This document shows positions 1 to 64,000 of a stretch of DNA of 64,000 bases, piece by piece. A program made the position numbers and the translations under genes. Source of the stretch: Fictibacillus arsenicus (GTDB lineage: Bacteria; Bacillota; Bacilli; Bacillales; Fictibacillaceae). Position 1 is the first letter of the stretch. Each line of letters opens with the position of its first letter. The notes under the pieces were generated by a model. That model was not told the origin of the DNA. It made no database searches and was given only the letters and a program-made list of their open reading frames with translations. The stretch spans positions 620,001 to 684,000 of the forward strand of contig NZ_CP016761.1 of NCBI RefSeq assembly GCF_001642935.1, written 5' to 3'.

Positions 1-46
1 CATATATTAACAAGTAAATTATTTTATTTAGCATATCTAAAATGAA

Positions 47-76
47 TTGACATAGTTATTAGAATAGTGTTAAGAT
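47..76 (+). promoter_or_regulatory. Sigma-A type promoter for the bmrCD leader
   Basis: A perfect TTGACA box at 47-52 is followed after 18 bases by TAAGAT at 71-76. It lies about 45 bases ahead of the leader peptide start, which fits a transcript that begins near position 83. The spacing and the match to the consensus are seen directly; activity is inferred. Confidence 0.55.
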
Positions 77-121
77 TACCAAAGTTACAAACTACAAAAT
101 TATGGAAAGGATGGTTGTGTC

Positions 122-220
122 ATGGTGAAAGAAATGATTGTTTCTCAATTAACGGTCTGTATTGCAATGGGCAAAGACTCTACAATTTCATATCATGGCC
201 TGCCGGAAGAGTTGTATTAG
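122..220 (+). CDS. Leader peptide of the bmrCD attenuator (BmrB-like)
   Basis: This is a 32-residue open frame starting MVKEMIVSQL and ending GLPEELY, preceded by an AAAGGATGG ribosome binding site about 9 bases upstream. It follows a good promoter and is followed by two intrinsic terminators before the transporter genes. In B. subtilis the BmrC/BmrD exporter is controlled by ribosome-mediated attenuation through the leader peptide BmrB; position and layout here match that arrangement. The peptide itself has no domain. The stretch 197-203, inside its last codons, can pair with the 5' arm of the first terminator. The function is inferred from this architecture, not from sequence identity to BmrB, which I cannot measure. 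Confidence 0.6.
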   Translation: MVKEMIVSQLTVCIAMGKDSTISYHGLPEELY

Positions 221-264
221 GATTCCTTTCTCTTAGTTTTGTCCGATCTCTATACATATTCAAT

Positions 265-299
265 ACGCAGGTCACTCCAGTCGTGACGTGTGTTTTTTT
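265..299 (+). terminator. Attenuator terminator 1
   Basis: The arm ACGCAGGTCAC at 265-275 pairs with GTGACGTGTGT at 283-293, with one G-G mismatch and one G-U pair, around a 7-base loop. A run of T follows at 293-299. It sits between the leader peptide and bmrC. Confidence 0.65.
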
Positions 300-308
300 A
301 TGGTTATT

Positions 309-340
309 AAAGCATATCGCCTTCGAGTGGTATGCTTTTT
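309..340 (+). terminator. Attenuator terminator 2
   Basis: AAAGCATA at 309-316 pairs perfectly with TATGCTTT at 331-338. The stem is extended inward by C-G and G-U pairs and closed by a TTCG loop, then a T run follows. It is the second of two tandem terminators ahead of bmrC, so reading into the exporter genes requires both to be bypassed. Confidence 0.7.
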
Positions 341-436
341 TATTTTCATTTGCACGAAGAGGCTGCTCTTCTTTTGCAATATATAAAAAGGCTGTTCTCT
401 GAAAAGATTGTTGCTTTTGCTCTTTTTTCCATTCAC

Positions 437-650
437 TTCATTGACAAGTTGATTGGAGAGCAAGGTGTGAGACTCCTACGGGATCAGCGTGCCAGCTACC
501 TGAGTATTCTTCTCGTAAGGCATGCGACGAGGAAGCCCGCTTCAGCAGAATTTTCTCGCAGACGCAGGAGCAGTACTTTCGTGGCTCACCGCACGCCCCG
601 TGGAAAGCGAGCAACCAGGAGCGGAAATCAACCACTTTCAAGAGCAACAA
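437..650 (+). repeat. Dispersed palindromic intergenic element, copy A (long form)
   Basis: The copy begins TTGACAAGTTGATTGGAG, contains the GGCTCACCGCACGCCCCG block and ends GCGGAAATCAACC. Its ends GTTGAT and ATCAAC are inverted repeats. It carries the extra middle segment (CGTGCCAGC to GACGCAGGAGC) also seen in copies B and G. It lies between the attenuator terminators and bmrC, so it would be part of the read-through mRNA. Apparent open frames crossing it are repeat shadows. The rest of 651-808 shows only the bmrC ribosome binding site. Confidence 0.85.
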
Positions 651-808
651 AGTTTTACGGAAACAGCCCATAAAAATCTGGAGGTAAAGGAAATGGAAAA
701 TGGAGTGTTAATGGTGTGGCTAGAACGCAAGGATCATACACTTTTTGGGTAGCTCAGTTTTTACAAATTGTTTAATAGAAGACAGCGAGATAGAGAGGAG
801 AGAACGAT

Positions 809-2566
809 ATGTTTTCGGTTTTAGGGAAGTTAGCCTGGTTTTTTAAGAGGCATTGGATACGGTATACGGTGGCGGTTGTTCTGTTAACCGGTGTTGGAAT
901 TATTGAGATTATTCCTCCTAAACTAATAGGAAATACAATAGATTCCATTCATATGGGTACGATCACTAGAGAAGATATGATGAAAACTCTTGGAATTTTT
1001 GTGGCAGTACTGGTATCGATGTATATCACGATGTACATCTGGATGTACCAGCTTTTTGGAGGCGCTTTTATTATAGAACGAACGATGCGTTCAAGATTCA
1101 TGCGTCACTTATTAAAAATGACTCCTACATTTTTTGAGAAAAATAGAACAGGAGATTTGATGGCACGTGCGACAAACGATTTAAAAGCCATCTCAATGAC
1201 TGCAGGATTCGGAATTTTAACACTCGTTGATTCGAGTCTTTTCATGCTTACGATCTTGTTTGTAATGGGATTTATGATCAGCTGGAAATTGACGTTTGCA
1301 GCTCTTATTCCGCTGCCGGTTATTGCATTTATTATTAAAAAGTACGGTAAAAAAGTGCATCAGCGTTTTACGGTTGCACAGGATGCTTTTGGTGAAATGA
1401 ACGATTCGGTTCTGGAAAGTATTCAAGGAGTCCGTGTTATCCGTGCTTATGTACAGGAAGAAGCGGATGTAGAACGCTTCAATAAAGTAACCGAAGACGT
1501 TTTTGAAAAGAACCTTGCTGTTTCAAGGATCGATGCTCTTTTTGAGCCAACCATTAAGATTCTTGTAGGGATGAGCTATTTGATCGGATTAGGTTATGGA
1601 GCATACATGGTTTTTCATAATACGATTACCCTTGGAGAACTTGTTACCTTCAACGTCTATCTAGGTATGCTTATCTGGCCGATGATTGCAGTGGGTGAAT
1701 TGATCAATGTTATGGAACGCGGAAGTGCTTCACTCGATCGGGTAAATGAAACGCTGGCATATGAAGCAGATGTTAAAAATCGTGAGGATCTTGTTCCTTT
1801 ATCAGATCCGGGAACGATTAAATTTGAGGATGTCACGTTCCGATATCCTTCATCAGAGTCTCATAACTTAAAAGATATTAATGTTACGGTTAAGAAAGGT
1901 GAAACACTCGGAATAGTAGGACGTACCGGAAGCGGTAAGACAACATTGCTTAAGCAATTGCTGAGAGAATATCCTGTTGGTGAAGGGAGAATCAGCTTCT
2001 CTGGTGTTGACATTGAAGATATCGCCTTAGAGGATCTTCAAGGCTGGATCGGGTATGTACCGCAGGATGCGATTCTATTTTCTAAAACCGTACAGGAAAA
2101 CATATTGTTCGGTAATAGTTTAGCAGATACGGATAAACTGAACCATGTTATGGAGATGGCATCATTTAAAAATGATGTTGAGTATCTCCCTGAAGGCTTA
2201 AATACCCTTGTTGGAGAAAAAGGTGTAGCTTTATCAGGCGGACAGAAACAGCGTGTTTCTATCGCCCGTGCGTTATGTGTTGATCCTGAAATATTAATTC
2301 TCGATGATGCGCTTTCTGCAGTTGATGCAAAAACAGAGACGGCTATTATAGGAAATATTCGTAAAGAACGTGCGGGTAAAACGACATTTATTACAACGCA
2401 CAGATTATCTGCAGTTGAACACGCAGACTGGATCATCGTCATTGATGACGGAATGATCGTGGATGAAGGCAGACACGAGGATTTGATTGCACGAGATGGC
2501 TGGTATAAAGAGCAGCATGAACGCCAGCAAATCGAACAAAACTTAAATGATAATAAGGCGGTGTAG
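809..2566 (+). CDS. bmrC: Multidrug ABC exporter subunit BmrC (YheI)
   Basis: This 585-residue half-transporter has an N-terminal membrane domain of six predicted helices (about residues 15-310) and a C-terminal ATPase domain. Visible motifs are Walker A GRTGSGKTT at 371-379, signature LSGGQ at 475, Walker B ILILDD at 495-500 and the switch His at 531. Position 500 is Asp instead of the catalytic Glu, as known for B. subtilis BmrC, so this subunit supplies the degenerate Walker B of the heterodimer. It pairs with BmrD, whose gene begins 2 bases after its stop. The family exports drugs across the plasma membrane. The start is chosen for the GAGAGGAGAG site upstream. Expression is probably controlled by the leader peptide and two terminators upstream. 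Confidence 0.92.
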   Translation: MFSVLGKLAWFFKRHWIRYTVAVVLLTGVGIIEIIPPKLIGNTIDSIHMGTITREDMMKTLGIFVAVLVSMYITMYIWMYQLFGGAFIIERTMRSRFMRHLLKMTPTFFEKNRTGDLMARATNDLKAISMTAGFGILTLVDSSLFMLTILFVMGFMISWKLTFAALIPLPVIAFIIKKYGKKVHQRFTVAQDAFGEMNDSVLESIQGVRVIRAYVQEEADVERFNKVTEDVFEKNLAVSRIDALFEPTIKILVGMSYLIGLGYGAYMVFHNTITLGELVTFNVYLGMLIWPMIAVGELINVMERGSASLDRVNETLAYEADVKNREDLVPLSDPGTIKFEDVTFRYPSSESHNLKDINVTVKKGETLGIVGRTGSGKTTLLKQLLREYPVGEGRISFSGVDIEDIALEDLQGWIGYVPQDAILFSKTVQENILFGNSLADTDKLNHVMEMASFKNDVEYLPEGLNTLVGEKGVALSGGQKQRVSIARALCVDPEILILDDALSAVDAKTETAIIGNIRKERAGKTTFITTHRLSAVEHADWIIVIDDGMIVDEGRHEDLIARDGWYKEQHERQQIEQNLNDNKAV

Positions 2567-2568
2567 CC

Positions 2569-4599
2569 ATGAACGTTGGAAAGCGCCTGTTTCAATACGC
2601 ACTTCAATATAAAAAGAACTTCATTCTAGGATTGCTCATGCTGACTGTTGCAATAGCAGCTGAACTGACTGGACCATTTATCGCTAAAACAATGATTGAC
2701 GATCATATTCTTGGTATTGAAAAACCATGGTATCAGGTGAGTGAAGAAGAAAAAGCGGCAGTGAAGTACGATGGAAACTGGTATAAACGAAGTGATCATT
2801 TTGATCAGGGAGAAAATAAAGGAAAAGAAATACGGGTTGTACAGGTGAAACGTGATTATTTTGTAATTGATCAGCCTGTTTCAATTACCGGTGAACGATC
2901 AGCTGAAAATGGAGAAGTGACGATTTCTTATAAAGGAAAATCTGAAACTTACCTGGCGGATAAGCTGAGTCTAGGGGAAACATTCTCTTTCTATGAACCT
3001 GAAATTGCAGGGATCATGAAGCTTATGATGATCTATTTAGGGTTGCTTATATTCGCAGCATTCTTTCAGTATGGTCAGCGCTATATGCTGCAGCGATCAT
3101 CAAACTTGGTTATCAAAAAAATTCGCCAGGACGTATTTGCTCACGTACAGCGAGTAGCGATCACGTATTTTGATAATCAGCCAGCAGGTAAAATCGTTTC
3201 TCGCATAACAAACGATACTGAAGCGATAAAAGAACTTTTTATAAACGTACTTGCGAACTTCTTTACGGGAATCATCTATCTGACAGGTATCTTTACAGCA
3301 TTGTTCTTGCTGGATGTTAAGCTTGCAACGATCTGTTTGATTCTAGTACCGATACTGGTAGTTTGGATTAAGATTTACCGCAAGTTTGCATCAAAGTATA
3401 ATCATAAAATCCGTTCTACACTCAGTGATATAAATGGAATGATAAATGAGTCAATAAACGGTATGACTATCATTCAGGCATTTAAGAGACAGAGGGAAAC
3501 AACGGAAGAGTTTGAGACAATGAATAAAGAATACTTCACGTTTCAAAACAAACTGTTAAGTCTGAATGCCATGACAGGACACAATCTAGTATTATTCCTG
3601 AAAAACCTTGCATTCATGGCCTTTATTTGGCACTTTGGAGGTCAGGCACTTGGTGTGGGATCAGCTATTTCAATAGGGGTTCTTTATGCTTTTGTAGATT
3701 ATTTGAACCGAATGTTCCACCCCGTTACAGGGATGGTGAATCAGCTTGCTCAACTAGAACAGGCACTCGTTTCCGCTGAGAGGGTTTTTGTATTAATGGA
3801 TGAACCAGGTCAGACGGTTACGGAGAACGAAATCGCTCGTTATAAAGGAAATGTAGAATTCAAGGACGTTACTTTCAGCTATGTGGATGGAGAACCTGTG
3901 CTGAAAAATATTAACTTTGAAGCAAATCAAGGTGAAACAGTAGCACTTGTTGGCCATACCGGCTCTGGAAAGAGTTCAATCATGAACTTGCTTTTCCGTT
4001 TTTATGACATTAAGCAGGGCAAAATTATGATTGACGGCAAGGATATCATGGAACTGTCAAAACAAGAAATGCGTCAGCATATGGGGATTGTTCTTCAAGA
4101 TCCTTTCTTGTTTACAGGAACGATCGCATCTAACGTTAGCCTTGATAATCCCGAAATTACGAGGGAACAAGTAGAAAAAGCATTAACTGATGTTGGGGCA
4201 ATGCCTTTTATTAATAACCTTCCAAAAGGGTTGGATGAACCGGTTATTGAGAAGGGAAGTACGCTTTCTTCAGGACAGCGACAGCTGATCTCATTTGCTA
4301 GAGCACTTGCATATAATCCGGCGATTTTAATACTGGATGAAGCAACAGCAAGTATTGATACTGAAACAGAAGCTGTCATTCAGGAGGCACTTGATGTATT
4401 GAAGCGGGGAAGAACTACGTTCATTATTGCTCACCGCCTTTCAACGATTAAGAGTGCAGACCAGATCCTCGTTCTAGACCGCGGTGTAATTGTGGAACGC
4501 GGAAATCATGATGAACTGATGGAGCAAAAAGGACGATACTTCCAAATGTATCAGCTTCAGCAAGGAAAGACAGAAAAACGTGCTGAAAAAACAGCTTAA
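2569..4599 (+). CDS. bmrD: Multidrug ABC exporter subunit BmrD (YheH)
   Basis: This 676-residue half-transporter is the catalytic partner of BmrC. Walker A GHTGSGKSS lies near 462, Walker B ILILDE near 586-591 with the normal catalytic Glu at 591, and the signature reads LSSGQ near 566 instead of LSGGQ. The weak signature faces the degenerate Walker B of BmrC, so both defects fall in the same composite ATP site, as expected for asymmetric heterodimers. Between the first two membrane helices (about residues 50-150) there is a charged, beta-rich insert, matching the extracellular domain described for BmrD. The gene is translationally close to bmrC (2-base gap) and ends before an array of short repeats and a strong terminator. 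Confidence 0.92.
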   Translation: MNVGKRLFQYALQYKKNFILGLLMLTVAIAAELTGPFIAKTMIDDHILGIEKPWYQVSEEEKAAVKYDGNWYKRSDHFDQGENKGKEIRVVQVKRDYFVIDQPVSITGERSAENGEVTISYKGKSETYLADKLSLGETFSFYEPEIAGIMKLMMIYLGLLIFAAFFQYGQRYMLQRSSNLVIKKIRQDVFAHVQRVAITYFDNQPAGKIVSRITNDTEAIKELFINVLANFFTGIIYLTGIFTALFLLDVKLATICLILVPILVVWIKIYRKFASKYNHKIRSTLSDINGMINESINGMTIIQAFKRQRETTEEFETMNKEYFTFQNKLLSLNAMTGHNLVLFLKNLAFMAFIWHFGGQALGVGSAISIGVLYAFVDYLNRMFHPVTGMVNQLAQLEQALVSAERVFVLMDEPGQTVTENEIARYKGNVEFKDVTFSYVDGEPVLKNINFEANQGETVALVGHTGSGKSSIMNLLFRFYDIKQGKIMIDGKDIMELSKQEMRQHMGIVLQDPFLFTGTIASNVSLDNPEITREQVEKALTDVGAMPFINNLPKGLDEPVIEKGSTLSSGQRQLISFARALAYNPAILILDEATASIDTETEAVIQEALDVLKRGRTTFIIAHRLSTIKSADQILVLDRGVIVERGNHDELMEQKGRYFQMYQLQQGKTEKRAEKTA

Positions 4600-4630
4600 T
4601 TGCTCTGTAGATATGGTAAATAGATTTTTT

Positions 4631-4740
4631 TGAGCGCAGATAAGGTGATTTTGAGCGAAACGGGATGGATTTTGAGCGTAGCTCGAGCAGTTTGAGCGTA
4701 ACTAGCCGTATTCTGAGCGTAAACAGCCATTCTTGGGCGA
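4631..4740 (+). repeat. 20-21 bp tandem array, core TTGAGCG
   Basis: The word TGAGCG (last unit TGGGCG) begins at 4631, 4652, 4673, 4693, 4714 and 4734, so the period is 20-21 bases. The remaining bases of each unit are not conserved. The array lies between the bmrD stop and its terminator, hence inside the 3' untranslated region. Confidence 0.75.
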
Positions 4741-4775
4741 ACGTGTAATAAATAAAAGAACACGTACCGTAAATT
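4735..4775 (+). repeat. Array tail element, copy 1 (hairpin)
   Basis: The stretch GGGCGAACGTGTAATA followed by AAGAACACGTACCGTAAA recurs almost unchanged at 27939-27977. ACGTGT and ACACGT inside it can form a 6 bp hairpin. In both places it is fused to the end of a 21 bp array. Confidence 0.6.
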
Positions 4776-4778
4776 ACA

Positions 4779-4820
4779 AAAAAGAGCTGATTCAACCGAG
4801 GTTGAGCCAGCTCTTTTTCT
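4779..4820. terminator. Terminator shared by bmrD and the facing lipoprotein gene
   Basis: AAAGAGCTG at 4781-4789 pairs with CAGCTCTTT at 4809-4817, and inside it TCAACC pairs with GGTTGA. A-rich and T-rich flanks on the two sides allow termination in both directions. Confidence 0.8.
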
Positions 4821-4824
4821 TGTA

Positions 4825-4977
4825 TTAATTTTCTTCTTTATTCTTTTCATCCATTTCATCGTTTTGTTCGCCGTCATCTACACCGTTATCCTGATCGACG
4901 CCATCACCGCAAGCAGTTAATCCACCTAATGTTAACATCGCTGCCAAAGTACCGGCTGCCCATCTTTTTTTCCACAT
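4825..4977 (-). CDS. Small acidic lipoprotein
   Basis: A 50-residue protein begins MWKKRWAAGTLAAML and has the lipobox LTAC, so Cys23 would be the lipidated residue after signal cleavage. The mature part is short and very acidic (many Asp and Glu) with no known domain. A GAGGAG site lies 8 bases before the ATG. It converges on bmrD and shares its terminator. This may be a small membrane-anchored peptide of unknown role; similar short acidic lipoproteins are common in Bacillaceae. It falls below the usual 60-residue cut-off and is easily missed. Confidence 0.7.
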   Translation of the reverse strand: MWKKRWAAGTLAAMLTLGGLTACGDGVDQDNGVDDGEQNDEMDEKNKEEN

Positions 4978-5150
4978 GTGAACCACTCCTCGTTTCATTA
5001 TTTTTAATAATAGTTATTTTTGCTTACTTGAAGATACCCTTTTTGTTGTCGATAAAACATAGTAGTGACAAAATGTGATAAAAGTCACATCGATTCGCTA
5101 AATTTTGGATTAGATTAAATAAGTGATTATAAAGGAAGAAGGAAAAGACA

Positions 5151-6470
5151 ATGGCTTCGATCTTGAGCATCTTAACTAAAAAAGCTGAAAAAAACTCTGT
5201 GCTGAATTTATCAAATGATTTTATTAATGAAGTGAAAATTAACGTACCGTCAGACAGTGAGTGGCAGAAGCAATTAAACATGATTTCTCTTACACTGGAA
5301 GATCTGTCTCTTATCAGGTCGCTAAAGCCCTTAATTTCAGAAAACATTGAGGAAATTGTGGATCAGTTTTATAAAAATATTGAACACGTTCCAGGTCTTC
5401 TGCAAATTATTCAAAAACACAGTTCAGTCAACCGTTTGAAAGTTACACTGATCAAACATATTCAAGAAATGTTTGATGGTGTCATTGATGATATATATAT
5501 AGACCAAAGAAGAGTAATTGCCCACATTCACTTTAAAATAGGATTACAGCCTAAATGGTATATTTGTTCTTTTCAAGATATGCTGCTTTCGATTCTTTCA
5601 ATTTTAGATAAGAACATTGAGAGTAAAACTGAATATCAGCGTGCGGTCAAAGTAGTCACGAAAATCTTGAATTTCGAACAGCAGATTGTTTTAGAAGCTT
5701 TTGAATTTGAACAGATTAAAGAAAGAACACGTCACGAGGAACAGAAACAGCAGATCACCCAATCTGTGGGCAATTCAGTAGAAGAGCTGGCAAGCATCTC
5801 AGAGGAAACAAGTGCTGCATTGCAAGAACTCACGTCTAAAGCAGACGAAGTTGTTGTTTTCGCAAAGGATACAGCTGAATCAGCGGGAGAAGTTTCAAAG
5901 AATTCACTAGCAGGTAAAAATAAACTCGAAGAGCACCAGCAGATGATCAATAAAGTAAAAGAGTAGTCTGAACAGATTTCTGCAGAGCTCGTAAACCTTG
6001 AACAGGCAACCGTTAAAATCAATGATGTGGTTGATATTGTAACAGCTATTGCTGAACAAACGAACCTTCTTTCACTGAATGCCGCAATTGAAGCGGCGAG
6101 AGCTGGAGAAGCAGGTAAAGGGTTCTCGGTTGTTGCTCATGAAGTCAGAAAATTAGCTGAACAGACTAAAACTTCAGTGTCTGGTGTATCAGATCTTGTG
6201 AAAAATACTCATAAAAGGATTGAGGCTGTCTCGGAATCTGTAGCAAGCATCCATCACTTCATTAATGACAGTGTTTCTGAAGCTACGGAGATAACGGATT
6301 TCTTTAATGCGATTTTATCAAAAATGGATGAAAGCACGGAGAGAAGCGGGAAACTTGAAAATGAAGTTGAATTAATGGCAGAAGTAGTAGAAGAACTCAG
6401 CCATGCAGTAGGACAAATCGCTATTTCTGCTGACTCACTTTCAGATGTAACAAGAAGCATGCAAGACTAA
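5151..6470 (+). pseudogene. hemAT: Haem-based aerotaxis transducer HemAT with in-frame amber stop
   Basis: The full frame would give 439 residues, close to the usual length of about 432. Residues 1-180 are a globin-coupled sensor: Tyr74 in the DQFYKN segment and His127 in the HIHFKIGL segment match the distal Tyr and proximal haem His of B. subtilis HemAT (same 53-residue spacing). The C-terminal half is a methyl-accepting signalling domain with the hairpin tip [21 protein letters not shown] single TAG at 5964-5966 (codon 272) splits the two. Frame, codon use and protein similarity continue on both sides, so this is one point change, most simply CAG to TAG. The downstream GTG at 6027 has no ribosome binding site. 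It is probably a recent pseudogene, a sequencing error, or a gene read through at low level. Confidence 0.85.
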
Positions 6471-6476
6471 AAAAAG

Positions 6477-6525
6477 AGGGGCTGCCAAAAGTAAGTTACC
6501 TTACTTTTGGGACAGCCCTAATTTT
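6477..6525. terminator. Strong bidirectional terminator (GGGGCTG family)
   Basis: GGGGCTGCCAAAAGTAAG pairs with CTTACTTTTGGGACAGCCC around a short loop, with A-rich sequence before and TAATTTTTAT after. It serves hemAT and the facing gene, whose stop codon lies in the stem. A close relative is at 51659-51711. Confidence 0.8.
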
Positions 6526-6853
6526 TATTTACTACATATTGAGCTCTGTTTGTTTCAAAGGATACGATATCCGAATCAAGTCTTATGTCCGTTATTCCGT
6601 CAATTGGGATTTCGTATGTTATTGCAGGAAGTTCTACTTGACTGCCTTCTTCAGCTGCATAAGCTGTTCCGTGTAAAAACAATATGTGGTCTCCTAGATA
6701 TTCATCTTCTGCATCTCGCTGTTCGAATGTTGCCTTCTGAAGGGAAATCCTTATTTGATCAATATCTCCTGTTTCTTCCTTGCGTATTGAAATTTGATTT
6801 CCAGCCCAGCCGTTAATTACATCTTTAAGTTCAATTATTTTAGTATCAGACAT
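6518..6853 (-). CDS. Hypothetical protein, 111 residues
   Basis: I do not recognise this protein. It begins MSDTKIIELKDVING and is mixed alpha/beta, acidic, without signal peptide or membrane segment, so it is probably cytoplasmic. The ATG at 6853 is preferred over an upstream GTG at 6862 because the GAGGTG ribosome binding site overlaps that GTG and is well placed for the ATG. The stop codon lies inside the terminator shared with hemAT. It stands alone between two terminators. Confidence 0.6.
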   Translation of the reverse strand: MSDTKIIELKDVINGWAGNQISIRKEETGDIDQIRISLQKATFEQRDAEDEYLGDHILFLHGTAYAAEEGSQVELPAITYEIPIDGITDIRLDSDIVSFETNRAQYVVNKN

Positions 6854-6905
6854 TGTTTTCACCTCATTATCAATTTTCCCGTAATCCGTAATCTTAAACC
6901 GAAGA

Positions 6906-6930
6906 AAAAGCCCCTTTTAAAAGAGGCTTT
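6906..6930 (-). terminator. Terminator of the GDYXXLXY/DUF2157 operon
   Basis: AAAGCCCCTTTT pairs with AAAAGAGGCTTT with one G-U pair. On the minus strand the T-rich run follows the stem, directly after the stop of the 6934 gene. Confidence 0.7.
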
Positions 6931-6933
6931 GAA

Positions 6934-7455
6934 TCAACGAGGCTTTATATCTGTAATCTTAAATGTTCCCCAAGGTGCGACTCTTACTGTAACAACCATG
7001 TCGCTTGCTTGCTGCTCTAAAGTTTTCCCGGTATTTTCCTCTACATAATACCGTTCTATTCCATAATTGATCTGCATCTGTTCAGAAGTATCTCCCCATA
7101 TTCTTTCAGCCTGCCCTTTTAATATAACCTGATGATCTTTTACTTCAGGTTTATCAGGATATACACTTTGAACTTCATAATAACCTTCTTTATTTTCTTC
7201 TAGCACAACAAATGCGGTACGCTGTCTGCTTGCTAATAAGTGTGTTTCGCCTTTCCATTTAGAAACAGGAACATTGCTGATATCAAAACGAAGAGTAACA
7301 TAATCGCCGTATAATATATCTCTAGGATCTACGGGAACGGTTTTTATTTTGATATCTTTGCCAAAATAATCGATGCTGTAGTAGCTTCCGGCGATAAATA
7401 GTAAAAATAAAACTTGAAGTATAGCCGCTATGATCCAGCCTCTTTTTTTATTCAT
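6934..7455 (-). CDS. GDYXXLXY family membrane-anchored protein
   Basis: The 173-residue protein has one N-terminal membrane helix (about residues 7-25) and an extracytoplasmic part with the signature GDYVTLRF that names the family. The ATG at 7455 is used because GGAGGGC lies just before it. The first bases overlap the last 8 bases of the DUF2157 gene upstream, so the two are translationally coupled. GDYXXLXY proteins are typically encoded next to DUF2157 proteins, as here; the biochemical role of the pair is not established. Confidence 0.8.
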   Translation of the reverse strand: MNKKRGWIIAAILQVLFLLFIAGSYYSIDYFGKDIKIKTVPVDPRDILYGDYVTLRFDISNVPVSKWKGETHLLASRQRTAFVVLEENKEGYYEVQSVYPDKPEVKDHQVILKGQAERIWGDTSEQMQINYGIERYYVEENTGKTLEQQASDMVVTVRVAPWGTFKITDIKPR

Positions 7456-8686
7456 GATGCGGCCCTCCATTTTTCAGAATTCGCTTTTTCTTGCGCTGAA
7501 GGAAACCATTAAGCATAAATAACAGAATACCGCCGATTAAGAAAAACATTGATTTCGGCATGAAGGCCCATGCAAGGTTAAAGTACCCCATTAAACATAC
7601 AAGCAAGAACAGAACGATTCCAAAATTAATTTGCGAGCGATTTTCGTTCCTGTACCCCTCTGCCAGCATGAAACCAGAGTATGCAAACATAACAACTAGA
7701 TACAAAAGACCAGTCAGCAGTGGATCTGCCACTTTCGCTAAATAGAAATAGGGAACGAAGATGATTAATTCCCATGAAGGCAGATAAATGCTTTCTTTTC
7801 TTTTTCCGAGAATTGCTAAGGCAAAAATAGCGATCAAAGCAGGCAGGTAAAACGCAGGGTTCGGAAATTCAAAATCTGATAAAAATTCATTTGTGAGCGT
7901 GAAATACAAACCGTACGCAAAAGCAAATCCGATTAAAGACCCCATCCGTTTAAACGATTGTTTAAATAACGATTTATTAATCCACATGCCAGCTGTATAT
8001 AGAGCAAACCCGAACAAGAAGAACCATAGCAGGTTTAGATCTTCAATAATAACTAACAAGAATGCTTGAATACTTAATCCGATTGTAAAAAGCCAGGTTT
8101 CCAATGTTCTTGGGTATAAAAAAACAAAACCTCCAATACTAATCAAAAAGATAACAAAAAGAAAATAACTAAAGTTATTAAATTCCCCCATGCTGTACAA
8201 CTGTCCGCCTATTGTTAATACAGCTAAAAGAAAGAAATACAGCTTGTGTCTGTCTCGAAATAAATAGAATACGGCGGGTAAGCTCCAAAACACAAAAAGC
8301 CTTGCATCTGTGGCAGTCAGGTGAAAAGTTTGACCTAACAAAATAATACTTGCTCCAAAGGTCACGATTCCAAGAAGATTAAGCGATGTTCCCAGAGTTT
8401 CATTCCCTTTTTTAAGATATTTATCACCGGCTGCATAGAAACTGATCATGATTATTACTAAAAGACCCAGCCTTGCTAAGGGAGGGATGTCACCCCAATT
8501 TGATGCAATAAACGATAAAATACCGATTGCGATTAATATGCTTGCTAAAACAGGTAAAATCCCAGTAGATTTTTTCATTTCTTTTGAATCTGGATAACGG
8601 GCAACGATTAAATCAAGCTGGTCAGATGTAATAATTTTTTCTTCTACCCATTTTTGTCCTTCTTGTTTCATCCATTTTTGGTTCAT
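7448..8686 (-). CDS. DUF2157 domain membrane protein
   Basis: The 412-residue protein has a soluble N-terminal DUF2157 segment (about residues 1-65, starting MNQKWMKQEGQKWVEEK) and then about ten or eleven hydrophobic helices. It is an integral membrane protein of unknown function. The start has a GAGGTGGGG site upstream. It is the first gene of a two-gene operon with the GDYXXLXY protein, which overlaps its 3' end by 8 bases. About 190 bases upstream are free and probably hold the promoter. Confidence 0.8.
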   Translation of the reverse strand: MNQKWMKQEGQKWVEEKIITSDQLDLIVARYPDSKEMKKSTGILPVLASILIAIGILSFIASNWGDIPPLARLGLLVIIMISFYAAGDKYLKKGNETLGTSLNLLGIVTFGASIILLGQTFHLTATDARLFVFWSLPAVFYLFRDRHKLYFFLLAVLTIGGQLYSMGEFNNFSYFLFVIFLISIGGFVFLYPRTLETWLFTIGLSIQAFLLVIIEDLNLLWFFLFGFALYTAGMWINKSLFKQSFKRMGSLIGFAFAYGLYFTLTNEFLSDFEFPNPAFYLPALIAIFALAILGKRKESIYLPSWELIIFVPYFYLAKVADPLLTGLLYLVVMFAYSGFMLAEGYRNENRSQINFGIVLFLLVCLMGYFNLAWAFMPKSMFFLIGGILLFMLNGFLQRKKKRILKNGGPHHE

Positions 8687-8844
8687 CTTATCCCCACCTC
8701 ACCAAAAGTATATGTAAGCATTTATGGATTCAGATTAGAAAATTAAAAGTTCTCTATAAGTGTAATATTACACTAAGGCAATTTGGCTATCAAGAAACAA
8801 AATTGGGATTTAATTCGAACTATTTATTGTCGATATAAAATTTT

Positions 8845-8872
8845 AGGAACAGCCTAAAAGTCGGCTGTTCCT
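8845..8872 (-). terminator. Terminator of the SDR gene
   Basis: AGGAACAGCC at 8845-8854 pairs perfectly with GGCTGTTCCT at 8863-8872. On the minus strand it is followed by a T-rich run and lies 8 bases after the stop at 8881. Confidence 0.75.
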
Positions 8873-8880
8873 ATCAAAGG

Positions 8881-9657
8881 TTACTTTTTATCTTGAACAT
8901 AATGAACAATTTTTAATACGGACTTTCGAGGCAGGAAGCGAACCAAGTTAGCTAAAGCTTTATTTTTAAAACCAGGAATCTCTAGTGATTTCTTTTCCAT
9001 CAAAGCTTTATATCCCTCTAGGGCAACTTTATGGGCGTCCATAGCTCCTGACTGAAATAGTCTTGATGACTCAAGGCTCGCTCTTTTTTCGAAGTTTGTT
9101 GCTGTAGCTCTTGGACAAAGAGCGGTTACACTGACATTAGTATTTCTTAGTTCGTAGTTAACAGCTTCTGAAAATGAAAGTACATATGCTTTAGTTGCAT
9201 AATAAACAGCCATTAATGGCCCAGGCTGAAACGCAGCGGTTGAGGCTACATTTAAGATTTTTCCGGAATTGCGTTTGATCATTCCGGGAAGAAGCTGTTT
9301 TGTTAAGGCTGTTAAAGCCATAATATTTACTTGAATCATATCTTTTTCTTCTTTCCAAGATGTCTCATTAAAAGGTCCGTATGCTGCAAAACCAGCATTA
9401 TTAATGAGCACTTCAACTTCAATGCCAGCTGAGGCGAGTTCGGATGTTAATTAATCTGCACTTTCAAGAATACTTAAATCTTTTGCAGCAACTGTAACTT
9501 TTACACCATACGTCGCTGTTAGTTCATTAGCGATCTCTTGAAGTCTTGATTCGTTTCTGGCATTAAGCACGAGATGGTAACCATCTTTAGCAAAAAATGA
9601 AGCAAACTCTAGGCCGATTCCGCTTGAAGCACCGGTAATTAATACTGTTTTATTCAT
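8881..9657 (-). pseudogene. Short-chain dehydrogenase with in-frame ochre stop
   Basis: The complete frame would be 258 residues, the normal size of a classical SDR. The N-terminal cofactor motif TGASSGIG, the INNAG motif and the catalytic YYATK (Tyr-x-x-x-Lys) are all present. A TAA at 9451-9453 interrupts it after residue 68, within the second Rossmann unit; the frame and similarity resume at once on the other side (LTSELASAGIEVEVLINNAG). One base change (for example AAA to TAA) explains it. The N-terminal piece lacks the catalytic residues and the C-terminal piece lacks the cofactor loop, so neither should be active. Start supported by AAGGAG. Confidence 0.8.
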
Positions 9658-9801
9658 AAAGGTTTGGCTCCTTATAATTTATGTTTATATGTTTAAGTAT
9701 ATCGACATATTAACACATATTTAAAAAATAAATAAACAAAAAGCCTCAAAAAAGGTATGATGAAAGATGTATGAATATTTTGATAAAAGGAGGTGCGCAA
9801 C

Positions 9802-11319
9802 ATGAAAAACGTATTGATTGCAAAACATCCTGCAACAGGAGCAACGATTGATCAATGGCTCGAAACGGATATACAGCAAGTTCCTGAAATGTATGAGAAA
9901 GCATCGTCAGCATTTAAATTTTGGTCCAGCCGTTCTTTGGAAACCAGGCTTTCTTTTATAACGAAAATGAAGCAGTATCTTCTGGATCATATGGATGAAA
10001 TCGTTGAAGAAATATGTTCAGCAACAGGGAAAGTGAAGACAGAAGCTCTGACTGCAGATCTTATGCCAGTCATTGATATTCTGCAGCACTATGAAAAGCG
10101 CGCACCAAAAATATTAAAGCGAAAAAGGGTATCAACACCGCTGCTTTTTGTAGGAAAGTCTTCTTATGTGGATTATTTTCCTTTAGGAACGGTTTTAATC
10201 ATCTCTCCATGGAATTATCCGTTTCAGCTTTCCATGACACCTGTTATATCAGCCTTAATTGCTGGTAATTCAGTGATTTTAAAACCTTCGGAAGTGACTC
10301 CTACCATTGGTTTATTAATAGAAAAAATCGCAAGGGAAATTAATCTGCCTAAAAACCTGCTGCAAGTTGCGCATGGCGGTAAAGAACTCGGTCAAGAACT
10401 TGTTTCGGCGACACCGGACAGTATATTTTTTACAGGATCTGTTGAAACTGGACGAAAAATCGGGATAGAAGCAAGCAAGAGGTTTATTCCATACACGCTT
10501 GAGCTTGGGGGAAAGGATCCGATGATTGTATTTGAAGATGCCCCTTTAAAAAGGGCTGTTCATGGTGCGATATGGGGCTCCTTTACTAACGCTGGCCAAG
10601 TATGTATGTCAGTGGAGCGTGTATACGTTCAAAGCTCGGTTCATGGAGAATTTATAGACCGTCTTGTAGAGGAAACGAAAAAGCTGAAGATGGGTGAAGA
10701 CGTTGGTTCTTTAACCTTTCATCAGCAAAAAGATATCATAAAAGATCATGTGCTGGACGCGATCGATAAAGGAGCATTATTGCTGACTGGCCAACACCCT
10801 GATAATTGGGGGGATAGCATGTATATCGAGCCAATGATATTAACAAATATCACGGAAGACATGAAAGTTGTCAGGGAAGAAACGTTTGGTCCTGTAATGC
10901 CAGTCATTGCTTTTACTACAGAGGAAGAAGCGATTCAAAAGGCGAATAATACGGAATTCGGCTTAAATGCAAGTGTCTGGACGAAAGATAACGGAAAAGC
11001 GAACCGCGTTACGTCAAAACTTGTTACAGGTAATGCCGTGATTAATGATGTTCTTGTTTCGGTAGCAAATCCTCATCTGCCGTTTGGGGGCGTCAAAAGC
11101 AGCGGCACCGGTAGATATCATGGTGATGAAGGACTATATACTTTCTGCCGGCAAATGTCGGTTATGAAAGATCCTGGCATTAAGCAAAAAGAGATTAACT
11201 GGTATCCTTATCAGAATAAATATAAAAAAGTACGGACTCTTATACAGGCATATTTTTCAAATAACAAACAAAAGGCAGAGCTATTACGTTCATTCTATAA
11301 ACAGCTGCTTAAAAAATAA
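9802..11319 (+). CDS. Aldehyde dehydrogenase family protein
   Basis: The 505-residue protein has the full aldehyde dehydrogenase core: ISPWNYPFQL for cofactor binding, LELGGKDPM with the general-base Glu, and NAGQVCMSVERV with the nucleophilic Cys. It should oxidise an aldehyde to an acid with NAD(P) in the cytoplasm. Substrate is not predictable from the sequence. A C-terminal basic tail of about 40 residues follows the usual end of the fold. The ATG at 9802 is chosen over the GTG at 9793 because AAGGAGGTG lies just upstream and overlaps that GTG. It diverges from the broken SDR gene and has its own terminator. Confidence 0.85.
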   Translation: MKNVLIAKHPATGATIDQWLETDIQQVPEMYEKASSAFKFWSSRSLETRLSFITKMKQYLLDHMDEIVEEICSATGKVKTEALTADLMPVIDILQHYEKRAPKILKRKRVSTPLLFVGKSSYVDYFPLGTVLIISPWNYPFQLSMTPVISALIAGNSVILKPSEVTPTIGLLIEKIAREINLPKNLLQVAHGGKELGQELVSATPDSIFFTGSVETGRKIGIEASKRFIPYTLELGGKDPMIVFEDAPLKRAVHGAIWGSFTNAGQVCMSVERVYVQSSVHGEFIDRLVEETKKLKMGEDVGSLTFHQQKDIIKDHVLDAIDKGALLLTGQHPDNWGDSMYIEPMILTNITEDMKVVREETFGPVMPVIAFTTEEEAIQKANNTEFGLNASVWTKDNGKANRVTSKLVTGNAVINDVLVSVANPHLPFGGVKSSGTGRYHGDEGLYTFCRQMSVMKDPGIKQKEINWYPYQNKYKKVRTLIQAYFSNNKQKAELLRSFYKQLLKK

Positions 11320-11353
11320 AAGCGATTCAGCATAGAGCTGAGTCGCTTTTTTT
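11319..11353 (+). terminator. Terminator of the aldehyde dehydrogenase gene
   Basis: AGCGATTCAGC pairs with GCTGAGTCGCT, and a run of T follows. It begins right at the stop codon. Confidence 0.8.
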
Positions 11354-11372
11354 AGGCTGTTTTCGTTAACAA

Positions 11373-11611
11373 TGTTGCTCTTGAAAGTGGTTGATTTCCG
11401 CTCCAGGATGTTCGCTTTCCGCAGGGCGTGCGGTGAGCCTCCTCGCGCTTTGCGCCTTTAGGAGTCTCACCTGTCCGCTTCATGGAAGTATCCTTGCTCC
11501 TGCGTCTACAAGTATATGCTACCGATGTAAGCTTCCTCGTCGCGTGCCTAACGAGAAGCTTCTCAAGTGGTAGGCACGCACCTTGCTCTCCAATCAACTT
11601 ATCAATGAAGA
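11373..11611 (-). repeat. Dispersed palindromic intergenic element, copy B (long form)
   Basis: On the plus strand it reads GTTGATTTCCGCTCCAGGAT, CGGTGAGCC and later CCTTGCTCTCCAATCAAC, so it is inverted relative to copy A. It keeps the long middle segment (CTCCTGCGTCTAC and GCGACGAGGAAGC on the two strands). It fills nearly all of the 340-base gap between the aldehyde dehydrogenase and the ArsR regulator. Confidence 0.85.
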
Positions 11612-11658
11612 AAAAGAACAAAATAAGCTAGAAGCCGACAATTTTTTATAAAGACCTT

Positions 11659-11967
11659 TTATAGAATACATTCTTGTTCAATGATGTTAATCAGTTGTTT
11701 AAGCTGCACAACCGTTTGATCCAGCGTTAAAAAGTAAAAGATTTCTTTTCCCCGTTTTTCTGTTCCAACGATTCCAGCTTCCCTTAAAATTTTTAGATGA
11801 TGGGAAACAGTCGGACGTGACATGGGTGATTGGTTTGCTATATCTGTTACGTTCATTTTTTCTGCTTCAGCTAAAAGTAAAACAAGATCTTGCCTGACGG
11901 GATCACCAAGTGCTTGAAATAAAGGGATTGTTTTACGGAACATTTCAACTGCATATTCATTCGACAT
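11659..11967 (-). CDS. ArsR family winged-helix regulator
   Basis: The 102-residue protein is a typical single-domain ArsR repressor: the dimerising N-terminal helix, then the helix-turn-helix with recognition helix around RPTVSHHLKILREAG, then the beta wing GKEIFYFL. I see no cysteine pair in the usual metal-sensing positions of ArsR or CadC, so it may sense another signal or none. An upstream extension of the frame to 12153 overlaps the SASP promoter region and is rejected; the GTTGGTG site supports the start at 11967. No obvious target operon is adjacent. Confidence 0.8.
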   Translation of the reverse strand: MSNEYAVEMFRKTIPLFQALGDPVRQDLVLLLAEAEKMNVTDIANQSPMSRPTVSHHLKILREAGIVGTEKRGKEIFYFLTLDQTVVQLKQLINIIEQECIL

Positions 11968-12136
11968 CATTTCACCAACTTCGTTTCGTTTCAACTTCCT
12001 ATAACTCAGTATAAACCATTCAAACCAATAATGAAAAAATCCTTTTTGTGTGGGAAGAACACTATAAATTGCCAGGAAGAACAGCGCATACAGAATTTGT
12101 GAAGGAAACACAATATGAATAAGGGGGTGAAACAAA

Positions 12137-12328
12137 ATGGCAAGACGAAACAAATTAGTGGTACCTGGTGCACAGCAGGCTATCGATCAAATGAAGTATG
12201 AAATTGCATCTGAGTTCGGTGTAACACTTGGACCAGATACAACAGCACGTGCTAACGGTTCTGTCGGCGGGGAGATGACGAAGCGTTTAGTTGCGATGGC
12301 ACAACAACAATTAGGCGGATCTCGCTAA
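12137..12328 (+). CDS. Small acid-soluble spore protein, alpha/beta type
   Basis: The 63-residue protein begins [17 protein letters not shown] and shows the two conserved alpha/beta SASP segments, including the GPR protease site in EIASEFGV and the motif [12 protein letters not shown]. These proteins coat and protect DNA in the dormant spore and are degraded during germination. GGGGGTG lies upstream of the ATG. A possible sigma-G -10 element (GCATACAG near 12087) lies at a suitable distance, but the -35 is weak. Its presence shows a spore-former. Confidence 0.93.
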
Positions 12329-12349
12329 CACTATACAAATCATGGCTGT

Positions 12350-12378
12350 AAAGGGGTGGAGTAATCCACTCCTTTTTA
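12350..12378 (+). terminator. Terminator of the SASP gene
   Basis: AAGGGGTGGA pairs with TCCACTCCTT around GTAA, followed by a T run. Confidence 0.8.
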
Positions 12379-12409
12379 TAAAGGATATACGAAAAAGGAG
12401 TAAAATGTT

Positions 12410-12658
12410 ATGGCAATGTGCCCGATATGCAATAACTTTCAAACGATAAATGTCCGCTGTCCTGAATGTGGAAGAGCTGTCCAAGATCAGGGAAGAGTAA
12501 GTGATTTTTTTGATGATTACAGTCCTTACATGGAAGTGGATGAACTGAAGCTGGAAGATGGCTATCCAACAGATTTTAAAGACAGTCAATGCCCGCATGT
12601 CTTTTATTGTGATGCCTGTCATCAGGAGGTTCTTTTTTTTATTGGAGAATGGCAATAA
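12410..12658 (+). CDS. Zinc-ribbon hypothetical protein
   Basis: The 82-residue protein starts MAMCPICNNF and has three CxxC pairs: CPIC, CPEC and CDAC near the C-terminus. The first two probably form a zinc ribbon; the third could complete a second site with Cys/His residues nearby (CPHVFYC). The middle is acidic. It is cytoplasmic and of unknown function. An AAAGGAG site lies 9 bases before the ATG; an ATG at 12403 is in another frame. It converges on the amino-acid permease gene and shares a hairpin with it. Confidence 0.75.
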   Translation: MAMCPICNNFQTINVRCPECGRAVQDQGRVSDFFDDYSPYMEVDELKLEDGYPTDFKDSQCPHVFYCDACHQEVLFFIGEWQ

Positions 12659-12660
12659 GC

Positions 12661-12694
12661 AGCCTTCATATCCTTGCCTAAGGACATGAAGGCT
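12661..12694. terminator. Hairpin between convergent genes
   Basis: AGCCTTCAT pairs with ATGAAGGCT and TCCTT with AAGGA around GCCT. The stem is long, but the T run is weak on both sides, so termination strength is uncertain. Confidence 0.55.
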
Positions 12695-13346
12695 ATTCGC
12701 TTATTCTGATTCTGCGTTCCATTAAAACTCTTAAACCATCCAGTAAAGAAGTTAAAATCCAATAAATAACCGCCGCTTCTAATAACACGGGCAATACAAT
12801 CAGCTGTGATGCACTGATTTGATCTGCCATAAGTGTTAACTCTGGAACCGTTATGACTGACGCTAGAGATGAAGCTTTTACAATATCGATTAAGGAGTTC
12901 CATACAGAAGGAATCGATATTCGCCACGCTTGCGGCAAAATGACTTCTTTATATGTCAGATACCGGTTCATTCCTAATGAAAAGGCAGCTTCCCATTGTC
13001 CTTTTTCAATAGATTGTATGGCGCCGCGATAGGATTCAGCGATATATGCACTGAAATGCAGGATCAAACCGGCTAGTGCAGCTTGCCAACCCTGGGGTAC
13101 ATAAATAAATGTAAATCCGTTATAAAGAATCAGTAATTGAATTAATAATGGCGTTCCTCTAAAAAAGGAAATGTATCCTTTAGCAAATCCCGATAGAATC
13201 TTGCTTGATGACATTCTGCATAAGGCGATGACGAGCCCGAAGATAAGAGCTCCCAAAATAGAAAATAAGCTGATGAGGATAGTAAAAACAGCTCCCTCCA
13301 GCAAATAGGGGAGGGAGTTGATCAGAATCTCTGATAGGTTATTCAC
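12693..13346 (-). CDS. Polar amino-acid ABC transporter permease
   Basis: The 217-residue protein has five or so membrane helices and the His/Glu/Gln-type permease domain, with the ATPase-contact loop AAFSLGMNRYLTYKEVILPQ (the EAA motif). It works with the substrate-binding lipoprotein encoded just upstream. It starts with GTG at 13346, overlapping the upstream gene by 8 bases, and a GGAGAAG site lies inside that gene. No ATP-binding subunit is encoded beside it: the next gene is convergent. The ATPase must come from elsewhere in the genome. Confidence 0.85.
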   Translation of the reverse strand: MNNLSEILINSLPYLLEGAVFTILISLFSILGALIFGLVIALCRMSSSKILSGFAKGYISFFRGTPLLIQLLILYNGFTFIYVPQGWQAALAGLILHFSAYIAESYRGAIQSIEKGQWEAAFSLGMNRYLTYKEVILPQAWRISIPSVWNSLIDIVKASSLASVITVPELTLMADQISASQLIVLPVLLEAAVIYWILTSLLDGLRVLMERRIRISE

Positions 13347-14121
13347 TTACATCTTCTCCAAAATACTTTTCAGAGATCTCTTTTAAAGTGCCGTCTTTTT
13401 TCATTTCCTCAAGAGCTTTATTTACTTTTTCAGTAAGTTCTTTATCTTCTTTTCGGAACGCGAATGCCATTTCGTTCTTGTTGAATGGTTCACCTACAGC
13501 TTTTACTTTATAATCGGTTTTCTTTAATTCCGTTAAGATGAACAGCTGATCGTTCATTGCTGCATCAACACGATTGACATCAAGGTCGGTTAAAACTTGT
13601 GCGATACCTTTGTAATACTTTATTTTTGCTCCAGCTTTTTCAGCTTCTGCTGCATAGTTGCTTCCTTGTGTCGTTCCAACTACTTTTCCTTTTAAGTCAT
13701 CAATACTTTTAATATCATTATTGTCTTTGTTTACGATTACTTGACCGCCTGAAACCGTATATGGATCTGAGAAAACATATTTTTGTTTTCTTTCATCTGT
13801 AATCGTTACTTGGTTTGCAACAAGATCGAAACGCTTTGAGTCGAGTGACGTAAACATGTTTTTCCACTCTGTCGCTACAAATTTTGGTTTCATATCAAGT
13901 CTTTTTGCTACTTCTTTCGCTACTTCAACGTCATAACCGGTAATGTCATTCGTTTTCTTATCACGGTATGAGAATGGCGGATATGTAGCTTCGGTACCAA
14001 TCGTCAAAACTTTTTTATCTTTATCAGTGCCGCTATCCTTAGATTCATCAGATGTGCCGCATGCTGATAAAAGAATAGCTGAAAGGGCTATTGCCAGCAT
14101 AAATTTAAGTGTGTTTTTCAA
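13339..14121 (-). CDS. Amino-acid ABC transporter substrate-binding lipoprotein
   Basis: The 260-residue protein has a lipoprotein signal ending LLSAC and a family 3 solute-binding fold (TIGTEATYPPFSYRD near the start, later YDVEVAKEVAKRL and MFTSLDSKRFD). It is tethered outside the membrane and delivers a polar amino acid, possibly cystine or a related compound, to the permease. Start: a TTG at 14121 is preferred because AGGAGG lies 7 bases upstream; the longer frame to 14199 would place the signal peptide too far in. First gene of a two-gene operon that lacks an ATPase. Confidence 0.87.
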   Translation of the reverse strand: MKNTLKFMLAIALSAILLSACGTSDESKDSGTDKDKKVLTIGTEATYPPFSYRDKKTNDITGYDVEVAKEVAKRLDMKPKFVATEWKNMFTSLDSKRFDLVANQVTITDERKQKYVFSDPYTVSGGQVIVNKDNNDIKSIDDLKGKVVGTTQGSNYAAEAEKAGAKIKYYKGIAQVLTDLDVNRVDAAMNDQLFILTELKKTDYKVKAVGEPFNKNEMAFAFRKEDKELTEKVNKALEEMKKDGTLKEISEKYFGEDVSE

Positions 14122-14274
14122 TAGAAGTCCTCCTAGTCGAGAGTTAATCCCGACAATTTTTATAGAATTAATTGTAATAACCCTTTTCTTTTTCGTCAAT
14201 CATTAAACATTTTCCCCGAGAAAGAAAAAAATAACAGGGAATTTTGTTCTATTTCTTGACTGGGTATACTTAAT

Positions 14275-14370
14275 CACATAAAAACTACGGACAATCATAT
14301 AAAAATAGGCATTAATCACATAAAAATGGAGAGTTATCACATAAAAACAGGACCTCACCATATATTTTTT
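14275..14370 (-). repeat. 21 bp tandem array, core ATCACATAAAAA
   Basis: Units begin at 14275, 14296, 14317 and 14338, exactly 21 bases apart, with a fifth decayed unit near 14357. Each has a conserved 12-base core (ATCACATAAAAA, once ATCATATAAAAA) and a 9-base part that differs in every unit. It lies between the terminator of the msmX-type gene and the amino-acid transporter operon. It holds most of the 325-base gap 14122-14446. Confidence 0.8.
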
Positions 14371-14402
14371 CCATTTCATGGTAGTGAGATACTTTAGCAA
14401 AT

Positions 14403-14435
14403 AAAAGAGCCCTGCTTCAAATAGCAGGGCTCTTT
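14403..14435 (-). terminator. Terminator of the MsmX-type gene
   Basis: AAAGAGCCCTGCT pairs perfectly with AGCAGGGCTCTTT. On the minus strand a T-rich end follows, 12 bases after the stop. Confidence 0.82.
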
Positions 14436-14446
14436 AAAAAGGTATC

Positions 14447-15544
14447 TTAACGAATGCGAAGTTCTGTTTCTTTATCAAAGAAATGTGCTTTGTTCATATC
14501 GAATGCAAGAGAAATGCTTTGTCCGTTGCGGATATCCGTACGAGAATCAACACGTGCAATGAAATCTTGTCCGCTTACTGTTGAGTAAAGGAAAGTTTCA
14601 GCACCCATTAATTCAGCAACATCGATTTTCGCATCAATCTTCGTGTTTGAAGAAGATTCTAAGAATACAGGCTCATCATGAATGTCTTCAGGGCGAATAC
14701 CAAGTACGATTTCTTTCCCTGTATAGCCTTTATCCTGAAGGACTTTCATCTTGCCTCCTGGAACTGCGATCTTCATGTCACCGATCTTAAAGAAACCATC
14801 TTCTAAAGTTCCGTTCAAGAAGTTCATCGCAGGACTTCCGATAAATCCGCCAACGAAGATGTTTTCAGGCGTGTCATAAACTTCTTTTGGAGATCCAACT
14901 TGCTGGATGCGTCCGTCTTTCATAACAACGATACGAGTCGCCATCGTCATTGCTTCTGTTTGGTCATGCGTTACATAAATTGTAGTTGTTTGCAGACGCT
15001 GGTGAAGCTTCGTGATTTCTGCACGCATTTGAACACGTAGTTTAGCATCCAAGTTAGATAAAGGCTCATCCATTAAGAATACTTTTGCATCACGAACGAT
15101 TGCACGTCCAAGTGCAACACGCTGACGCTGACCACCTGAAAGAGCTTTAGGTTTACGATCTAAGTATTGTTCAAGACCAAGAATACGAGCTGCTTCTTTA
15201 ACACGCTTATCGATTTCGTCTTTGCTGAACTTACGCAGCTTAAGGCCGAATGCCATATTGTCATATACGTTCATGTGAGGATATAGTGCATAGTTTTGGA
15301 ATACCATCGCGATGTCACGGTCTTTTGGTGCAACATCGTTTACAACGCGCTCGTCGATTACTAGCTCACCTTCAGAAATTTCTTCAAGACCAGCGATCAT
15401 ACGAAGAGTCGTAGATTTACCGCAGCCAGATGGACCTACGAATACGATAAATTCTTTATCAGAAATATCAAGGTTGAAGTCATGTACAGCTGTTACTTTG
15501 TTGTCATATCGTTTAACGATGTTATTTAACTTAATTTCTGCCAT
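14447..15544 (-). CDS. msmX: Sugar ABC transporter ATP-binding protein (MsmX/UgpC family)
   Basis: The 365-residue protein has the length of B. subtilis MsmX. Walker A GPSGCGKSTTLRM, signature LSGGQRQRVALGRAI, Walker B VFLMDEPLSNLDAKL and the C-terminal TOBE/MalK-type regulatory region (about residues 240-365) are all present. In B. subtilis one MsmX energises several carbohydrate importers, so an isolated gene is normal. It acts on the cytoplasmic side of the membrane. The ATG at 15544 follows AAGGGG. A CdaR-type regulator and two permeases of another ABC family lie upstream on the same strand, behind a terminator. Confidence 0.88.
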   Translation of the reverse strand: MAEIKLNNIVKRYDNKVTAVHDFNLDISDKEFIVFVGPSGCGKSTTLRMIAGLEEISEGELVIDERVVNDVAPKDRDIAMVFQNYALYPHMNVYDNMAFGLKLRKFSKDEIDKRVKEAARILGLEQYLDRKPKALSGGQRQRVALGRAIVRDAKVFLMDEPLSNLDAKLRVQMRAEITKLHQRLQTTTIYVTHDQTEAMTMATRIVVMKDGRIQQVGSPKEVYDTPENIFVGGFIGSPAMNFLNGTLEDGFFKIGDMKIAVPGGKMKVLQDKGYTGKEIVLGIRPEDIHDEPVFLESSSNTKIDAKIDVAELMGAETFLYSTVSGQDFIARVDSRTDIRNGQSISLAFDMNKAHFFDKETELRIR

Positions 15545-15637
15545 TTTCAAAAATCCCCTTCCGATGTAAACGTTTTCTTGATGTTTTAAGTTTACGCTTT
15601 CATTACCCGAGCGTAAATGGACGACTTGCCCAAAATA

Positions 15638-15670
15638 AAAAAGCCTCTTTATGCAAACTGCACAAAGAGG
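15638..15670 (-). terminator. Terminator of the permease pair
   Basis: CCTCTTTATGCA pairs with TGCACAAAGAGG with one mismatch; on the minus strand it is followed by a T run, just after the stop at 15679. Confidence 0.78.
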
Positions 15671-15678
15671 GAGAAGGG

Positions 15679-16611
15679 CTATCTGGGATCGAGCCTCCTA
15701 ATTAATAGGCTTCCAGCAGCAAAGAGAACAAAGAATGGCAGGAATATAGCGATTAAACAGATTGCAGCAAGGTGGGGGTTTTCCACACCATAATCCGCTA
15801 CGAATCGGGTAATGCCGTAAATATTAAAGATAATTTCAAGCATCAGCAAATTAGAAAGAAGAATCCAGAATATATTCTTTAGCTGGCCAAACAACTGTGC
15901 TGCCGTATTTTTCAACACATAAGCAAGTAATATGTATATATTCTTTAATCCTTTTCCTTTTGCGAATTCCACATATATCTTAGTTGATTCTTCCTCCATC
16001 GTTAAGATTAGGTACTTAATTACATACAGTGTCGGGAGGATAGATATTGCAAGAGTGGGAAGAAAATAAGCTTTTGTCTTGTACACATTTACAATATTGA
16101 ACATAAGCAGTCCTGTATTTTTATAAACCCATATAACTGCCAATTGCACGAGAATGATGACGAAAACGTCAGGCAAGGTCTCTATAGCCAGAATACACTT
16201 TTTAATAAAATTTCTGACGAAAATAGGGAAAATCATATACAGAATTGTAAATGAAATGCCAAATAATAAACTTAAGAAAAGTCCTCCTATTAAAAAGGTA
16301 ATCGATTGTGGATATACTTCCATTAACATGGGCAGCAGAGGCTTATTAATTCCACCATTGTAAAAAGTGGTGTTCGTTATATCAATGAGTTGAATCACTG
16401 TAGTTTTGATCTGATCCCAATAAGCTAAAGGCTGAAAAACAATAGAGTTGACTAAAAAAGAGTTATTTGTCATTTGGCCAGTATCAATTAATCTAGTGTT
16501 GTTCATCAAAATAGAATAATCGAAAATTAAAACAGGCAATGATGTAAATAAAATGATTCCGGTTAAAGACAGCAGTAAAAAGAGAACCAGTTTCCATAGC
16601 AGGCTCATCAT
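15679..16611 (-). CDS. ABC transporter permease, DppB/OppB-like
   Basis: The 310-residue membrane protein has about six helices and the ATPase-contact loop EFAKGKGLKNIYILLAYVLK typical of oligopeptide/nickel-type permeases, although sequence is divergent from the OppB consensus. It is the second gene of a pair: its ATG overlaps the stop of the upstream permease (ATGA). It probably forms the membrane heterodimer with that protein. No binding protein and no Opp-type ATPase is encoded beside the pair. Substrate unknown. Confidence 0.75.
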   Translation of the reverse strand: MMSLLWKLVLFLLLSLTGIILFTSLPVLIFDYSILMNNTRLIDTGQMTNNSFLVNSIVFQPLAYWDQIKTTVIQLIDITNTTFYNGGINKPLLPMLMEVYPQSITFLIGGLFLSLLFGISFTILYMIFPIFVRNFIKKCILAIETLPDVFVIILVQLAVIWVYKNTGLLMFNIVNVYKTKAYFLPTLAISILPTLYVIKYLILTMEEESTKIYVEFAKGKGLKNIYILLAYVLKNTAAQLFGQLKNIFWILLSNLLMLEIIFNIYGITRFVADYGVENPHLAAICLIAIFLPFFVLFAAGSLLIRRLDPR

Positions 16612-17630
16612 GATGCATTCACTCCTCTATCTTTTAATGGAACAAAAGAAGGAGATTCTGCTTCTGGCACGATTAATGTTTTTGTTCTTTTTATCTTTTT
16701 GTAAGAATTTTGATCAGCTCTTGCAATCCCGGAAACCATTAGGTTAATAGCTATAATACAAATGACAAAGCAGCAAACAGGGGCTATTACTAAAACGGGG
16801 GCTGCATAATAAGCAGGCCAGTTTTGAACAATTAATCCGCCCCATTCATGTGAATCTGAAAAAGTTCTCATATAAGTAATTTCAGTGTTGGAAGGACCTG
16901 TTGCAGTATAGGTAATCTCATGAAACCCTCCGATGAAAATTTTCAAAAACGCTAGATGGGCGATAATAGACAGAGTCTGCCCAGCTTGTTGTACTGTAAG
17001 AAGCAGCAGTTTAGGAGAAAGACAAGGAAGGATATGTCTATAAAAAATATGTACCATCCCGCCTCCTAAGAGGTGTGCGTTTTGAATATATTCCTCCTTC
17101 GCTAAAATAGAAATCTCATTAGCGATTTGTAAAGACAAAATAGGGAGAGTTAGGCAAATTAATACGATCATGGTCACAGTAAATTGTGTGAGATCAGAGT
17201 AGCTCCAGCTAAATACAATGAGAACTGGTGCTATTAATAAATAAGCAAAGATAGATAGTGGAGCAAAGTAAAAAATATTATATAAATGGCTCAATACTTT
17301 TTTAAAAAAATCTGGGACGGCTAGAAGAATAAATGCACCAATGACAGACAATAGCATCCTTCCTAAAGTAACTAGTATGACAAGCCCTAATGTGTATTTC
17401 GCTCCTTCTACCAAGACGTGCAGATAATTATTTCCGTCTTGATCTGAACCAAGCGGGTATTTATCATTCGGTTTAAAAGGTGCTTTATCGATAATATTGC
17501 CGCTATCATCGTATAAAATTTGAGATGGGGTACTAGGTTCTTTTATAGCAGAAAGAATAAAGCTTCCGATTAGGATGGTCAGTAATATCAAAAAACCGCA
17601 TAAAAAATAGGGCTGTTTTACATATTTCAT
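16608..17630 (-). CDS. ABC transporter permease, DppC/OppC-like
   Basis: The 340-residue protein starts with one membrane helix, then an external segment with YPLGSDQDGNNYLHVLVEGA, a divergent form of the OppC hallmark HPLGTDxxGRD. Further helices and the loop YIQNAHLLGGGMVHIFYRHI follow, the site of ATPase contact. The C-terminus is longer than usual and rich in charged residues. It is transcribed first, before the DppB-like gene, the reverse of the common order. An AGGGGGA site lies 10 bases before the ATG. Confidence 0.75.
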   Translation of the reverse strand: MKYVKQPYFLCGFLILLTILIGSFILSAIKEPSTPSQILYDDSGNIIDKAPFKPNDKYPLGSDQDGNNYLHVLVEGAKYTLGLVILVTLGRMLLSVIGAFILLAVPDFFKKVLSHLYNIFYFAPLSIFAYLLIAPVLIVFSWSYSDLTQFTVTMIVLICLTLPILSLQIANEISILAKEEYIQNAHLLGGGMVHIFYRHILPCLSPKLLLLTVQQAGQTLSIIAHLAFLKIFIGGFHEITYTATGPSNTEITYMRTFSDSHEWGGLIVQNWPAYYAAPVLVIAPVCCFVICIIAINLMVSGIARADQNSYKKIKRTKTLIVPEAESPSFVPLKDRGVNAS

Positions 17631-17710
17631 AAAATTTTTATCCCCCTAATTCTTCTATCTCTTTAATGTTTTAAGAATTCTAGAAAGATATAAATATTCC
17701 TTTTTTTTGT

Positions 17711-17746
17711 AAAAAAATGACCGCTTCTTTTATTAGAAGCGGTCAC
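17711..17746 (-). terminator. Terminator of the CdaR-type gene
   Basis: TGACCGCTTCT pairs perfectly with AGAAGCGGTCA; on the minus strand a run of seven T follows. Confidence 0.85.
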
Positions 17747-17759
17747 GTTCCAAAATTAT

Positions 17760-18641
17760 TTATAACTGTTCCAGTGACAATATGGCCATGTATACAGAAA
17801 GAGCATTCTTAAACTGTTTTACATCGATCCCTGTTCGATCAAAGAACTTATCCACTCGATACTGCAGGCTGTTGCGGTGAATGTATAGCTTCTTTGCTGC
17901 AAGTGATATGTTCATGTTGCATTCAACAAAAACTTTAATTGTATTAACAGTTTCTTTGTCTTCTTCCGTCCATTCGGCCAGCAGCCCTGTCAATGTTTTG
18001 TGTGTGTTGGGACTCGCTGTCTGAAGCAGCATCAGGGGTAAAAGATCGGCAATGGTATAAACCGCTTTGGGCTGCAAAAAACCTTTAACGCTTAAAAAGT
18101 CATTTTTTTCACGATCATATATTTCTTTTGCCAAAGCTAGATCTGATTGAAATAAACCAATATAGATTGACAAATCCATGTAGAAATCAGTAGACAGCGT
18201 ATCTTTCAAAGCTTCGTAAGGTGTGTCATTAAACTCTTGTTTAGATGTTTCAATAATTACTCCGCTCTTGTTGCCTTCATTTAAAAGCAGAACAGCTTCT
18301 TCAGGAAAAAGTCCACTGACAGCCTCTGAGAAAGAGGTGTAATCAAGAATGGGCTGTTTGCTGAAGAAATGAATAAAACGATAGAATCCTTGATCGTTAA
18401 CTTTGTTTTCACCTGAAAGGATTTTCTTCCACTTTAACTGAACAGGTGTATACTGAAGAACTGACTCATTCTCATATGTATCAAACATACTTTGCAGCAG
18501 CTGTACTTCTGATTCTGAAAGTGCAGATTGCTTTATGCCAAATGGTTCTCCAGTATGTGTAGTGAACCACATGTACCCCGATTGATTTGAAAGGTCAGTA
18601 GTTAACGCCTCTCTATAGTGATTCTTTAATTTATTGAGCAT
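17760..18641 (-). CDS. CdaR/PucR family transcriptional regulator
   Basis: The 293-residue protein ends in the PucR-type helix-turn-helix, recognisable in NMNISLAAKKLYIHRNSLQYRVDKF split around its turn. The middle resembles the GGDEF-like region of CdaR proteins, which sense sugar diacids or related metabolites. It has no membrane segment. Neighbours are the permease pair and the MsmX-type ATPase on the same strand, so it may control carbohydrate uptake genes, but that is inference. The start has GAAAGGAT nearby. Confidence 0.8.
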   Translation of the reverse strand: MLNKLKNHYREALTTDLSNQSGYMWFTTHTGEPFGIKQSALSESEVQLLQSMFDTYENESVLQYTPVQLKWKKILSGENKVNDQGFYRFIHFFSKQPILDYTSFSEAVSGLFPEEAVLLLNEGNKSGVIIETSKQEFNDTPYEALKDTLSTDFYMDLSIYIGLFQSDLALAKEIYDREKNDFLSVKGFLQPKAVYTIADLLPLMLLQTASPNTHKTLTGLLAEWTEEDKETVNTIKVFVECNMNISLAAKKLYIHRNSLQYRVDKFFDRTGIDVKQFKNALSVYMAILSLEQL

Positions 18642-18770
18642 CCTATTTCATATCCTTTCAAGGAAAAGCTTGTTATTATTATAGCAATGTTATGCTGTAT
18701 TAAAAAACGGAATTGAAGGAACAGGAGGAGAGAGATGAAAAAATGCCCTTGAGTAACTTCATCAACGGTC

Positions 18771-19376
18771 GTGTACGACTGGGAGAATAAAGAAATATGG
18801 ACGAATAAACGAGACTGGGATCATCATTCATCAAAATCTCTGATTCTGACTTTCGATGATGGACCTTCTTCGGTTTTGGTTCCGATTTTAGATATTTTAA
18901 AGAAGCATGAAGTAAAAGCGATGTTCTTTTGGCAGTCCCGATTGCTGCATAAACACCGACCGTGGAAGAGGTTGTTAGATGATGACCACTTAATAGGCGG
19001 CCATTCACTGCGGCATAGAGATTTGACTAGACTTAGCCATGAGGAACAGCTCCACGATATTACATCAAATAAACGGCATATTGAACAATTAACCGGTCAG
19101 CAGATGAAGTATTTCCGTCCGCCATATGGCCAGTTTAATGAAGATACACTTGAAGTTTTAAAAATGTTAGGTGTTACACCGTTTTTATGGGAAGTAGCGG
19201 GACTGGATTGGGAGCATAAAGAAAGTCCGGTTCATATTGTTCATAATATCCTTAATTATGCTGAGGACGGTTCAGTGATTCTGCTTCATGAACTAAAGCA
19301 AACTGTGACCATTCTAGATGAACTGATAACAGATCTGAAAGCGGAAGGCTATTCGTTCGAACTGCCTCCTTTATAA
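18771..19376 (+). CDS. Polysaccharide deacetylase family protein, 5' end possibly disrupted
   Basis: The 201-residue product has the NodB fold: LTFDDGPSS holds the metal-binding Asp pair, GGHSLRHRDL gives the His pair, and RPPYGQFN and LHE the later motifs. It should remove acetyl groups from a glycan. There is no signal peptide. The best ribosome binding site (AGGAGGAGAG) serves an ATG at 18735, in the same frame but followed after four more codons by TGA at 18750. Translation may therefore start at the GTG at 18771, which has no clear site, or the gene may be damaged near its 5' end. Family certain, start uncertain. Confidence 0.75.
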   Translation: MYDWENKEIWTNKRDWDHHSSKSLILTFDDGPSSVLVPILDILKKHEVKAMFFWQSRLLHKHRPWKRLLDDDHLIGGHSLRHRDLTRLSHEEQLHDITSNKRHIEQLTGQQMKYFRPPYGQFNEDTLEVLKMLGVTPFLWEVAGLDWEHKESPVHIVHNILNYAEDGSVILLHELKQTVTILDELITDLKAEGYSFELPPL

Positions 19377-19400
19377 AATAAATTAAAGACAGAGGATTAT

Positions 19401-20102
19401 ATGAAGAAAAAAATTACAGTATCATTCAGCGGGGGAAAAGACTCTGTTTTAGCTTTGCATAAATTACAAAAATCGGGTGAGTGGGAGATTGATTCTTTAT
19501 TAACCACATTAACGGAAGACTACGACAGAACAACCATGCATGGAGTCAGGAATGATTTGTTGGAGGAGCAGGCAAAAGCTTTAGGCATTCCCCTTCGAAA
19601 GGTTTGGATTCCGCGTGAATGTCCAAATGAAGTCTATCGGCAGCGAATGGAAGAAGCGGTTGAAGGGATAATAGCTGATGGGATTTCTTACATCATGTTT
19701 GGTGACATTTTTTTAGAGGATGTTAAAGCCTATCGTGAGAAGATGCTAGAAGGAACAGGACTAACCCCTGTTTTTCCTATTTGGGGAGAAGACTCGAAAA
19801 AGCTGATAAATGAATTTGTGGAAAATGGTTTTAAAACGGTAGTTTGCTGCGTAGATACATTTAAAATAGATTTGTCCTTTTCTGGAAGAGTGATAGATGA
19901 ACATTTTATAATGGATTATCCGCCAGAACATGATATATGCGGAGAAAATGGAGAGTTTCATACATATGTGTTTAACGGACCGAACTTTTCTTTTCCTATT
20001 GCGTATAAGCTAGGTGAGTACAGGCTCGCAAAAGATATGTATACCGGTGAGGACCGCTTTTATTATGTAGATTTGCTTTTGGACAATGGTGATAAAAAGT
20101 AA
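19401..20102 (+). CDS. Dph6-like ATP-binding PP-loop protein
   Basis: The 233-residue protein opens with the PP-loop SFSGGKDSVLAL, which binds ATP, and has the C-terminal GENGEFHTYVFNGP segment of the diphthine-ammonia ligase (Dph6) family. In eukaryotes and archaea Dph6 completes diphthamide on EF2, which bacteria lack, so the bacterial substrate is different and unknown; adenylation of a carboxyl group followed by amidation is the likely chemistry. It begins 24 bases after the deacetylase stop, suggesting one transcript. Confidence 0.82.
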   Translation: MKKKITVSFSGGKDSVLALHKLQKSGEWEIDSLLTTLTEDYDRTTMHGVRNDLLEEQAKALGIPLRKVWIPRECPNEVYRQRMEEAVEGIIADGISYIMFGDIFLEDVKAYREKMLEGTGLTPVFPIWGEDSKKLINEFVENGFKTVVCCVDTFKIDLSFSGRVIDEHFIMDYPPEHDICGENGEFHTYVFNGPNFSFPIAYKLGEYRLAKDMYTGEDRFYYVDLLLDNGDKK

Positions 20103-20183
20103 GGCTTAGGTCCAAATTGCTTGCAGCTTTTATAATGGCGTATACTTAGAAAATAGATTAAGCAGTAATGGAGAGAATGATAT

Positions 20184-21320
20184 ATGAATATGTGGCTTAC
20201 ATTGACGATCATGATCGTTGTCGGAGCATTTATTGGCGGTTTGACAAATTTAATTGCTATAAAGATGCTTTTCCGGCCATTTAATACGTTATATATTGGT
20301 AAATTCAAAGTGCCTTTTACTCCTGGACTCATTCCGAAACGAAGGCATCAGTTAGCTGTTCAGTTAGGAGAAACGGTTACAAAGCATCTTCTGACAGCTG
20401 AGGGAGTGCAGACGAAAATCAATGACTCCGGTTTTCGCTCAGAGATGACTGAACTGGTTCAAGGTGAGGTTAAACGCTTTTTAAAAAGCGACATTACGAT
20501 ACAAGAATTGTTGAAAAAAGACTTTGGTGTTGAAGATGTTCAAAGCCGTATCCAAACAACGACTGAAACCTGGCTTGCGAACAGAATGAATAAAATGCTC
20601 GAAGAATCAAACAGCAAAGAAATGAAAGATGTTCTGCCTGAAAAATTTGTAGCCGCCGGTGAGGAAAAGCTTCCGGAAGTTGTGGACTGGCTATTAAACA
20701 GAGGTGTGCTCTATTTAGAGAGTACAGAAGGCAGAAAGGCTTTAGCAAGCGGAATAGATGCATTTCTGATGGATAAAGGAATGCTTGTAAATATGGTTTC
20801 CATGTTCTTCGGAAACGTAAGTATTGCTGAAAAAGTACAGCCAGAACTTATGAAGTTCTTAAAACATGAAAATACCCGTGAGACATTGCTTAAACTACTT
20901 CAGCAAGAATATCGGGGTTTTATGGAAAAAAGAATGGGAGAAGCCGTTGCTCTTTTGAACATGCCTGACATTACAGCAGGTCTTGCAAAAGAAATCGCGC
21001 AAAGGCTGCCGATCGAAGAATATTTAAACACACCTGTCAGGACTCTGGCAGAAACGTTTGAAAACTGGCTGATTGATGAACTAACACCAAAAGCCGTTGC
21101 TGCAGGGCTGGATCTATTTGCAGCAAGGCTTGACGTACTTCTTGAAAAGATGCATCTGGCCAAAATTGTGGAAGAGCAAGTTGAAACATTTTCACTTGAG
21201 CGATTAGAGGAAATCATTATATCGATCGCTAAAAGTGAACTGAAAATGATTACGTGGCTCGGAGCCCTTTTAGGCGGAATTATCGGTCTGTTTCAGGGTA
21301 TTCTTGTACTATTTTTATAG
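20184..21320 (+). CDS. yheB: DUF445 membrane protein YheB
   Basis: The 378-residue protein has one hydrophobic segment at each end (about residues 3-25 and 355-377) and a long alpha-helical middle, the layout of YheB in the DUF445 family. The N-terminal signature GGLTNLIAIKMLFRPF followed by PFTPGLIPKRR is typical. The role is unknown. It lies directly before yheA, as in B. subtilis. Confidence 0.88.
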   Translation: MNMWLTLTIMIVVGAFIGGLTNLIAIKMLFRPFNTLYIGKFKVPFTPGLIPKRRHQLAVQLGETVTKHLLTAEGVQTKINDSGFRSEMTELVQGEVKRFLKSDITIQELLKKDFGVEDVQSRIQTTTETWLANRMNKMLEESNSKEMKDVLPEKFVAAGEEKLPEVVDWLLNRGVLYLESTEGRKALASGIDAFLMDKGMLVNMVSMFFGNVSIAEKVQPELMKFLKHENTRETLLKLLQQEYRGFMEKRMGEAVALLNMPDITAGLAKEIAQRLPIEEYLNTPVRTLAETFENWLIDELTPKAVAAGLDLFAARLDVLLEKMHLAKIVEEQVETFSLERLEEIIISIAKSELKMITWLGALLGGIIGLFQGILVLFL

Positions 21321-21370
21321 AGTCTGTTATAGTGGGTACCGTACTTTAATTCATGGGAGGTATTTTACCA

Positions 21371-21739
21371 ATGGCAAACGTATATGATGTTGCATACGAT
21401 CTAGAAAAAGCATTAAGAAACAGTGAAGACTTCCAAGCTTTAAAAAATAGCTATGATGAAGTTAATAGTAATCCGGAAACAAAAGAACTATTTGGCAAAT
21501 TCCGCGATATTCAAGTAAATCTTCAGCAGAAGCAAATGAGCGGCCAAGAAGTTACGCAAGAAGAGATTGAAGAAGCTCAAAAGCTATTTGCTGACGTTCA
21601 GCAAAACGAGACAATCTCAAAGCTTATGGCTGCTGAACAGCGCATGAGCATGATCATTAATGATCTGAATAAAGTTATTACAAAACCGCTGGAAGAGCTT
21701 TATGGTCCAATGGTTGAAGAAGATGGACAACAGCAATAA
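21371..21739 (+). CDS. yheA: YlbF/YmcA family protein YheA
   Basis: The 122-residue, all-helical, acidic cytoplasmic protein begins MANVYDVAYDLEKALRN and belongs to the YlbF family (DUF964), to which the RNase Y accessory proteins YlbF and YmcA also belong. YheA itself has no assigned role. GGGAGG precedes the ATG at 21371; an earlier GTG or ATG in frame lacks such a site. It follows yheB by 50 bases and ends before a strong terminator. Confidence 0.88.
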   Translation: MANVYDVAYDLEKALRNSEDFQALKNSYDEVNSNPETKELFGKFRDIQVNLQQKQMSGQEVTQEEIEEAQKLFADVQQNETISKLMAAEQRMSMIINDLNKVITKPLEELYGPMVEEDGQQQ

Positions 21740-21754
21740 TTGTTCGCAGACTGA

Positions 21755-21786
21755 CCCCTGTTTCTTAAATAGAAACAGGGGTTTTT
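21755..21786 (+). terminator. Terminator of yheB-yheA
   Basis: CCCCTGTTTCT pairs with AGAAACAGGGG around TAAAT, followed by a T run. Confidence 0.88.
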
Positions 21787-21892
21787 GTATGTGTATAAGT
21801 TTATAGGCTTGTCAGCGTTCTAAAGCATGTTTAAAGGTCATAGACTTAACTCGAGTTCTTATACTTTATTTTCGCGAAATGGGGGGAGCAAC

Positions 21893-22741
21893 ATGGTATA
21901 CCGTTTACTGGCGATTGACATCGACGGAACCCTACTGCGAAGCAATTTCCGCATCGATAAAGAAACGAAAGAAGCCATTGATTATGTGCAGCAAAAAGGG
22001 GTCTATGTCACACTCGCTTCGGGAAGGAGCTTTCCATCTACACAAAAGATAGCCAAGGCACTAAAGATCAACAATTATCTCATCAGCCATAATGGCGGTT
22101 TCATTGCTTCATCTCTTGACGAACCGCTCCAGGAAAGCCGGCTGTCCGTGGAGGATACCTACAGAATTGTAGATATTCTTGAGAACTATGAATGTCATAT
22201 GCGAGTTGTTCATGAACGTTTTTCAATCGGAAATCAGCTGAAACAAAAAAGCCAGCTTGTTGCAAAGTTAACATTAAGCACTGGCGATCCACTGTTTTAT
22301 CCTGTTTCTTTTACAGAGAACCTCGGAGATTACGTATTATCACAAGAAGTTTCACCGCCTAAGATGGATGTTCAGTTTTTTGATGAAAAAGAATGTGAAT
22401 CAGCTATTAAGTATTTGAAAGAACAAATCCCAGACTTTGAGTACTCCTCTTCAACGAAATGCAATTTGGAAATCACAGCGAAAAAAGTTACAAAAGGGAA
22501 TGCACTGCGTTTCTTAGGTGAAAAGCTTGGAATTGCGCCGAATGAAATGGTGGCAATCGGCGATTCTTACAATGATCTGGATATGATCGAATTCGCGGGA
22601 CTTGGCGTTGCGATGGCGAATGCACCTGATGAAGTAAAAAAGAAGGCGAAGTGGATCACACGCACGAACGATCAGCTAGGCGTTCCGTACATGGTAAAAG
22701 AAGTATTCCGAAAGCAAATGCGTTTCCAAACGATGAAATAA
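21893..22741 (+). CDS. yhaX: Cof-type HAD-IIB phosphatase, YhaX-like
   Basis: The 282-residue protein shows all HAD motifs: DIDGTLL with the nucleophile Asp at about residue 9, a later LASGR, Lys in the KVTKGNAL segment, and GDSYNDLDMI binding Mg. The Cof subfamily acts on sugar or nucleotide phosphates in the cytoplasm. The start at 21893 is set by GGGGGGAGC just upstream rather than the earlier in-frame start. In B. subtilis yhaX lies near yheA, which supports the name; the exact substrate is unknown. A short 20 bp array lies after its stop. Confidence 0.8.
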   Translation: MVYRLLAIDIDGTLLRSNFRIDKETKEAIDYVQQKGVYVTLASGRSFPSTQKIAKALKINNYLISHNGGFIASSLDEPLQESRLSVEDTYRIVDILENYECHMRVVHERFSIGNQLKQKSQLVAKLTLSTGDPLFYPVSFTENLGDYVLSQEVSPPKMDVQFFDEKECESAIKYLKEQIPDFEYSSSTKCNLEITAKKVTKGNALRFLGEKLGIAPNEMVAIGDSYNDLDMIEFAGLGVAMANAPDEVKKKAKWITRTNDQLGVPYMVKEVFRKQMRFQTMK

Positions 22742-22807
22742 GGTTAGATGAGAGCTCTTTCTGGATGTATATTGTCCAGGAAGAGTTTTTTTGTTGTGAA
22801 AATGGCG

Positions 22808-22875
22808 GTTCACGGGAGTATGGGAAGGATTTATGCTCGTTCGGAGAGATTTATGCGCTCCGGAAGAGTTCATAA
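22808..22875 (+). repeat. 20 bp tandem array, core GATTTATGC
   Basis: Four units begin at 22808, 22828, 22848 and 22868 (GTTCACGGG, GATTTATGC, GATTTATGC, GTTCATAAC). The two middle ones are nearly identical, the outer ones decayed. It fills part of the 284-base gap between the HAD gene and the aldehyde dehydrogenase; no terminator is clear in this gap. Confidence 0.6.
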
Positions 22876-23025
22876 CTCAACAATATCCCCCATATTCCGA
22901 CACTCTCTTGCCGAAATTAGTCAAAAACGTTTCATTTTTATTACAATTGTAGAAAATGAAAGGGTTTTCATGAATCGTGACGAATATTATTTACGTAAGA
23001 TTCACTTTGTAAAGGGAGGATTCAA

Positions 23026-24510
23026 ATGGAAAAAACATTAGACCTACAATTAAAACCAAAGGTGGCCGAGTTCCTGAACGGAACAAAAAAACATTTTATC
23101 AATGGAGAATGGGTCTCCTCAGCAAGCGGAAAAACATTTGAAACATTAAACCCTTCAACTGGCGATGTACTTGCAGTGGTTTCAGAAGGTGGACCAGAAG
23201 ACATTGATAAGGCAGTAAAAGCTGCTAGAGCAGCATTCGAAACTGGATACTGGTCAAAGATGCCTGCATCAAAGCGCAGTTACTTAATTTACAAACTAGC
23301 TGACTTAATGGAAGAGAATAAAGAAGAATTAGCACAGCTTGATACATTGGACAACGGTAAGCCGATCGGAGAAACAATGAACGCTGACGTTCCGTTGGCA
23401 ATTGAGCATTTCCGTTACTATGCAGGATGGTCAACAAAAATTGTTGGACAGACTATCCCTGTTGCAGGAAGCTTTTTCAACTATACACGTCACGAAGCAC
23501 TAGGTGTTGTTGGACAAATCATTCCTTGGAATTTCCCATTATTAATGGCGGCTTGGAAGCTTGGAGCAGCACTAGCGACTGGATGTACAGTTGTATTAAA
23601 GCCTGCAGAGCAAACACCGCTTTCTGCTTTATACCTTGCTAAATTAGCTCAAGAAGCTGGTTTCCCTGAAGGCGTGCTTAACGTTGTAACAGGTGCTGGT
23701 GAAACTGGAGCGGCTCTAGTTGACCATCCAAATGTGGACAAGATCGCATTTACTGGATCAACTGAAGTTGGAAAGCTGATTATGCGTAATGCTTCTAACT
23801 CATTGAAGCGTGTTACATTAGAGCTTGGCGGGAAGTCACCGAACATTATCTTGCCAGATGCTGATATGAGCCGTGCAGTTCCTGGTGCGTTAAGCGGTAT
23901 CATGTTCAACCAGGGACAAGTTTGCTGTGCGGGATCACGTTTATATATCCAGAAGAAATCGTTTGATAACGTAGTAGCCGACCTTGTGTCACACGCTAAA
24001 AAGATCAAACAGGGACCTGGACTTGATCCGGAAACTACAATGGGACCTCTAGTATCTCAAGAACAGCATAATCGCGTTCTAAGCTATATCCAAAAAGGTA
24101 AAGATGAGGGTGCTGAGCTTCTTTCAGGAGGATCTGTTCCTTTTGATAAAGGATATTTCGTAGAGCCTACGATTTTTGCTGACGTTGATGATAAGATGAC
24201 GATCGCAAAAGAAGAGATCTTTGGACCAGTTGTAGCTGCAATGCCGTTTGATGACTTAGATGATGTTATCGCTCGTGCGAACGATTCTGAGTATGGTCTT
24301 GCCGCAGGACTATGGACAGAGAATTTAAAAACAGCTCACTATGTTTCAAACAAGCTTCGTGCAGGTACAGTTTGGGTGAACTGCTATAATGCGTTTGATG
24401 CTGCGTCTCCATTCGGAGGATACAAGCAATCTGGTATCGGCCGTGAAATGGGATCTTATGCTTTGAACAACTACACTGAAGTTAAGAGCGTTTGGGTTAA
24501 TCTTAAATAG
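23026..24510 (+). CDS. dhaS: NAD-dependent aldehyde dehydrogenase, DhaS-like
   Basis: The 494-residue protein is a classical class 1/2-type aldehyde dehydrogenase: [14 protein letters not shown] for NAD binding, [19 protein letters not shown] with the catalytic Glu, and [12 protein letters not shown] with the nucleophilic Cys. It resembles B. subtilis DhaS in length and N-terminus. It should oxidise aldehydes in the cytoplasm. An AAAGGGAGG site lies before the ATG. It is transcribed alone, ending before a strong terminator. Confidence 0.85.
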
Positions 24511-24556
24511 ACAACATAGACATGACGGGGTCAATAAAATGATCGGAAAATAGGAG

Positions 24557-24589
24557 AAACCGGGTGCCAAGATCCAGCACCCGGTTTTT
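24557..24589 (+). terminator. Terminator of the DhaS-like gene
   Basis: AAACCGGGTGC pairs perfectly with GCACCCGGTTT, followed by a T run. Confidence 0.88.
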
Positions 24590-24640
24590 CATTTGGCTCT
24601 TTTCAAAAAAATTGTTGCTTTTAAGTATTTTTTCTTTCTA

Positions 24641-24796
24641 TTCAATGATAAGTTGATCGGAGTGTAAGGTGCGAGACTCCTGCGGGACGAGCGATCAGGT
24701 GAGACCCTTAATGGCGCAAAGCGGCAAGGGGCTCACCGCACGCCCCGAGGAAAGCGAAGTAACCTGGAACGGAAATCAACCACCTTCTAATAGCTC
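24641..24796 (+). repeat. Dispersed palindromic intergenic element, copy C (short form)
   Basis: It reads TTCAATGATAAGTTGATCGG, GCGAGACTCCTGCGGG, CAGGTGAGACCC, GGGGCTCACCGCACGCCCC and GGAACGGAAATCAACC. GGTGAG and CTCACC form a nested stem whose inner part is CCCTT with AAGGG. The long middle segment of copies A, B and G is absent. It fills most of the gap after the terminator. Confidence 0.85.
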
Positions 24797-24816
24797 TAAA
24801 ATTTACGAAAACAGTT

Positions 24817-25251
24817 TTAAAGCATTACTTTTATAAATCGCAGCCCTGTATCATCATAATCTAAACTCCGGTAAAACTCATGAGTATCAGTACGATGTTT
24901 TCCGCTATTCAGCAAGATTGCCGTTGCTCCTTGTTCTTTGGCCCATTCTTCTCCATAGTAAACAAGCTGTTTGCCGATGCCGTTGCCTCTGAATTCTTCA
25001 CTCACGACAAGCGCTGAGATCCTTGCATAGCATCCATTTTTTTCGAAGTAGATACCTTTTGTCAGACCGATCATGCCAATAACTTGATCGTTTATGCAGG
25101 CAACAAAACAAGCATATGCTTCGTTAGGAAGAAGCGTTTCTAATCGCTCTGTCATTTCTTCAGGTGCAGTGGGATAACCAAGCTCACCCATTAATAAAGA
25201 AAGTTCGTAACTGTCCTCATAGCGTGCTTCGCGAATTATAACTTCACTCAC
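24817..25251 (-). CDS. GNAT family N-acetyltransferase
   Basis: The 144-residue protein has the acetyl-CoA motif (RGNGIGKQLVYYGEEWA, with the R-x-x-G-x-G/A core) and the C-terminal HEFYRSLDY typical of small GNAT enzymes. Substrate unknown. The frame opens earlier, but a GTG at 25251 follows GAGGGG with normal spacing, giving MSEVIIREARYED as the N-terminus. It lies 29 bases downstream of a small conserved gene on the same strand. Confidence 0.82.
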   Translation of the reverse strand: MSEVIIREARYEDSYELSLLMGELGYPTAPEEMTERLETLLPNEAYACFVACINDQVIGMIGLTKGIYFEKNGCYARISALVVSEEFRGNGIGKQLVYYGEEWAKEQGATAILLNSGKHRTDTHEFYRSLDYDDTGLRFIKVML

Positions 25252-25280
25252 TGTTTTTCCCCTCGTTTCCATGATTTTCA

Positions 25281-25466
25281 TTAGCGATGGAAAAGAAGCA
25301 GCTGTCCCTTTGGTGAAGTCAGACGATGCGTTTTTTCTTGCATGTTTAATTCAGCCAGACGGGCTTCTCCACGTTGTTTTGCTTCAGAATCATTTGATGC
25401 CGTAATGGCTTCATCTAATATCTTTTCACCGTTCTTTTCGTAGGCAGTTAATGCATATGTATTCAT
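25281..25466 (-). CDS. Small YhzD-like protein
   Basis: The 61-residue protein begins MNTYALTAYEKNGEKILDEAI and ends in a basic stretch. I believe it belongs to the YhzD family of short Bacillaceae proteins, based on the N-terminal pattern, but the role is unknown. It is soluble and charged. It is the first gene of a pair with the GNAT gene, and diverges from the yhaQP operon. Confidence 0.6.
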   Translation of the reverse strand: MNTYALTAYEKNGEKILDEAITASNDSEAKQRGEARLAELNMQEKTHRLTSPKGQLLLFHR

Positions 25467-25615
25467 GAAAAGTCTAACTCCTTTCGTATCTAAAAAGTGA
25501 TTTCAACATTCGACGGATTTTTCCTGCAAAATCATCAATAAATTGTGTGAAACTTATGGTTTTATGCCACGTACAAGGTAGAATATGGTATATTTTACAA
25601 CGGGGAGGGAAGTTG

Positions 25616-26512
25616 ATGTTAACGATTAAAGACGTCCGTAAACAGTTTGGTTCTTTTACAGCAGTAGAAGGGTTGAATTTAGAAATTCCTAAAGGTGAAA
25701 TATTCGGTTTGTTAGGTGCAAACGGTGCTGGTAAAACAACTACATTCAGAATGATTCTCGGTTTATTGACTCCTACTCAAGGTACGATTACTTGGAATCA
25801 TAAAGAAATATCTTATCAAACTAGTGATCTTGTTGGTTATTTACCCGAAGAAAGAGGACTTTATCCCAAACTTACCGTAAGGGAGCAGTTAATCTATTTA
25901 GGACAGCTTCGGGGAATGTCTCGTTCGCTCATTCAAGAACAAACGAATAAATGGTTAAAGCGCTTTGGAGCGGAAGAATACTTGAATAAAAAAGTAGAAT
26001 CTCTTTCAAAAGGAAATCAGCAAAAAATACAGTTTATTGCGGCAGTTATTCATCGTCCGGAACTATTAATCTTGGATGAACCGTTCAGCGGACTGGATCC
26101 GGTAAATGTTGAACTCCTAAAAAATGCTGTTCATGAATTGAAAAAAGAAGGTACGACTATTGTGTTCTCTAGTCACAGAATGGAGCATGTAGAGGAACTG
26201 TGTCAGCACTTGTGCATTATGCATAGAGGGAAATCAGTCGTACAGGGCAACTTAAAAGAGATTAAGAGATCTTTTGGGAAGAAAAATGTATCGGTAAAAG
26301 CAGATTTTGACCTTTCTTATTTAAAAGAAACAAGCGGCGTTTTGAAGCACCGCATGACTGCAGATGGCATTACCTTGCAAGTTGAACGGGAAGAAGTTGC
26401 ACATGACTTGTTCCAAGCGATCCAGTCCAAAGGATTTGTTAGAAAGTTTGAACTCGAAGAACCATCATTAAACGATATTTTCATTGAAAAGGTAGGTGTG
26501 GTTCATGAGTAA
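25616..26512 (+). CDS. yhaQ: ABC transporter ATP-binding protein YhaQ (NatA-like)
   Basis: The 298-residue protein has Walker A GANGAGKTTTFRM, signature LSKGNQQKIQ and Walker B LLILDEPFSGLDP, followed by a C-terminal domain typical of NatA-type exporters. The start at 25616 follows GGGGAGGG; the longer frame is not supported. It works with the permease YhaP, whose ATG overlaps the end of this gene by 8 bases. NatAB-type pumps export sodium or other compounds; the substrate of YhaQP is not established. Confidence 0.9.
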   Translation: MLTIKDVRKQFGSFTAVEGLNLEIPKGEIFGLLGANGAGKTTTFRMILGLLTPTQGTITWNHKEISYQTSDLVGYLPEERGLYPKLTVREQLIYLGQLRGMSRSLIQEQTNKWLKRFGAEEYLNKKVESLSKGNQQKIQFIAAVIHRPELLILDEPFSGLDPVNVELLKNAVHELKKEGTTIVFSSHRMEHVEELCQHLCIMHRGKSVVQGNLKEIKRSFGKKNVSVKADFDLSYLKETSGVLKHRMTADGITLQVEREEVAHDLFQAIQSKGFVRKFELEEPSLNDIFIEKVGVVHE

Positions 26513-27779
26513 ATTCATTACGGTAATGATGCATACATACCGCTCTAAGATTAAATCAAAACCGTTCTTGATCACGACTCTTATTACCATCGCCTTGTTA
26601 TTTGTAGTAACGAACATGAATGAGATTACAAAAATGTTCGGTGGAGATGAAGAATCAAAGGTAGGAGTGATCGATAAAACAGGCAATACACTCCCTGCTC
26701 TTCAAGCTCAGTTAGAACAGGCAGGAGATGATCTGAAAGCTGAAGCATACACGAAATCGGAAAGTGATGCTGAAAAAGCAGTTATTGAAGGTGATCTGGA
26801 TGGTCTTTTGATTTTAGATAAAGATGCTTCAGGTATCATAACAGGTACGTATAAAGCTGAAGACGTAACACAGCAGAGTCTGATTACTGATATAGAGATG
26901 GCATTGCAGCAGATTAAAAATAAATCAGCAGCTGAGTCAATCGGATTAAATCAGGAACAGCTGGCAGCAATCTATCTGCCTGTGGCATTTGAAAAAGAGT
27001 CACTGTCTACAACGGCGAAAAGTGAAGAAGAAGCAGCACAAGTCTACATTCTTGTTTATGTTGTTCTGTTTTTCATGTATATGTCTGTCATGATGTACGG
27101 CAGTATGATCGCGGTTGAAGTGGCAACGGAGAAGTCCTCAAGGGTAATGGAGATTTTGATTTCATCTGTATCACCCGTAACACAGATGTTTGGCAAAATC
27201 TTTGGGATCGTCCTTATCGCGCTTACACAGCTTGTCCTATTTGTAGCTGGAGGATTTGCAGCGGTAAAAGTAAACGAAAATCTCAGCGGGAGCGAAAGTA
27301 TTATCCAAGAGCTGAAGCTGAACGAAATACCAATCTCGCTAATCGTTTATGCTCTCGTTTTCTTTATTTTAGGATTCTTCCTTTATGCTACTCTCTTTGC
27401 CATGATGGGCTCATTGATCAGCAGAGTAGAAGAGGTAAACAATTTAATGACACCGGTGGTTATCGTGATAGTGGCTGCCTTTATGATAGCGATGTACGGC
27501 AGAGAGAATCCAGAGTCTGGATTTGTAGCAGCAGCTTCCTACTTCCCGCTGTTTACACCGATGCTTATGCTGCTTCGTGTAGGTATGCTTTCATTGCCCG
27601 TCTGGGAAACAGCACTTGGGATCAGCGTCTTAATCGGTGCAATTTTGCTATTTGCTGTAATTGGGGCACGTGTTTATCGCGGAGGAGTTCTTATGTACGG
27701 CAACGCGCCGTCATTGAAACTATTCAAACAAGCGCTTCTTTTATCAAAAGAAGAGAAAAAGGATACTTCTGGACTGTAA
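26505..27779 (+). CDS. yhaP: ABC transporter permease YhaP (NatB-like)
   Basis: The 424-residue protein has a first membrane helix, an external segment of about 130 residues, then a cluster of about five helices beginning near ILVYVVLFFMYMSVMMYG and containing EKSSRVMEILISSVSP, the hallmark of NatB/ABC-2 permeases. It forms the membrane part of an exporter with YhaQ. The gene starts inside yhaQ (translational coupling) and ends before a strong terminator. Confidence 0.9.
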   Translation: MSKFITVMMHTYRSKIKSKPFLITTLITIALLFVVTNMNEITKMFGGDEESKVGVIDKTGNTLPALQAQLEQAGDDLKAEAYTKSESDAEKAVIEGDLDGLLILDKDASGIITGTYKAEDVTQQSLITDIEMALQQIKNKSAAESIGLNQEQLAAIYLPVAFEKESLSTTAKSEEEAAQVYILVYVVLFFMYMSVMMYGSMIAVEVATEKSSRVMEILISSVSPVTQMFGKIFGIVLIALTQLVLFVAGGFAAVKVNENLSGSESIIQELKLNEIPISLIVYALVFFILGFFLYATLFAMMGSLISRVEEVNNLMTPVVIVIVAAFMIAMYGRENPESGFVAAASYFPLFTPMLMLLRVGMLSLPVWETALGISVLIGAILLFAVIGARVYRGGVLMYGNAPSLKLFKQALLLSKEEKKDTSGL

Positions 27780-27791
27780 AAAAGGAGAAAG

Positions 27792-27836
27792 CTGACCCGA
27801 AAGGTAGAAATAATACCTTTTGGCGTCAGTTTTTTA
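27792..27836 (+). terminator. Terminator of yhaQ-yhaP
   Basis: CTGAC pairs with GTCAG and CGAAAGGTA with TACCTTTTGG in a long stem, followed by TTTTTTATTTTT. Confidence 0.85.
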
Positions 27837-27875
27837 TTTTTGTTTAAGATATTCTAATGAAGAGGAGAGGGTATG

Positions 27876-27977
27876 AAGCGAAACTGAAGGGACACTGGGT
27901 GAAACGAGCACTCCAACGGGTGAAAGTTCATCTCTAAGGGGCGAACATGTAATACATATAAGAACACGTACCGTAAA
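27876..27977 (+). repeat. 21 bp tandem array, core GGGTGAAA, with hairpin tail
   Basis: GGGTGAAA units start at 27897 and 27918, then GGGGCGAA near 27939, 21 bases apart, with a decayed unit upstream. The last unit runs into the same tail (27939-27977, GCGAACATGTAATA to AACACGTACCGTAAA) that ends the array after bmrD. It lies between the yhaP terminator and yhaO. Confidence 0.65.
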
Positions 27978-28074
27978 AAAGTAATGCTCTCTAATTGATG
28001 TTTAAAATAGCGAACGTGCTTTCGTATATATGTTAAAATGAGGGGAAGAATGATAGAAAAAGAGGATGAGTGAA

Positions 28075-29289
28075 ATGATAAAGTTTTTACATTGTGCAGA
28101 CCTTCATTTAGACAGTCCGTTCAAAGGGCTTTCCTCATTGCCGGAAGCGATGCTGAAGCGCCTTTTTGAAAGTACATTTTTGTCGTTTAATAGGCTGGTT
28201 GATATAGCCATTCAGGAAGAAGTAGATTTTGTAATCATCGCGGGTGACCTTTATGACAGCGGTCAGCGGAGCTTAAAGGCACAATCCTTTCTGAAAAATT
28301 GTTTTGCAAAACTAGATTCTCATCATATAGATGTTTACATCGTTCATGGCAACCATGATCCGCTCGATGGCCAATGGGTTTCACTTGAGTGGCCGAAGAA
28401 TGTTCATTTTTTTCAAGGGAGCAGCACTCAAACTTTTTGCTATGAAAGAGATGGGAAAACAGTTGCTTGTCTACATGGCTTCAGTTACGAAACATCGGCT
28501 GTAACCGATAACCGAACGATTCATTTTCCAGAAAAAAGAGACGAAATTTACCATATCGGTATTTTGCACGGACAAGCGGACGGATATAGCGGACACAGCC
28601 GTTATGCACCATTTTTATTATCTGAGCTTTTGAAGAAAGGCTATGATTACTGGGCTCTTGGTCATATTCATAAAAAAATGGATCTTCATGATGATCCTCC
28701 TGTCCGTTATTCGGGAAACATCCAAGGAAGACATAGCGGTGAAACAGGTGAAAAAGGCGGTTATGTCGTTACTCTTAACGGCAACCATGCTTCAAGCGTT
28801 TTTCATGCAACTTCAGATATTGAGTGGCATGAAGCCATAATCGAATGTGAAGAGGCAGAAAATCTGCAGGAAGTTATTACACTTTGTGAAAAAATAAAAG
28901 ATACATACAGGCATCCACACAAAGGAATATTCCTTACGATTCGCTTAACTGGGCATACACCCCTTTATGGAGAACTATTGGATGGTGTTTTCTTAGAAGA
29001 TCTTGAGGAGATATTGCGAGAAGAGGATGCAGAGGTTTCATTCGTACATACTGTTTCATTAAAAAACGATGTTCGTCCTGCTATCCAAGATGAGTTATCT
29101 ATTAAGCAATCTCAATTCTTTCGAGATATAGTGAGCGTTCTGCAAGATGAACGAGAGTTGGAAACTGCTTTGACTGAATTGAAGACACATAGAACGGCAA
29201 GGAAATTTCTTTCACTCGATGAAGAGGATTGGGAAGATGTGAAGAAGCAGGCTGAGCAGCTATTATTATCAGAACTGTATAAGGGATAG
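28075..29289 (+). CDS. yhaO: DNA repair exonuclease YhaO (metallophosphoesterase)
   Basis: The 404-residue protein starts MIKFLHCADLHLDSPFKG and carries the calcineurin-like nuclease motifs D-x-H (DLHLD), GDLYD, GNHD, and GHIH, which bind two metal ions as in SbcD/Mre11. The C-terminal third resembles the capping region. It pairs with the SbcC-like YhaN encoded 8 bases downstream, so the two probably form a nuclease-ATPase complex for DNA ends. The start at 28075 has AGAGGA at good spacing; the ATG at 28066 directly abuts that site. Confidence 0.88.
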   Translation: MIKFLHCADLHLDSPFKGLSSLPEAMLKRLFESTFLSFNRLVDIAIQEEVDFVIIAGDLYDSGQRSLKAQSFLKNCFAKLDSHHIDVYIVHGNHDPLDGQWVSLEWPKNVHFFQGSSTQTFCYERDGKTVACLHGFSYETSAVTDNRTIHFPEKRDEIYHIGILHGQADGYSGHSRYAPFLLSELLKKGYDYWALGHIHKKMDLHDDPPVRYSGNIQGRHSGETGEKGGYVVTLNGNHASSVFHATSDIEWHEAIIECEEAENLQEVITLCEKIKDTYRHPHKGIFLTIRLTGHTPLYGELLDGVFLEDLEEILREEDAEVSFVHTVSLKNDVRPAIQDELSIKQSQFFRDIVSVLQDERELETALTELKTHRTARKFLSLDEEDWEDVKKQAEQLLLSELYKG

Positions 29290-29297
29290 GTGAGGTT

Positions 29298-32159
29298 ATG
29301 AAAATAGTATCTTTGCATATCTATCATTTTGGAGCATTAAAGGACTGTAAACTTACTTTGGAACGTTCAGGTTTTCAATTGCTGTTTGGTGAAAATGAAG
29401 CAGGGAAAACAACATTGATGGATTTTATTAAATGTATGTTGTTCGGTTTTCCTTTGAAGAACCAGTCAAAGCGGCAGTATGATCTTAAAAACGGCATCAG
29501 GGCAGGCGGAAAGATGACCGTTGATCATACACAGCTCGGCAGATGGACGATTGAAAGAGTTGCAGGGACAAAAGCTGCTGGAGATGTAACGATCTATGAT
29601 GAAACTGGCCAGCAAAAAGATGAATCTTTTTTGATTCAATTATTAGACGGAATGGACCAGTCTTTGTTTTCGGGAGCGTATTGCTTTGGAATTGATGGGC
29701 TGCAGAAGCTCGATAAGTTAACATCAGAAGAACTTGGAAACTTTTTGCTCAGCACGGCCATCTCAGGTGATCGTGACATCTTGGAAATTGAACAGACTTT
29801 TGAAAAGAAACAATCCGGTCTGTTTAAAAAAGCGGGAAAAAAGCCTGTTATTAATGAAAAATTAGAGCAGTTAAAGGTTGCAGACAAATCCCTGCAAAAG
29901 CTCAGGGAAAAAAATGAAAACTATAAAATGATTGAAAAGCAAAAAGAATCACTCGAGACTACGATACAGGAAACAAGCCTAGAGCTGGATCATATTCAGA
30001 AAGAACTAAGATCTCTTAAACGCTTGTTTGAGCTGCGTCCTGTCTTAGAAAAGTACAAACAGCTGAATCACGAACTAAAGTCGTTTAAAAAGATACAGCT
30101 GACTTTTCCGGAAAACGGTATTCAACGATATGAGCAATGGAAAAAGGAAGTATCTCTATTAAATGGAGAATTGCAATACATCGAAGACCGATTGATCAAA
30201 ATAGATAAGGATCAGCAAATGCTAAAATCAGATGAACGAATGCTGTCTTATCAAAAAGAAATTAAACAATTGTTTAATAAACTTCCTCAGTATGAACATT
30301 TACAAGAGCATCTCATACAGCTTATTACCCTAATAGATGAGTGGCGTGATGAAGAATCAGGATTATTTGAAGCAATCGGAGAAACATGGAGCCAGGAGGA
30401 ACTTAAGGGATTGTCGCTTTCTTTATCTTCACTCCAAGAGCAAGAGGAGCTCCTGAAACAATATAATGGGGTTCTGGAGAAAAAGAAAAGATTAGAAGAT
30501 GATTTAGAAGATTCCAGGGTGAAGCTTGAGAACCTGGAAAAAGAGGAAGCAGAACGAAAAGCACTGCTTTTACCAGAAGAAGAATATGCTCGCTATGAAC
30601 AAGAAAAAAATAAAAAGAATCAAATGACAGCTTTTCCTGTATACACTTGGATGCTGCCTGTTATTTCGGCAGTTGTTCTAATTTGGTCTGGCTGGTCTTC
30701 TGAAAACACAGCGGTGATGTACGCTGGGATCTTGCTGCTGGTTTTATCGGGTGTTCTTGCATTCATCAGTGGTAAAAAAGCTGTTTCTCCACAAGATATG
30801 AAGCCTCGAACTAATCAGCTTTTCCTTGAAGACGATGAAAACCGAAAGCTTTGGATTCAGCTAACAGCTGCACTTCAGCACGAGAATAATGTTTACCTGC
30901 AGCTTGCTAAACAGCTTGATTATCTAGAGATAGAAGAAGCGAAAGTGTATGAAAAAGCAGAACAGTGGGCTGAAAAGTATAGATATACTGGCAATAAAGA
31001 GAAGTTGATGTTATCAGGTTATATGAACAGTCTTATGAAAATTAAAGAGGTCATGAAACAAAAAGAAAATGCGATACAGAAACTCGAAAATACAAAAGCA
31101 GAGCTCGCTCGTTTAAATCACGAAGCTAGTAAGCTGGCCCTTCATTTAGAAATTGACGCTGCTGAAGACTTCTCAAAGCTTATCGAAGTGATGTATACAA
31201 AACTTGAAAATCAGTTGAAAAATGAAGCTGAAAGTGAGCATTTAAGAAAAAGCTTCAGTGAGTTATCAGAACGAAAAGACTCTCTTTTAAAGCAGATTCA
31301 GAACATTAACGATCGGATAGCAGAACTATGGAATGAAGCTGATGCTGATACAGAAGAAGCATATTACGATATAGGCAAAAGAACAGCTGCTTATAAGAAG
31401 GTATCTATTGAGCGGGATTCACTGAACAATCAGCTGCAGTCATTAGGATTTGAACCGCAAGAAATTGAAACCATGGCCGAAAAGATGACAGAGAAATACG
31501 AAGAAACGGTTCAGATTTTTGAAGGTCTTGAAACAAAAGAGGAACTTCAGAAAAATGAGCACACCGCTGCAACAGAAGACAGAGCGAAACTGCATTGGGA
31601 ATTGAAAAATCTTTTAGAGGATGGCACTTACTCGGAAAATTTGCATCGTTATGAACTATTAAAGGATGAGTGGAATCTTCTTGTTAAGAAGTGGGCCAGC
31701 CTGCGACTTGCTCAGCATGCATTGCAGAAGGTGAAAGAAGATTACCAGAAAACGAAGCTTCCAGCAGTTTTAGAGACTTCGAGTGGTTATTTTAGTAAAA
31801 TAACAGAAGGCGAATATCAATCTATTTTATTTACGGATGCAAATGAACTAGTAGTGTTAAAAGGGGATGGAACCCGTTTTTATCCGCATGAATTAAGCCG
31901 GGGGACCGCAGAGCAAGTTTATTTAGCGATCAGACTCGCCGTGGCAGCGAATGCCGGTCCAGCTGGATTCCCGATACTAATGGATGATATCGCAGTGAAT
32001 TTCGATCAAAACAGGACTCGTCGCACGCTGTCATTGATTCAAGAAATCGCACGGGACAGGCAGGTTCTATTTTTTACTTGCCACTCGCATTTAGAGCCGC
32101 TTGTGCCAAATGTTCCTTTTATTCACTGGCCAGAGGGTACTGTTTTGGCTGAAAAATAA
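29298..32159 (+). CDS. yhaN: SbcC/Rad50-like ATPase YhaN
   Basis: The 953-residue protein has Walker A GENEAGKTT at 31-39, long coiled coils (about 190-440 and 520-800), a central pair of hydrophobic segments (about 447-498) in place of a zinc hook, and the C-terminal signature LSRGTAEQVYLAIR and Walker B ILMDD. The length and the central membrane-like segment match B. subtilis YhaN. With YhaO it probably acts in DNA end processing. The hydrophobic hairpin suggests membrane association or a different dimerisation mode. It is part of the yhaO-yhaN operon. Confidence 0.9.
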   Translation: MKIVSLHIYHFGALKDCKLTLERSGFQLLFGENEAGKTTLMDFIKCMLFGFPLKNQSKRQYDLKNGIRAGGKMTVDHTQLGRWTIERVAGTKAAGDVTIYDETGQQKDESFLIQLLDGMDQSLFSGAYCFGIDGLQKLDKLTSEELGNFLLSTAISGDRDILEIEQTFEKKQSGLFKKAGKKPVINEKLEQLKVADKSLQKLREKNENYKMIEKQKESLETTIQETSLELDHIQKELRSLKRLFELRPVLEKYKQLNHELKSFKKIQLTFPENGIQRYEQWKKEVSLLNGELQYIEDRLIKIDKDQQMLKSDERMLSYQKEIKQLFNKLPQYEHLQEHLIQLITLIDEWRDEESGLFEAIGETWSQEELKGLSLSLSSLQEQEELLKQYNGVLEKKKRLEDDLEDSRVKLENLEKEEAERKALLLPEEEYARYEQEKNKKNQMTAFPVYTWMLPVISAVVLIWSGWSSENTAVMYAGILLLVLSGVLAFISGKKAVSPQDMKPRTNQLFLEDDENRKLWIQLTAALQHENNVYLQLAKQLDYLEIEEAKVYEKAEQWAEKYRYTGNKEKLMLSGYMNSLMKIKEVMKQKENAIQKLENTKAELARLNHEASKLALHLEIDAAEDFSKLIEVMYTKLENQLKNEAESEHLRKSFSELSERKDSLLKQIQNINDRIAELWNEADADTEEAYYDIGKRTAAYKKVSIERDSLNNQLQSLGFEPQEIETMAEKMTEKYEETVQIFEGLETKEELQKNEHTAATEDRAKLHWELKNLLEDGTYSENLHRYELLKDEWNLLVKKWASLRLAQHALQKVKEDYQKTKLPAVLETSSGYFSKITEGEYQSILFTDANELVVLKGDGTRFYPHELSRGTAEQVYLAIRLAVAANAGPAGFPILMDDIAVNFDQNRTRRTLSLIQEIARDRQVLFFTCHSHLEPLVPNVPFIHWPEGTVLAEK

Positions 32160-32178
32160 TTGAAGGAGGGGAATGCCC

Positions 32179-32856
32179 ATGTCAAATGAGTATACGATTT
32201 ACTTAGTAGAGGATGAGCAAGATCTTTCGCATGTCTTAAAAGCCTATATGGAAAAAGAGGGATGGAATGTTTCTGTTTATCACAATGGAGAAGAAGCATT
32301 AAAGAATTCTGAAGGATCCCCTCCACATCTTTGGATTTTAGATATTATGCTTCCTGGTATGGACGGCTATGAAATTATTAAAGAAATTAAAAAGAATTCG
32401 GATATACCCGTCATTTTCATTTCAGCAAGAGATCAGGATCTAGACCGGATAGTGGGTCTTGAGCTTGGAAGTGATGATTATCTGGCTAAACCTTTTATGC
32501 CAAGGGAGCTTGTAATCCGTGTTAAGAAACTCTTAACAAGAGTCTATGAAACAGGCAACAGAATGCCGCAGATCATTGAGATAACAGGGTATACGATAGA
32601 CCCGATCTCCAGAAGGATCACACGGGATGGAGATATTATTAATTTAACAGGAAAAGAAATAGACGTTCTGCTCTATCTAATTGAAAACAAAGGCAAATCA
32701 AGAAAAAGAGAAGAGATTCTGGAGTATGTTTGGGGAGACGATTACTTTGGGTCTGAACGGGCTGTAGATGATGTGATCAGACGTGTGCGCAAAAAAATGC
32801 CCCGGCTGAACTTGGAAACCGTCTATGGTTCTGGATATAGGATTATTCCATCATGA
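32179..32856 (+). CDS. cssR: Response regulator, CssR-like (OmpR family)
   Basis: The 225-residue protein has a receiver domain with acidic pocket VEDE, phospho-acceptor Asp55 in WILDIMLP, and Lys in the YLAKPF segment, then a winged-helix OmpR domain (about 130-225). It is close to B. subtilis CssR in pattern (HLWILDIMLP, SARD, NLT-KE, WG-DYFG, YG-GYR). CssRS responds to misfolded secreted proteins and induces quality-control proteases HtrA and HtrB. The ATG at 32179 is preferred to that at 32173, which abuts the GGAGGGG site. The kinase gene overlaps it by 4 bases. Confidence 0.82.
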   Translation: MSNEYTIYLVEDEQDLSHVLKAYMEKEGWNVSVYHNGEEALKNSEGSPPHLWILDIMLPGMDGYEIIKEIKKNSDIPVIFISARDQDLDRIVGLELGSDDYLAKPFMPRELVIRVKKLLTRVYETGNRMPQIIEITGYTIDPISRRITRDGDIINLTGKEIDVLLYLIENKGKSRKREEILEYVWGDDYFGSERAVDDVIRRVRKKMPRLNLETVYGSGYRIIPS

Positions 32857-34217
32857 TCCGGCTAAACCTTACACAGCGTATCTGGCTTTCATTTGGGTTA
32901 CTGCTGTTTACGATCGGATTGTTAACCGCAATTATCTATCCGCTGTCCATTAAAGATACGCTGACAGAGGAAACATACAGAATCATTGAAAACGAGCAAC
33001 AGAAAGTGCGTGATCCACAAAAGCAGTTTCCTCAAAAAGGGGAGTCATCGGTTGATTTTATTGAAAGACGAAACGCTGAACGATCTGTCGGCCATGTTTT
33101 AATTGTAGATCAGTATGCAAATTCCCAAGGTGATCCCGTTCCGGAAGAAGTCTTAGTGGAGATGGCTGAAAAGGCGTATGAGCAAAAAGAAAATAAAGGC
33201 CGATATGAGTTAACATATGAAGGCGCTACTCTTTTTTATGTGATCTCGACAGGAACAAATGCACAAGGTGAAGTCGTCTATTTGATTTCTTATATGTGGG
33301 ACACGTATCGTGATCAGATGGTAAACAGGCTTTGGCTGAGACTGGTTTTAATCCTGCTGTTTACAGGTATCTTTTCGATCATTCCAGCGATCTGGCTGGC
33401 AAGATATCTCCGCTCCCCTCTAACGATCTTAGGGAAGCGGTTTGAGCAGATTGCGAAAAGAAACTGGCAGGAACCGTTTCATTGGAAGGGAGATGACGAG
33501 TTTTATGTTCTCTCAAAACAGTTCGAGGATATGAGGCAGAATCTCTTAAGACATGATCATGCACAAAAAACATTTATTCAGCATGCATCTCATGAGCTGA
33601 AAACACCGATCATGACAATTAAAAGCTATGCACAGTCTGTAAAAGATGGCATCATGCCAAAGGGAACGACTGAAGACATGATGGACGTTATTTTAAAAGA
33701 GACACACAGAATGGAAAAGCGTGTTCAAAATATGCTGTATTATACAAAGCTCGATGCGATGAAGCTTAATGTTCTCTCTAAAGAAACATTTGAGTTTGGT
33801 GATCTGGCTGAAGATATCATTGAGCGGTTCAGATATCAGCGTGAGGATATAAACTTTGAAATTACAGGCAATCATTACAAGATTAATGGTGATCATGAAC
33901 AGTGGAGTATTCTGCTTGATAATCTTGTTCAAAACGCACTAAGGTATGCAAGTGAAACGATAAGGCTTTCTGCTTTCTATAAGGGAAGCTACTTCATCGT
34001 CGAAGTTTTTAACGATGGAGAGCAGCTGACAGGTGTAACAGGAGAAGAAATCTTTCAGCCGTTCCGAAAAGGAAACAAGGGGCAGTTTGGGCTTGGCCTC
34101 GCTATTGTAAAAAGGATCGCTGAACTGCACGGCGGCAAAGCAACAGCTCTTAATACGAAAAATGGTGTGGCTTTCCAGATCAAAATACTAATAAACGACA
34201 TGCAGAATAAAGAATAA
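32853..34217 (+). CDS. cssS: Sensor histidine kinase, CssS-like
   Basis: The 454-residue protein has two membrane helices (about residues 10-32 and 160-182) around an external sensor domain of about 125 residues, a HAMP-like linker, the H box HASHELKTPIMTI with His247, and the N, G1 and G2 boxes (LLDNLVQNAL, GLGLAIVKR). The external domain and linker resemble B. subtilis CssS (motifs SVGHVL, YRDQM, IPAIWLARYL). It should phosphorylate the adjacent regulator. In B. subtilis cssRS is elsewhere; here it sits between yhaN and yhaM. Confidence 0.82.
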   Translation: MIRLNLTQRIWLSFGLLLFTIGLLTAIIYPLSIKDTLTEETYRIIENEQQKVRDPQKQFPQKGESSVDFIERRNAERSVGHVLIVDQYANSQGDPVPEEVLVEMAEKAYEQKENKGRYELTYEGATLFYVISTGTNAQGEVVYLISYMWDTYRDQMVNRLWLRLVLILLFTGIFSIIPAIWLARYLRSPLTILGKRFEQIAKRNWQEPFHWKGDDEFYVLSKQFEDMRQNLLRHDHAQKTFIQHASHELKTPIMTIKSYAQSVKDGIMPKGTTEDMMDVILKETHRMEKRVQNMLYYTKLDAMKLNVLSKETFEFGDLAEDIIERFRYQREDINFEITGNHYKINGDHEQWSILLDNLVQNALRYASETIRLSAFYKGSYFIVEVFNDGEQLTGVTGEEIFQPFRKGNKGQFGLGLAIVKRIAELHGGKATALNTKNGVAFQIKILINDMQNKE

Positions 34218-34308
34218 CAAGCTGCTGCAAATGTTTTTTTTAGTGTTCCCAACAGTAGTTAAATAGACTGATATGCTATACTAAAAACAAAGAAAGGCGG
34301 GGTGGAAT

Positions 34309-35268
34309 ATGAAAAAAGGACTTGCTTTTTATAAGGTAGGAGAGATGGTAGACGGATTCTTTCTCGTCAAATCATCTGTAAAAGGAACAGCCAGCAACGG
34401 AAAGCCGTTTTTAACGCTGATCCTCCAAGATCAGTCGGGTGATGTAGAAGCAAAATTGTGGGATAGCTCTCCTGAAGATGAGGAGCTTTATGCGGCACAA
34501 GCCATTGTGAAGCTTTCTGGTGAAATGGGCAATTACAGAGGAAAAATGCAGCTGAAGCTTAAAGCGATCCGCCCTGCAACGGAACTTGACGGCGTAAAAA
34601 TAAGCGATTTTCTTGAAACAGCACCCCTCACACAAGAGGCAATGGTCGAGACGATCACACAATACATATTTGAGATGAAAAATCCGAATATACAGCGAAT
34701 CACGAGGCACCTGCTTAAAAAATATCAAACGGATTTTCTGGAATATCCAGCTGCTGTAAAGAATCATCATGAATTCGTTTCAGGCCTTGCTTACCATGTT
34801 GTATCCATGCTCAATATGGCCAAGGCATTCAGCAAACTATATCCTTCCTTGGACACAGATCTTCTTTATTCCGGGATTATTCTGCACGACCTTGGAAAAG
34901 TGATTGAACTGTCAGGACCAGTCGCAGCGACGTACACATTAGAAGGTAAATTGCTGGGGCATATTTCGATCATGGTAAATGAGATCGGAATGGCAGCAAA
35001 AGAGTTAGAGATTGAAGGAGAAGAAGTTACTGTCCTTCAGCATCTTGTGCTTAGCCATCACAGCAAGCCAGAATGGGGAAGCCCGAAACAGCCATTGATC
35101 AGGGAAGCAGAGATTCTTCATATGATTGATAATTTTGATGCACGAATGAATATGATGGATCGTGCGCTGGAAAAGGTACAGCCAGGAGAGTTTACTGAGA
35201 AACAGTTCGCTCTGGAAAACCGTTCCTTGTATAAGCCTCAGTTTCAAGCAGAGTTTGCCAAAAATTAA
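34309..35268 (+). CDS. yhaM: 3'-5' exoribonuclease YhaM
   Basis: The 319-residue protein has an N-terminal OB-fold (about residues 10-90) that binds nucleic acid and an HD domain with the metal-binding His193-Asp194 in [10 protein letters not shown] and later HHS ([10 protein letters not shown]). It degrades RNA from the 3' end and can also act on single-stranded DNA, as known for B. subtilis YhaM (314 residues). In B. subtilis it follows yhaN directly; here a two-component pair intervenes. The start has AGGCGGGG upstream. Confidence 0.92.
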
Positions 35269-35354
35269 TTTAGAAGAAAACGATTGTGAATTATTTGAAA
35301 TTATGTTAAATTTGGAATTGGAATTATAAGAAAACATTCAGGAGGCAATGACTC

Positions 35355-35399
35355 ATGAAAAGCATTGTTCGAATTAAGGCAGGAAAGCAAGCTAAATAA
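35355..35399 (+). CDS. Leader peptide ahead of the MFS efflux gene
   Basis: The 14-codon frame encodes MKSIVRIKAGKQAK, with a strong AGGAGG at 35339-35344 about 10 bases upstream. It contains Arg-Ile-Lys, which fits the R/K-x-R/K motif known to stall ribosomes in the presence of macrolides in Erm and Msr leader peptides. A hairpin with a T-rich tail lies between it and the MFS gene. No other gene can use this ribosome binding site. It is far below ORF cut-offs. The function as an attenuating leader is inferred from layout and the motif. Confidence 0.55.
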   Translation: MKSIVRIKAGKQAK

Positions 35400-35503
35400 C
35401 GTCCAATCCTTCTAGGAAAGGCTTATTTTGCTATGCATTCTACCTTCTTTTGAGCGATCTTTCTTGTGTCATCTTCAGCCTTTTTATGAAAAGTCTGTGG
35501 TAT

Positions 35504-35544
35504 GCACATGTAAGGGTGCTTATCCATGGGCTTTTTCTGTTTTA
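35504..35544 (+). terminator. Putative attenuator hairpin ahead of the MFS gene
   Basis: GCACATG at 35504-35510 pairs with CATGGGC at 35525-35531 with one mismatch, and GGGT can extend inside with ATCC. TTTTTCTGTTTT follows. An upstream AAAGGCT near 35416 could alternatively pair with AGCCTTT near 35477. The stem is weaker than the usual terminators in this window. Confidence 0.4.
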
Positions 35545-35634
35545 TTAGAAATCCCGTTGTTTACTCCATATAGCGCTCAAAAGACAGGTATAAGTGATTA
35601 AATGAATTAATATTACAAGAAAAGAGTGAGCAAC

Positions 35635-36942
35635 ATGAAATGGAAAGACTGGGATACAAATATTAAAGTGCGTTTAGTCGGAGAGTTTTTTGTAAGTTTA
35701 TTATTTTGGATGTTCTTCCCGTTTATGGCCATCTATTTTTCAGATGAACTGGGTAAGGAAACAGCCGGAATTCTGCTTGTACTTTCACAAGTAGTGGGGG
35801 TAGTCACGAACCTTGTCGGTGGATATTGTGCCGACAGGTATGGACGCAAAAAGATGATGGTTATTTCCGCCTGGGGGCAGGCAGCTACGTTTATAGTCTT
35901 TGTTTTGGCTAACTCCCCATGGCTTGATTCACCTATTTTAACTTTCATCGCGTTTTCGGTTCTTGGGCTGTTTGGCTCTCTATATTGGCCGGCAAGCCAC
36001 GCAATGATCGCGGACGTGGTGGAAGAAAAGGATCGTACGGAAGTATTCGCGGTTTTCTATACGTCTATGAACTTATCGGTAGTATTTGGACCAGTGCTGG
36101 GAAGTATCTTCTTCTTTTCATATAGGTTCGAACTAATGATTGCCTGTTTGATTTTTAGTGCTATTTTGGCTGTGGTTCTGGCGAAGTACACGAGAGAAAC
36201 GGTTCCCCTTAAGAAAGAAATACTAGAGCAAGTAGGTGCCGATAAAAAATGGCATGAAGCGGTTTGGGAACAATTGAAGGATTATAGGGTTATTGCAAGC
36301 GATAAGTTATTTTTGCTGTTTATCCTGGCAGGAATTCTCGTAGCTCAAACATTCATGCAGATGGATTTATTATTGGCTGTTTATCTGACAGAAAAGGTAC
36401 CAGAACAAACGCTGATTGCAATCGGAAACTGGGATCTCAAATTAACAGGTGAAAAAGTTTTCGGATATTTAATTTCTTTAAACGGATTGATGGTTGCACT
36501 CTGTACAGTTTGGATGGCTAAATGGATGAACCGATTTAAAGAAGGAAGAGTATTTATTCTTTCTGCGCTTCTATACGGTGTATCTATGCTCGTTTTCGGC
36601 GGAACAACGATGATGTGGGTTCTGTTTGCGGCGATGGTTATCTTTACGACGGCTGAACTGATGGTAGTAGGGATTCAGGAAAGTTTTATTTCCAAGCTGG
36701 CACCAGAGGATATGCGAGGTCAATATTTTGCGGCAGCAGGCCTTCGTTTTACAATCGGCCGCACGATTGCTCCGATTTCTATTCCATTAACAATGTGGAT
36801 CGGATTTGATAATACGTTTTATCTGCTCTTTATTTTAGCTGTAATAAGTGCAGGAATTTACTACGTAATGTTCCGGGCATTTGATAAAAAAGTGAAGACA
36901 AATTCTACGGCTGAAACGAAAGCAAAACCCGCACTTTCGTGA
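35635..36942 (+). CDS. MFS efflux transporter (DHA1 type)
   Basis: The 435-residue protein has about twelve membrane helices, the cytoplasmic loop 2-3 motif GGYCADRYGRKKMM typical of MFS drug exporters, and a longer central loop of about 30 residues. It probably exports a drug or toxic compound by proton antiport. The ATG at 35635 is preferred over the GTG at 35626. About 235 bases upstream lie a 14-residue leader peptide and a terminator-like hairpin, suggesting inducible attenuation. Confidence 0.85.
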   Translation: MKWKDWDTNIKVRLVGEFFVSLLFWMFFPFMAIYFSDELGKETAGILLVLSQVVGVVTNLVGGYCADRYGRKKMMVISAWGQAATFIVFVLANSPWLDSPILTFIAFSVLGLFGSLYWPASHAMIADVVEEKDRTEVFAVFYTSMNLSVVFGPVLGSIFFFSYRFELMIACLIFSAILAVVLAKYTRETVPLKKEILEQVGADKKWHEAVWEQLKDYRVIASDKLFLLFILAGILVAQTFMQMDLLLAVYLTEKVPEQTLIAIGNWDLKLTGEKVFGYLISLNGLMVALCTVWMAKWMNRFKEGRVFILSALLYGVSMLVFGGTTMMWVLFAAMVIFTTAELMVVGIQESFISKLAPEDMRGQYFAAAGLRFTIGRTIAPISIPLTMWIGFDNTFYLLFILAVISAGIYYVMFRAFDKKVKTNSTAETKAKPALS

Positions 36943-37008
36943 CATATCTTTTATAGCTTCCTCATAGACTTGAATAAAAGCTTGTCTAACAAAAGGGGGA
37001 GTTTATCG

Positions 37009-37341
37009 ATGAAAGGATACGCTGCTTTATTTTTTGGTGCGATACTCATTGCTGCATTTGTGCTGAAAGAATATTCGGGAGGGGTAAGTGAATTCTTTGT
37101 AATGACTCCATGGTGGATGTATTTTGTACTTTGCGGCATTATTTATAGCGGATACAGGGCAACAACACTTTTTCAGGAAGACCGTGCTATAGAGCAAAAG
37201 GTGATTGAAGAAGAAGGAAAAGTGTACATGAAACGCTTAGAATTGGCGAGAGCTCATGAAGAAGCTAAGGAAATGAATGAGCATTTCGAACTGGCTGCTG
37301 AAGAAGAGCTAGAGCCAGAACAGAAAGCTTCAGGGGAATGA
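37009..37341 (+). CDS. yhaL: YhaL-like sporulation-associated membrane protein, extended
   Basis: The 110-residue protein has a hydrophobic N-terminal helix (about 3-22), a second helix containing TPWWMYFVLCGIIYSGYR, and a charged helical tail with IEEEGKVYMKRLELAR. The second half matches B. subtilis YhaL (about 70 residues, near prsA there as here). The N-terminal helix and linker of about 40 residues are an extension compared with that protein. GGGGGAG precedes the ATG. A terminator follows. Confidence 0.75.
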   Translation: MKGYAALFFGAILIAAFVLKEYSGGVSEFFVMTPWWMYFVLCGIIYSGYRATTLFQEDRAIEQKVIEEEGKVYMKRLELARAHEEAKEMNEHFELAAEEELEPEQKASGE

Positions 37342-37344
37342 AAA

Positions 37345-37376
37345 GGAAGACCTGCTGATTTCAGCAGGTCTTTTGT
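37345..37376 (+). terminator. Terminator of the yhaL gene
   Basis: AAGACCTGCTG pairs perfectly with CAGCAGGTCTT around ATTT, followed by TTTTG. Confidence 0.85.
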
Positions 37377-37396
37377 TATGGCTGTTTTTCTAACCC

Positions 37397-37557
37397 TTGT
37401 TGCTTTTGTAAGTTGTTGATCTCCGTTCCAGAATGCTCGCTTTCCGCGGGGCGTGCGGTGAGCCTCCTCGACGCTTTGCGTCCTTAGGAGTCTCACCTGA
37501 CACCCTGATCCCGCAGGAGTCTCGCACCTTGCACTCCTATCAACTTGTCAATGAAGT
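37397..37557 (-). repeat. Dispersed palindromic intergenic element, copy D (short form)
   Basis: Inverted relative to copy A: it reads GTTGATCTCCGTTCCAGAAT, GCGGGGCGTGCGGTGAGCC, AGGAGTCTCACCTG, CCGCAGGAGTCTCGCACC and CACTCCTATCAAC. It lies between yhaL and the prsA side of a 466-base gap that also holds a 21 bp array. Confidence 0.85.
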
Positions 37558-37642
37558 GAAAGAAAATACTGGTCATAAGCAACAATCTTTTAGAAAAGAG
37601 CGTGTGTTATTTATAAGAGTGTGTCTTCCTGGTACGAACAAC

Positions 37643-37735
37643 TTTTGTATGAAAAGGCATTTTTGTTCAGTGGGAACGATTTTTTGTACGGTTGGAGCAA
37701 ATTTTTGTTCGGTTCAAGCCCATTTTTGTTCGGTC
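37643..37735 (-). repeat. 21 bp tandem array, core ATTTTTGTTCGG
   Basis: The G of TTTTTGT falls at 37647, 37665, 37686, 37707 and 37728: one step of 18, then three of exactly 21 bases. The last three units read TTTTTGTACGG, ATTTTTGTTCGG and ATTTTTGTTCGG with unrelated spacers. It lies beyond the prsA terminator. Confidence 0.75.
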
Positions 37736-37769
37736 GTGTTTTTTTCAGGAAAATGAGGCTCGAAAAAAG

Positions 37770-37797
37770 AAAAACCAGGCCCTTCAAAAGGCCTGGG
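37770..37797 (-). terminator. Terminator of prsA
   Basis: CCAGGCC at 37775-37781 pairs perfectly with GGCCTGG at 37791-37797; a long T run follows on the minus strand. Confidence 0.85.
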
Positions 37798-37807
37798 TCC
37801 ATCATAA

Positions 37808-38704
37808 TTATTGTTGTTGCTGTGGCATTGCTGGTTGCTGCGGCTGTTCAGCTTTCTTTTCAATCTTTTCTTTTAGTTCTTTGTCTTTGATCTTAACGTC
37901 AGCTTTTTTGCGAAGGTTTTCTAGAATTTCAGTGATAGGTTTAGCTTTTTGCTGTTTTAATTCTTGTTCAACTTGTTCTTTCTTGTCTTCGAACTTGTTT
38001 TCACGCTTGTCCGTTACTTTGATGATGTGGACACCATAATCAGACTTAACAAGGTCACTTGTTTCACCTTTATCGAGAGTGAACGCTACTTTTTCAAATT
38101 CAGGAACCATAGCACCTTTACCGAAGAAGCCAAGGTCTCCGCCTTTTGATTTAGAACCAGGGTCTTTAGAATATTCTTCTGCTAGTTTAGCAAAGTCTCC
38201 GCCCTCGTTAAGTTTCTTTTGAACTTCTTTAGCTGTTTTTTCATCATCAACTAAGATGTGGCTAGCTTTTACTTCTGTTTTGTATTTTTCTTCGAATGCT
38301 TTCTTCATTTCATCTTCAGAAATCTTAACGCCTTCAGTTGCAGCTTTTTCATTTAAAAGCATAGACTTTACACGTTCTTTTAGCTGTTTCTCATCAGATA
38401 AGCCGTTTTGCTCAAGTGCTTGTTTAAATGCATCTTCTCCGCCAAGCTCTTCCTTGATCTTATCGATTTCTTTATCAATTTCTTTGTCTGTTACTTTGTA
38501 TTTATCTTCAAGTACCATTTCATCGATCATTTGGTTAAGTACTTGATCACCATATTGTTCTTTCATTTTATTGTAAAACTGTTCTTTTGTAATATCTCCA
38601 GCTTTAGATTCAACAATTGCTTCTGAGTCAGCACCAGCGTTATTACAAGCGGATAGAGAAATTAGTCCCGCTGTGAGCCCTAAAGATAACATCCATTTTT
38701 TCAT
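37808..38704 (-). CDS. prsA: Foldase lipoprotein PrsA
   Basis: The 298-residue protein has a lipoprotein signal ending SLSAC, a helical N-terminal region, a parvulin-type PpiC prolyl isomerase domain (about residues 130-225, with ASHILV, GGDLGFFGKGAMVPEF and GVHIIKV), and a C-terminal helical region ending in a Gln/Pro-rich tail. It folds secreted proteins on the outer face of the membrane and is essential for secretion in B. subtilis. AGGAGTG lies before the ATG at 38704; the frame extends further but without support. In B. subtilis ScoC, whose homologue lies 2.4 kb away, affects secretion as well. Confidence 0.94.
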   Translation of the reverse strand: MKKWMLSLGLTAGLISLSACNNAGADSEAIVESKAGDITKEQFYNKMKEQYGDQVLNQMIDEMVLEDKYKVTDKEIDKEIDKIKEELGGEDAFKQALEQNGLSDEKQLKERVKSMLLNEKAATEGVKISEDEMKKAFEEKYKTEVKASHILVDDEKTAKEVQKKLNEGGDFAKLAEEYSKDPGSKSKGGDLGFFGKGAMVPEFEKVAFTLDKGETSDLVKSDYGVHIIKVTDKRENKFEDKKEQVEQELKQQKAKPITEILENLRKKADVKIKDKELKEKIEKKAEQPQQPAMPQQQQ

Positions 38705-38936
38705 TTCAAACACTCCTACTGTGAAGTAATAATTTAACAACTCTAACTATAGCATAAACGTTGTGGATATTCCTATTCAATAAACGAAATATGAGAAAAT
38801 TTACACATTATATTTTGAGTATTTACCTATAAAAACAAGCTTTTAAATAAAAAAAATTTTAAAACCCGGGACATTCGTCTAATCAAATCAGGGCGCATCA
38901 CTATATGATATGGAGAAAGAAAAGGGAGGTATGATG

Positions 38937-39035
38937 ATGAGTTACGGTTATGGTTACGGGTGTGGGGGAGGATTCGCATTAATTCTTGTTCTTTTTATCC
39001 TTCTCATCATTATTGGAGCATCTCACTGTAAATGA
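38937..39035 (+). CDS. YjcZ family sporulation peptide 1
   Basis: The 32-residue peptide starts MSYGYGYGCGGGFALILVLF and has a Tyr/Gly-rich head and one hydrophobic helix ending IGASHCK, the YjcZ pattern. Such peptides are made in sporulating Bacillaceae. GGGAGGT lies 6 bases before the ATG at 38937 (two further in-frame ATGs precede it). A paralogue follows at 39134. Confidence 0.75.
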   Translation: MSYGYGYGCGGGFALILVLFILLIIIGASHCK

Positions 39036-39133
39036 TGAAAGTATGAAAATTCAGCGATATGAGGGCAGATGCCTATGCGTATCTTACTCGTGATGCATAG
39101 GATAGTGTACTGATTGATGAAGGAGGTGGCAAC

Positions 39134-39226
39134 ATGGGCTCAGGACACGGACATGGAAGAGGCTTTGCGTTGATTGTAGTGTTGTTTATCTTATTGATTA
39201 TTGTAGGTGCTGCTTGTTTCTGCTAA
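39134..39226 (+). CDS. YjcZ family sporulation peptide 2
   Basis: The 30-residue peptide starts [20 protein letters not shown] and ends GAACFC. The hydrophobic helix [16 protein letters not shown] is nearly the same as in the preceding peptide, while the head is His/Gly-rich. AGGAGGTGG precedes the ATG. The two genes are tandem paralogues 98 bases apart. The later gap to 39442 holds only a terminator. Confidence 0.75.
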
Positions 39227-39357
39227 TATAAACGCTAGTCTTGCAGCCTTTTCTTTTGAAATGGACTGTATGGCTTGAACTATTTAAGCAGATTCGTTAT
39301 TGTTGTTTTTACTACTCTTGATCAATAGGTGCAGCGCATATGTATGTTAAGGTTACA

Positions 39358-39389
39358 CAAGGGGGAATGCAGTCTGGTTCCCCCTTTTA
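39358..39389 (+). terminator. Terminator after the YjcZ pair
   Basis: GGGGGAA at 39361-39367 pairs with TTCCCCC at 39378-39384 and TTTT follows; it lies 135 bases after the second peptide. Confidence 0.7.
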
Positions 39390-39442
39390 CTATTTGCATT
39401 TTTAGGTTTGATTAAATAATCAAGCCGTAAGCAAAGTTTTCT

Positions 39443-39622
39443 CTAAAAGACGTTTGAAATATAAGAAGAAATGAGAAGAATGGTAATAGATACATTTATC
39501 GTGCGGTAAACAGAATCTTCCTGTTTTGAGGACAAGTTTTTTTTATCACAGAGCTTGTATGTGAGTGAATTAAATACAAATAAAAATACAGGTGCTAAAA
39601 AAACGAATAAATAGCCAGCCAT
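39443..39622 (-). CDS. Small two-helix membrane protein, 59 residues
   Basis: This frame is one residue below a 60-residue cut-off. It begins MAGYLFVFLAPVFLFVFNSL, has a polar middle (YKLCDKKNLSSKQEDSVYR) and a second hydrophobic segment INVSITILLISSYISN. TTGGAGG lies 7 bases before the ATG. The predicted form is a membrane hairpin. I do not recognise a family. It diverges from the YpmS-like gene at 39713, sharing a 90-base promoter region with it. Confidence 0.6.
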   Translation of the reverse strand: MAGYLFVFLAPVFLFVFNSLTYKLCDKKNLSSKQEDSVYRTINVSITILLISSYISNVF

Positions 39623-39712
39623 TCAAAAACCTCCAACATGAACTACTTGTTTAACTTTACCAAAATATGTGGAATATGAATAGGAAAAATACTTTCGACA
39701 AGGGGAGAGAAG

Positions 39713-40291
39713 ATGCGAAATAAATGGAAAGCAGCATTCTTTATATTATTACTTATAACAGTAGCAATTCCAGCAACGGTCATCATTTTACTTTTTACAG
39801 ATCCTAAAGGCGGTCATTTGGATAGAAGTACACTAGATTCAGATATTCGGGCTAATCAAAAATTGTTAAGCATACATACCGAGAAGGAACAGGTGGAAGA
39901 TTTGCTGAACAAAGAGCTGAAGAAAAGAGCTCCAAATGTAAATGTATACGTTAATTTACGGGATGAAGCTGTTCTGAATGGTTCGTTTGTGGCTTTTAAC
40001 CAGGAACTTCCTTATCAGATTACCTTTGAGCCCGAAGTTATGGACAATGGTGATCTGTTATTAAAAGAGAAGGATATACAGGTCGGGCGTTTTCCTCTGC
40101 CCGGTGACGAGGTATTTAAGCTATTGAAAAATACGGTTAAATTTCCTGAATGGGTGGACGTATATCCTGCAGATGAAAGCATACTGATGAGGGTAACAGA
40201 AATGCCAACAAAACCAGGATATGCTGTAAAAGCAGAAGAATTTAATTTAAAGAAGAATTCTATTAAGTTTGGTGTTTATACGAAAGAATAA
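39713..40291 (+). CDS. YpmS family membrane-anchored protein (DUF2140)
   Basis: The 192-residue protein has an N-terminal membrane helix (about residues 8-28) and an extracytoplasmic domain with the pattern AVLNGSFVAFNQELPYQITFEPEVMDNGDLLL, typical of the YpmS/DUF2140 family. The function is unknown. AAGGGGAGAG precedes the ATG. A terminator follows its stop. Confidence 0.75.
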   Translation: MRNKWKAAFFILLLITVAIPATVIILLFTDPKGGHLDRSTLDSDIRANQKLLSIHTEKEQVEDLLNKELKKRAPNVNVYVNLRDEAVLNGSFVAFNQELPYQITFEPEVMDNGDLLLKEKDIQVGRFPLPGDEVFKLLKNTVKFPEWVDVYPADESILMRVTEMPTKPGYAVKAEEFNLKKNSIKFGVYTKE

Positions 40292-40296
40292 CACGA

Positions 40297-40340
40297 AACA
40301 CTCTGGTTCGCAGATTATTGCGGGCTAGGGTGTTTTTTTT
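40297..40340 (+). terminator. Terminator of the YpmS-like gene
   Basis: AAACACTCT pairs with AGGGTGTTT with one G-U, and eight T follow. Confidence 0.75.
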
Positions 40341-40370
40341 AAAGGGCTGTTTTTGTAGAGCATTATTGAA

Positions 40371-40521
40371 CTTGAAAGTAGTTGATCTCCGTTCCAGGTG
40401 CTCGCTTTCCGCAGGGCAGGCGGTGAGCCACATTCGTACGTTCCACTTATAAGTGTCTCACCTGCTCGCCAGTCCTGCAGGAGTCTCGCACCTTACACTC
40501 CTATCAACTAGTCGATGAAGA
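40371..40521 (-). repeat. Dispersed palindromic intergenic element, copy E (short form)
   Basis: Inverted relative to copy A: GTTGATCTCCGTTCCAGGTG, GCAGGGCAGGCGGTGAGCC, AAGTGTCTCACCTG, CTGCAGGAGTCTCGCACC and CACTCCTATCAAC. The inner loop (ACATTCGTACGTTCCACTTAT) differs from the other copies. Confidence 0.82.
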
Positions 40522-40586
40522 ATAAAGCAAAGGACTTTTAGCAACACTCTATCAGTAAAAAATCTTACGTTAACATTCTTGTTTTT

Positions 40587-40645
40587 GTTTAATCTCCGTT
40601 CCATGGTGCTGAATTTCCACGGGGTGCGTGTGGTTGTCTTTCACA
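40587..40645 (-). repeat. Decayed partial copy of the dispersed element
   Basis: GTTTAATCTCCGTTCCATGG and TTTCCACGGGGTGCGTG resemble the first 55 bases of copies D and E, about 215 bases downstream of the start of copy E. The other half is missing. The remaining part of this 447-base gap shows nothing else apart from the yhaI ribosome binding site. Confidence 0.5.
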
Positions 40646-40738
40646 AAAACATCATGCTTTTAGAAAATTAAAACCATATCCAAATGGAGAAAGTTGGATT
40701 ATAATATAGACAGAGTATGACTAGAAAGCAGGGTATGT

Positions 40739-41080
40739 ATGGAGACGGTTGAAGAGAGGCTAGAAAGACTGGAATTTTATAATCAGCTTACGATTGAAAG
40801 TGTCGATCTTACTTCATATCCATTCTTCAGGCTAGTCATGGAAAAAAAGCTCACCGAATCAGAAGTGAATGATATCATTCAGCTTTGCGATGAGCTTGAA
40901 AAAATATTTTTTATGCAAAAAGAAGCAGGTTTCGTGCATTACACGCCGCTGTTAATCCACTTTGCAGGCATGCTGACACCAAAGCTTAATCCTAGAGAAA
41001 CAATCCTGGCATTACTTCATCAGGAAAAATATATTTCATTGATGGAAAAGCTATATGAACTTTCTGTTCGTTATGAATGA
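40739..41080 (+). CDS. yhaI: DUF1878 protein YhaI
   Basis: The 113-residue, helical, acidic protein starts [20 protein letters not shown] and matches YhaI/DUF1878, which lies next to scoC (hpr) in B. subtilis as here. The function is unknown. Its 3' end overlaps that of scoC by 10 bases tail to tail, so the two transcripts are partly antisense. Confidence 0.85.
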
Positions 41081-41652
41081 GAAGAAGCAATTTCTTCAGC
41101 TGCGATAACAGGTGAAGCAGATTGTTCTTCGATCGTAGCTTCGATTTTTTCTTCCAGTTTGTTGAAGATAGACATAAAATCTTCACCATATAAATTGCGG
41201 ATGATTGACATCAGTTCTGGAAACTCAGGAAATCTTCCAAAGAGTTCTTTAATTGGCATAGATGCGCTGAATACACCGAATTTGGCTGGATCATATGTAT
41301 TTAATGTTTGTAATAGAAGTTCTTCACCTTTATCTGTTAAACAGATGTATGTATTTCGCTTGTCGTCTTCTTTTTTAGAAAATGTAAGGTAACCCTGTTC
41401 TTCAAGTTTTTTTGAAAAGTTAAAGGCTGTTGATACATGCATTACACCGAATTTCGCGATATCCGAAATTGAAGCACCTTCTAGATGATGAGCAATCCAA
41501 AGGATATGGTGTTCGTTAATGTTTAATCCATAATCTTTAATCCAGTTTTGCCAGTCTTTTTCTACACTTTTCCATAAAGCTTTACTTATTTGTGAAAGTT
41601 TGTGACTATAGATCATGGCTTCTTGAAAACTATATAGTTGATCTTTGTTCAT
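41071..41652 (-). CDS. scoC: Transition-state regulator ScoC (Hpr), MarR family
   Basis: The 193-residue protein starts [21 protein letters not shown] and has the MarR winged helix with [28 protein letters not shown] as turn and recognition helix (read in parts) followed by the wing [11 protein letters not shown]. In B. subtilis ScoC represses extracellular protease and sporulation genes during growth. GGAGGGG lies 11 bases upstream of the ATG at 41652. The protein is slightly shorter than the 203 residues of B. subtilis ScoC, with a variable C-terminus. It converges on yhaI. Confidence 0.92.
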
Positions 41653-41824
41653 TTTTAAAATGCCCCTCCATCTTATAAAACACATCCTATTCCTCATTAT
41701 GCCAGTATTTCCTATAATAAGAAAGTAAAATTTTTCAATTTCTGCTTATTTTTTAGTAAATTTGAATTATAACTTTTAGCAGATATAGTGATAAAGTCAG
41801 AGAATCTATATGTTTGAATATAAA

Positions 41825-41858
41825 GAAAAAAAATTCCCCAATGATGGAGAATTTTTTT
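41825..41858 (-). terminator. Terminator of yhaH
   Basis: AAAAAAATTCCCC pairs with GGAGAATTTTTTT in an A/T-rich stem, 6 bases after the yhaH stop. Confidence 0.65.
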
Positions 41859-41863
41859 GTTGG

Positions 41864-42145
41864 TTATTTCGTTTCCTGCTCGATATCGTCTTCCATATTT
41901 TCAATATTAGAAGCAGCTGTTTCTTGCATCGCTTCCTCTTTTTCTTTATTAGCAAATTTAATCTTTGCTCTAAGCTGAATACCGTCGCGCTTGATGCTGG
42001 AGAATGTAGATTTCATTTTATCCATATTTTCTTTCAGATCTTTTCTTACCTCTTTGCCTGCCTTAGGAGTTGAAAGCAAAGTAGCTGCTGCAGTTACCAC
42101 TGTTCCTAATGCGAAACCTACTACCATGGATTTTGATTTAGACAT
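41864..42145 (-). CDS. yhaH: YtxH-domain protein YhaH
   Basis: The 93-residue protein starts MSKSKSMVVGFALGTVVTAAATLLSTPKAGKEVRK: one hydrophobic helix, the TPKAGKE turn of the YtxH family, then a charged helix and an acidic tail (ENMEDDIEQETK). It is a membrane-tethered protein of unknown role. It lies between scoC and trpP, as in B. subtilis. GAGGAGG is placed before the ATG at 42145. Confidence 0.85.
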   Translation of the reverse strand: MSKSKSMVVGFALGTVVTAAATLLSTPKAGKEVRKDLKENMDKMKSTFSSIKRDGIQLRAKIKFANKEKEEAMQETAASNIENMEDDIEQETK

Positions 42146-42505
42146 CTTAAAATTCCTCCTCATTCTTTTATTATCTAATAAATTCGTGAATTTCTCTTAT
42201 AATCCTATGAAAAATAATGACGAATATAAAAATATTTCCCGATAGATTTCGTCATGTTTGGACATGATACACGTTGTAGAATATAAGCTTATGCATATGC
42301 TCTTAGCCCATGGAATAACATGTCTATGGGTGCTTCCATAGGATTTTGCTGGGCTTGCTTAATAACTCGCTGTTTGTCTGATTTAGTAGATTGCTGGCAT
42401 ACTTTGACGATTAGAAAAGCAAAAATTTAAAAAGGGAATTCGTGATAATATTTGACGAAGAATATAAAAAGAGGGTATACATATAAAAAACGGGCAAGGA
42501 GGGGA
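42146..42505. other. Gap without a clear gene; possible decayed minus-strand coding remnant
   Basis: The gap holds the yhaH and DUF1232 upstream regions. On the minus strand, about 42300-42428 reads in one frame as a protein-like stretch (SDKQRVIKQAQQNPMEAPID then MLFHGLRAYA and a stop), but without a start codon or ribosome binding site at its 5' side. It may be a remnant of a small gene. Confidence 0.25.
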
Positions 42506-42931
42506 ATGAGTTTGAAGCAAAATACAATCGGCAATTATTTTAATAAGATGAAAGAAAAGGCGAATGCTGTTTTAGAAAGTTCGACACAAACTGGTGAGCT
42601 TGTTACAAAAGCCGAAGACAAAACTTCTCAATCAGATAAGCAAGGTTTGAGGGATTTAGGAGCACAGGTAAAAGCGCTTGTCCGCTTAGTAAGATCCTAT
42701 AAAAAAGGTGATTACCGAGACGTCTCTAAAAAGTCAATGGTTCTGATCGTTGCTGGTCTTCTTTATTTTGTGAGTCCGATTGATGCTGTTCCTGATTTTT
42801 TGTTAGGGGCAGGTTTATTGGATGATGCTACAGTTTTGGCGTTTTTGTTTAAGACATTATCGAGTGAAATTTCAGCGTTTCAAACTTGGGAAGAGACGGA
42901 AGAAGACACATATATAAAGCCAGCTCCTTAA
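42506..42931 (+). CDS. DUF1232 (YkvA-type) protein
   Basis: The 141-residue protein has a charged N-terminal half and then the DUF1232 signature LLYFVSPIDAVPDF followed by a hydrophobic segment, so it is probably membrane-associated. The function is unknown. AAGGAGGGG lies just upstream; the ATG at 42506 or the TTG at 42512 could be used, the latter with better spacing. It ends at a terminator that faces trpP. Confidence 0.78.
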   Translation: MSLKQNTIGNYFNKMKEKANAVLESSTQTGELVTKAEDKTSQSDKQGLRDLGAQVKALVRLVRSYKKGDYRDVSKKSMVLIVAGLLYFVSPIDAVPDFLLGAGLLDDATVLAFLFKTLSSEISAFQTWEETEEDTYIKPAP

Positions 42932-42955
42932 TATAGGGAACTGGCTTTTTATTTT
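42916..42955. terminator. Terminator between DUF1232 gene and trpP
   Basis: AAAGCCAGCTCC pairs with GGAACTGGCTTT with an internal mismatch, and a T run follows on the plus strand. On the minus strand a weaker T-rich tail follows, so it may serve both genes. Confidence 0.7.
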
Positions 42956-42959
42956 GCTT

Positions 42960-43472
42960 TTATGCAGTTAAACTTGATCGTTTTGAGAAGCGGTTTGCCA
43001 CCGGATAAATAAAGAACATGATTATTCCGCTAATTATACTGGTAGGAAGTACGATCATTCCAATAAAGCTGAACAATGATCCTGGCAGACCAGCGACCAT
43101 CATGGCTACGAGCAAGAATAATGTTCCGCTGACAATCGTTCCGATAACGGTTAATAGAACAGCACTGTAAGTATTTACTTTCACTTTACGTGCTAATAAG
43201 AACATTCCTAAAAATATAAAGGCTGTAATTGGTTTTTCCACGATGTTTGCAATTTGTCCTCCAGCCATTCCTGTTGTAAGTGCTGAAATGACGCCTGCTG
43301 CCATACTTGCGATCAAAACATTCTGTTTCGTTGGTGCAAGCATGATGGCTAAGAACATCATTACCAGAAGCAAGTCAGGTTTCATCCCGAAGAATAATGG
43401 CGGCACAACCGTATGAAAAACATACCCTAATGCAATAAGTACAGATGTTAACGCTAATGATTTTGTTTTCAT
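42960..43472 (-). CDS. trpP: Tryptophan transporter TrpP (YhaG)
   Basis: The 170-residue protein has about five hydrophobic helices and starts MKTKSLALTSVLIALGYVFH, the pattern of TrpP (172 residues in B. subtilis). It takes up tryptophan across the plasma membrane. Its Shine-Dalgarno region consists of GAG and UAG triplets with 2-base spacers, a TRAP-type site, so translation should be blocked when tryptophan is plentiful. It lies downstream of serC and upstream of yhaH, in the B. subtilis order. Confidence 0.9.
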   Translation of the reverse strand: MKTKSLALTSVLIALGYVFHTVVPPLFFGMKPDLLLVMMFLAIMLAPTKQNVLIASMAAGVISALTTGMAGGQIANIVEKPITAFIFLGMFLLARKVKVNTYSAVLLTVIGTIVSGTLFLLVAMMVAGLPGSLFSFIGMIVLPTSIISGIIMFFIYPVANRFSKRSSLTA

Positions 43473-43474
43473 TT

Positions 43475-43505
43475 CTCATCTCTCCTCAGCTATTCTAATA
43501 GCCTA
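43475..43505 (-). promoter_or_regulatory. TRAP-type binding site over the trpP Shine-Dalgarno
   Basis: Read on the minus strand the leader is UAG, 5 bases, then UAG, UAG, GAG, GAG and GAG separated by exactly 2 bases each, ending 2 bases before the AUG. The last three triplets form the Shine-Dalgarno GAGGAGA itself. In B. subtilis the TRAP protein binds G/UAG triplets in the trpP leader to block ribosome access. Presence of the triplets is seen; binding is inferred. Confidence 0.7.
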
Positions 43506-43591
43506 AATTTCTTTCCAATAGTGCCCTCGTGGCCCATTGCGAAAGTACCTCTACTGTACCAAAGATATTGAAATTATTAAAGATAATATAC

Positions 43592-44671
43592 TTATTTACC
43601 GTATTTTCCCTGAAAGTGAAGCATGAATTCGGCAAGTTTTTGGCATGATTTTTCTGGTACAGCGTTATAGATCGAAGCTCTGAAACCACCGACTGAACGA
43701 TGGCCCTTTAATCCGAAAATACCGCTTTCTTCACTTTCTTTTATAAAACGTTTTTCTAGTTCGGGATCACTTAATGTGAAGGTGATATTCATATGTGAGC
43801 GTGACTCTGGCGTCGCATAACCCTTATAAAAGCCATCGCTGCTGTCAATCGCATTATAGATTATCTCTGCTTTCTTTTTATTCTTAACTTCCAATTCTTT
43901 CACACCGCCTTGTTCTTCGATCCATTGCAGAACAAGATTAAGCAGGTAAATTGAGTATACTGGCGGTGTGTTATAAAGAGACCTGTTTTTAGCATGTACC
44001 TGATACGACAGGATAGAAGGGAGCGATTCGTTTTCTTTCAATAGATCTTTTCGGATAATAACAGCTGTAACACCAGCTGGACCGAGGTTTTTTTGGGCGC
44101 CTGCATATATCAGAGCATAGTTAGAAACATTAAAAGGCTTGCTCATTATGTCACTCGACATGTCGGCAACGAGATTCGGATGAGAAAATGCATCCAAGTC
44201 AGGCCATTGAGTACCAAAGATCGTGTTGTTAGAGGTGATGTGCAGATAAGCGTCTTGATCGCTTGGTTCATAATTCATTTCTGGGAGCGTCCGGTATTTT
44301 GTGTCTTTCCCTGAGACGACTGCTTCACTTGGACCGATTTTAGCTGCTTCTTTAAACGCTTTTTCTGACCATGATCCTGTTAATACGTATTTAGCGGTTT
44401 TACCGGGACTGAGTAAATTCATTGGGAGCATGGCAAACTGGAGACTTGCTCCGCCTTGTAAAAATAAAACATCATGTGTTTGTGGGATATCTAACAATTT
44501 TCGCATAAGGGTCTTAGCCTGTTCATGAATTTCTTCATAAGTTGTCCCTCTATGGCTGTGTTCCATGATATTTAACCCTGTTTCCTTAAAGTCATCCCAC
44601 TCTGACTTGGCACGATTCATAACCTCTTTAGGCAAAGTAGTAGGTCCTGCTTGAAAATAAATGCGTTCCAT
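43592..44671 (-). CDS. serC: Phosphoserine aminotransferase SerC
   Basis: The 359-residue protein starts MERIYFQAGPTTLPKEVMNRA and has the PLP-binding Lys in YAGAQKNLGPAG, plus HRGTTYEEI and GLKGHRSVGGFRASIYNA near the end, all typical of SerC. It converts 3-phosphohydroxypyruvate and glutamate to phosphoserine and 2-oxoglutarate in serine synthesis, in the cytoplasm. It lies between hit and trpP. No clear terminator separates it from trpP. Confidence 0.94.
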   Translation of the reverse strand: MERIYFQAGPTTLPKEVMNRAKSEWDDFKETGLNIMEHSHRGTTYEEIHEQAKTLMRKLLDIPQTHDVLFLQGGASLQFAMLPMNLLSPGKTAKYVLTGSWSEKAFKEAAKIGPSEAVVSGKDTKYRTLPEMNYEPSDQDAYLHITSNNTIFGTQWPDLDAFSHPNLVADMSSDIMSKPFNVSNYALIYAGAQKNLGPAGVTAVIIRKDLLKENESLPSILSYQVHAKNRSLYNTPPVYSIYLLNLVLQWIEEQGGVKELEVKNKKKAEIIYNAIDSSDGFYKGYATPESRSHMNITFTLSDPELEKRFIKESEESGIFGLKGHRSVGGFRASIYNAVPEKSCQKLAEFMLHFQGKYGK

Positions 44672-44710
44672 TTCTTCTCCTCCTCTGATGATGTGCTGCT
44701 CTTGAATATG

Positions 44711-44742
44711 AAAAAACTGCCCGAATAAAGATAGGCAGTTTT
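44711..44742 (-). terminator. Terminator of hit
   Basis: AAAACTGCC at 44713-44721 pairs perfectly with GGCAGTTTT at 44734-44742; T-rich sequence follows on the minus strand. Confidence 0.8.
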
Positions 44743-44753
44743 ACTATGTAGTG

Positions 44754-45182
44754 TTAGTTCTTGACGTTTTCTTTAATGTTTTGAGCGATCTCAGCCATTT
44801 CATCGGCAGGGAGCTCCTGCGTTTTCCAGACTGCACCAAAACCGTCGCCAGAACCATATCGCGGTATAAAATGCATGTGGTAATGGAAGACAGACTGGCC
44901 GGCAGCTTCGCCGTTGTTGTTTAAAAGATTCAATCCGATCGGGTTAAACGTTTGTTTAATGCTTGAAGCGATTTTTGGCACAGCAGAAAAAAGCTTAGCT
45001 GCTGTTTCTTCAGACAGCTCAAAAACATCTTTCGAATGTTCCTTTGGAATGATCAGAGTATGTCCTTTTGTAACCTGGCTGATGTCTAAAAAGGCAAGAA
45101 CATTTTCATCTTCATACACTTTGTAGGAAGGAATTTCACCTGAAACAATTTTACAAAAAATGCAGTTTGAATCGTGGGACAA
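44754..45182 (-). CDS. hit: HIT family protein Hit
   Basis: The 142-residue protein has the zinc-binding N-terminus CIFCKIVSGEIPSYKVYED and the histidine triad HYHMHFIPR. HIT proteins hydrolyse nucleoside phosphoramidates or dinucleotides. The usual length is about 145. A TTG at 45182 follows GAGGTG with good spacing; the longer frame starting MCVMISKK is less likely. It lies divergently beside ecsA in B. subtilis; here a repeat and an extra lipoprotein gene intervene. Confidence 0.9.
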   Translation of the reverse strand: MSHDSNCIFCKIVSGEIPSYKVYEDENVLAFLDISQVTKGHTLIIPKEHSKDVFELSEETAAKLFSAVPKIASSIKQTFNPIGLNLLNNNGEAAGQSVFHYHMHFIPRYGSGDGFGAVWKTQELPADEMAEIAQNIKENVKN

Positions 45183-45289
45183 GCGGCTCACCTCATTTTT
45201 TTTACTTATCATAACACACATTAACGACGATAAAAATAAGGCTGTTTTCTAAATGTTTTGTGTTTTTTGATTGTTTTTTGTGAAGAGAC

Positions 45290-45441
45290 TTCATTGACAA
45301 GTTGATTGGAGTGCAAGGTGCGAGACTCCTGCGGGATCAGCGGGACAGGTGAGACCCCGACAGCGCGAAGCGATAGGGAGGCTCACCGCACGCCCCGCGG
45401 AAAGCGAGCATCCTGGAACGGAAATCAACAGCTTCTAATAG
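45290..45441 (+). repeat. Dispersed palindromic intergenic element, copy F (short form)
   Basis: It reads TTCATTGACAAGTTGATTGG, GCGAGACTCCTGCGGG, ACAGGTGAGACCCCGACAGC, GGCTCACCGCACGCCCCGCGG and GGAACGGAAATCAACAG, read in parts. It is the cleanest short copy; the stem GGTGAG-CTCACC encloses a smaller stem. Confidence 0.87.
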
Positions 45442-45460
45442 CATAAAATTTAAACACCAA

Positions 45461-45505
45461 AAATAAAGAAGAAGAGTCCTATTAAAAAATAGAACTCTCC
45501 TTCTT
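45461..45505 (-). terminator. Strong hairpin, probable minus-strand terminator
   Basis: An 18-base arm at 45466-45483 pairs with 45488-45505 with two mismatches, and TTTATTTTT follows on the minus strand. No annotated gene ends here; the only candidate is the short frame at 45556-45621. Confidence 0.6.
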
Positions 45506-45555
45506 ATAGAGGTTAGAGAAGAAAGGAGAACATGAAAACAAAGCAATAAGATTTT

Positions 45556-45621
45556 TTAGCCATACACCTCAATAATAAGAATCTGCAATTGCTCAAGCAC
45601 TGAATAGTCCAAGAGAACCAT
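45556..45621 (-). CDS. Possible small peptide gene ahead of a terminator
   Basis: A 21-codon frame on the minus strand reads MVLLDYSVLEQLQILIIEVYG. AAGGAG abuts the ATG and is well spaced for the TTG of codon 4. The same frame continues after the stop as a hydrophobic stretch (KILLLCFHVLLSS). The pattern VLEQLQILII resembles the start of Bacillus holin-like type I toxins such as TxpA/BsrG, but similarity is weak. It could be a decayed toxin or chance. The rest of the gap to 45806 holds an 8 bp perfect hairpin at 45678-45700 (GAAGAAGG with CCTTCTTC). Confidence 0.25.
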   Translation of the reverse strand: MVLLDYSVLEQLQILIIEVYG

Positions 45622-45791
45622 CTCCTTAAATGAAAAGCATAAAACATAAAAATCTGAACCGTTGTATCTTTCTCCCTGAAGAAGGGGGGATACCTTCTTC
45701 ACTACTATTTTGTCCATACTGTCTTACTTGTTATACATATAAAATTGGAAAAAAGGGCTTGAATTGAGCTATTATTAGGTAAGAAAGAACA

Positions 45792-45806
45792 AGAGGAGGG
45801 TCCTCT
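45792..45806 (+). promoter_or_regulatory. Hairpin that sequesters the Shine-Dalgarno of the PCYCGC gene
   Basis: AGAGGA pairs perfectly with TCCTCT around GGG, and the GTG start follows at once. The Shine-Dalgarno lies in the stem, so folding would hinder initiation. Only the palindrome is seen; regulation is inferred. Confidence 0.4.
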
Positions 45807-46337
45807 GTGAAAAGAAGACAACTAGTAATGACGATGACTCTTGCTGCTGGTGTACTCATCTCAGGGTGCGGAAATGAGAAAGAAGAAGAGCATAAGAATC
45901 ATCAAGGACAATCACAGCAAAAACATGAAGAAAGCGGACATGAAAAGCATCTTGCTAATGGTGATATTCAACAATTAACAGCTTCCATTGACATTATGCC
46001 TGCATTTTTAGATAAACAGCCAAAAGAGATTTCAGCGATTTATGCTGCTGCACCGAAGTTTAAAGAAGTGCTGGAATCAATGCCTTGTTATTGCGGCTGC
46101 GGGGATTCTGCGGGGCATAAAAACAATTATGATTGCTTTGTAGCTGATAATAAAGAAGATGGAAAAATCGTATGGGATGATCATGGAACAAAATGCGGTA
46201 CTTGCCTTGAAATTGCAGCGATCAGTATGAGTGAGTCTGCAGAAGGCAAAAGCACGCTTGAAATCAGGAAAATGATTGATGAGAAGTATAAAGAAGGTTA
46301 TGCGGAGCCTACACCAACACCAATGCCTGCTTCATAA
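45807..46337 (+). CDS. PCYCGC-motif lipoprotein
   Basis: The 176-residue protein has a lipoprotein signal ending LISGC, a Gly/His/Lys/Glu-rich linker, and a conserved domain with MPCYCGCGDS, NYDCFV and CGTCLEIA. This cysteine-rich pattern names the PCYCGC family, common in Bacillaceae; the cysteines may bind a metal. It sits outside the membrane. Function unknown. The start is GTG at 45807, with AGGAGG inside a small hairpin. Confidence 0.8.
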   Translation: MKRRQLVMTMTLAAGVLISGCGNEKEEEHKNHQGQSQQKHEESGHEKHLANGDIQQLTASIDIMPAFLDKQPKEISAIYAAAPKFKEVLESMPCYCGCGDSAGHKNNYDCFVADNKEDGKIVWDDHGTKCGTCLEIAAISMSESAEGKSTLEIRKMIDEKYKEGYAEPTPTPMPAS

Positions 46338-46406
46338 AGGGTAAAACTAAAAATATGGTAAATAATAGGTGGGTAAAGATAAACCAAAGAAAAAGGAGGG
46401 TAATAA

Positions 46407-47150
46407 ATGAAACCTATCCTAGAAGTCAGTGACTTATCGGGCGGTTATATGCCGAACCAGCCTGTCATCCATAACCTGGATTTTTCTGTAAAAGAAAGTG
46501 AAATTGTAGGGCTGATCGGATTAAACGGGGCTGGGAAAAGTACGACGATTAAACATGTTCTCGGACTGATGGAACCTATGTCTGGCAACTCGAAGATTTC
46601 AGGGCAAACCTTCCGGGATGAACCGGAAATTTACCGCAGCCAGTTTACTTATATCCCAGAGATTCCTATCCTTTATGAAGAGCTTACATTATGGGAGCAT
46701 CTTGAGTTAACGGCTATGGCTTATGGTCTCGAAGAACAGACGTTTTTAGCAAGAGTAAGGCCTTTGCTTGAAGAATTTCGTATGGATAATAAGATTAAAT
46801 GGTTTCCGAACCAATTTTCCAAAGGGATGAAGCAAAAGGTTATGATCCTTTGCGCCCTTTTAGTAGAACCAAAGCTGTATATTGTAGACGAGCCATTCGT
46901 AGGGCTGGATCCACTAGGTATACAATCTTTCCTCGAATACATGGTTACGTTTAAAAATAGCGGTGCGGGAGTGTTAATGTCCACGCATATTTTGTCTACT
47001 GCTGAGAGGTACTGTGACCGTTTCTTGATCATGCATGAGGGCAGGTTAGTATTAAGCGGGACTTTAGAGGAATTGAGAGAAAGAAGCGGTTTGATCGATG
47101 CTACCCTTGATGAGATTTACCTATATGTAGCTCGAGGTAAAGTAACATGA
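46407..47150 (+). CDS. ecsA: ABC transporter ATP-binding protein EcsA
   Basis: The 247-residue protein has Walker A GLNGAGKSTTIKHVLG, a signature FSKGMKQKVMI and Walker B LYIVDEPFVGLDPL. It fits EcsA, which in B. subtilis is needed for normal secretion, competence and regulated proteolysis in the membrane. AAAGGAGGG precedes the ATG. The permease gene ecsB overlaps it by 4 bases. Confidence 0.92.
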   Translation: MKPILEVSDLSGGYMPNQPVIHNLDFSVKESEIVGLIGLNGAGKSTTIKHVLGLMEPMSGNSKISGQTFRDEPEIYRSQFTYIPEIPILYEELTLWEHLELTAMAYGLEEQTFLARVRPLLEEFRMDNKIKWFPNQFSKGMKQKVMILCALLVEPKLYIVDEPFVGLDPLGIQSFLEYMVTFKNSGAGVLMSTHILSTAERYCDRFLIMHEGRLVLSGTLEELRERSGLIDATLDEIYLYVARGKVT

Positions 47151-48364
47151 TCGATGTTGAAAAATTATGGCGCAAACGACGCAACGCTCATTTAACTCAA
47201 ACGTTAAAATATTTCAGTTTAATGGCAAACAGCGGACTCATTGTTTCATTAATTTTACTTATCATTGTGGGCAGTATTTATTATGCAAAGCTTCTTAAAG
47301 CACTACCACAGGATTTTCCTGCCGTGCTTATTTTGACGTTGCTGTTTTCGTTCTTGCTGACGAAAAGTGCGATCAGGACTTTGTTAAAAGAGGGAGATCT
47401 TGTTTTTTTACTGCCAGTTGAATCTGGGATGAAGCATTATTTTTCGAAGAGTTTATCTTCTGCGATTGCGAGCGGTTCGTTTATAACTCTTTTTGTATTT
47501 ACACTAACGTGGCCGATTGTCCAGGTATTCATTACAGATGGCTGGAAAATGTATATCACATTTGCTTTCTTTTTAATAGCTGCGAAAGTATTTAATTTAT
47601 ATGTTGCGTGGGAAGAAAGAAGGCTGCCGTATAAAAGCCATCAATTAAACTATAAGATCATGAGATTTATCGTGAATTTTGTTTATGTATATCTTCTGTT
47701 TAACGAAGCTTATGTCTTCTTGATTGCCATGTTTGCTATTATGTATGTTTTAAAGAACTTTGTGTTCGAAGTATTTAAGAAGATGCACGGTTATCAATGG
47801 GAAATGCTTTTAGCGGAAGAACAGACGCTTAAGATGAAGGGATACCGTTTAGTAAATTACTTTACAGATGTTCCTGCACTGAAACAAACTGTTCATAAAA
47901 GACCTTTGCTGAATAAGCTTAGTACTTTTTCATTTGAAAAGAAAAATATGATGCCGGCACTTTTTATGAAAACATTTACTCGTTCTGGTGATTACTTAGG
48001 CTTGTACATAAGGCTGGTCTTAATCGGCTTTCTCTTTCTTTATCTGGTTCCCCCTGGATGGTGGCAGCTGGCGATCGTTCTATTGTTTTTTCAGATGCTC
48101 GCACTGCAATTGTTTACACTCTACACACAGTATAAATGGAATGTAATATATAACATCTACCCGATCGAGCCTCGTGTGAAAATCACGGCATTTATTAAAT
48201 GGCTGCGAGGTCTATTGATCCTGCAAGGAGTATTGTATGGTGTGTTTTACGGAATTCTAACAGGAGACTGGGTGATTGCACTATTGATGCCTGCAACGGC
48301 AATCGTGTACAGCCTGTTTCGTCTGCCATCCCTGACAAAGAAACATATAACACTATCTTCCTAA
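47147..48364 (+). CDS. ecsB: ABC transporter permease EcsB
   Basis: The 405-residue protein has about ten hydrophobic helices in pairs, starts MIDVEKLWRKRRNAHLTQTL, and fits the EcsB family. It is the membrane partner of EcsA. The start overlaps the ecsA stop (ATGA). A perfect terminator follows at once, so ecsC, 1.5 kb downstream, is probably expressed from another promoter. Confidence 0.92.
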   Translation: MIDVEKLWRKRRNAHLTQTLKYFSLMANSGLIVSLILLIIVGSIYYAKLLKALPQDFPAVLILTLLFSFLLTKSAIRTLLKEGDLVFLLPVESGMKHYFSKSLSSAIASGSFITLFVFTLTWPIVQVFITDGWKMYITFAFFLIAAKVFNLYVAWEERRLPYKSHQLNYKIMRFIVNFVYVYLLFNEAYVFLIAMFAIMYVLKNFVFEVFKKMHGYQWEMLLAEEQTLKMKGYRLVNYFTDVPALKQTVHKRPLLNKLSTFSFEKKNMMPALFMKTFTRSGDYLGLYIRLVLIGFLFLYLVPPGWWQLAIVLLFFQMLALQLFTLYTQYKWNVIYNIYPIEPRVKITAFIKWLRGLLILQGVLYGVFYGILTGDWVIALLMPATAIVYSLFRLPSLTKKHITLSS

Positions 48365-48390
48365 CCATAAAGGTTAGGAAGATTTTTTTT
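48357..48390 (+). terminator. Terminator of ecsA-ecsB
   Basis: CTTCCTAACC pairs perfectly with GGTTAGGAAG around ATAAA, with a run of eight T after it. Confidence 0.88.
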
Positions 48391-48448
48391 AACAACAATT
48401 GGGCTTCTTTCATATGTTACGTTAAGCAGTATTATGGAGGGAGACCTA

Positions 48449-49816
48449 GTGATGGGGAAATGCAGGCTGACAGGTAGAATCGTTATACCTGATGATCCGG
48501 AATACGATCTTGCAAGGGAAGAATTTAATACGCACTATGACCTTTTTCCGAGCGTTATTAATTTTTGCAAAACAGCTGAAGATGTATCAAATGCGGTATG
48601 CTGGGCCAGGAAGAATAATGTAAAATTTAGGATTCGTACTGGCAGGCACAGCTATGAAGCATATTCATCATTAAATAATGGACTGGTTATTGATATCAGT
48701 GAGATCAACAAGATAAAAGTGAATCATAACACGAGAACCGCTAGGCTGGGAGCTGGATCTCTTTTATTTCCGCTGTATGAAAAATTGTATGAAAAAGGTT
48801 ATACGATTCCAGGAGGAACTTGTCCTTCTGTAGGCTTGTCCGGTCTGACACTTGGCGGAGGATGGGGAATGCTTACACGTCCATTTGGTATGCTCATTGA
48901 CCAGTTAATAGAATTAGAGATGGTAGACGCTAAAGGGAATATCATCGTTGCAAACAGTGAACAGAACGCGGATTTGTTTTGGGCTTCAAGAGGAGGTGGA
49001 GGGGGTAATTTTGGTGTAGTTACATCCTTTTTGTTTAACGTGATTCCTGTAGACCGAGTGGCTACTTTTAACATTGTATGGGACTGGAAGGGATTCGATC
49101 GGGTTGTAGAAGCTTGGCAGAAATGGGCTCCTTTTACCGATATAAGATTAACTTCAATCCTGGATCTACTAACGAAAGAAAAAGGGGAAATAAGAGCTCT
49201 CGGTGAATTTTATGGAAAGGCTTCTGAACTATGGCGGCTTATAACAACTTTAATCAAGGCTTATCCTCCGAAAAAAATAGAAGTTAACAATGTTCCGTAT
49301 ATTGATGCTGTCAAAATGTTTGGCGGCATGATACCGGGCATGGAGGAATATTCAGTAAGCCATGGTGATCCAGATGCCCATCCATTTAAGAATACTGGTG
49401 CTTTTGCCAGAGAATTACTGCCGCCAAAAGCCATTAAAATATTAAAAAATTTTTTATCTAACGCTCCAAGTTCTGAGAATTTAGTAGAGCTTCAGGCATT
49501 ATCTGGTAGAGTCAGTGAAGTTAGATCGCGTGAGACTGCCTATGTACACCGAAAAGCACTGTTCAATTTGCAATATATCACAAAATGGGAAAATGAGTGG
49601 GAGGCTTGTGCCAATACAAGATGGGTAGAAGGGCTAAGGGATTGCTTATTGCCACACGCAGATGGAGCTTATGTGAACTTTCATGACAACTGTATAGATA
49701 ATTGGCTGGAACAATGCTATTTTAAAAATCTGCCAAGACTGATTGAAGTAAAAACAAAATATGATCCTGAAAACCTTTTTCGTTTTCCATTAGGTATTCC
49801 GACGGCGAGAAGATAG
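48449..49816 (+). CDS. FAD-linked oxidase, berberine-bridge type
   Basis: The 455-residue protein has the PCMH FAD domain (about residues 30-205) with RTGRHSYEAY, whose His, and GGTCPSVGLSG, whose Cys, match the two residues that hold FAD covalently in bicovalent oxidases, then the C-terminal BBE motif YVNFHDNCIDNW. No signal peptide is seen. It oxidises an unknown substrate, perhaps a sugar or alcohol. The GTG at 48449 or the ATG at 48452 follows GGAGGGAG. It is inserted between ecsB and ecsC. Confidence 0.82.
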   Translation: MMGKCRLTGRIVIPDDPEYDLAREEFNTHYDLFPSVINFCKTAEDVSNAVCWARKNNVKFRIRTGRHSYEAYSSLNNGLVIDISEINKIKVNHNTRTARLGAGSLLFPLYEKLYEKGYTIPGGTCPSVGLSGLTLGGGWGMLTRPFGMLIDQLIELEMVDAKGNIIVANSEQNADLFWASRGGGGGNFGVVTSFLFNVIPVDRVATFNIVWDWKGFDRVVEAWQKWAPFTDIRLTSILDLLTKEKGEIRALGEFYGKASELWRLITTLIKAYPPKKIEVNNVPYIDAVKMFGGMIPGMEEYSVSHGDPDAHPFKNTGAFARELLPPKAIKILKNFLSNAPSSENLVELQALSGRVSEVRSRETAYVHRKALFNLQYITKWENEWEACANTRWVEGLRDCLLPHADGAYVNFHDNCIDNWLEQCYFKNLPRLIEVKTKYDPENLFRFPLGIPTARR

Positions 49817-49885
49817 TGTTTCTGAACGCCTCTTTTTGAAACATAAGGAGTTATTAAACGTATTGTTTTGGAGAGGAGGAGTAAG

Positions 49886-50632
49886 ATGAACACGTATGAA
49901 AAAATGATTTTTGAAGAACTCAAGAATTGGGAGATTGAAATGACGAAGCGACCTTCGCTTTGGAACAAAGCAACGAAATCCATACAAACTAAAATTAATG
50001 AGAAGATTCCTCAAAAGGTGCATGATGTTATTACAGCAAGTATGAAACACATGATAAAAGCCACTTTAGTCGGCTCAGAATATACGACAAAACGGACGAC
50101 TCAGCTCGAAGCAGAACTTCGTGAAAGAGACGAAAAGCTTAAGGAACGTCTCGCATTTTATAAAAAAACAGCTGCTGTAGAAGGTGCAGGAACAGGAGCA
50201 GGGGGAATATTGCTGGGTCTTGCGGATTTTCCTTTGCTGTTGGGAATAAAAATGAAGTTTCTTTTTGAAGCCGCAAGCATTTATGGATTGGATGTAAAAG
50301 ATTACAAAGAACGAATTTTCATACTTCATGTGTTCCGTCTTGCTTTTTCTGATCCTCATAAAAGGAAAGAAGCGTTTGAAAAGGTGGTCTTTTGGAAAGA
50401 AACGATTCACGAATTTCCTGAACATCCGGGAGCGATTGAAAATATGAACTGGCAAGAATTGCAGCAAGACTATCGGGACCATATTGATCTAATTAAGATG
50501 CTTCAGATGGTGCCAGGTCTTGGAGCGATCGTTGGAGCATATGCCAATTATCATTTCTTAGAGGATCTCGGGGAAGTAGCTCAAAATTGTTTTAGATGGC
50601 GTGTTTTAATGGAACAAAATAGAGAAAGTTAA
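49886..50632 (+). CDS. ecsC: EcsC family protein
   Basis: The 248-residue protein has a helical N-terminal part, a Gly-rich segment (AGTGAGGILLGLADFPLLLG) and the conserved MLQMVPGLGAIVGAYANYHF near the end, matching EcsC. The function is unknown; in B. subtilis ecsC follows ecsB directly. Here an oxidase gene and a terminator separate them. GAGGAGGAG precedes the ATG at 49886. Confidence 0.87.
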   Translation: MNTYEKMIFEELKNWEIEMTKRPSLWNKATKSIQTKINEKIPQKVHDVITASMKHMIKATLVGSEYTTKRTTQLEAELRERDEKLKERLAFYKKTAAVEGAGTGAGGILLGLADFPLLLGIKMKFLFEAASIYGLDVKDYKERIFILHVFRLAFSDPHKRKEAFEKVVFWKETIHEFPEHPGAIENMNWQELQQDYRDHIDLIKMLQMVPGLGAIVGAYANYHFLEDLGEVAQNCFRWRVLMEQNRES

Positions 50633-50633
50633 A

Positions 50634-50664
50634 GGCCAGCTAAAATTTTTAGCTGGCCCTTTTA
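50634..50664. terminator. Terminator between ecsC and the ferritin-like gene
   Basis: GGCCAGCTAAAA pairs with TTTTTAGCTGGCC, then CTTTTAATTTTT follows. It may serve both convergent genes. Confidence 0.82.
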
Positions 50665-50677
50665 ATTTTTAGTTTGT

Positions 50678-51109
50678 TTAGAAGCGGCTATCGCTTAAGA
50701 GACGATCCATTTCTTCCTTATGTTTTGTTTCATCAGCAATCATATCTTCCAGCTGAACTACTAGCTCAGTCAGCTTAAGGTTAGAAGCTTGTTCTTTGCG
50801 CTCTTCATAACGTCTGATTGTATCTTCCTCGGCATTACGTGCTTCTTCCAGCATTTCACGAACACTTTCTACTTGTTTAACAGGTTTCGGCTGAGTAGTA
50901 GGTGTTCCACCTAATGTCTTAATCTTTTCTGCTAAATAAAGTGCATGTCCCTGCTCATCAGTAATTTCACCTTGGAAGAAAGGTTTTAAGATCTGACGGT
51001 ACAATCCGGATACAGTAGCTGCATTATGGTTGTACATAATGATTGCTGAGTACTCGTTTGCAAGATCCTCGTTTAGTCCATCAATTAGTGCTTGTAAGTC
51101 TTTTTCCAT
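50678..51109 (-). CDS. Ferritin-like domain protein
   Basis: The 143-residue, four-helix protein shows the di-iron pattern of ferritin-like proteins: Glu in LANEYSAII, ExxH in TDEQGHALYLAE, Glu in AEEDTIRRYEE and ExxH in ADETKHKEEM. It is closest in style to bacterioferritin-type or Dps-like proteins, so iron storage or oxidation is likely but unproven. It is cytoplasmic and stands alone. Confidence 0.8.
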   Translation of the reverse strand: MEKDLQALIDGLNEDLANEYSAIIMYNHNAATVSGLYRQILKPFFQGEITDEQGHALYLAEKIKTLGGTPTTQPKPVKQVESVREMLEEARNAEEDTIRRYEERKEQASNLKLTELVVQLEDMIADETKHKEEMDRLLSDSRF

Positions 51110-51313
51110 TTGTATAACCTCCTGAATCTTGTTCTATAAAAGTATCCTTCCCTTTTTCTAACTATAGTAAACCGGAAGTATGGATAGAAAAACTCAAATA
51201 AAACAAACTGTATAAATAAGTTTAAGTTGTGGAAAAAAAGGTAAAAGGATAACTGGCCTAGCACAATCGTTAAACAAAGGTCATACACATACACTTTTAA
51301 GGAGGTAACAAAA

Positions 51314-51646
51314 ATGGAAAGCAAACACATGGTGGACAAAGAACGTGATGTAGACGTGAGCAAGGTTGAGGACACAGCAAACCGTATGAGCGAAAGCAAA
51401 AAAGACGAAATCTTGTCTAACTTTGAAGAGTTCAAAAGCTATCTTCACAGCAAAGTTGAAGTCGGCGAGAAGATGGGGATGAGTGAGGAAACACTTGCAA
51501 AAACGGCAGAAAAAGTTGCTGATTACCTCGCTGCACACGAGGAGCCTCGCAACTCTGAAGAAAACCTCTTAAAAGAATTATGGAAAGTTGGAGAACAAGA
51601 AGAGCGCCATAAGCTGGCTCATATGCTAGTGAAACTTGTTAAATAG
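51314..51646 (+). CDS. DUF3243 protein
   Basis: The 110-residue, charged, helical protein contains FEEFKSYLHSKVEVGEKMGM, EETLAKTAEKVADYLAAHEEPRN and LLKELWKVG, the DUF3243 pattern (YmfJ type), read in parts. Function unknown. AAGGAGGT lies 10 bases before the ATG. A strong terminator follows. Confidence 0.82.
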   Translation: MESKHMVDKERDVDVSKVEDTANRMSESKKDEILSNFEEFKSYLHSKVEVGEKMGMSEETLAKTAEKVADYLAAHEEPRNSEENLLKELWKVGEQEERHKLAHMLVKLVK

Positions 51647-51658
51647 AATGTATGACCA

Positions 51659-51711
51659 AGGGGCTGTCCCAAAAGCAAGGTAAACTTGCTTTTAGCAGCC
51701 CCTAATTTTTT
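51659..51711 (+). terminator. Terminator of the DUF3243 gene (GGGGCTG family)
   Basis: GGGGCTG pairs with CAGCCCC and AAAAGCAAG with CTTGCTTTT; TAATTTTTTATTTT follows. Its arms closely match the terminator after hemAT. The rest of the gap to 51932 shows a loose inverted repeat (51744-51755 and about 51809-51820) and nothing else. Confidence 0.82.
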
Positions 51712-51932
51712 ATTTTCACAAAATAAAAAATAAATAAATATCGTCCAAATTTAGCTATTTAATAGAGTTTATTTAATAACCTACTATTTTATAATAATGG
51801 ACGTTATCTAAATTGGATTAAATAAAAAGAGGCATAACCTCAATAGTGTACAGTCTGCTGATTAAAGGTGTTTAACACTTGTTCAAAAAGTGAAAACTTG
51901 AGGTATATATTTATTACAAATGAGGAGATTTT

Positions 51933-52640
51933 ATGTTACGCGACTTAGCAGCAAAATTACCTTTTCCAATACTACCTGTCATCTATATATTAGCTGGTTT
52001 AATGCTCTCATTTTTCTCGTTAAATATATTCTTTGAGCTGTCTGAAGATCTGATGGAACAGGAACGTTTTCGGTTTGACCAAGTTATCATACAATATGTA
52101 TCGAATATTCGAACCGAATCGTTAACAGACATCATGAAATTTATTACCTTTTTAGGTGGTACAACGGTTCTTACACTTCTATTGATAGGGAGTCTGGTTT
52201 GGCTGATCGTGAAACGCAAAAATTATTGGGGAGCAATTTTTTATATCATTGCAGTTGCAGGAGGCGGTCTTTTAAATCTTGGTCTTAAACATTGGTTTGG
52301 AAGGGTTCGACCGGAAAACAGCCTAATAGTTGAACAGGGATTTAGCTACCCTAGCGGTCATTCAATGGGAAGTTTAATTTATTATGGATTCTTAGGCTAC
52401 TTAGTAATAAGAAGCCAGAGGGGAAGATCACTCAAACTGTTGTTGGGGATAGGTTTTATCACTTTGATCTTGCTGATCGGATTCAGCCGTATCTACTTAG
52501 GAGTCCACTATCCATCTGATGTGCTGGCTGGCTTTTCTGCAGGTACTGTCTGGCTGCTTTTATGTATCGGCGGCCGTGAGTCTATTAGGGCATACAAAAA
52601 AAAGACGCTTCCTTTTTTTAAAAGGAAACATCCCCAGTAA
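51933..52640 (+). CDS. PAP2 family membrane phosphatase
   Basis: The 235-residue protein has about six helices and the three phosphatase motifs K-x6-RP (KHWFGRVRP), PSGH (YPSGHSMGS) and S-R-x5-H-x3-D (SRIYLGVHYPSD). It should remove phosphate from a lipid phosphate such as phosphatidic acid or undecaprenyl diphosphate at the membrane. Its 3' end overlaps that of the facing lipid kinase gene by 23 bases. Confidence 0.87.
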   Translation: MLRDLAAKLPFPILPVIYILAGLMLSFFSLNIFFELSEDLMEQERFRFDQVIIQYVSNIRTESLTDIMKFITFLGGTTVLTLLLIGSLVWLIVKRKNYWGAIFYIIAVAGGGLLNLGLKHWFGRVRPENSLIVEQGFSYPSGHSMGSLIYYGFLGYLVIRSQRGRSLKLLLGIGFITLILLIGFSRIYLGVHYPSDVLAGFSAGTVWLLLCIGGRESIRAYKKKTLPFFKRKHPQ

Positions 52641-53532
52641 GTGCTGATAGATACTGCTTCATGCATGTAACGACAGAAGGTGTTTTTTGTTCCCGTTCTC
52701 CATCACAGTCAATTAACTGTTGGGGAGCGGTTTTTATTTGGATTTCTGAACTTTGGAAATAGTGATAGCCCTGTCCCTCATAGGATGTGTCGGTAAGCCG
52801 GTTCTGCAGAACATTCCAAATAAACGAAATAGATGGTTCTTCGATGAGCAAACAATCCAGTTTGCCATCTTGAATATCAGTATCTGGAAAGAAAGGTCTG
52901 ATCCCGCCTGTGAAAGGTCCGTTTACGGCTAAAAACATGGCTGCTTTCCCTTCGAACTGAAACTCCTCAGATTGAACCGAGATCTCAAAAGGTTCCCACG
53001 TTTGCATTGATTTTGCCGCAGATAAATAATACGACAGTCTTCCGAATCTTTCTTTAGTATCAGGGTCTATTGATTCTGAAACATGTGTAATTAATCCGAC
53101 TCCCCAAAAATTCGTGAAGAAATGTCCGTCGAATTCTCCTATATCAATATGCCGGATATTTTTCTGGCTCAGCTGTTCGGCTGCTTTCACAGGATTTTGG
53201 TTCATGCCTAGAGCCCTGGAAAAATCATTGCAGGTTCCTCCAGGCAAAATACCGAATGCAGGTTTTCTTTCTTTTATTGATAATAATGCCTCTGCAATTT
53301 CATGTACCGTTCCGTCTCCGCCTGCTGCAAGGATCACATCTGAATTTGAATGGAGCTGCTCTACAAAAGATGCGCCTTCCCCAGGGGCTGTTGTTTCGTA
53401 TACTTGTACATCATTAAAACCATTCTTCAATTCTGTAATGACTTCGTTCCAATTGTTGAGAAGGCGTCCCTGTCCCGCTTTAGGATTTAAGATAACAGAA
53501 ACACGTTTTAGTTCTGATGCATTCATACTCAT
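52618..53532 (-). CDS. Diacylglycerol kinase family lipid kinase
   Basis: The 304-residue protein has the N-terminal NPKAGQGR, the GGDGTVHEI nucleotide motif and GTCNDFSRAL, all typical of the DagK/YegS family, and a C-terminal beta domain. It phosphorylates a lipid such as diacylglycerol. The start overlaps the stop of hmoB (ATGA), so the two are coupled. It converges with a 23-base overlap on a PAP2 phosphatase, the enzyme type that does the reverse reaction. Confidence 0.85.
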   Translation of the reverse strand: MSMNASELKRVSVILNPKAGQGRLLNNWNEVITELKNGFNDVQVYETTAPGEGASFVEQLHSNSDVILAAGGDGTVHEIAEALLSIKERKPAFGILPGGTCNDFSRALGMNQNPVKAAEQLSQKNIRHIDIGEFDGHFFTNFWGVGLITHVSESIDPDTKERFGRLSYYLSAAKSMQTWEPFEISVQSEEFQFEGKAAMFLAVNGPFTGGIRPFFPDTDIQDGKLDCLLIEEPSISFIWNVLQNRLTDTSYEGQGYHYFQSSEIQIKTAPQQLIDCDGEREQKTPSVVTCMKQYLSALTGDVSF

Positions 53533-54020
53533 TGAACGACCATGTATTCTTTGACAAATGACTTACCAGAGAAAAGAGTTTCAGGAAGTCCTTTAGACGT
53601 GCCTCTGTCCTTATGAGCTTCTTCATATGCTTTAGATTGCTGCCAATTAATGAAATCAGCATGCGAATTCCATAGAGTCATAATAATATATGGGTCTTGG
53701 TGAAGCGGGCGAAGTACACGAATTCCAATGAATCCAGGTTCACTCTCAACAAGCCCTGCACGATTTTGAAAGCGCTCTTCAAAAAGACTCCGGCCATCTT
53801 CTGTAACAGGAACGTGATTCATAACGACAAAGCCTGCACCTGATAAAGAACCTCTCTGGTTGATCACATCATATTCATGTTTTTCAGTAAAAGGATTCTC
53901 TCCATCTGTTTCATAAACGAGTGCGGAGTTTGAATCACCTTCTAGCAGGAGCGCCTGGTTGTATTTTTCTTGATGGCTGGATAAATAGTCAGTAGTTCCG
54001 TACGTGATATATGTCTTCAT
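53529..54020 (-). CDS. hmoB: Haem-degrading monooxygenase HmoB (YhgC)
   Basis: The 163-residue protein has a C-terminal ABM/IsdG-type domain with the catalytic trio suggested by FVVMNHVPV (Asn), INWQQSKAYEEAH (Trp and His). The N-terminal part matches the extension typical of HmoB (166 residues in B. subtilis). It opens haem to release iron in the cytoplasm. In B. subtilis it lies beside pbpF, as here. A small hairpin (AACCC with GGGTT near 54064-54079) lies between it and pbpF. Confidence 0.87.
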   Translation of the reverse strand: MKTYITYGTTDYLSSHQEKYNQALLLEGDSNSALVYETDGENPFTEKHEYDVINQRGSLSGAGFVVMNHVPVTEDGRSLFEERFQNRAGLVESEPGFIGIRVLRPLHQDPYIIMTLWNSHADFINWQQSKAYEEAHKDRGTSKGLPETLFSGKSFVKEYMVVQ

Positions 54021-54177
54021 TTGCTAATCCCTGCCTTTTAATCGATTTATCTTTGTTTTACCCAACCCACATGCGGGTTAAACAGTGTAAGAATCTTACT
54101 GCTTGTAATATACTTTCCATCTGAGGGAAAATTATATAAAATGTACTTTTCGACCTAGAAAGAAATGAGGTTTGATT

Positions 54178-56400
54178 ATGGTGAAGAAAAGTCTTGTCGC
54201 ACTTGGTATTTTAGTTGGTTCGTTGATCATCGGATTTTTTGCCTATCTTTTTATCATTATGGCGGGAGACTATGTGATTGATGAAAAAGACCTTGTGATG
54301 GATTCGGCGACGTTTTTGGTGAACGAAAAAGGTGAAAGAATCACAAAAATATATGATGAGAACAGGGAAATTGTTGATATTACAGATATTCCTGACCATG
54401 TTCAGGAAGCTTTTGTAGCAGTAGAGGACTCTCGTTTTTATAAACATAACGGAATTGATGCAAAAGCGATTTCACGTGCCGTTTATAAAGATATTCTAGC
54501 TGGAAGCAAGGTGGAAGGCGGAAGCACGATCACGCAGCAGCTGGCTAAGAATGTTTTCTTATCACATGAAAAATCCTGGCTCCGCAAGACGAAAGAAGCG
54601 GTTATCGCTATTAATCTTGAACGAAGATATTCAAAAAACAAGATTTTGGAGATGTACCTGAACCAAATTTATTTTGGACATGGGGCATACGGCATTCAGC
54701 TTGCTGCAAAAACGTATTTTAATAAAGATGTAAGTGAGCTTACTGTTGCAGAGGGTGCAATGCTTGCGGGTCTTCCGAAAGCTCCAGGCCATTACTCGCC
54801 GATTAAACATCCGGAGGCTGCAAAGGAACGCCGTGATCTAGTGCTGACGCTTATGGAGAAGCAAAACTATTTATCTCCGAATGAAACGGTAAGAGCACAG
54901 GGCCAGACGATCGCCGTAAACTTTACTCAGGAAGAACGAAATCCGGCTTATTCTACTTATATTGACATGGTTATTAAAGAAGCGAGAGAGAAGTACCATA
55001 TATCGAGAGAAGAATTGAGGCAGGGCGGATATAAGATAGTCGTGCCAATGGATCCTGCGGCACAAAATTCTGTTTATAAAAGCTTTCAAGAAGGAAAGTA
55101 TTTTATCGGGACCGGAAAGGAAAAACCTGAAGGAGCAATGGTTCTCATGGACAGCCAGACAGGGGGACTGCTCGCTGTTCAGGGCGGACGGAACTATGTG
55201 ACAGAAGGGCTGAACCGTGTTGAGGTAAACCGGCAGCCAGGGTCCACCTTTAAACCATTATCCGTGTATGGTCCTGCTTTGGAATCGGAAAAATATAAGC
55301 CGTATTCCATGCTGCTGGATGAGGAAATGAGCTATAACGGATATGAGCCGAAGAACTATAACGGCAGATACGAAGGGAAAGTATCGATGGTGGATGCGAT
55401 CACACACTCTATTAATTCATCAGCTGTATGGCTTTTGAATGAGATAGGTATTACCTATTCCAAAGAGTATTTAGAAGATCTCGGGATGCCGATTGAAGAT
55501 AAAGGACTCGGCATTGCGCTTGGCGGAATCGATCATGGTGTAAGTCCTTTGCAGATGGTTAAGGGCTATAGAAGTTTCCTTCATGAAGGAAAGACCGTCG
55601 AACCTTTTGTGATCAGCAAAATCTACAATCATGAAGGCGAGCTGATCGGCAAGGCAAAACGTGAGGAAAAGAAAGTCTGGACGAAGCAGAATGCATGGAA
55701 TATGACACGCATGCTGCAGCTGGTTGTAAAGAACGGAACAGGTTCAGATGGTCCGGAAAATATGGAGATTGCGGGGAAAACTGGAACGACCAATTATCCG
55801 AACGTGGATAAAGGAAATAAAGATACTTGGTTTGTTGGGTTTACCCCTCAAGTGGTCGGTGCAGTTTGGGTGGGATATGATAAAACGACAAAAGAATCCT
55901 ATTTAAACAGCGGAAGTGCACAGCCAACCCTTCTTTTTAAACAAGTGATTAACGAGATGCCTTCACAACAGGGTTTAGCGTTTAAAAAGCCTGATGGAGT
56001 GAAGGATTTAGAACCTCCGATCGAAATGATAGTGATTGGTGATCTTTCTGCAGATTTTGGTATGGGTGACTATGGTATGCCATCAGTCAAGCTAAAATGG
56101 ACACCTTCTAAGGACAAGCGTCTTCAATATAAAATATATGCTGTAAATGATGGGGAATCCACAAAATTGGAAACGGTAAAAGGAAAGGGAGAATATGTTG
56201 CTTCAGGCAAGCATTTGTTCACACTGCCTGACTTTTATGTCGTTCCATATAACCCTCTTACAAAAGAAGAGGGACACCCTTCAAATACAGTTTCGATCTC
56301 ATTTTTTCCGAGCTTTGGTGATGATGACGATGATAAAAAAGAGAGCCGCGGAAATAATGGAAAGAAGAAAGACAAGAAGAAAAAGAAGAATGATGATTGA
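54178..56400 (+). CDS. pbpF: Class A penicillin-binding protein PbpF
   Basis: The 740-residue protein has an N-terminal membrane anchor (about residues 5-27), a glycosyltransferase domain with catalytic Glu83 in EDSRFYKHNG and GGSTITQQLAKN, and a transpeptidase domain with Ser356 in PGSTFKPL, SxN in SINSSAV and KTG at 534 (GKTGTTNYP). It polymerises and cross-links peptidoglycan outside the membrane. The C-terminus has a very charged Asp/Lys tail of about 30 residues. It is slightly longer than B. subtilis PbpF (714). It diverges from hmoB. Confidence 0.92.
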   Translation: MVKKSLVALGILVGSLIIGFFAYLFIIMAGDYVIDEKDLVMDSATFLVNEKGERITKIYDENREIVDITDIPDHVQEAFVAVEDSRFYKHNGIDAKAISRAVYKDILAGSKVEGGSTITQQLAKNVFLSHEKSWLRKTKEAVIAINLERRYSKNKILEMYLNQIYFGHGAYGIQLAAKTYFNKDVSELTVAEGAMLAGLPKAPGHYSPIKHPEAAKERRDLVLTLMEKQNYLSPNETVRAQGQTIAVNFTQEERNPAYSTYIDMVIKEAREKYHISREELRQGGYKIVVPMDPAAQNSVYKSFQEGKYFIGTGKEKPEGAMVLMDSQTGGLLAVQGGRNYVTEGLNRVEVNRQPGSTFKPLSVYGPALESEKYKPYSMLLDEEMSYNGYEPKNYNGRYEGKVSMVDAITHSINSSAVWLLNEIGITYSKEYLEDLGMPIEDKGLGIALGGIDHGVSPLQMVKGYRSFLHEGKTVEPFVISKIYNHEGELIGKAKREEKKVWTKQNAWNMTRMLQLVVKNGTGSDGPENMEIAGKTGTTNYPNVDKGNKDTWFVGFTPQVVGAVWVGYDKTTKESYLNSGSAQPTLLFKQVINEMPSQQGLAFKKPDGVKDLEPPIEMIVIGDLSADFGMGDYGMPSVKLKWTPSKDKRLQYKIYAVNDGESTKLETVKGKGEYVASGKHLFTLPDFYVVPYNPLTKEEGHPSNTVSISFFPSFGDDDDDKKESRGNNGKKKDKKKKKNDD

Positions 56401-56404
56401 GTTA

Positions 56405-56438
56405 AGGGAGATGGCTTTTGTGCCATCTTCTTTTTTTG
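56405..56438 (+). terminator. Terminator of pbpF
   Basis: AGATGGC pairs with GCCATCT, followed by TCTTTTTTT. Confidence 0.82.
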
Positions 56439-56499
56439 CAGTTTTTATTAAGGGGACGTTTGTCGAAAGTTGACGGAAATCGTTTTTAATTAAAATACC

Positions 56500-56605
56500 G
56501 TGCGATTCTATCACGCTAACGTGCGATTTTTAAAAATAATGTACGATTAATGAAAATAACGTGCGATTAAGCTTACTACGTATTAATCAGGGACCGTGTG
56601 ATGCT
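56500..56605. repeat. 20-21 bp tandem array, core GTGCGATT
   Basis: GTGCGATT or GTACGATT starts at 56500, 56521, 56541 and 56561, with decayed units near 56581 and 56596. Spacing is 21, 20, 20. It lies between the terminators of two convergent genes, so it is probably little transcribed. Confidence 0.75.
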
Positions 56606-56623
56606 CATAAACTGTTAAACGAA

Positions 56624-56655
56624 CAAAAAAGATGGGTACGAAGCCCATCTTTCAC
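56624..56655 (-). terminator. Terminator of the M36 protease gene
   Basis: AAAGATGGG pairs perfectly with CCCATCTTT around TACGAAG; on the minus strand TTTTTTG follows. Confidence 0.82.
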
Positions 56656-56668
56656 ACTGTATTTTCAT

Positions 56669-59600
56669 TTAATTCGCAAATGGACTTTTCACATCTAGTG
56701 TAAATGGAACATTTGCACCGGAATACAGACCTACATAGATATAAGATGTACCACCAGGGACAATTCCTGTCTCATTCGCCCCCGCTGTTGCGATGCTGCC
56801 GATCAGATTGAATGATGAATCATAGAAATAAACATCAAGATCATGTGCCCCATCATCAGGACCTGTGACAGATAAGTTATGCAATCCATCACGATATTGT
56901 TCAGGAAGACTTACTACATATCCATCTACACCTTGTGATGCCGGTTCAGGGTTTTGGGTCGAAACGAATTCGTTCTGTGTTACACTTCCTGTCGCGTCCA
57001 AGTCAGCTAAGCTTCCGATTCCTGTTGCCGGGTTGCCTGCCTGGATTACCCCTTCACTTTTAAATGGTTCTGTAACAACAGGAGGCAATGCCTTAACTTT
57101 TGATGACCGTTCTGCAAAAACTTGAACTTCGGCAACCTGAACATGGCCGAGAGAATTATCTTGAGCATTATTAGCAATGAACTTAATAAAGTTTGCTTTT
57201 ACCGGTTCAGCCAAATCGAACGTTTTATAATGCAGGTCAGGTGTTGCAGGACGAGGCTTTCCAGCGTTGAATGCACCGTCTTTAACAGCAGTCCAGTTTT
57301 CACCGTCAAGCGATGTTTGGACGGTAAAGTCTTTTAATGCTGAAAAACGTGCTTTTGCAATGTCTTTAAATGCACTTACTTGGACACTTGAAACGGTGGC
57401 TGGTTTGTCTCCTGCAAGATCTACAACAAACTCAGATCCCGTAAAACCTTCTTCTTTTGTTTGTGAAGCATACACGGTGGCTTCTGTATCATCCAGAGCA
57501 TTTTTCACAGGATGTGTTTCTGTTTCATCAGATACCGATACTACTTCAGCTCCGTTTGCTGCAGAAGCAAGGTTAGGTGATAGTTTCACATCTAATGACT
57601 CAATCTCACCAGCTGTAATAGCTACATTTTTAAATGTTGTTGAACCGAAGCCGCGAGCCTGAATGGTAATGTCATAGGTTCCCGAGACGATAGGCATGCT
57701 GAACCCGCCTGTATCACTTGATAAAGCTACAGGACTAGTACGGGCTTCATATTGTCCAATAATAATCTTTGCATCTTTTACTGGTTTTTTTGTTGAAGAA
57801 TTTATAATCTTTCCGGCAAGCATACCATTTTGTCCTGAAACAGGGTGGTCATACGATGGTACGGGATCAGTATCATCACCAGATAAAGATTTAGCTGAAG
57901 CTCCAAGACCTCTTTGGGCAAAAGCTTTCCATAAAAGATCATAATGATCTCCGCCGTATCTGTCTTGGTCAGCTGCAAGGATGGCTGTTCGCATATCATC
58001 CATTGACGGATCAGGAGCAGAGATTGGCATTGCATCCATGACGATATGTTCTGCGACAGATTCACCTTCTTCTTTTCCTAGCTCAGCTATTAAACTTTCT
58101 CTAACATGCCAAAGAATAGCCGCCCAAATCTCACCATCAGCGTGGACTTCAGGACCAACGATATCAAACCCAACGTCACCAAACTGTAGAGGAGCGTCAT
58201 CGAGTGCCCAGCTTCGGATCCCACGTTCCTGATTCCCCGTTACATATGCCCCGACAACAGGGTTTTTTTGTAGACCCTTTTTAACAAGATAGTGCATGCC
58301 GAACCAGTCCCCCCAAGCTTCACCCATGGATCCTGCTTGATGGCTGTTCAGAGATTCGCCTCCTGCTACATAACGGTTGGAGAGAGCATGGCTGTATTCG
58401 TGATATATAATTCCGGCATCAAAATCACCGTCTGTATATTCGCCTTCAAAAGCCCCTTTAATCGGCTCCCATAAAAACATACCGCTCCACGCAGGAATAC
58501 CATCGGGAAGTGTAAGCATATAGGCGTTGTCACGGCCCGTATATGTCGGTTCTCCTCCTGATGTTGCGCCTGCTTGAACAAGACCGAGGATAGGGTCACC
58601 TTCCATACCGCCTTTTCCGAAATTCGCCGCTTGAAGATTACCTGCAGATTCTGTCCATCCCAGCTTATAAAAATAATCGTGAAACAAGTTGTGATGATAG
58701 AACAAATTCGTTGCTGCACTGTTTACATCTTCTGCATAAGATGGGGGAACGGTTTGTCCTTCAGTTTTGTTCCAGGCGTTTTTAAACGGATATTTAAATT
58801 GCCCGAGGGGGTTTACTGGTCTGACAAGCCCAGCTCCTTCTGGGACGAGGAAATTACTCCAGTTTGCATACGTGTCCGCATTATTTCCAAGTGTTGTAAC
58901 GCCAGCATCATTTGCAGGCAGCAGCCATCCTTGCGGAGAAGCTTCTGGGTCACCTTTTAAGGATTTCACAACCTGTGTGCCGCCTGTCGGGGAACCGGGA
59001 TAATTTTCAAAAATTAAGCCTTCAGGATCAAGGTTTTGAACAAGTGATCGTTCAAAAAGAGTTTTACCTGTTACTCCGTCAACAACAACTTCTTTACCTT
59101 TGTTCAGTTTTTCAATAAAAAGTACACGGTAGGCAGGTCTTACACCATCGGATGTGACAAACGCTGATTTTTTAACGCGCTGAACAGTTGGAAGGGTATC
59201 GCCGCCAGCATATTCTTCCCAGCCTTTATTTGACCCGTTTAAAACAGGCGTATAATTTAATTCAGGAAGATGTTCCTTAACTACAGACAGAAGTGCATCT
59301 TTGCTTGAGAGTGTATGTGCTTCATCCATTTCTGACGCATTTGAAGCATTTGATGCAACAGAAAGAATACGTCCATCTTTATTGACAGAAATTATGATCC
59401 GTCCGCCGTTTGCGGATTCAATCCCAGAGAAAGTTTGCTGAAAAACAACCGTTTGAAGACCGCTGCCAGGAATAGAATGGTTCTTTATAACTGAAAGGGA
59501 GTCTGCTTGATTGGAAGAGAGTCCGAACATTTGTGAATTCTCTTTGAGCCAGTTTCGAGCAATAGTCTCACTGTTATAACTGGATGGAGGAGTTAAGTAT

Positions 59601-59887
59601 CCTTTGTTTTTTGAGATAAAAGAAGGTGTGCCAAAAGTTGAATTCCAGGAGATTTTTGTTCCGGTGCCTGTTTCTTGAATAAATGAATTTGCTGCTTCTA
59701 TTTGTGAATGATCAGGAAGTACTGCAGATAAATTTTTACGGATATCAAAATTCTCGTGATTATGTTCGTTGGTCAGTTCATTTGATGAAAGAGCATTCAC
59801 GGGGAGATCACTGGCTGGGAATAACTGTGATAAAAGTAAAGCAGAACATACGGCTGAGCCGGTAATTGTTTTTTTGTTGATAGACAT
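56669..59887 (-). CDS. Secreted M36 (fungalysin-like) metalloprotease
   Basis: The 1072-residue protein has a signal peptide (about 1-36), a fungalysin/thermolysin-type propeptide (about 90-300), and a catalytic domain with the zinc motif HEYSH at 496-500 and a downstream Glu in GSMGEAWGDW. After it come a carboxypeptidase-regulatory-like beta domain (about 700-770), a discoidin-like (F5/8 C) domain (about 790-930) and a C-terminal PPC-like domain (about 970-1072). It is exported and digests protein. The ATG at 59887 follows AAGGGGTG. The gene is not in B. subtilis at this site, between pbpF and hemE, so it was probably inserted. Confidence 0.87.
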   Translation of the reverse strand: MSINKKTITGSAVCSALLLSQLFPASDLPVNALSSNELTNEHNHENFDIRKNLSAVLPDHSQIEAANSFIQETGTGTKISWNSTFGTPSFISKNKGYLTPPSSYNSETIARNWLKENSQMFGLSSNQADSLSVIKNHSIPGSGLQTVVFQQTFSGIESANGGRIIISVNKDGRILSVASNASNASEMDEAHTLSSKDALLSVVKEHLPELNYTPVLNGSNKGWEEYAGGDTLPTVQRVKKSAFVTSDGVRPAYRVLFIEKLNKGKEVVVDGVTGKTLFERSLVQNLDPEGLIFENYPGSPTGGTQVVKSLKGDPEASPQGWLLPANDAGVTTLGNNADTYANWSNFLVPEGAGLVRPVNPLGQFKYPFKNAWNKTEGQTVPPSYAEDVNSAATNLFYHHNLFHDYFYKLGWTESAGNLQAANFGKGGMEGDPILGLVQAGATSGGEPTYTGRDNAYMLTLPDGIPAWSGMFLWEPIKGAFEGEYTDGDFDAGIIYHEYSHALSNRYVAGGESLNSHQAGSMGEAWGDWFGMHYLVKKGLQKNPVVGAYVTGNQERGIRSWALDDAPLQFGDVGFDIVGPEVHADGEIWAAILWHVRESLIAELGKEEGESVAEHIVMDAMPISAPDPSMDDMRTAILAADQDRYGGDHYDLLWKAFAQRGLGASAKSLSGDDTDPVPSYDHPVSGQNGMLAGKIINSSTKKPVKDAKIIIGQYEARTSPVALSSDTGGFSMPIVSGTYDITIQARGFGSTTFKNVAITAGEIESLDVKLSPNLASAANGAEVVSVSDETETHPVKNALDDTEATVYASQTKEEGFTGSEFVVDLAGDKPATVSSVQVSAFKDIAKARFSALKDFTVQTSLDGENWTAVKDGAFNAGKPRPATPDLHYKTFDLAEPVKANFIKFIANNAQDNSLGHVQVAEVQVFAERSSKVKALPPVVTEPFKSEGVIQAGNPATGIGSLADLDATGSVTQNEFVSTQNPEPASQGVDGYVVSLPEQYRDGLHNLSVTGPDDGAHDLDVYFYDSSFNLIGSIATAGANETGIVPGGTSYIYVGLYSGANVPFTLDVKSPFAN

Positions 59888-60120
59888 TGTACACACCCCT
59901 TAACGGAATTTTCTGACTTTTATTACAGTCATTAAACAATTGTCCTCAAAATGAGTCAATGGAATTCCTGAAAGATAGTGCTTTATCTTAAAATTTTTAG
60001 CCTGAAGTAATAGTGCTGGCATACAACTAAGGTAATAGAGGAAGAGGATAGACAGCGGGTGTGAGATTTTGTGAAAGGGTCTTTTCTAAAAGTTTGTTGC
60101 TTTCGTATGTCCAATCTCTT

Positions 60121-60362
60121 CATTTGACAAGTTGATTGGAGTTCAAGGTGCGAGACTCCTGCGTGCCAGCCACCTGAATATACTTCTTGCAAGGCATGCG
60201 ACGAGGAACATCCTTCGTCGAATTTGCTTGTAGACGTAGGAGCACATAAGCTCCTTTGAATGTGAGACTCCTAAATGCGCATAGCGTCGAGAAGGCTCAC
60301 CGCACGCCCCGCGGAAAGCGAAGCAACCTGGAGCGGAAATCAACTACTTACAAGAGCAACAA
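60121..60362 (+). repeat. Dispersed palindromic intergenic element, copy G (long form)
   Basis: It reads TTGACAAGTTGATTGGAG, CGAGACTCCTGCGTGCCAGC, GGCATGCGACGAGGAAC, TAGACGTAGGAGCAC, GTGAGACTCCTAAATGCGC, GGCTCACCGCACGCCCCGCGG (in parts) and GCGGAAATCAACTAC. The middle segment matches copies A and B. The remaining parts of the 741-base gap hold the hemE promoter region and nothing else visible. Confidence 0.87.
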
Positions 60363-60463
60363 AGTTTGCGAAAACAACCTTGTGAAAAGAGCTGAATTTT
60401 TTAATTATGCCTAGTTCACAGGTTAAGAGGTTCCTTTATCAAGGATAAACCACCGGGTGACAA

Positions 60464-60516
60464 TGGCAATTTGCCAAAATGATGACAATTGAGCTTTCAG
60501 CCTATACTTTTATTAT
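60464..60516 (+). promoter_or_regulatory. Possible hemE promoter with upstream palindrome
   Basis: TTGAGC at 60489-60494 and TATTAT at 60511-60516 are separated by 16 bases. Just upstream lies the perfect palindrome TGGCAA-T-TTGCCA at 60464-60476, a possible operator. Both are by inspection only. Confidence 0.4.
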
Positions 60517-60628
60517 GAATTCCCTTACAATGTGTATGGATATTGACGTTTAAAGGTTTTAAGTTTCAGCAGCTAGGAGATAACAATAGTGCTGCAGCTT
60601 TTGGTCTTGATAGAAAGGTGTGTACGTT

Positions 60629-61663
60629 TTGACAATGAATGAAGAGTTTTTAAAGGCGTGTCGTAAGGAGAAAAATTCACATATTCCTGTATGGTACATG
60701 AGACAGGCGGGCCGTTCTCAGCCTGAGTACCGTAAATTGAAGGAGAAGTATTCACTGTTTGATATCACTCACAGACCTGAGATGTGCGCAGGCGTTACAA
60801 AGCTGCCGGTTGATCAGCACGGTGTTGATGCAGCGATTCTTTACAAAGATATTATGTCGCCAGTTCCTGCAATCGGGGTAGATGTAGAGATCAAGCCAGG
60901 TGTTGGACCTGTTATTGATAATCCTGTAAGAACACGCGAGGCTGTTGAAAGACTTGGAACGATCAACCCTGAGAAGGATGTTCCATATGTACTTGAAACG
61001 ATTAAAATTTTGCGTCAGCAATTGGAAGTTCCCCTCATAACTTTTGCAGGTGCTCCATTTACGCTTGCAAGCTATATGGTTGAAGGGGGTCCTTCACGTG
61101 ATTACCATAAAACAAAGCAGCTTATGTTCTCTGATCCAGAGAGCTGGTTCATGCTGATGGACAAGCTTGGAGACATGACGATCGCTTATGCAAAAGCTCA
61201 GATTAAAGCCGGAGCTCAAGCTTTTCAAATTTTTGATTCTTGGGTGGGAGCTTTAAATCAACAGGATTACGCAAAGTATATTATGCCTGTTATGGAGCGA
61301 ATCTTCTCAGAACTTCGCAGAGAAGGTGTTCCATTGATCCTTTACGGAACAGGCGCACGGCATCTCGTGATGGAGTGGAACGAACTTCCTATCGATGTTA
61401 TTGGACTTGACTGGAGATTGTCACCAAGAGAAGCGCGTCAGATGGGTGTTACGAAGGCGCTGCAAGGAAACTTGGATCCTTCACTTCTGCTTGCTCCTTG
61501 GGAAGTTATCGAAGCAAGAACGAAAGAAATTTTGGATGAAGGTATGGAAGAGCCAGGATTTATCTTTAATGTAGGTAAAGGTATTTTCCCTGAGGTCAAC
61601 ATCGCAACATTGAAACAATTAACCACCTTTGTCCATGAATACACGTCTAAAAAACTAGGGTGA
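60629..61663 (+). CDS. hemE: Uroporphyrinogen decarboxylase HemE
   Basis: The 344-residue protein has the N-terminal signature [16 protein letters not shown] and the later [21 protein letters not shown] and GLDWRLS segments of HemE. It removes four carboxyl groups from uroporphyrinogen III to give coproporphyrinogen III in the cytoplasm. A TTG at 60629 follows AAAGGTG with proper spacing; the ATG at 60635 is an alternative. It begins the hemE-hemH-hemY operon. Confidence 0.93.
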
Positions 61664-61668
61664 TTAAA

Positions 61669-62610
61669 GTGACAAAGAAGAAAACCGGAATACTCGTAAT
61701 GGCATATGGAACCCCAAGAAGCCTGGATGAAGTTGAGAGCTATTACACACACATTAGACGAGGCCGCAAACCTTCCCCTGAACAGCTTCAGGAACTGACG
61801 GAAAGATACGAGCAGATCGGCGGAATATCTCCATTAGCAAAAATTACGGAAGATCAGGCACAAAAACTAGAAGAAGAAATGAATCGCCGTTATCCAGACC
61901 AGGAGTTTAAAAGCTACCTAGGTTTGAAGCATATCGATCCTTTCATTGAAGATGCTGTTCAGCAGATGAAAGAAAATGGTATCGAGGAGGCTGTAACTCT
62001 TGTACTTGCTCCGCATTATTCTACGTTCAGTGTTAAATCTTACAACGGACGTGCAGTAGAAGAGTCAGCGAAAATCGGCGGTCCTGATTTTGTTACAATT
62101 GACAGCTGGTATGACGAGCCTAAGTATATTCAATACTGGGCAGAAGGAATTAAACGAACGTTTAATAACATTCCTGAAGGCGAACATGACAAAACGGTTG
62201 TTATCTTTTCTGCACACAGTCTTCCAGAGAAAATTTTACAAATGGGAGATCCCTACCCGGTTCAATTGCAGGAAACAGCTGATTTGATCGCGAAAGAAGC
62301 CAGCGTTCCCCATTATACAATCGGATGGCAAAGTGCAGGAAATACGCCGGAGCCATGGATTGGACCAGATGTTCAGGATCTTACACGTGACCTTTACAAT
62401 GAACAAGGCTACAAGCATTTCATCTATTGCCCTGTAGGATTTGTTGCAGATCACTTAGAGGTTCTGTATGACAATGACTATGAGTGCAAAGTAGTAACGG
62501 ACGAATTAGGCGTTAACTATTACCGACCTGAAATGCCAAATGCAAAACCTGAATTTATTGACTGTCTGGCAACAACAGTTGAAAAAGCACTAGCAAAAGA
62601 AAGAATGTGA
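61669..62610 (+). CDS. hemH: Coproporphyrin/protoporphyrin ferrochelatase HemH (CpfC)
   Basis: The 313-residue protein carries the catalytic His183 in FSAHSLP and Glu264 in [11 protein letters not shown], at the same numbers as in B. subtilis HemH. It inserts iron into porphyrin, in Firmicutes coproporphyrin III. A GTG at 61669 follows GGGTGA. It begins 5 bases after hemE and is followed by hemY. Confidence 0.93.
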
Positions 62611-62615
62611 ATCAG

Positions 62616-64000
62616 ATGAGCGAGCGAAAGCACGTGATCATTTTAGGCGGCGGCATTACAGGTTTAGCCGCTGCCTTTTATGTGCAAAAGTATGCAAAAG
62701 AAACAGGGAAGCTTGTAACATTTACATTGCTTGAAAGCAGCAGCAGGCTTGGCGGAAAGATTGAAACGATCAAGGAAAATGGATTTGTAATCGAGCGGGG
62801 GCCGGATTCCTATCTGGCTCGAAAAACGGTAATGACCGAACTGGCTAAAGAGGTTGGTCTTGAAAAAGAACTGGTTTCCAATGAAACAGGACAAGCTTAT
62901 ATTTTGCATAATATGAGATTGCATCCTATTCCGGAGGGAGCGGTAATGGGTGTTCCGACAAAAGTAATGCCGTTTGTATTCACTCCGCTCTTTTCAATTT
63001 TTGGAAAAACGAGAGCAGTTTTTGACCTTGTCCTTCCTAAGCGTTCAGATTCTAGTAAAGATATATCGGTGGGGCACTTTTTTAGAAGACGTCTTGGTGA
63101 TGAAGTAGTAGACCGTCTGATCGAACCATTGCTGTCAGGAATCTATGCTGGTAAGATCGATCAATTAAGCTTGCAGTCTACTTTTCCTCAATTTGTTGAA
63201 ACAGAAAAAAAGCATAGAAGTTTAATTGTTGGCATGAAAAAATCACAGCCAAAGCTTGTGAAAACTCAGAAAACGGAAAAGAAAAAAGGCGCATTCTTAA
63301 CATTTAAAAACGGGCTGTCCTCTTTTGTATCAGCTCTTAAAGCATCTCTCCCTGAAGAACATATAAAAACAGGTGTGAAAGCTGAATCTGTAGAGCGTTT
63401 AGAAGACGGGACTTACTCTGTTAAAATGGAAGATGGGTCAATTTTAGCTGCTGACCACGTGATCGTAACCACGCCTTATGCAGTCACGAAAAAATTATTT
63501 AACGAAAAGCTGTTTCCGGCAGATTTTCATAAAACGAAACCTACATCTGTTGCAACAGTTGCGATGGAATTTAATGAAGATGAAGTATCATTTTCATTAG
63601 ATGGTACCGGATTTGTTATCGCAAAAAGCGAGAAAACTTCTATCACAGCATGTACTTGGACAAGCCGCAAATGGCCGCATACGACACCTAAAGGTAAGGT
63701 ACTTCTAAGATGCTATGTTGGCCGGGCTGATGACCAGGGAATCGTTCATGAGTCAGATGAAGTGATTTTGAACAAAGTTTTGGATGATCTTAAAAAGATA
63801 ATGGGTGTAGTTGAAAAGCCTGAAAAATATTATGTTTCCCGTATGATCGATTCGATGCCGCAGTACGAAGTGGGGCATAAAGAATACGTGAAACAGCTTA
63901 GAGGGACATTTGAAAAAGAGCTCCCAGGTGTACTTCTTGCAGGTGCTCCGTATGATGGTGTGGGACTTCCGGATTGTGTGAATTCAGCAAAAAGAGCTGT
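62616..64000 (+). CDS. hemY: Coproporphyrinogen/protoporphyrinogen oxidase HemY (CgoX), partial
   Basis: The frame runs through the right edge of the window. The start MSERKHVIILGGGITGLAAA gives the FAD-binding GxGxxG-type loop, followed by LESSSRLGGK and the motif ERGPDSYLARK. It oxidises coproporphyrinogen to coproporphyrin in the Firmicutes haem route, at the membrane face. About 461 codons are visible, and the near-C-terminal LPDCVNSAKRA is present, so only a few residues are missing. It begins 5 bases after hemH. Confidence 0.92.
   Translation, partial: MSERKHVIILGGGITGLAAAFYVQKYAKETGKLVTFTLLESSSRLGGKIETIKENGFVIERGPDSYLARKTVMTELAKEVGLEKELVSNETGQAYILHNMRLHPIPEGAVMGVPTKVMPFVFTPLFSIFGKTRAVFDLVLPKRSDSSKDISVGHFFRRRLGDEVVDRLIEPLLSGIYAGKIDQLSLQSTFPQFVETEKKHRSLIVGMKKSQPKLVKTQKTEKKKGAFLTFKNGLSSFVSALKASLPEEHIKTGVKAESVERLEDGTYSVKMEDGSILAADHVIVTTPYAVTKKLFNEKLFPADFHKTKPTSVATVAMEFNEDEVSFSLDGTGFVIAKSEKTSITACTWTSRKWPHTTPKGKVLLRCYVGRADDQGIVHESDEVILNKVLDDLKKIMGVVEKPEKYYVSRMIDSMPQYEVGHKEYVKQLRGTFEKELPGVLLAGAPYDGVGLPDCVNSAKRA

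Follow-up and report, generated by a model that had tools for sequence, protein, structure and literature searches.

What are the short tandem arrays that stand between genes of Fictibacillus, a genus of soil bacteria, and what keeps their spacing constant while their words change? The window, a stretch of 64,000 nucleotides from a 4.06-Mb Fictibacillus chromosome, had been described in a first-pass annotation as holding six intergenic arrays with a period of 20–21 bp, and units are indeed present at all six places. The arrays, together with the tails and the head that accompany some of them, are as follows:

4627..4740, + strand: group A array, words TTTTGAGCG(A/T/C)A, five units and the terminal word TTGGGCGA
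4741..4773, + strand: group A tail, first window copy, ACGTGT-13 bases-ACACGTACCGTAAA
14270..14350, - strand: class T array, four units at 21; TTTTTATGTGAT on the flanking-gene strand, ATCACATAAAAA on the + strand
22823..22870, + strand: class M short array, word GATTTATGC, two clear units
27876..27944, + strand: group A array, words GCGAAAC / GGGTGAAAC / GGGTGAAAG / GGGCGAAC
27945..27977, + strand: group A tail, second window copy
37640..37740, + strand: class F array, word ATTTTTGTTCGG, four units at 21, a fifth possible
56459..56468, + strand: group B head, TTTGTCGAAA
56498..56605, + strand: array with the word (A/C)CGTGCGATT, four units with gaps of 21, 20 and 20

TRF reports a period of 20–21 at four of the six places. 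A search for chains of 8-base words at lag 19–23 outside long ORFs finds four window arrays of at least four units (4629, 14272, 37659 and 56500), with a four-unit chain at 12718 left uncounted because it lies inside a 217-aa ORF. The place at 22808 has two clear units in the window and is weak if taken alone; its counterpart has two units in L082, 6 in L079, 5 in L080, 5 in L083, 17 in L084, 8 in L085, 13 in L086 and 5 in L088, those from L083 to L088 being assigned by their distance from an anchor gene. The earlier claim that every array has a different core word holds to the extent that several words occur, but those at 4631 and 27876 belong to a single family that shares a 33-base tail. 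Five of the six arrays lie beyond terminators as had been proposed (by terminator scan and by eye), the exception being the 4631 array, which begins about 30 bases past a stop codon and has a hairpin and T-run behind its tail (seen by eye and unlisted by the terminator scan). The class F array has a PPIC-type isomerase gene converging on it and an MFS gene and a 123-aa ORF upstream, and the array at 56498..56605 has a penicillin-binding protein gene on one side and a convergent ORF on the other. Short ORFs overlap some of the window arrays.

Abundance, period and word families

The autocorrelation that had been proposed as a refuting check, namely lag 20–21 in intergenic DNA against shuffled sequence, gives an intergenic signal far above the shuffles. 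Exact 7-mer matches number 67 at lag 20 and 119 at lag 21, where 20 dinucleotide shuffles average 8.4 and 9.3 (61.5 kb of intergenic DNA in 245 gaps of a 464-kb sample), and echoes follow at lags 40–42. Counted as chains at lag 19–23, arrays of at least four units number 36 in the 141 kb of intergenic DNA within 1.04 Mb (shuffle mean 0.05), and those of at least three units 48 in the same DNA (shuffle mean 2.8). This density of about 35 arrays per Mb would, by extrapolation, place arrays at more than 100 gene ends of the chromosome, genes here being long ORFs picked by script without annotation. Other periods do not behave in this way: outside long ORFs in 864 kb, lags 12–16, 24–28 and 29–33 give no array of at least four units, versus 30 for lag 19–23. 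Spacing has a mean of about 20.4 bp, and gaps of 20 or 21 make up 92–100% of each group even though wider gaps were permitted: 234/240 in group A (18–23 allowed) and, with 17–25 allowed, 115/125 in tail-less G000 arrays, 207/212 in G014 and G002 arrays and 26/26 in sister-genus arrays.

The words fall into about 15 families, some of them alike by eye, with classes, their number and the reference strand all fixed by eye after viewing examples; the same words recur at many loci. Arrays of group A have a fixed 33-base tail at the 3′ end, of which the genome has 56 copies at up to three mismatches and none when the pattern is read backwards, and which is present in 17 of 18 genomes of the genus; an inverted ACGTGT/ACACGT pair caps the row. 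Six words are modal in this group (28 of the 59 tails with a recognized terminal word, from 60 distinct matches that include a viral coding stretch). Word coherence inside group A arrays exceeds chance by little (0.60 versus 0.69 mismatches, shuffle s.d. 0.02), TGAGCG being the word of most arrays. Other arrays, designated group B, have a common TTTGTCGA head. Of the 57 TTGTCGA sites found between genes in the sequences examined, a raw count puts 17 no more than 60 bases from a detected array; further such sites adjoin, by eye, degenerate arrays that the finder missed. We weighed TTTGTCGA as a possible Spo0A box and TTTGTGGAT as a possible relative of the DnaA box; either reading leaves the other words unexplained.

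Placement, sequence change and turnover

Arrays occupy 14 of 66 convergent gaps, 19 of 262 codirectional gaps and 3 of 109 divergent gaps; the difference between convergent and divergent gaps has a p of 1e-4, and divergent gaps are the longest on average. Direction follows genes outside group A: with eight class-less arrays left out of the count, 25 of 27 non-A arrays in codirectional gaps have their word on the gene strand, as do 6 of 6 at lagging-strand genes. For group A the agreement is 14 of 18, the arrays lie on the leading strand in 23 of 27 cases, and a lagging-strand gene is followed in 0 of 2, so that their direction may be tied to replication rather than to genes. A position bias of group A tails is weak: the middle half of the G000 record holds 23 of the 56 (p 0.23), and that of G010 holds 2 of 21.

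Sequence change was compared against two 90%-identical species, on branches that had not been used for finding the arrays. Words change more slowly than spacers: 38/764 versus 101/1182 for arrays found in G000, 27/748 versus 104/1146 for those found in G014 and 15/512 versus 87/790 for those found in G002, the contrast being weak for the G000 arrays on the G002 branch alone (21/382 versus 42/591). Of the 17, 25 and 16 arrays tried, 10, 10 and 7 were usable, and 7/17, 15/25 and 9/16 were dropped as too diverged, lacking anchors, spanning too long a stretch or containing an N run. Spacers drift at the rate of the flanks or above it. Short indels are rare within arrays, at 15 per 3359 aligned bases versus 31 per 2551 beside them (0.45 versus 1.22 per 100, Fisher p 0.0014), although these counts, like those of word rate and direction, are not fully independent, since species pairs share arrays. 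Among longer indels, 10 of 13 are whole numbers of units. Amplification of units is visible in a hybrid array at G000 781 kb, where words were converted block-wise, in an expansion at 850 kb, and in near-identical expansions of 18 units in L074 and of 19, 14 and 12 units in G014.

Some orthologous sites carry different word classes in different species, as at 14270..14350, where the F. arsenicus compared here has a class other than T; five or six such sites are seen, against about one expected by chance on a hand estimate. The first-pass interpretation is supported in part. The arrays behave as one class whose two-turn period is constant while words change, a generating mechanism is visible in tandem amplification, and both the scarcity of short indels and the exchange of classes between species at a site agree with a factor sensitive to helical phase. 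The accompanying view that no fixed word matters is not borne out, given the slow and recurrent words and the fixed tails and heads; the arrays seem to be read by word as well as by phase. In 8 of 22 occupied gaps only one species has an array, and therefore many arrays are dispensable. Sister genera have arrays with different words (5 of at least four units in 140 kb from two genomes, the short contigs L125 and L127 left out), and 11 genomes of other families gave none of at least four units in 520 kb (300 + 220 kb). Two apparent arrays at sites compared between relatives, in L125 and L130, are N runs and were dropped. Within this sample the arrays are restricted to the family.

Explanations for the arrays

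These patterns suggest a new kind of candidate DNA-bound structure at gene ends in Fictibacillus. Our leading explanation, to which we give a little less than an even chance, is that the arrays are oriented, phased candidate protein-binding arrays at gene ends that are amplified in tandem and kept by selection. It builds on what was computed, namely the period, few short indels, slower words, non-A direction, placement, family restriction, amplification and unlike classes at one site; from these we infer a bound protein, its oligomerization and insulation. The units would be direct, oriented predicted protein sites on double-stranded DNA, two helical turns apart, so that bound subunits would share one helix face and could assemble into a short, directional oligomer. 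In group A, this row of mostly six words would be capped by the inverted pair, and in group B the TTTGTCGA head would stand at one end of the row. Tandem amplification of single units would let arrays grow and change their words, after which spacers would drift freely, with selection holding words and phase. The likeliest role would be the insulation of gene ends, either as a nucleoprotein block to read-through and antisense transcription or as a nucleoid anchor. Several word classes per genome are awkward for one sequence-reading protein, and the predicted readers are one or a few related, family-specific DNA-binding proteins that tolerate several words. The origin half of the record has 30 arrays of at least four units in 640 kb and the middle half 8 in 400 kb, an uneven density that insulation does not predict.

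A bolder version, which we consider rather unlikely, is a family-wide marking of the chromosome, in which the geometry of a phased six-site 'rail' is conserved and the word is a freely replaceable address. Here, the signal would be two turns, one direction and a capped end, set at gene ends and chiefly between convergent genes. Classes would turn over at one site by amplification and replacement of units, and a conserved structure reader or co-evolving paralogues would insulate the same gene ends despite the changing sequence.

An explanation by selfish elements is likewise unlikely. Array and tail (or head and array) would then be a small mobile element, non-autonomous and dependent on a transposase or recombinase, that inserts past terminators in a fixed orientation, with words serving as recognition sites that differ by subfamily. 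This agrees with the 56 tail copies and with presence and absence at orthologous sites, and some TTGAGCG copies have common spacers by eye, so that copying of whole arrays has occurred. Heads begin with TGTCGA, which we take to resemble transposon ends of the TnsB/TniA type, and there is one inverted, outward-pointing tail pair about 5.3 kb apart (G000 3,517,074 on the - strand and 3,522,362 on the + strand). The remaining copies, however, are one-ended; by eye, neither a second end nor a target duplication was recognized in eight alignments with blurred borders, and resident copies show slow word change and rare short indels, which are unexpected of neutral remnants. Beside a group A gain in F. 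arsenicus, the linker and terminator have no further copy in the sequences compared, and the left part of a class P gain matches solely the orthologous place in G014 (62 bases). For these two gains, spread within a larger module is not supported by the sequences compared. In L005, the left flank of an array holds a different dispersed repeat. Profile searches for Mu-transpos_C and TniQ gave no matches, with positive controls likewise silent, and of nine matches to rve eight are one 297-aa frame, probably IS3-like.

Neutral minisatellites are a less probable source. Slippage would expand arrays where it is unopposed, and slippage or template switching would keep words alike, as in the near-identical expansions of L074 and G014 and the block-wise conversion at G000 781 kb. 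Under slippage, however, one would expect many different periods and arrays in both directions, while 20–21 is kept across the roughly 15 word families and the sister genera and non-A arrays follow genes; the fixed tail, modal six words and spacers mostly dissimilar to each other (by eye) of group A also speak against it.

More doubtful still is that the arrays are RNA elements, transcribed as 3′ tails or small RNAs whose words are binding sites or short guides. Non-A words do share the direction of the upstream gene, the 4631 array stands before its terminator (by eye), and a word with a variable part has the outline of guide arrays. Yet the other five window arrays lie beyond terminators, the spacers drift as fast as the flanks or faster, RNA folding of the six window arrays is at chance (z -1.4 to +1.2) and Rfam gives no match at gathering score in the whole window; on these window tests, RNA structure and a known RNA family are rejected. 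Searches of the genome for a Nop-domain Tas gene (control positive in four genomes of 14, each of them archaeal, so that a divergent form from bacteria or phages may have escaped) and for Cas1 (control positive in 9 of 14) gave no matches. A coding function is dismissed, since no counted array falls in an ORF of 200 aa or longer and gaps of 20 bases would disrupt a reading frame. Derivation of the 4631 element from a phage or plasmid is dismissed too, as neither kind of DNA gave a match; the tail pattern has two matches in viral contigs, both the same array-less and apparently coding stretch.

If the protein-binding explanation is right, helix-phased and directional DNA structures are maintained at many gene ends of a bacterial lineage although their sequence varies. 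Function would then reside in a conserved geometry, not in a motif, so that ordinary motif searches and RNA-family libraries would miss such arrays. The arrays would allow two questions to be tested directly: how neighbouring transcription units are kept apart in bacteria, and how binding sites can be renewed by tandem amplification with no loss of function.

Comparison with known systems

In the parts of the open-access literature surveyed, we found no description of such arrays, and nothing there contradicts the first-pass statement that no named element class fits. The bcr1 element of the Bacillus cereus group is a small multicopy intergenic repeat with one conserved sequence; both it and the arrays are multicopy and intergenic in Bacillales, but the arrays are defined by their spacing. 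REP sequences and BIMEs, of Enterobacteriaceae and others, are placed at gene ends. REPs are reported to have many extragenic copies in composite clusters, to be binding sites, and to be palindromic with alternating orientation in BIMEs (PMC2817692). The arrays are likewise dispersed, extragenic and multicopy, but their units are direct and many-worded, have a rigid spacing of 20–21 bp and, in the six window arrays, fold no better than shuffles. REPs go with a tyrosine transposase (Y1_Tnp), of which the genome has one gene (G000 3,685 kb).

TIGR arrays reportedly combine a short conserved word with about 10 variable bases in a regular row (PMC12045711). Unlike these and CRISPR, the arrays are single and scattered, and their spacers drift like neutral DNA. 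The ends of Tn7-like and Tn5053-like transposons (TnsB, TniA) carry short rows of direct sites about 20–22 bp apart that start from a TGT terminus; two inverted ends bound such an element, with target duplication, and a DDE transposase and TniQ belong to it. Such a row is matched by the arrays, which differ in being one-ended except for one tail pair, with no cargo seen, at about 35 per Mb and with slowly changing words. Plasmid iterons and ParR centromere repeats are tandem direct repeats about two turns apart that are bound by an oligomerizing protein, a Rep or ParR of their own replicon. Here the arrays match in their tandem direct sites on one helix face (gaps of 20–21, rare short indels), but they are chromosomal and have locus-specific words.

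Anatomy of the arrays

The arrays are intergenic rows of direct 20–21-bp units, each combining a conserved word of ~8–12 bases with ~10 free bases. They were studied in the genome of the window (G000; a single contig of 4,055,461 bases, with the window at 620,001–684,000) and in its closest relatives, which are Fictibacillus. The two nearest genomes compared, G014 and G002 (here called F. arsenicus), share ~90% identity with G000 and are colinear with it over the compared region. Six arrays lie in the window:

4631: group A (array capped by a 33-base tail)
14275: class T
22808: class M
27876: group A
37643: class F
56500: group B (array with a head, at 56459)

Gaps between units are mostly 20 or 21 bases (group means 20.3–20.7), which is true of all words, including those of the sister genera. 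Group A words include TTGAGCG, GGGYGAAA and GCGTGAAA, and their modal number is six (28 of 59 tails). The group A tail contains an ACGTGT/ACACGT inverted pair, and across 37 distinct copies its conservation ends at GTAAA(A), with none beyond. With up to three mismatches allowed, the G000 genome holds 56 copies, two of which form the only short-distance pair of inverted, outward-pointing tails noticed (3,517,074, minus strand, and 3,522,362, plus strand; ~5.3 kb apart). Of 18 Fictibacillus genomes, 17 contain an 18-base part of the tail (≤1 mismatch); elsewhere in the order, it turned up in 1 of 242 genomes, there as a single match with one mismatch. One genome (G001) is placed in the genus, yet lacks any match to the tail pattern. 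In six further Fictibacillus genomes, the tail is preceded by words such as CAGGTGG, CCGGTGAA and GCGCGTAAA (30 of 104 places read).

Group B arrays start with TTTGTCGA, and their head TTTGTCGAAA (at window 56459 and in other heads) is identical to the Spo0A box, so Spo0A may bind array heads. The copy in G014 corresponding to G000 836 kb carries head and tail together, while neither was recognised in classes M, T and F (word families, like P and W, set by eye) or in single words. Class W words TTTGTGGATTGA and GTGGATAA, found in stretches L010, L013 and L069, resemble DnaA boxes; in L013, they are joined to a group A tail. A one-ended mobile element is one alternative reading of the arrays.

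Density, placement and direction

The first-pass annotation had claimed a constant 20–21-bp period with changing words and proposed intergenic autocorrelation against shuffled sequence as a test; this bore the claim out, giving peaks at lags 20–21 and echoes at 40–42. Across 864 kb, lag 19–23 gave 30 arrays of four or more units outside long ORFs, and the three control lag ranges gave none (for three or more units, the counts are 45 versus 13, 5 and 5). Within 1.04 Mb, gene gaps ≥100 bases long held 36 arrays of four or more units, versus 0.05 per shuffle, corresponding to ~35 per Mb. The density of such arrays varies along the G000 record, the origin half having 30 in 640 kb and the middle half 8 in 400 kb. 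In sister genera, which carry the same family label, 140 kb from two genomes contain five such arrays, and their words are entirely different; none were found in 520 kb of eleven genomes from other families of the order (window removed), nor any in 266 kb from far genera (14 stretches).

Arrays occupy 14 of 66 convergent gaps, 19 of 262 codirectional gaps and 3 of 109 divergent gaps, the last being the longest on average despite holding the fewest arrays. The direction counts that follow use reference strands picked after viewing examples, count orthologues repeatedly and exclude eight classless arrays. In codirectional gaps, the word reference strand is the gene strand in 25 of 27 non-A arrays, including 6/6 beside lagging-strand genes. 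Group A arrays lie on the gene strand in 14 of 18 codirectional cases. As they lie on the leading strand in 23 of 27 cases, and on the gene strand in 0/2 beside lagging-strand genes, their orientation may be tied to replication.

Turnover at orthologous sites

Besides the window itself, 8 of 11 relatives show a detected array at the site of window 37643, with sites beyond L082 inferred from distance to an anchor gene. The class differs: the window, L079 and L080 have class F; L081 and L082 have group A; and L083, L085, L086 and L088 have class T. In L087, a class T array lies close by, possibly in the same gap; no array was detected in L084 or L089. The site of 22808 carries 5–17 class M units with drifting words in 7 of 11 relatives and two units in L082, with no array detected in L081, L087 and L089. 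At 27876, group A arrays with differing words occur in the window, L079 and L080, and the array is absent from all nine other relatives.

Of 137 gaps in G000, 118 were found in all three near genomes. An array is present in one or more species in 22 of these gaps, in two or more in 14 and in all three in 7. Classes differ between species at IGR 15, 41 and 70, IGR 38 (by eye) and 619.6 kb. At 781 kb, F. arsenicus (G002) has a hybrid array in which a block of ATTTACGAGCGG units precedes ATTTATGCGCG units; the first word is expanded in G014, and G000 has mainly ATGCTCG units. At 850 kb, G014 has at least six near-identical units, versus a few degenerate ones in G000 and F. arsenicus (G002). At both loci, arrays are renewed and words changed through tandem amplification. 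Near-identical class M expansions of 18 units (L074 1694, G000 3.05 Mb) and 19 units (G014, near G000 0.84 Mb) may be variable loci of use in strain typing.

Other repeats were also seen. A separate dispersed repeat of ~100–300 bp (GATTTCCGCTCC..GCTTTCCGCGGGGCG; window 11347–11652 and 37398–37518) is abundant in Fictibacillus and polymorphic in presence between species. Another inverted repeat (GGGGCTGTCCCAAAAGTAAG..) occurs in F. arsenicus (G002) at positions orthologous to window 17717–17755 and G000 738.3 kb, and is absent in G000. A 297-aa frame bearing an rve domain, probably IS3-like, is present eight times in G000 (235,882; 867,965; 1,513,852; 3,659,217; and four more).

Selection and possible function

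Counting changes only on branches other than those used for discovery, words changed by 5.0, 3.6 and 2.9% and spacers by 8.5, 9.1 and 11.0% (for arrays discovered in G000, G014 and F. arsenicus (G002), respectively); the weakest single contrast was 21/382 versus 42/591. Spacers change at least as fast as flanks. Short indels are 2.7-fold rarer within arrays than in flanking intergenic DNA (15/3359 versus 31/2551 bases; p 0.0014, an optimistic value, as are all p-values here, since species pairs and arrays were reused across comparisons); among 13 longer indels, 10 comprise whole units. Neutral minisatellites are a further rival. Word coherence within an array would follow from amplification of one unit combined with selection on each copy.

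RNA arrays are the third rival. As RNA, the six window arrays fold no better than chance. This, together with the two-turn period kept for many words, the rare short indels, the free spacers and the slower words, suggests that proteins sit side by side on double-stranded DNA along the array. Placement behind genes, above all between convergent ones, points to insulation of transcription units as the most likely role. Where classes differ at one site, either the array counts more than the word or the gaps are merely tolerant.

The newness of the arrays is judged from a limited, mainly open-access literature search, which returned no published description. As far as could be tested, the arrays were matched to none of the known families considered by its defining features.
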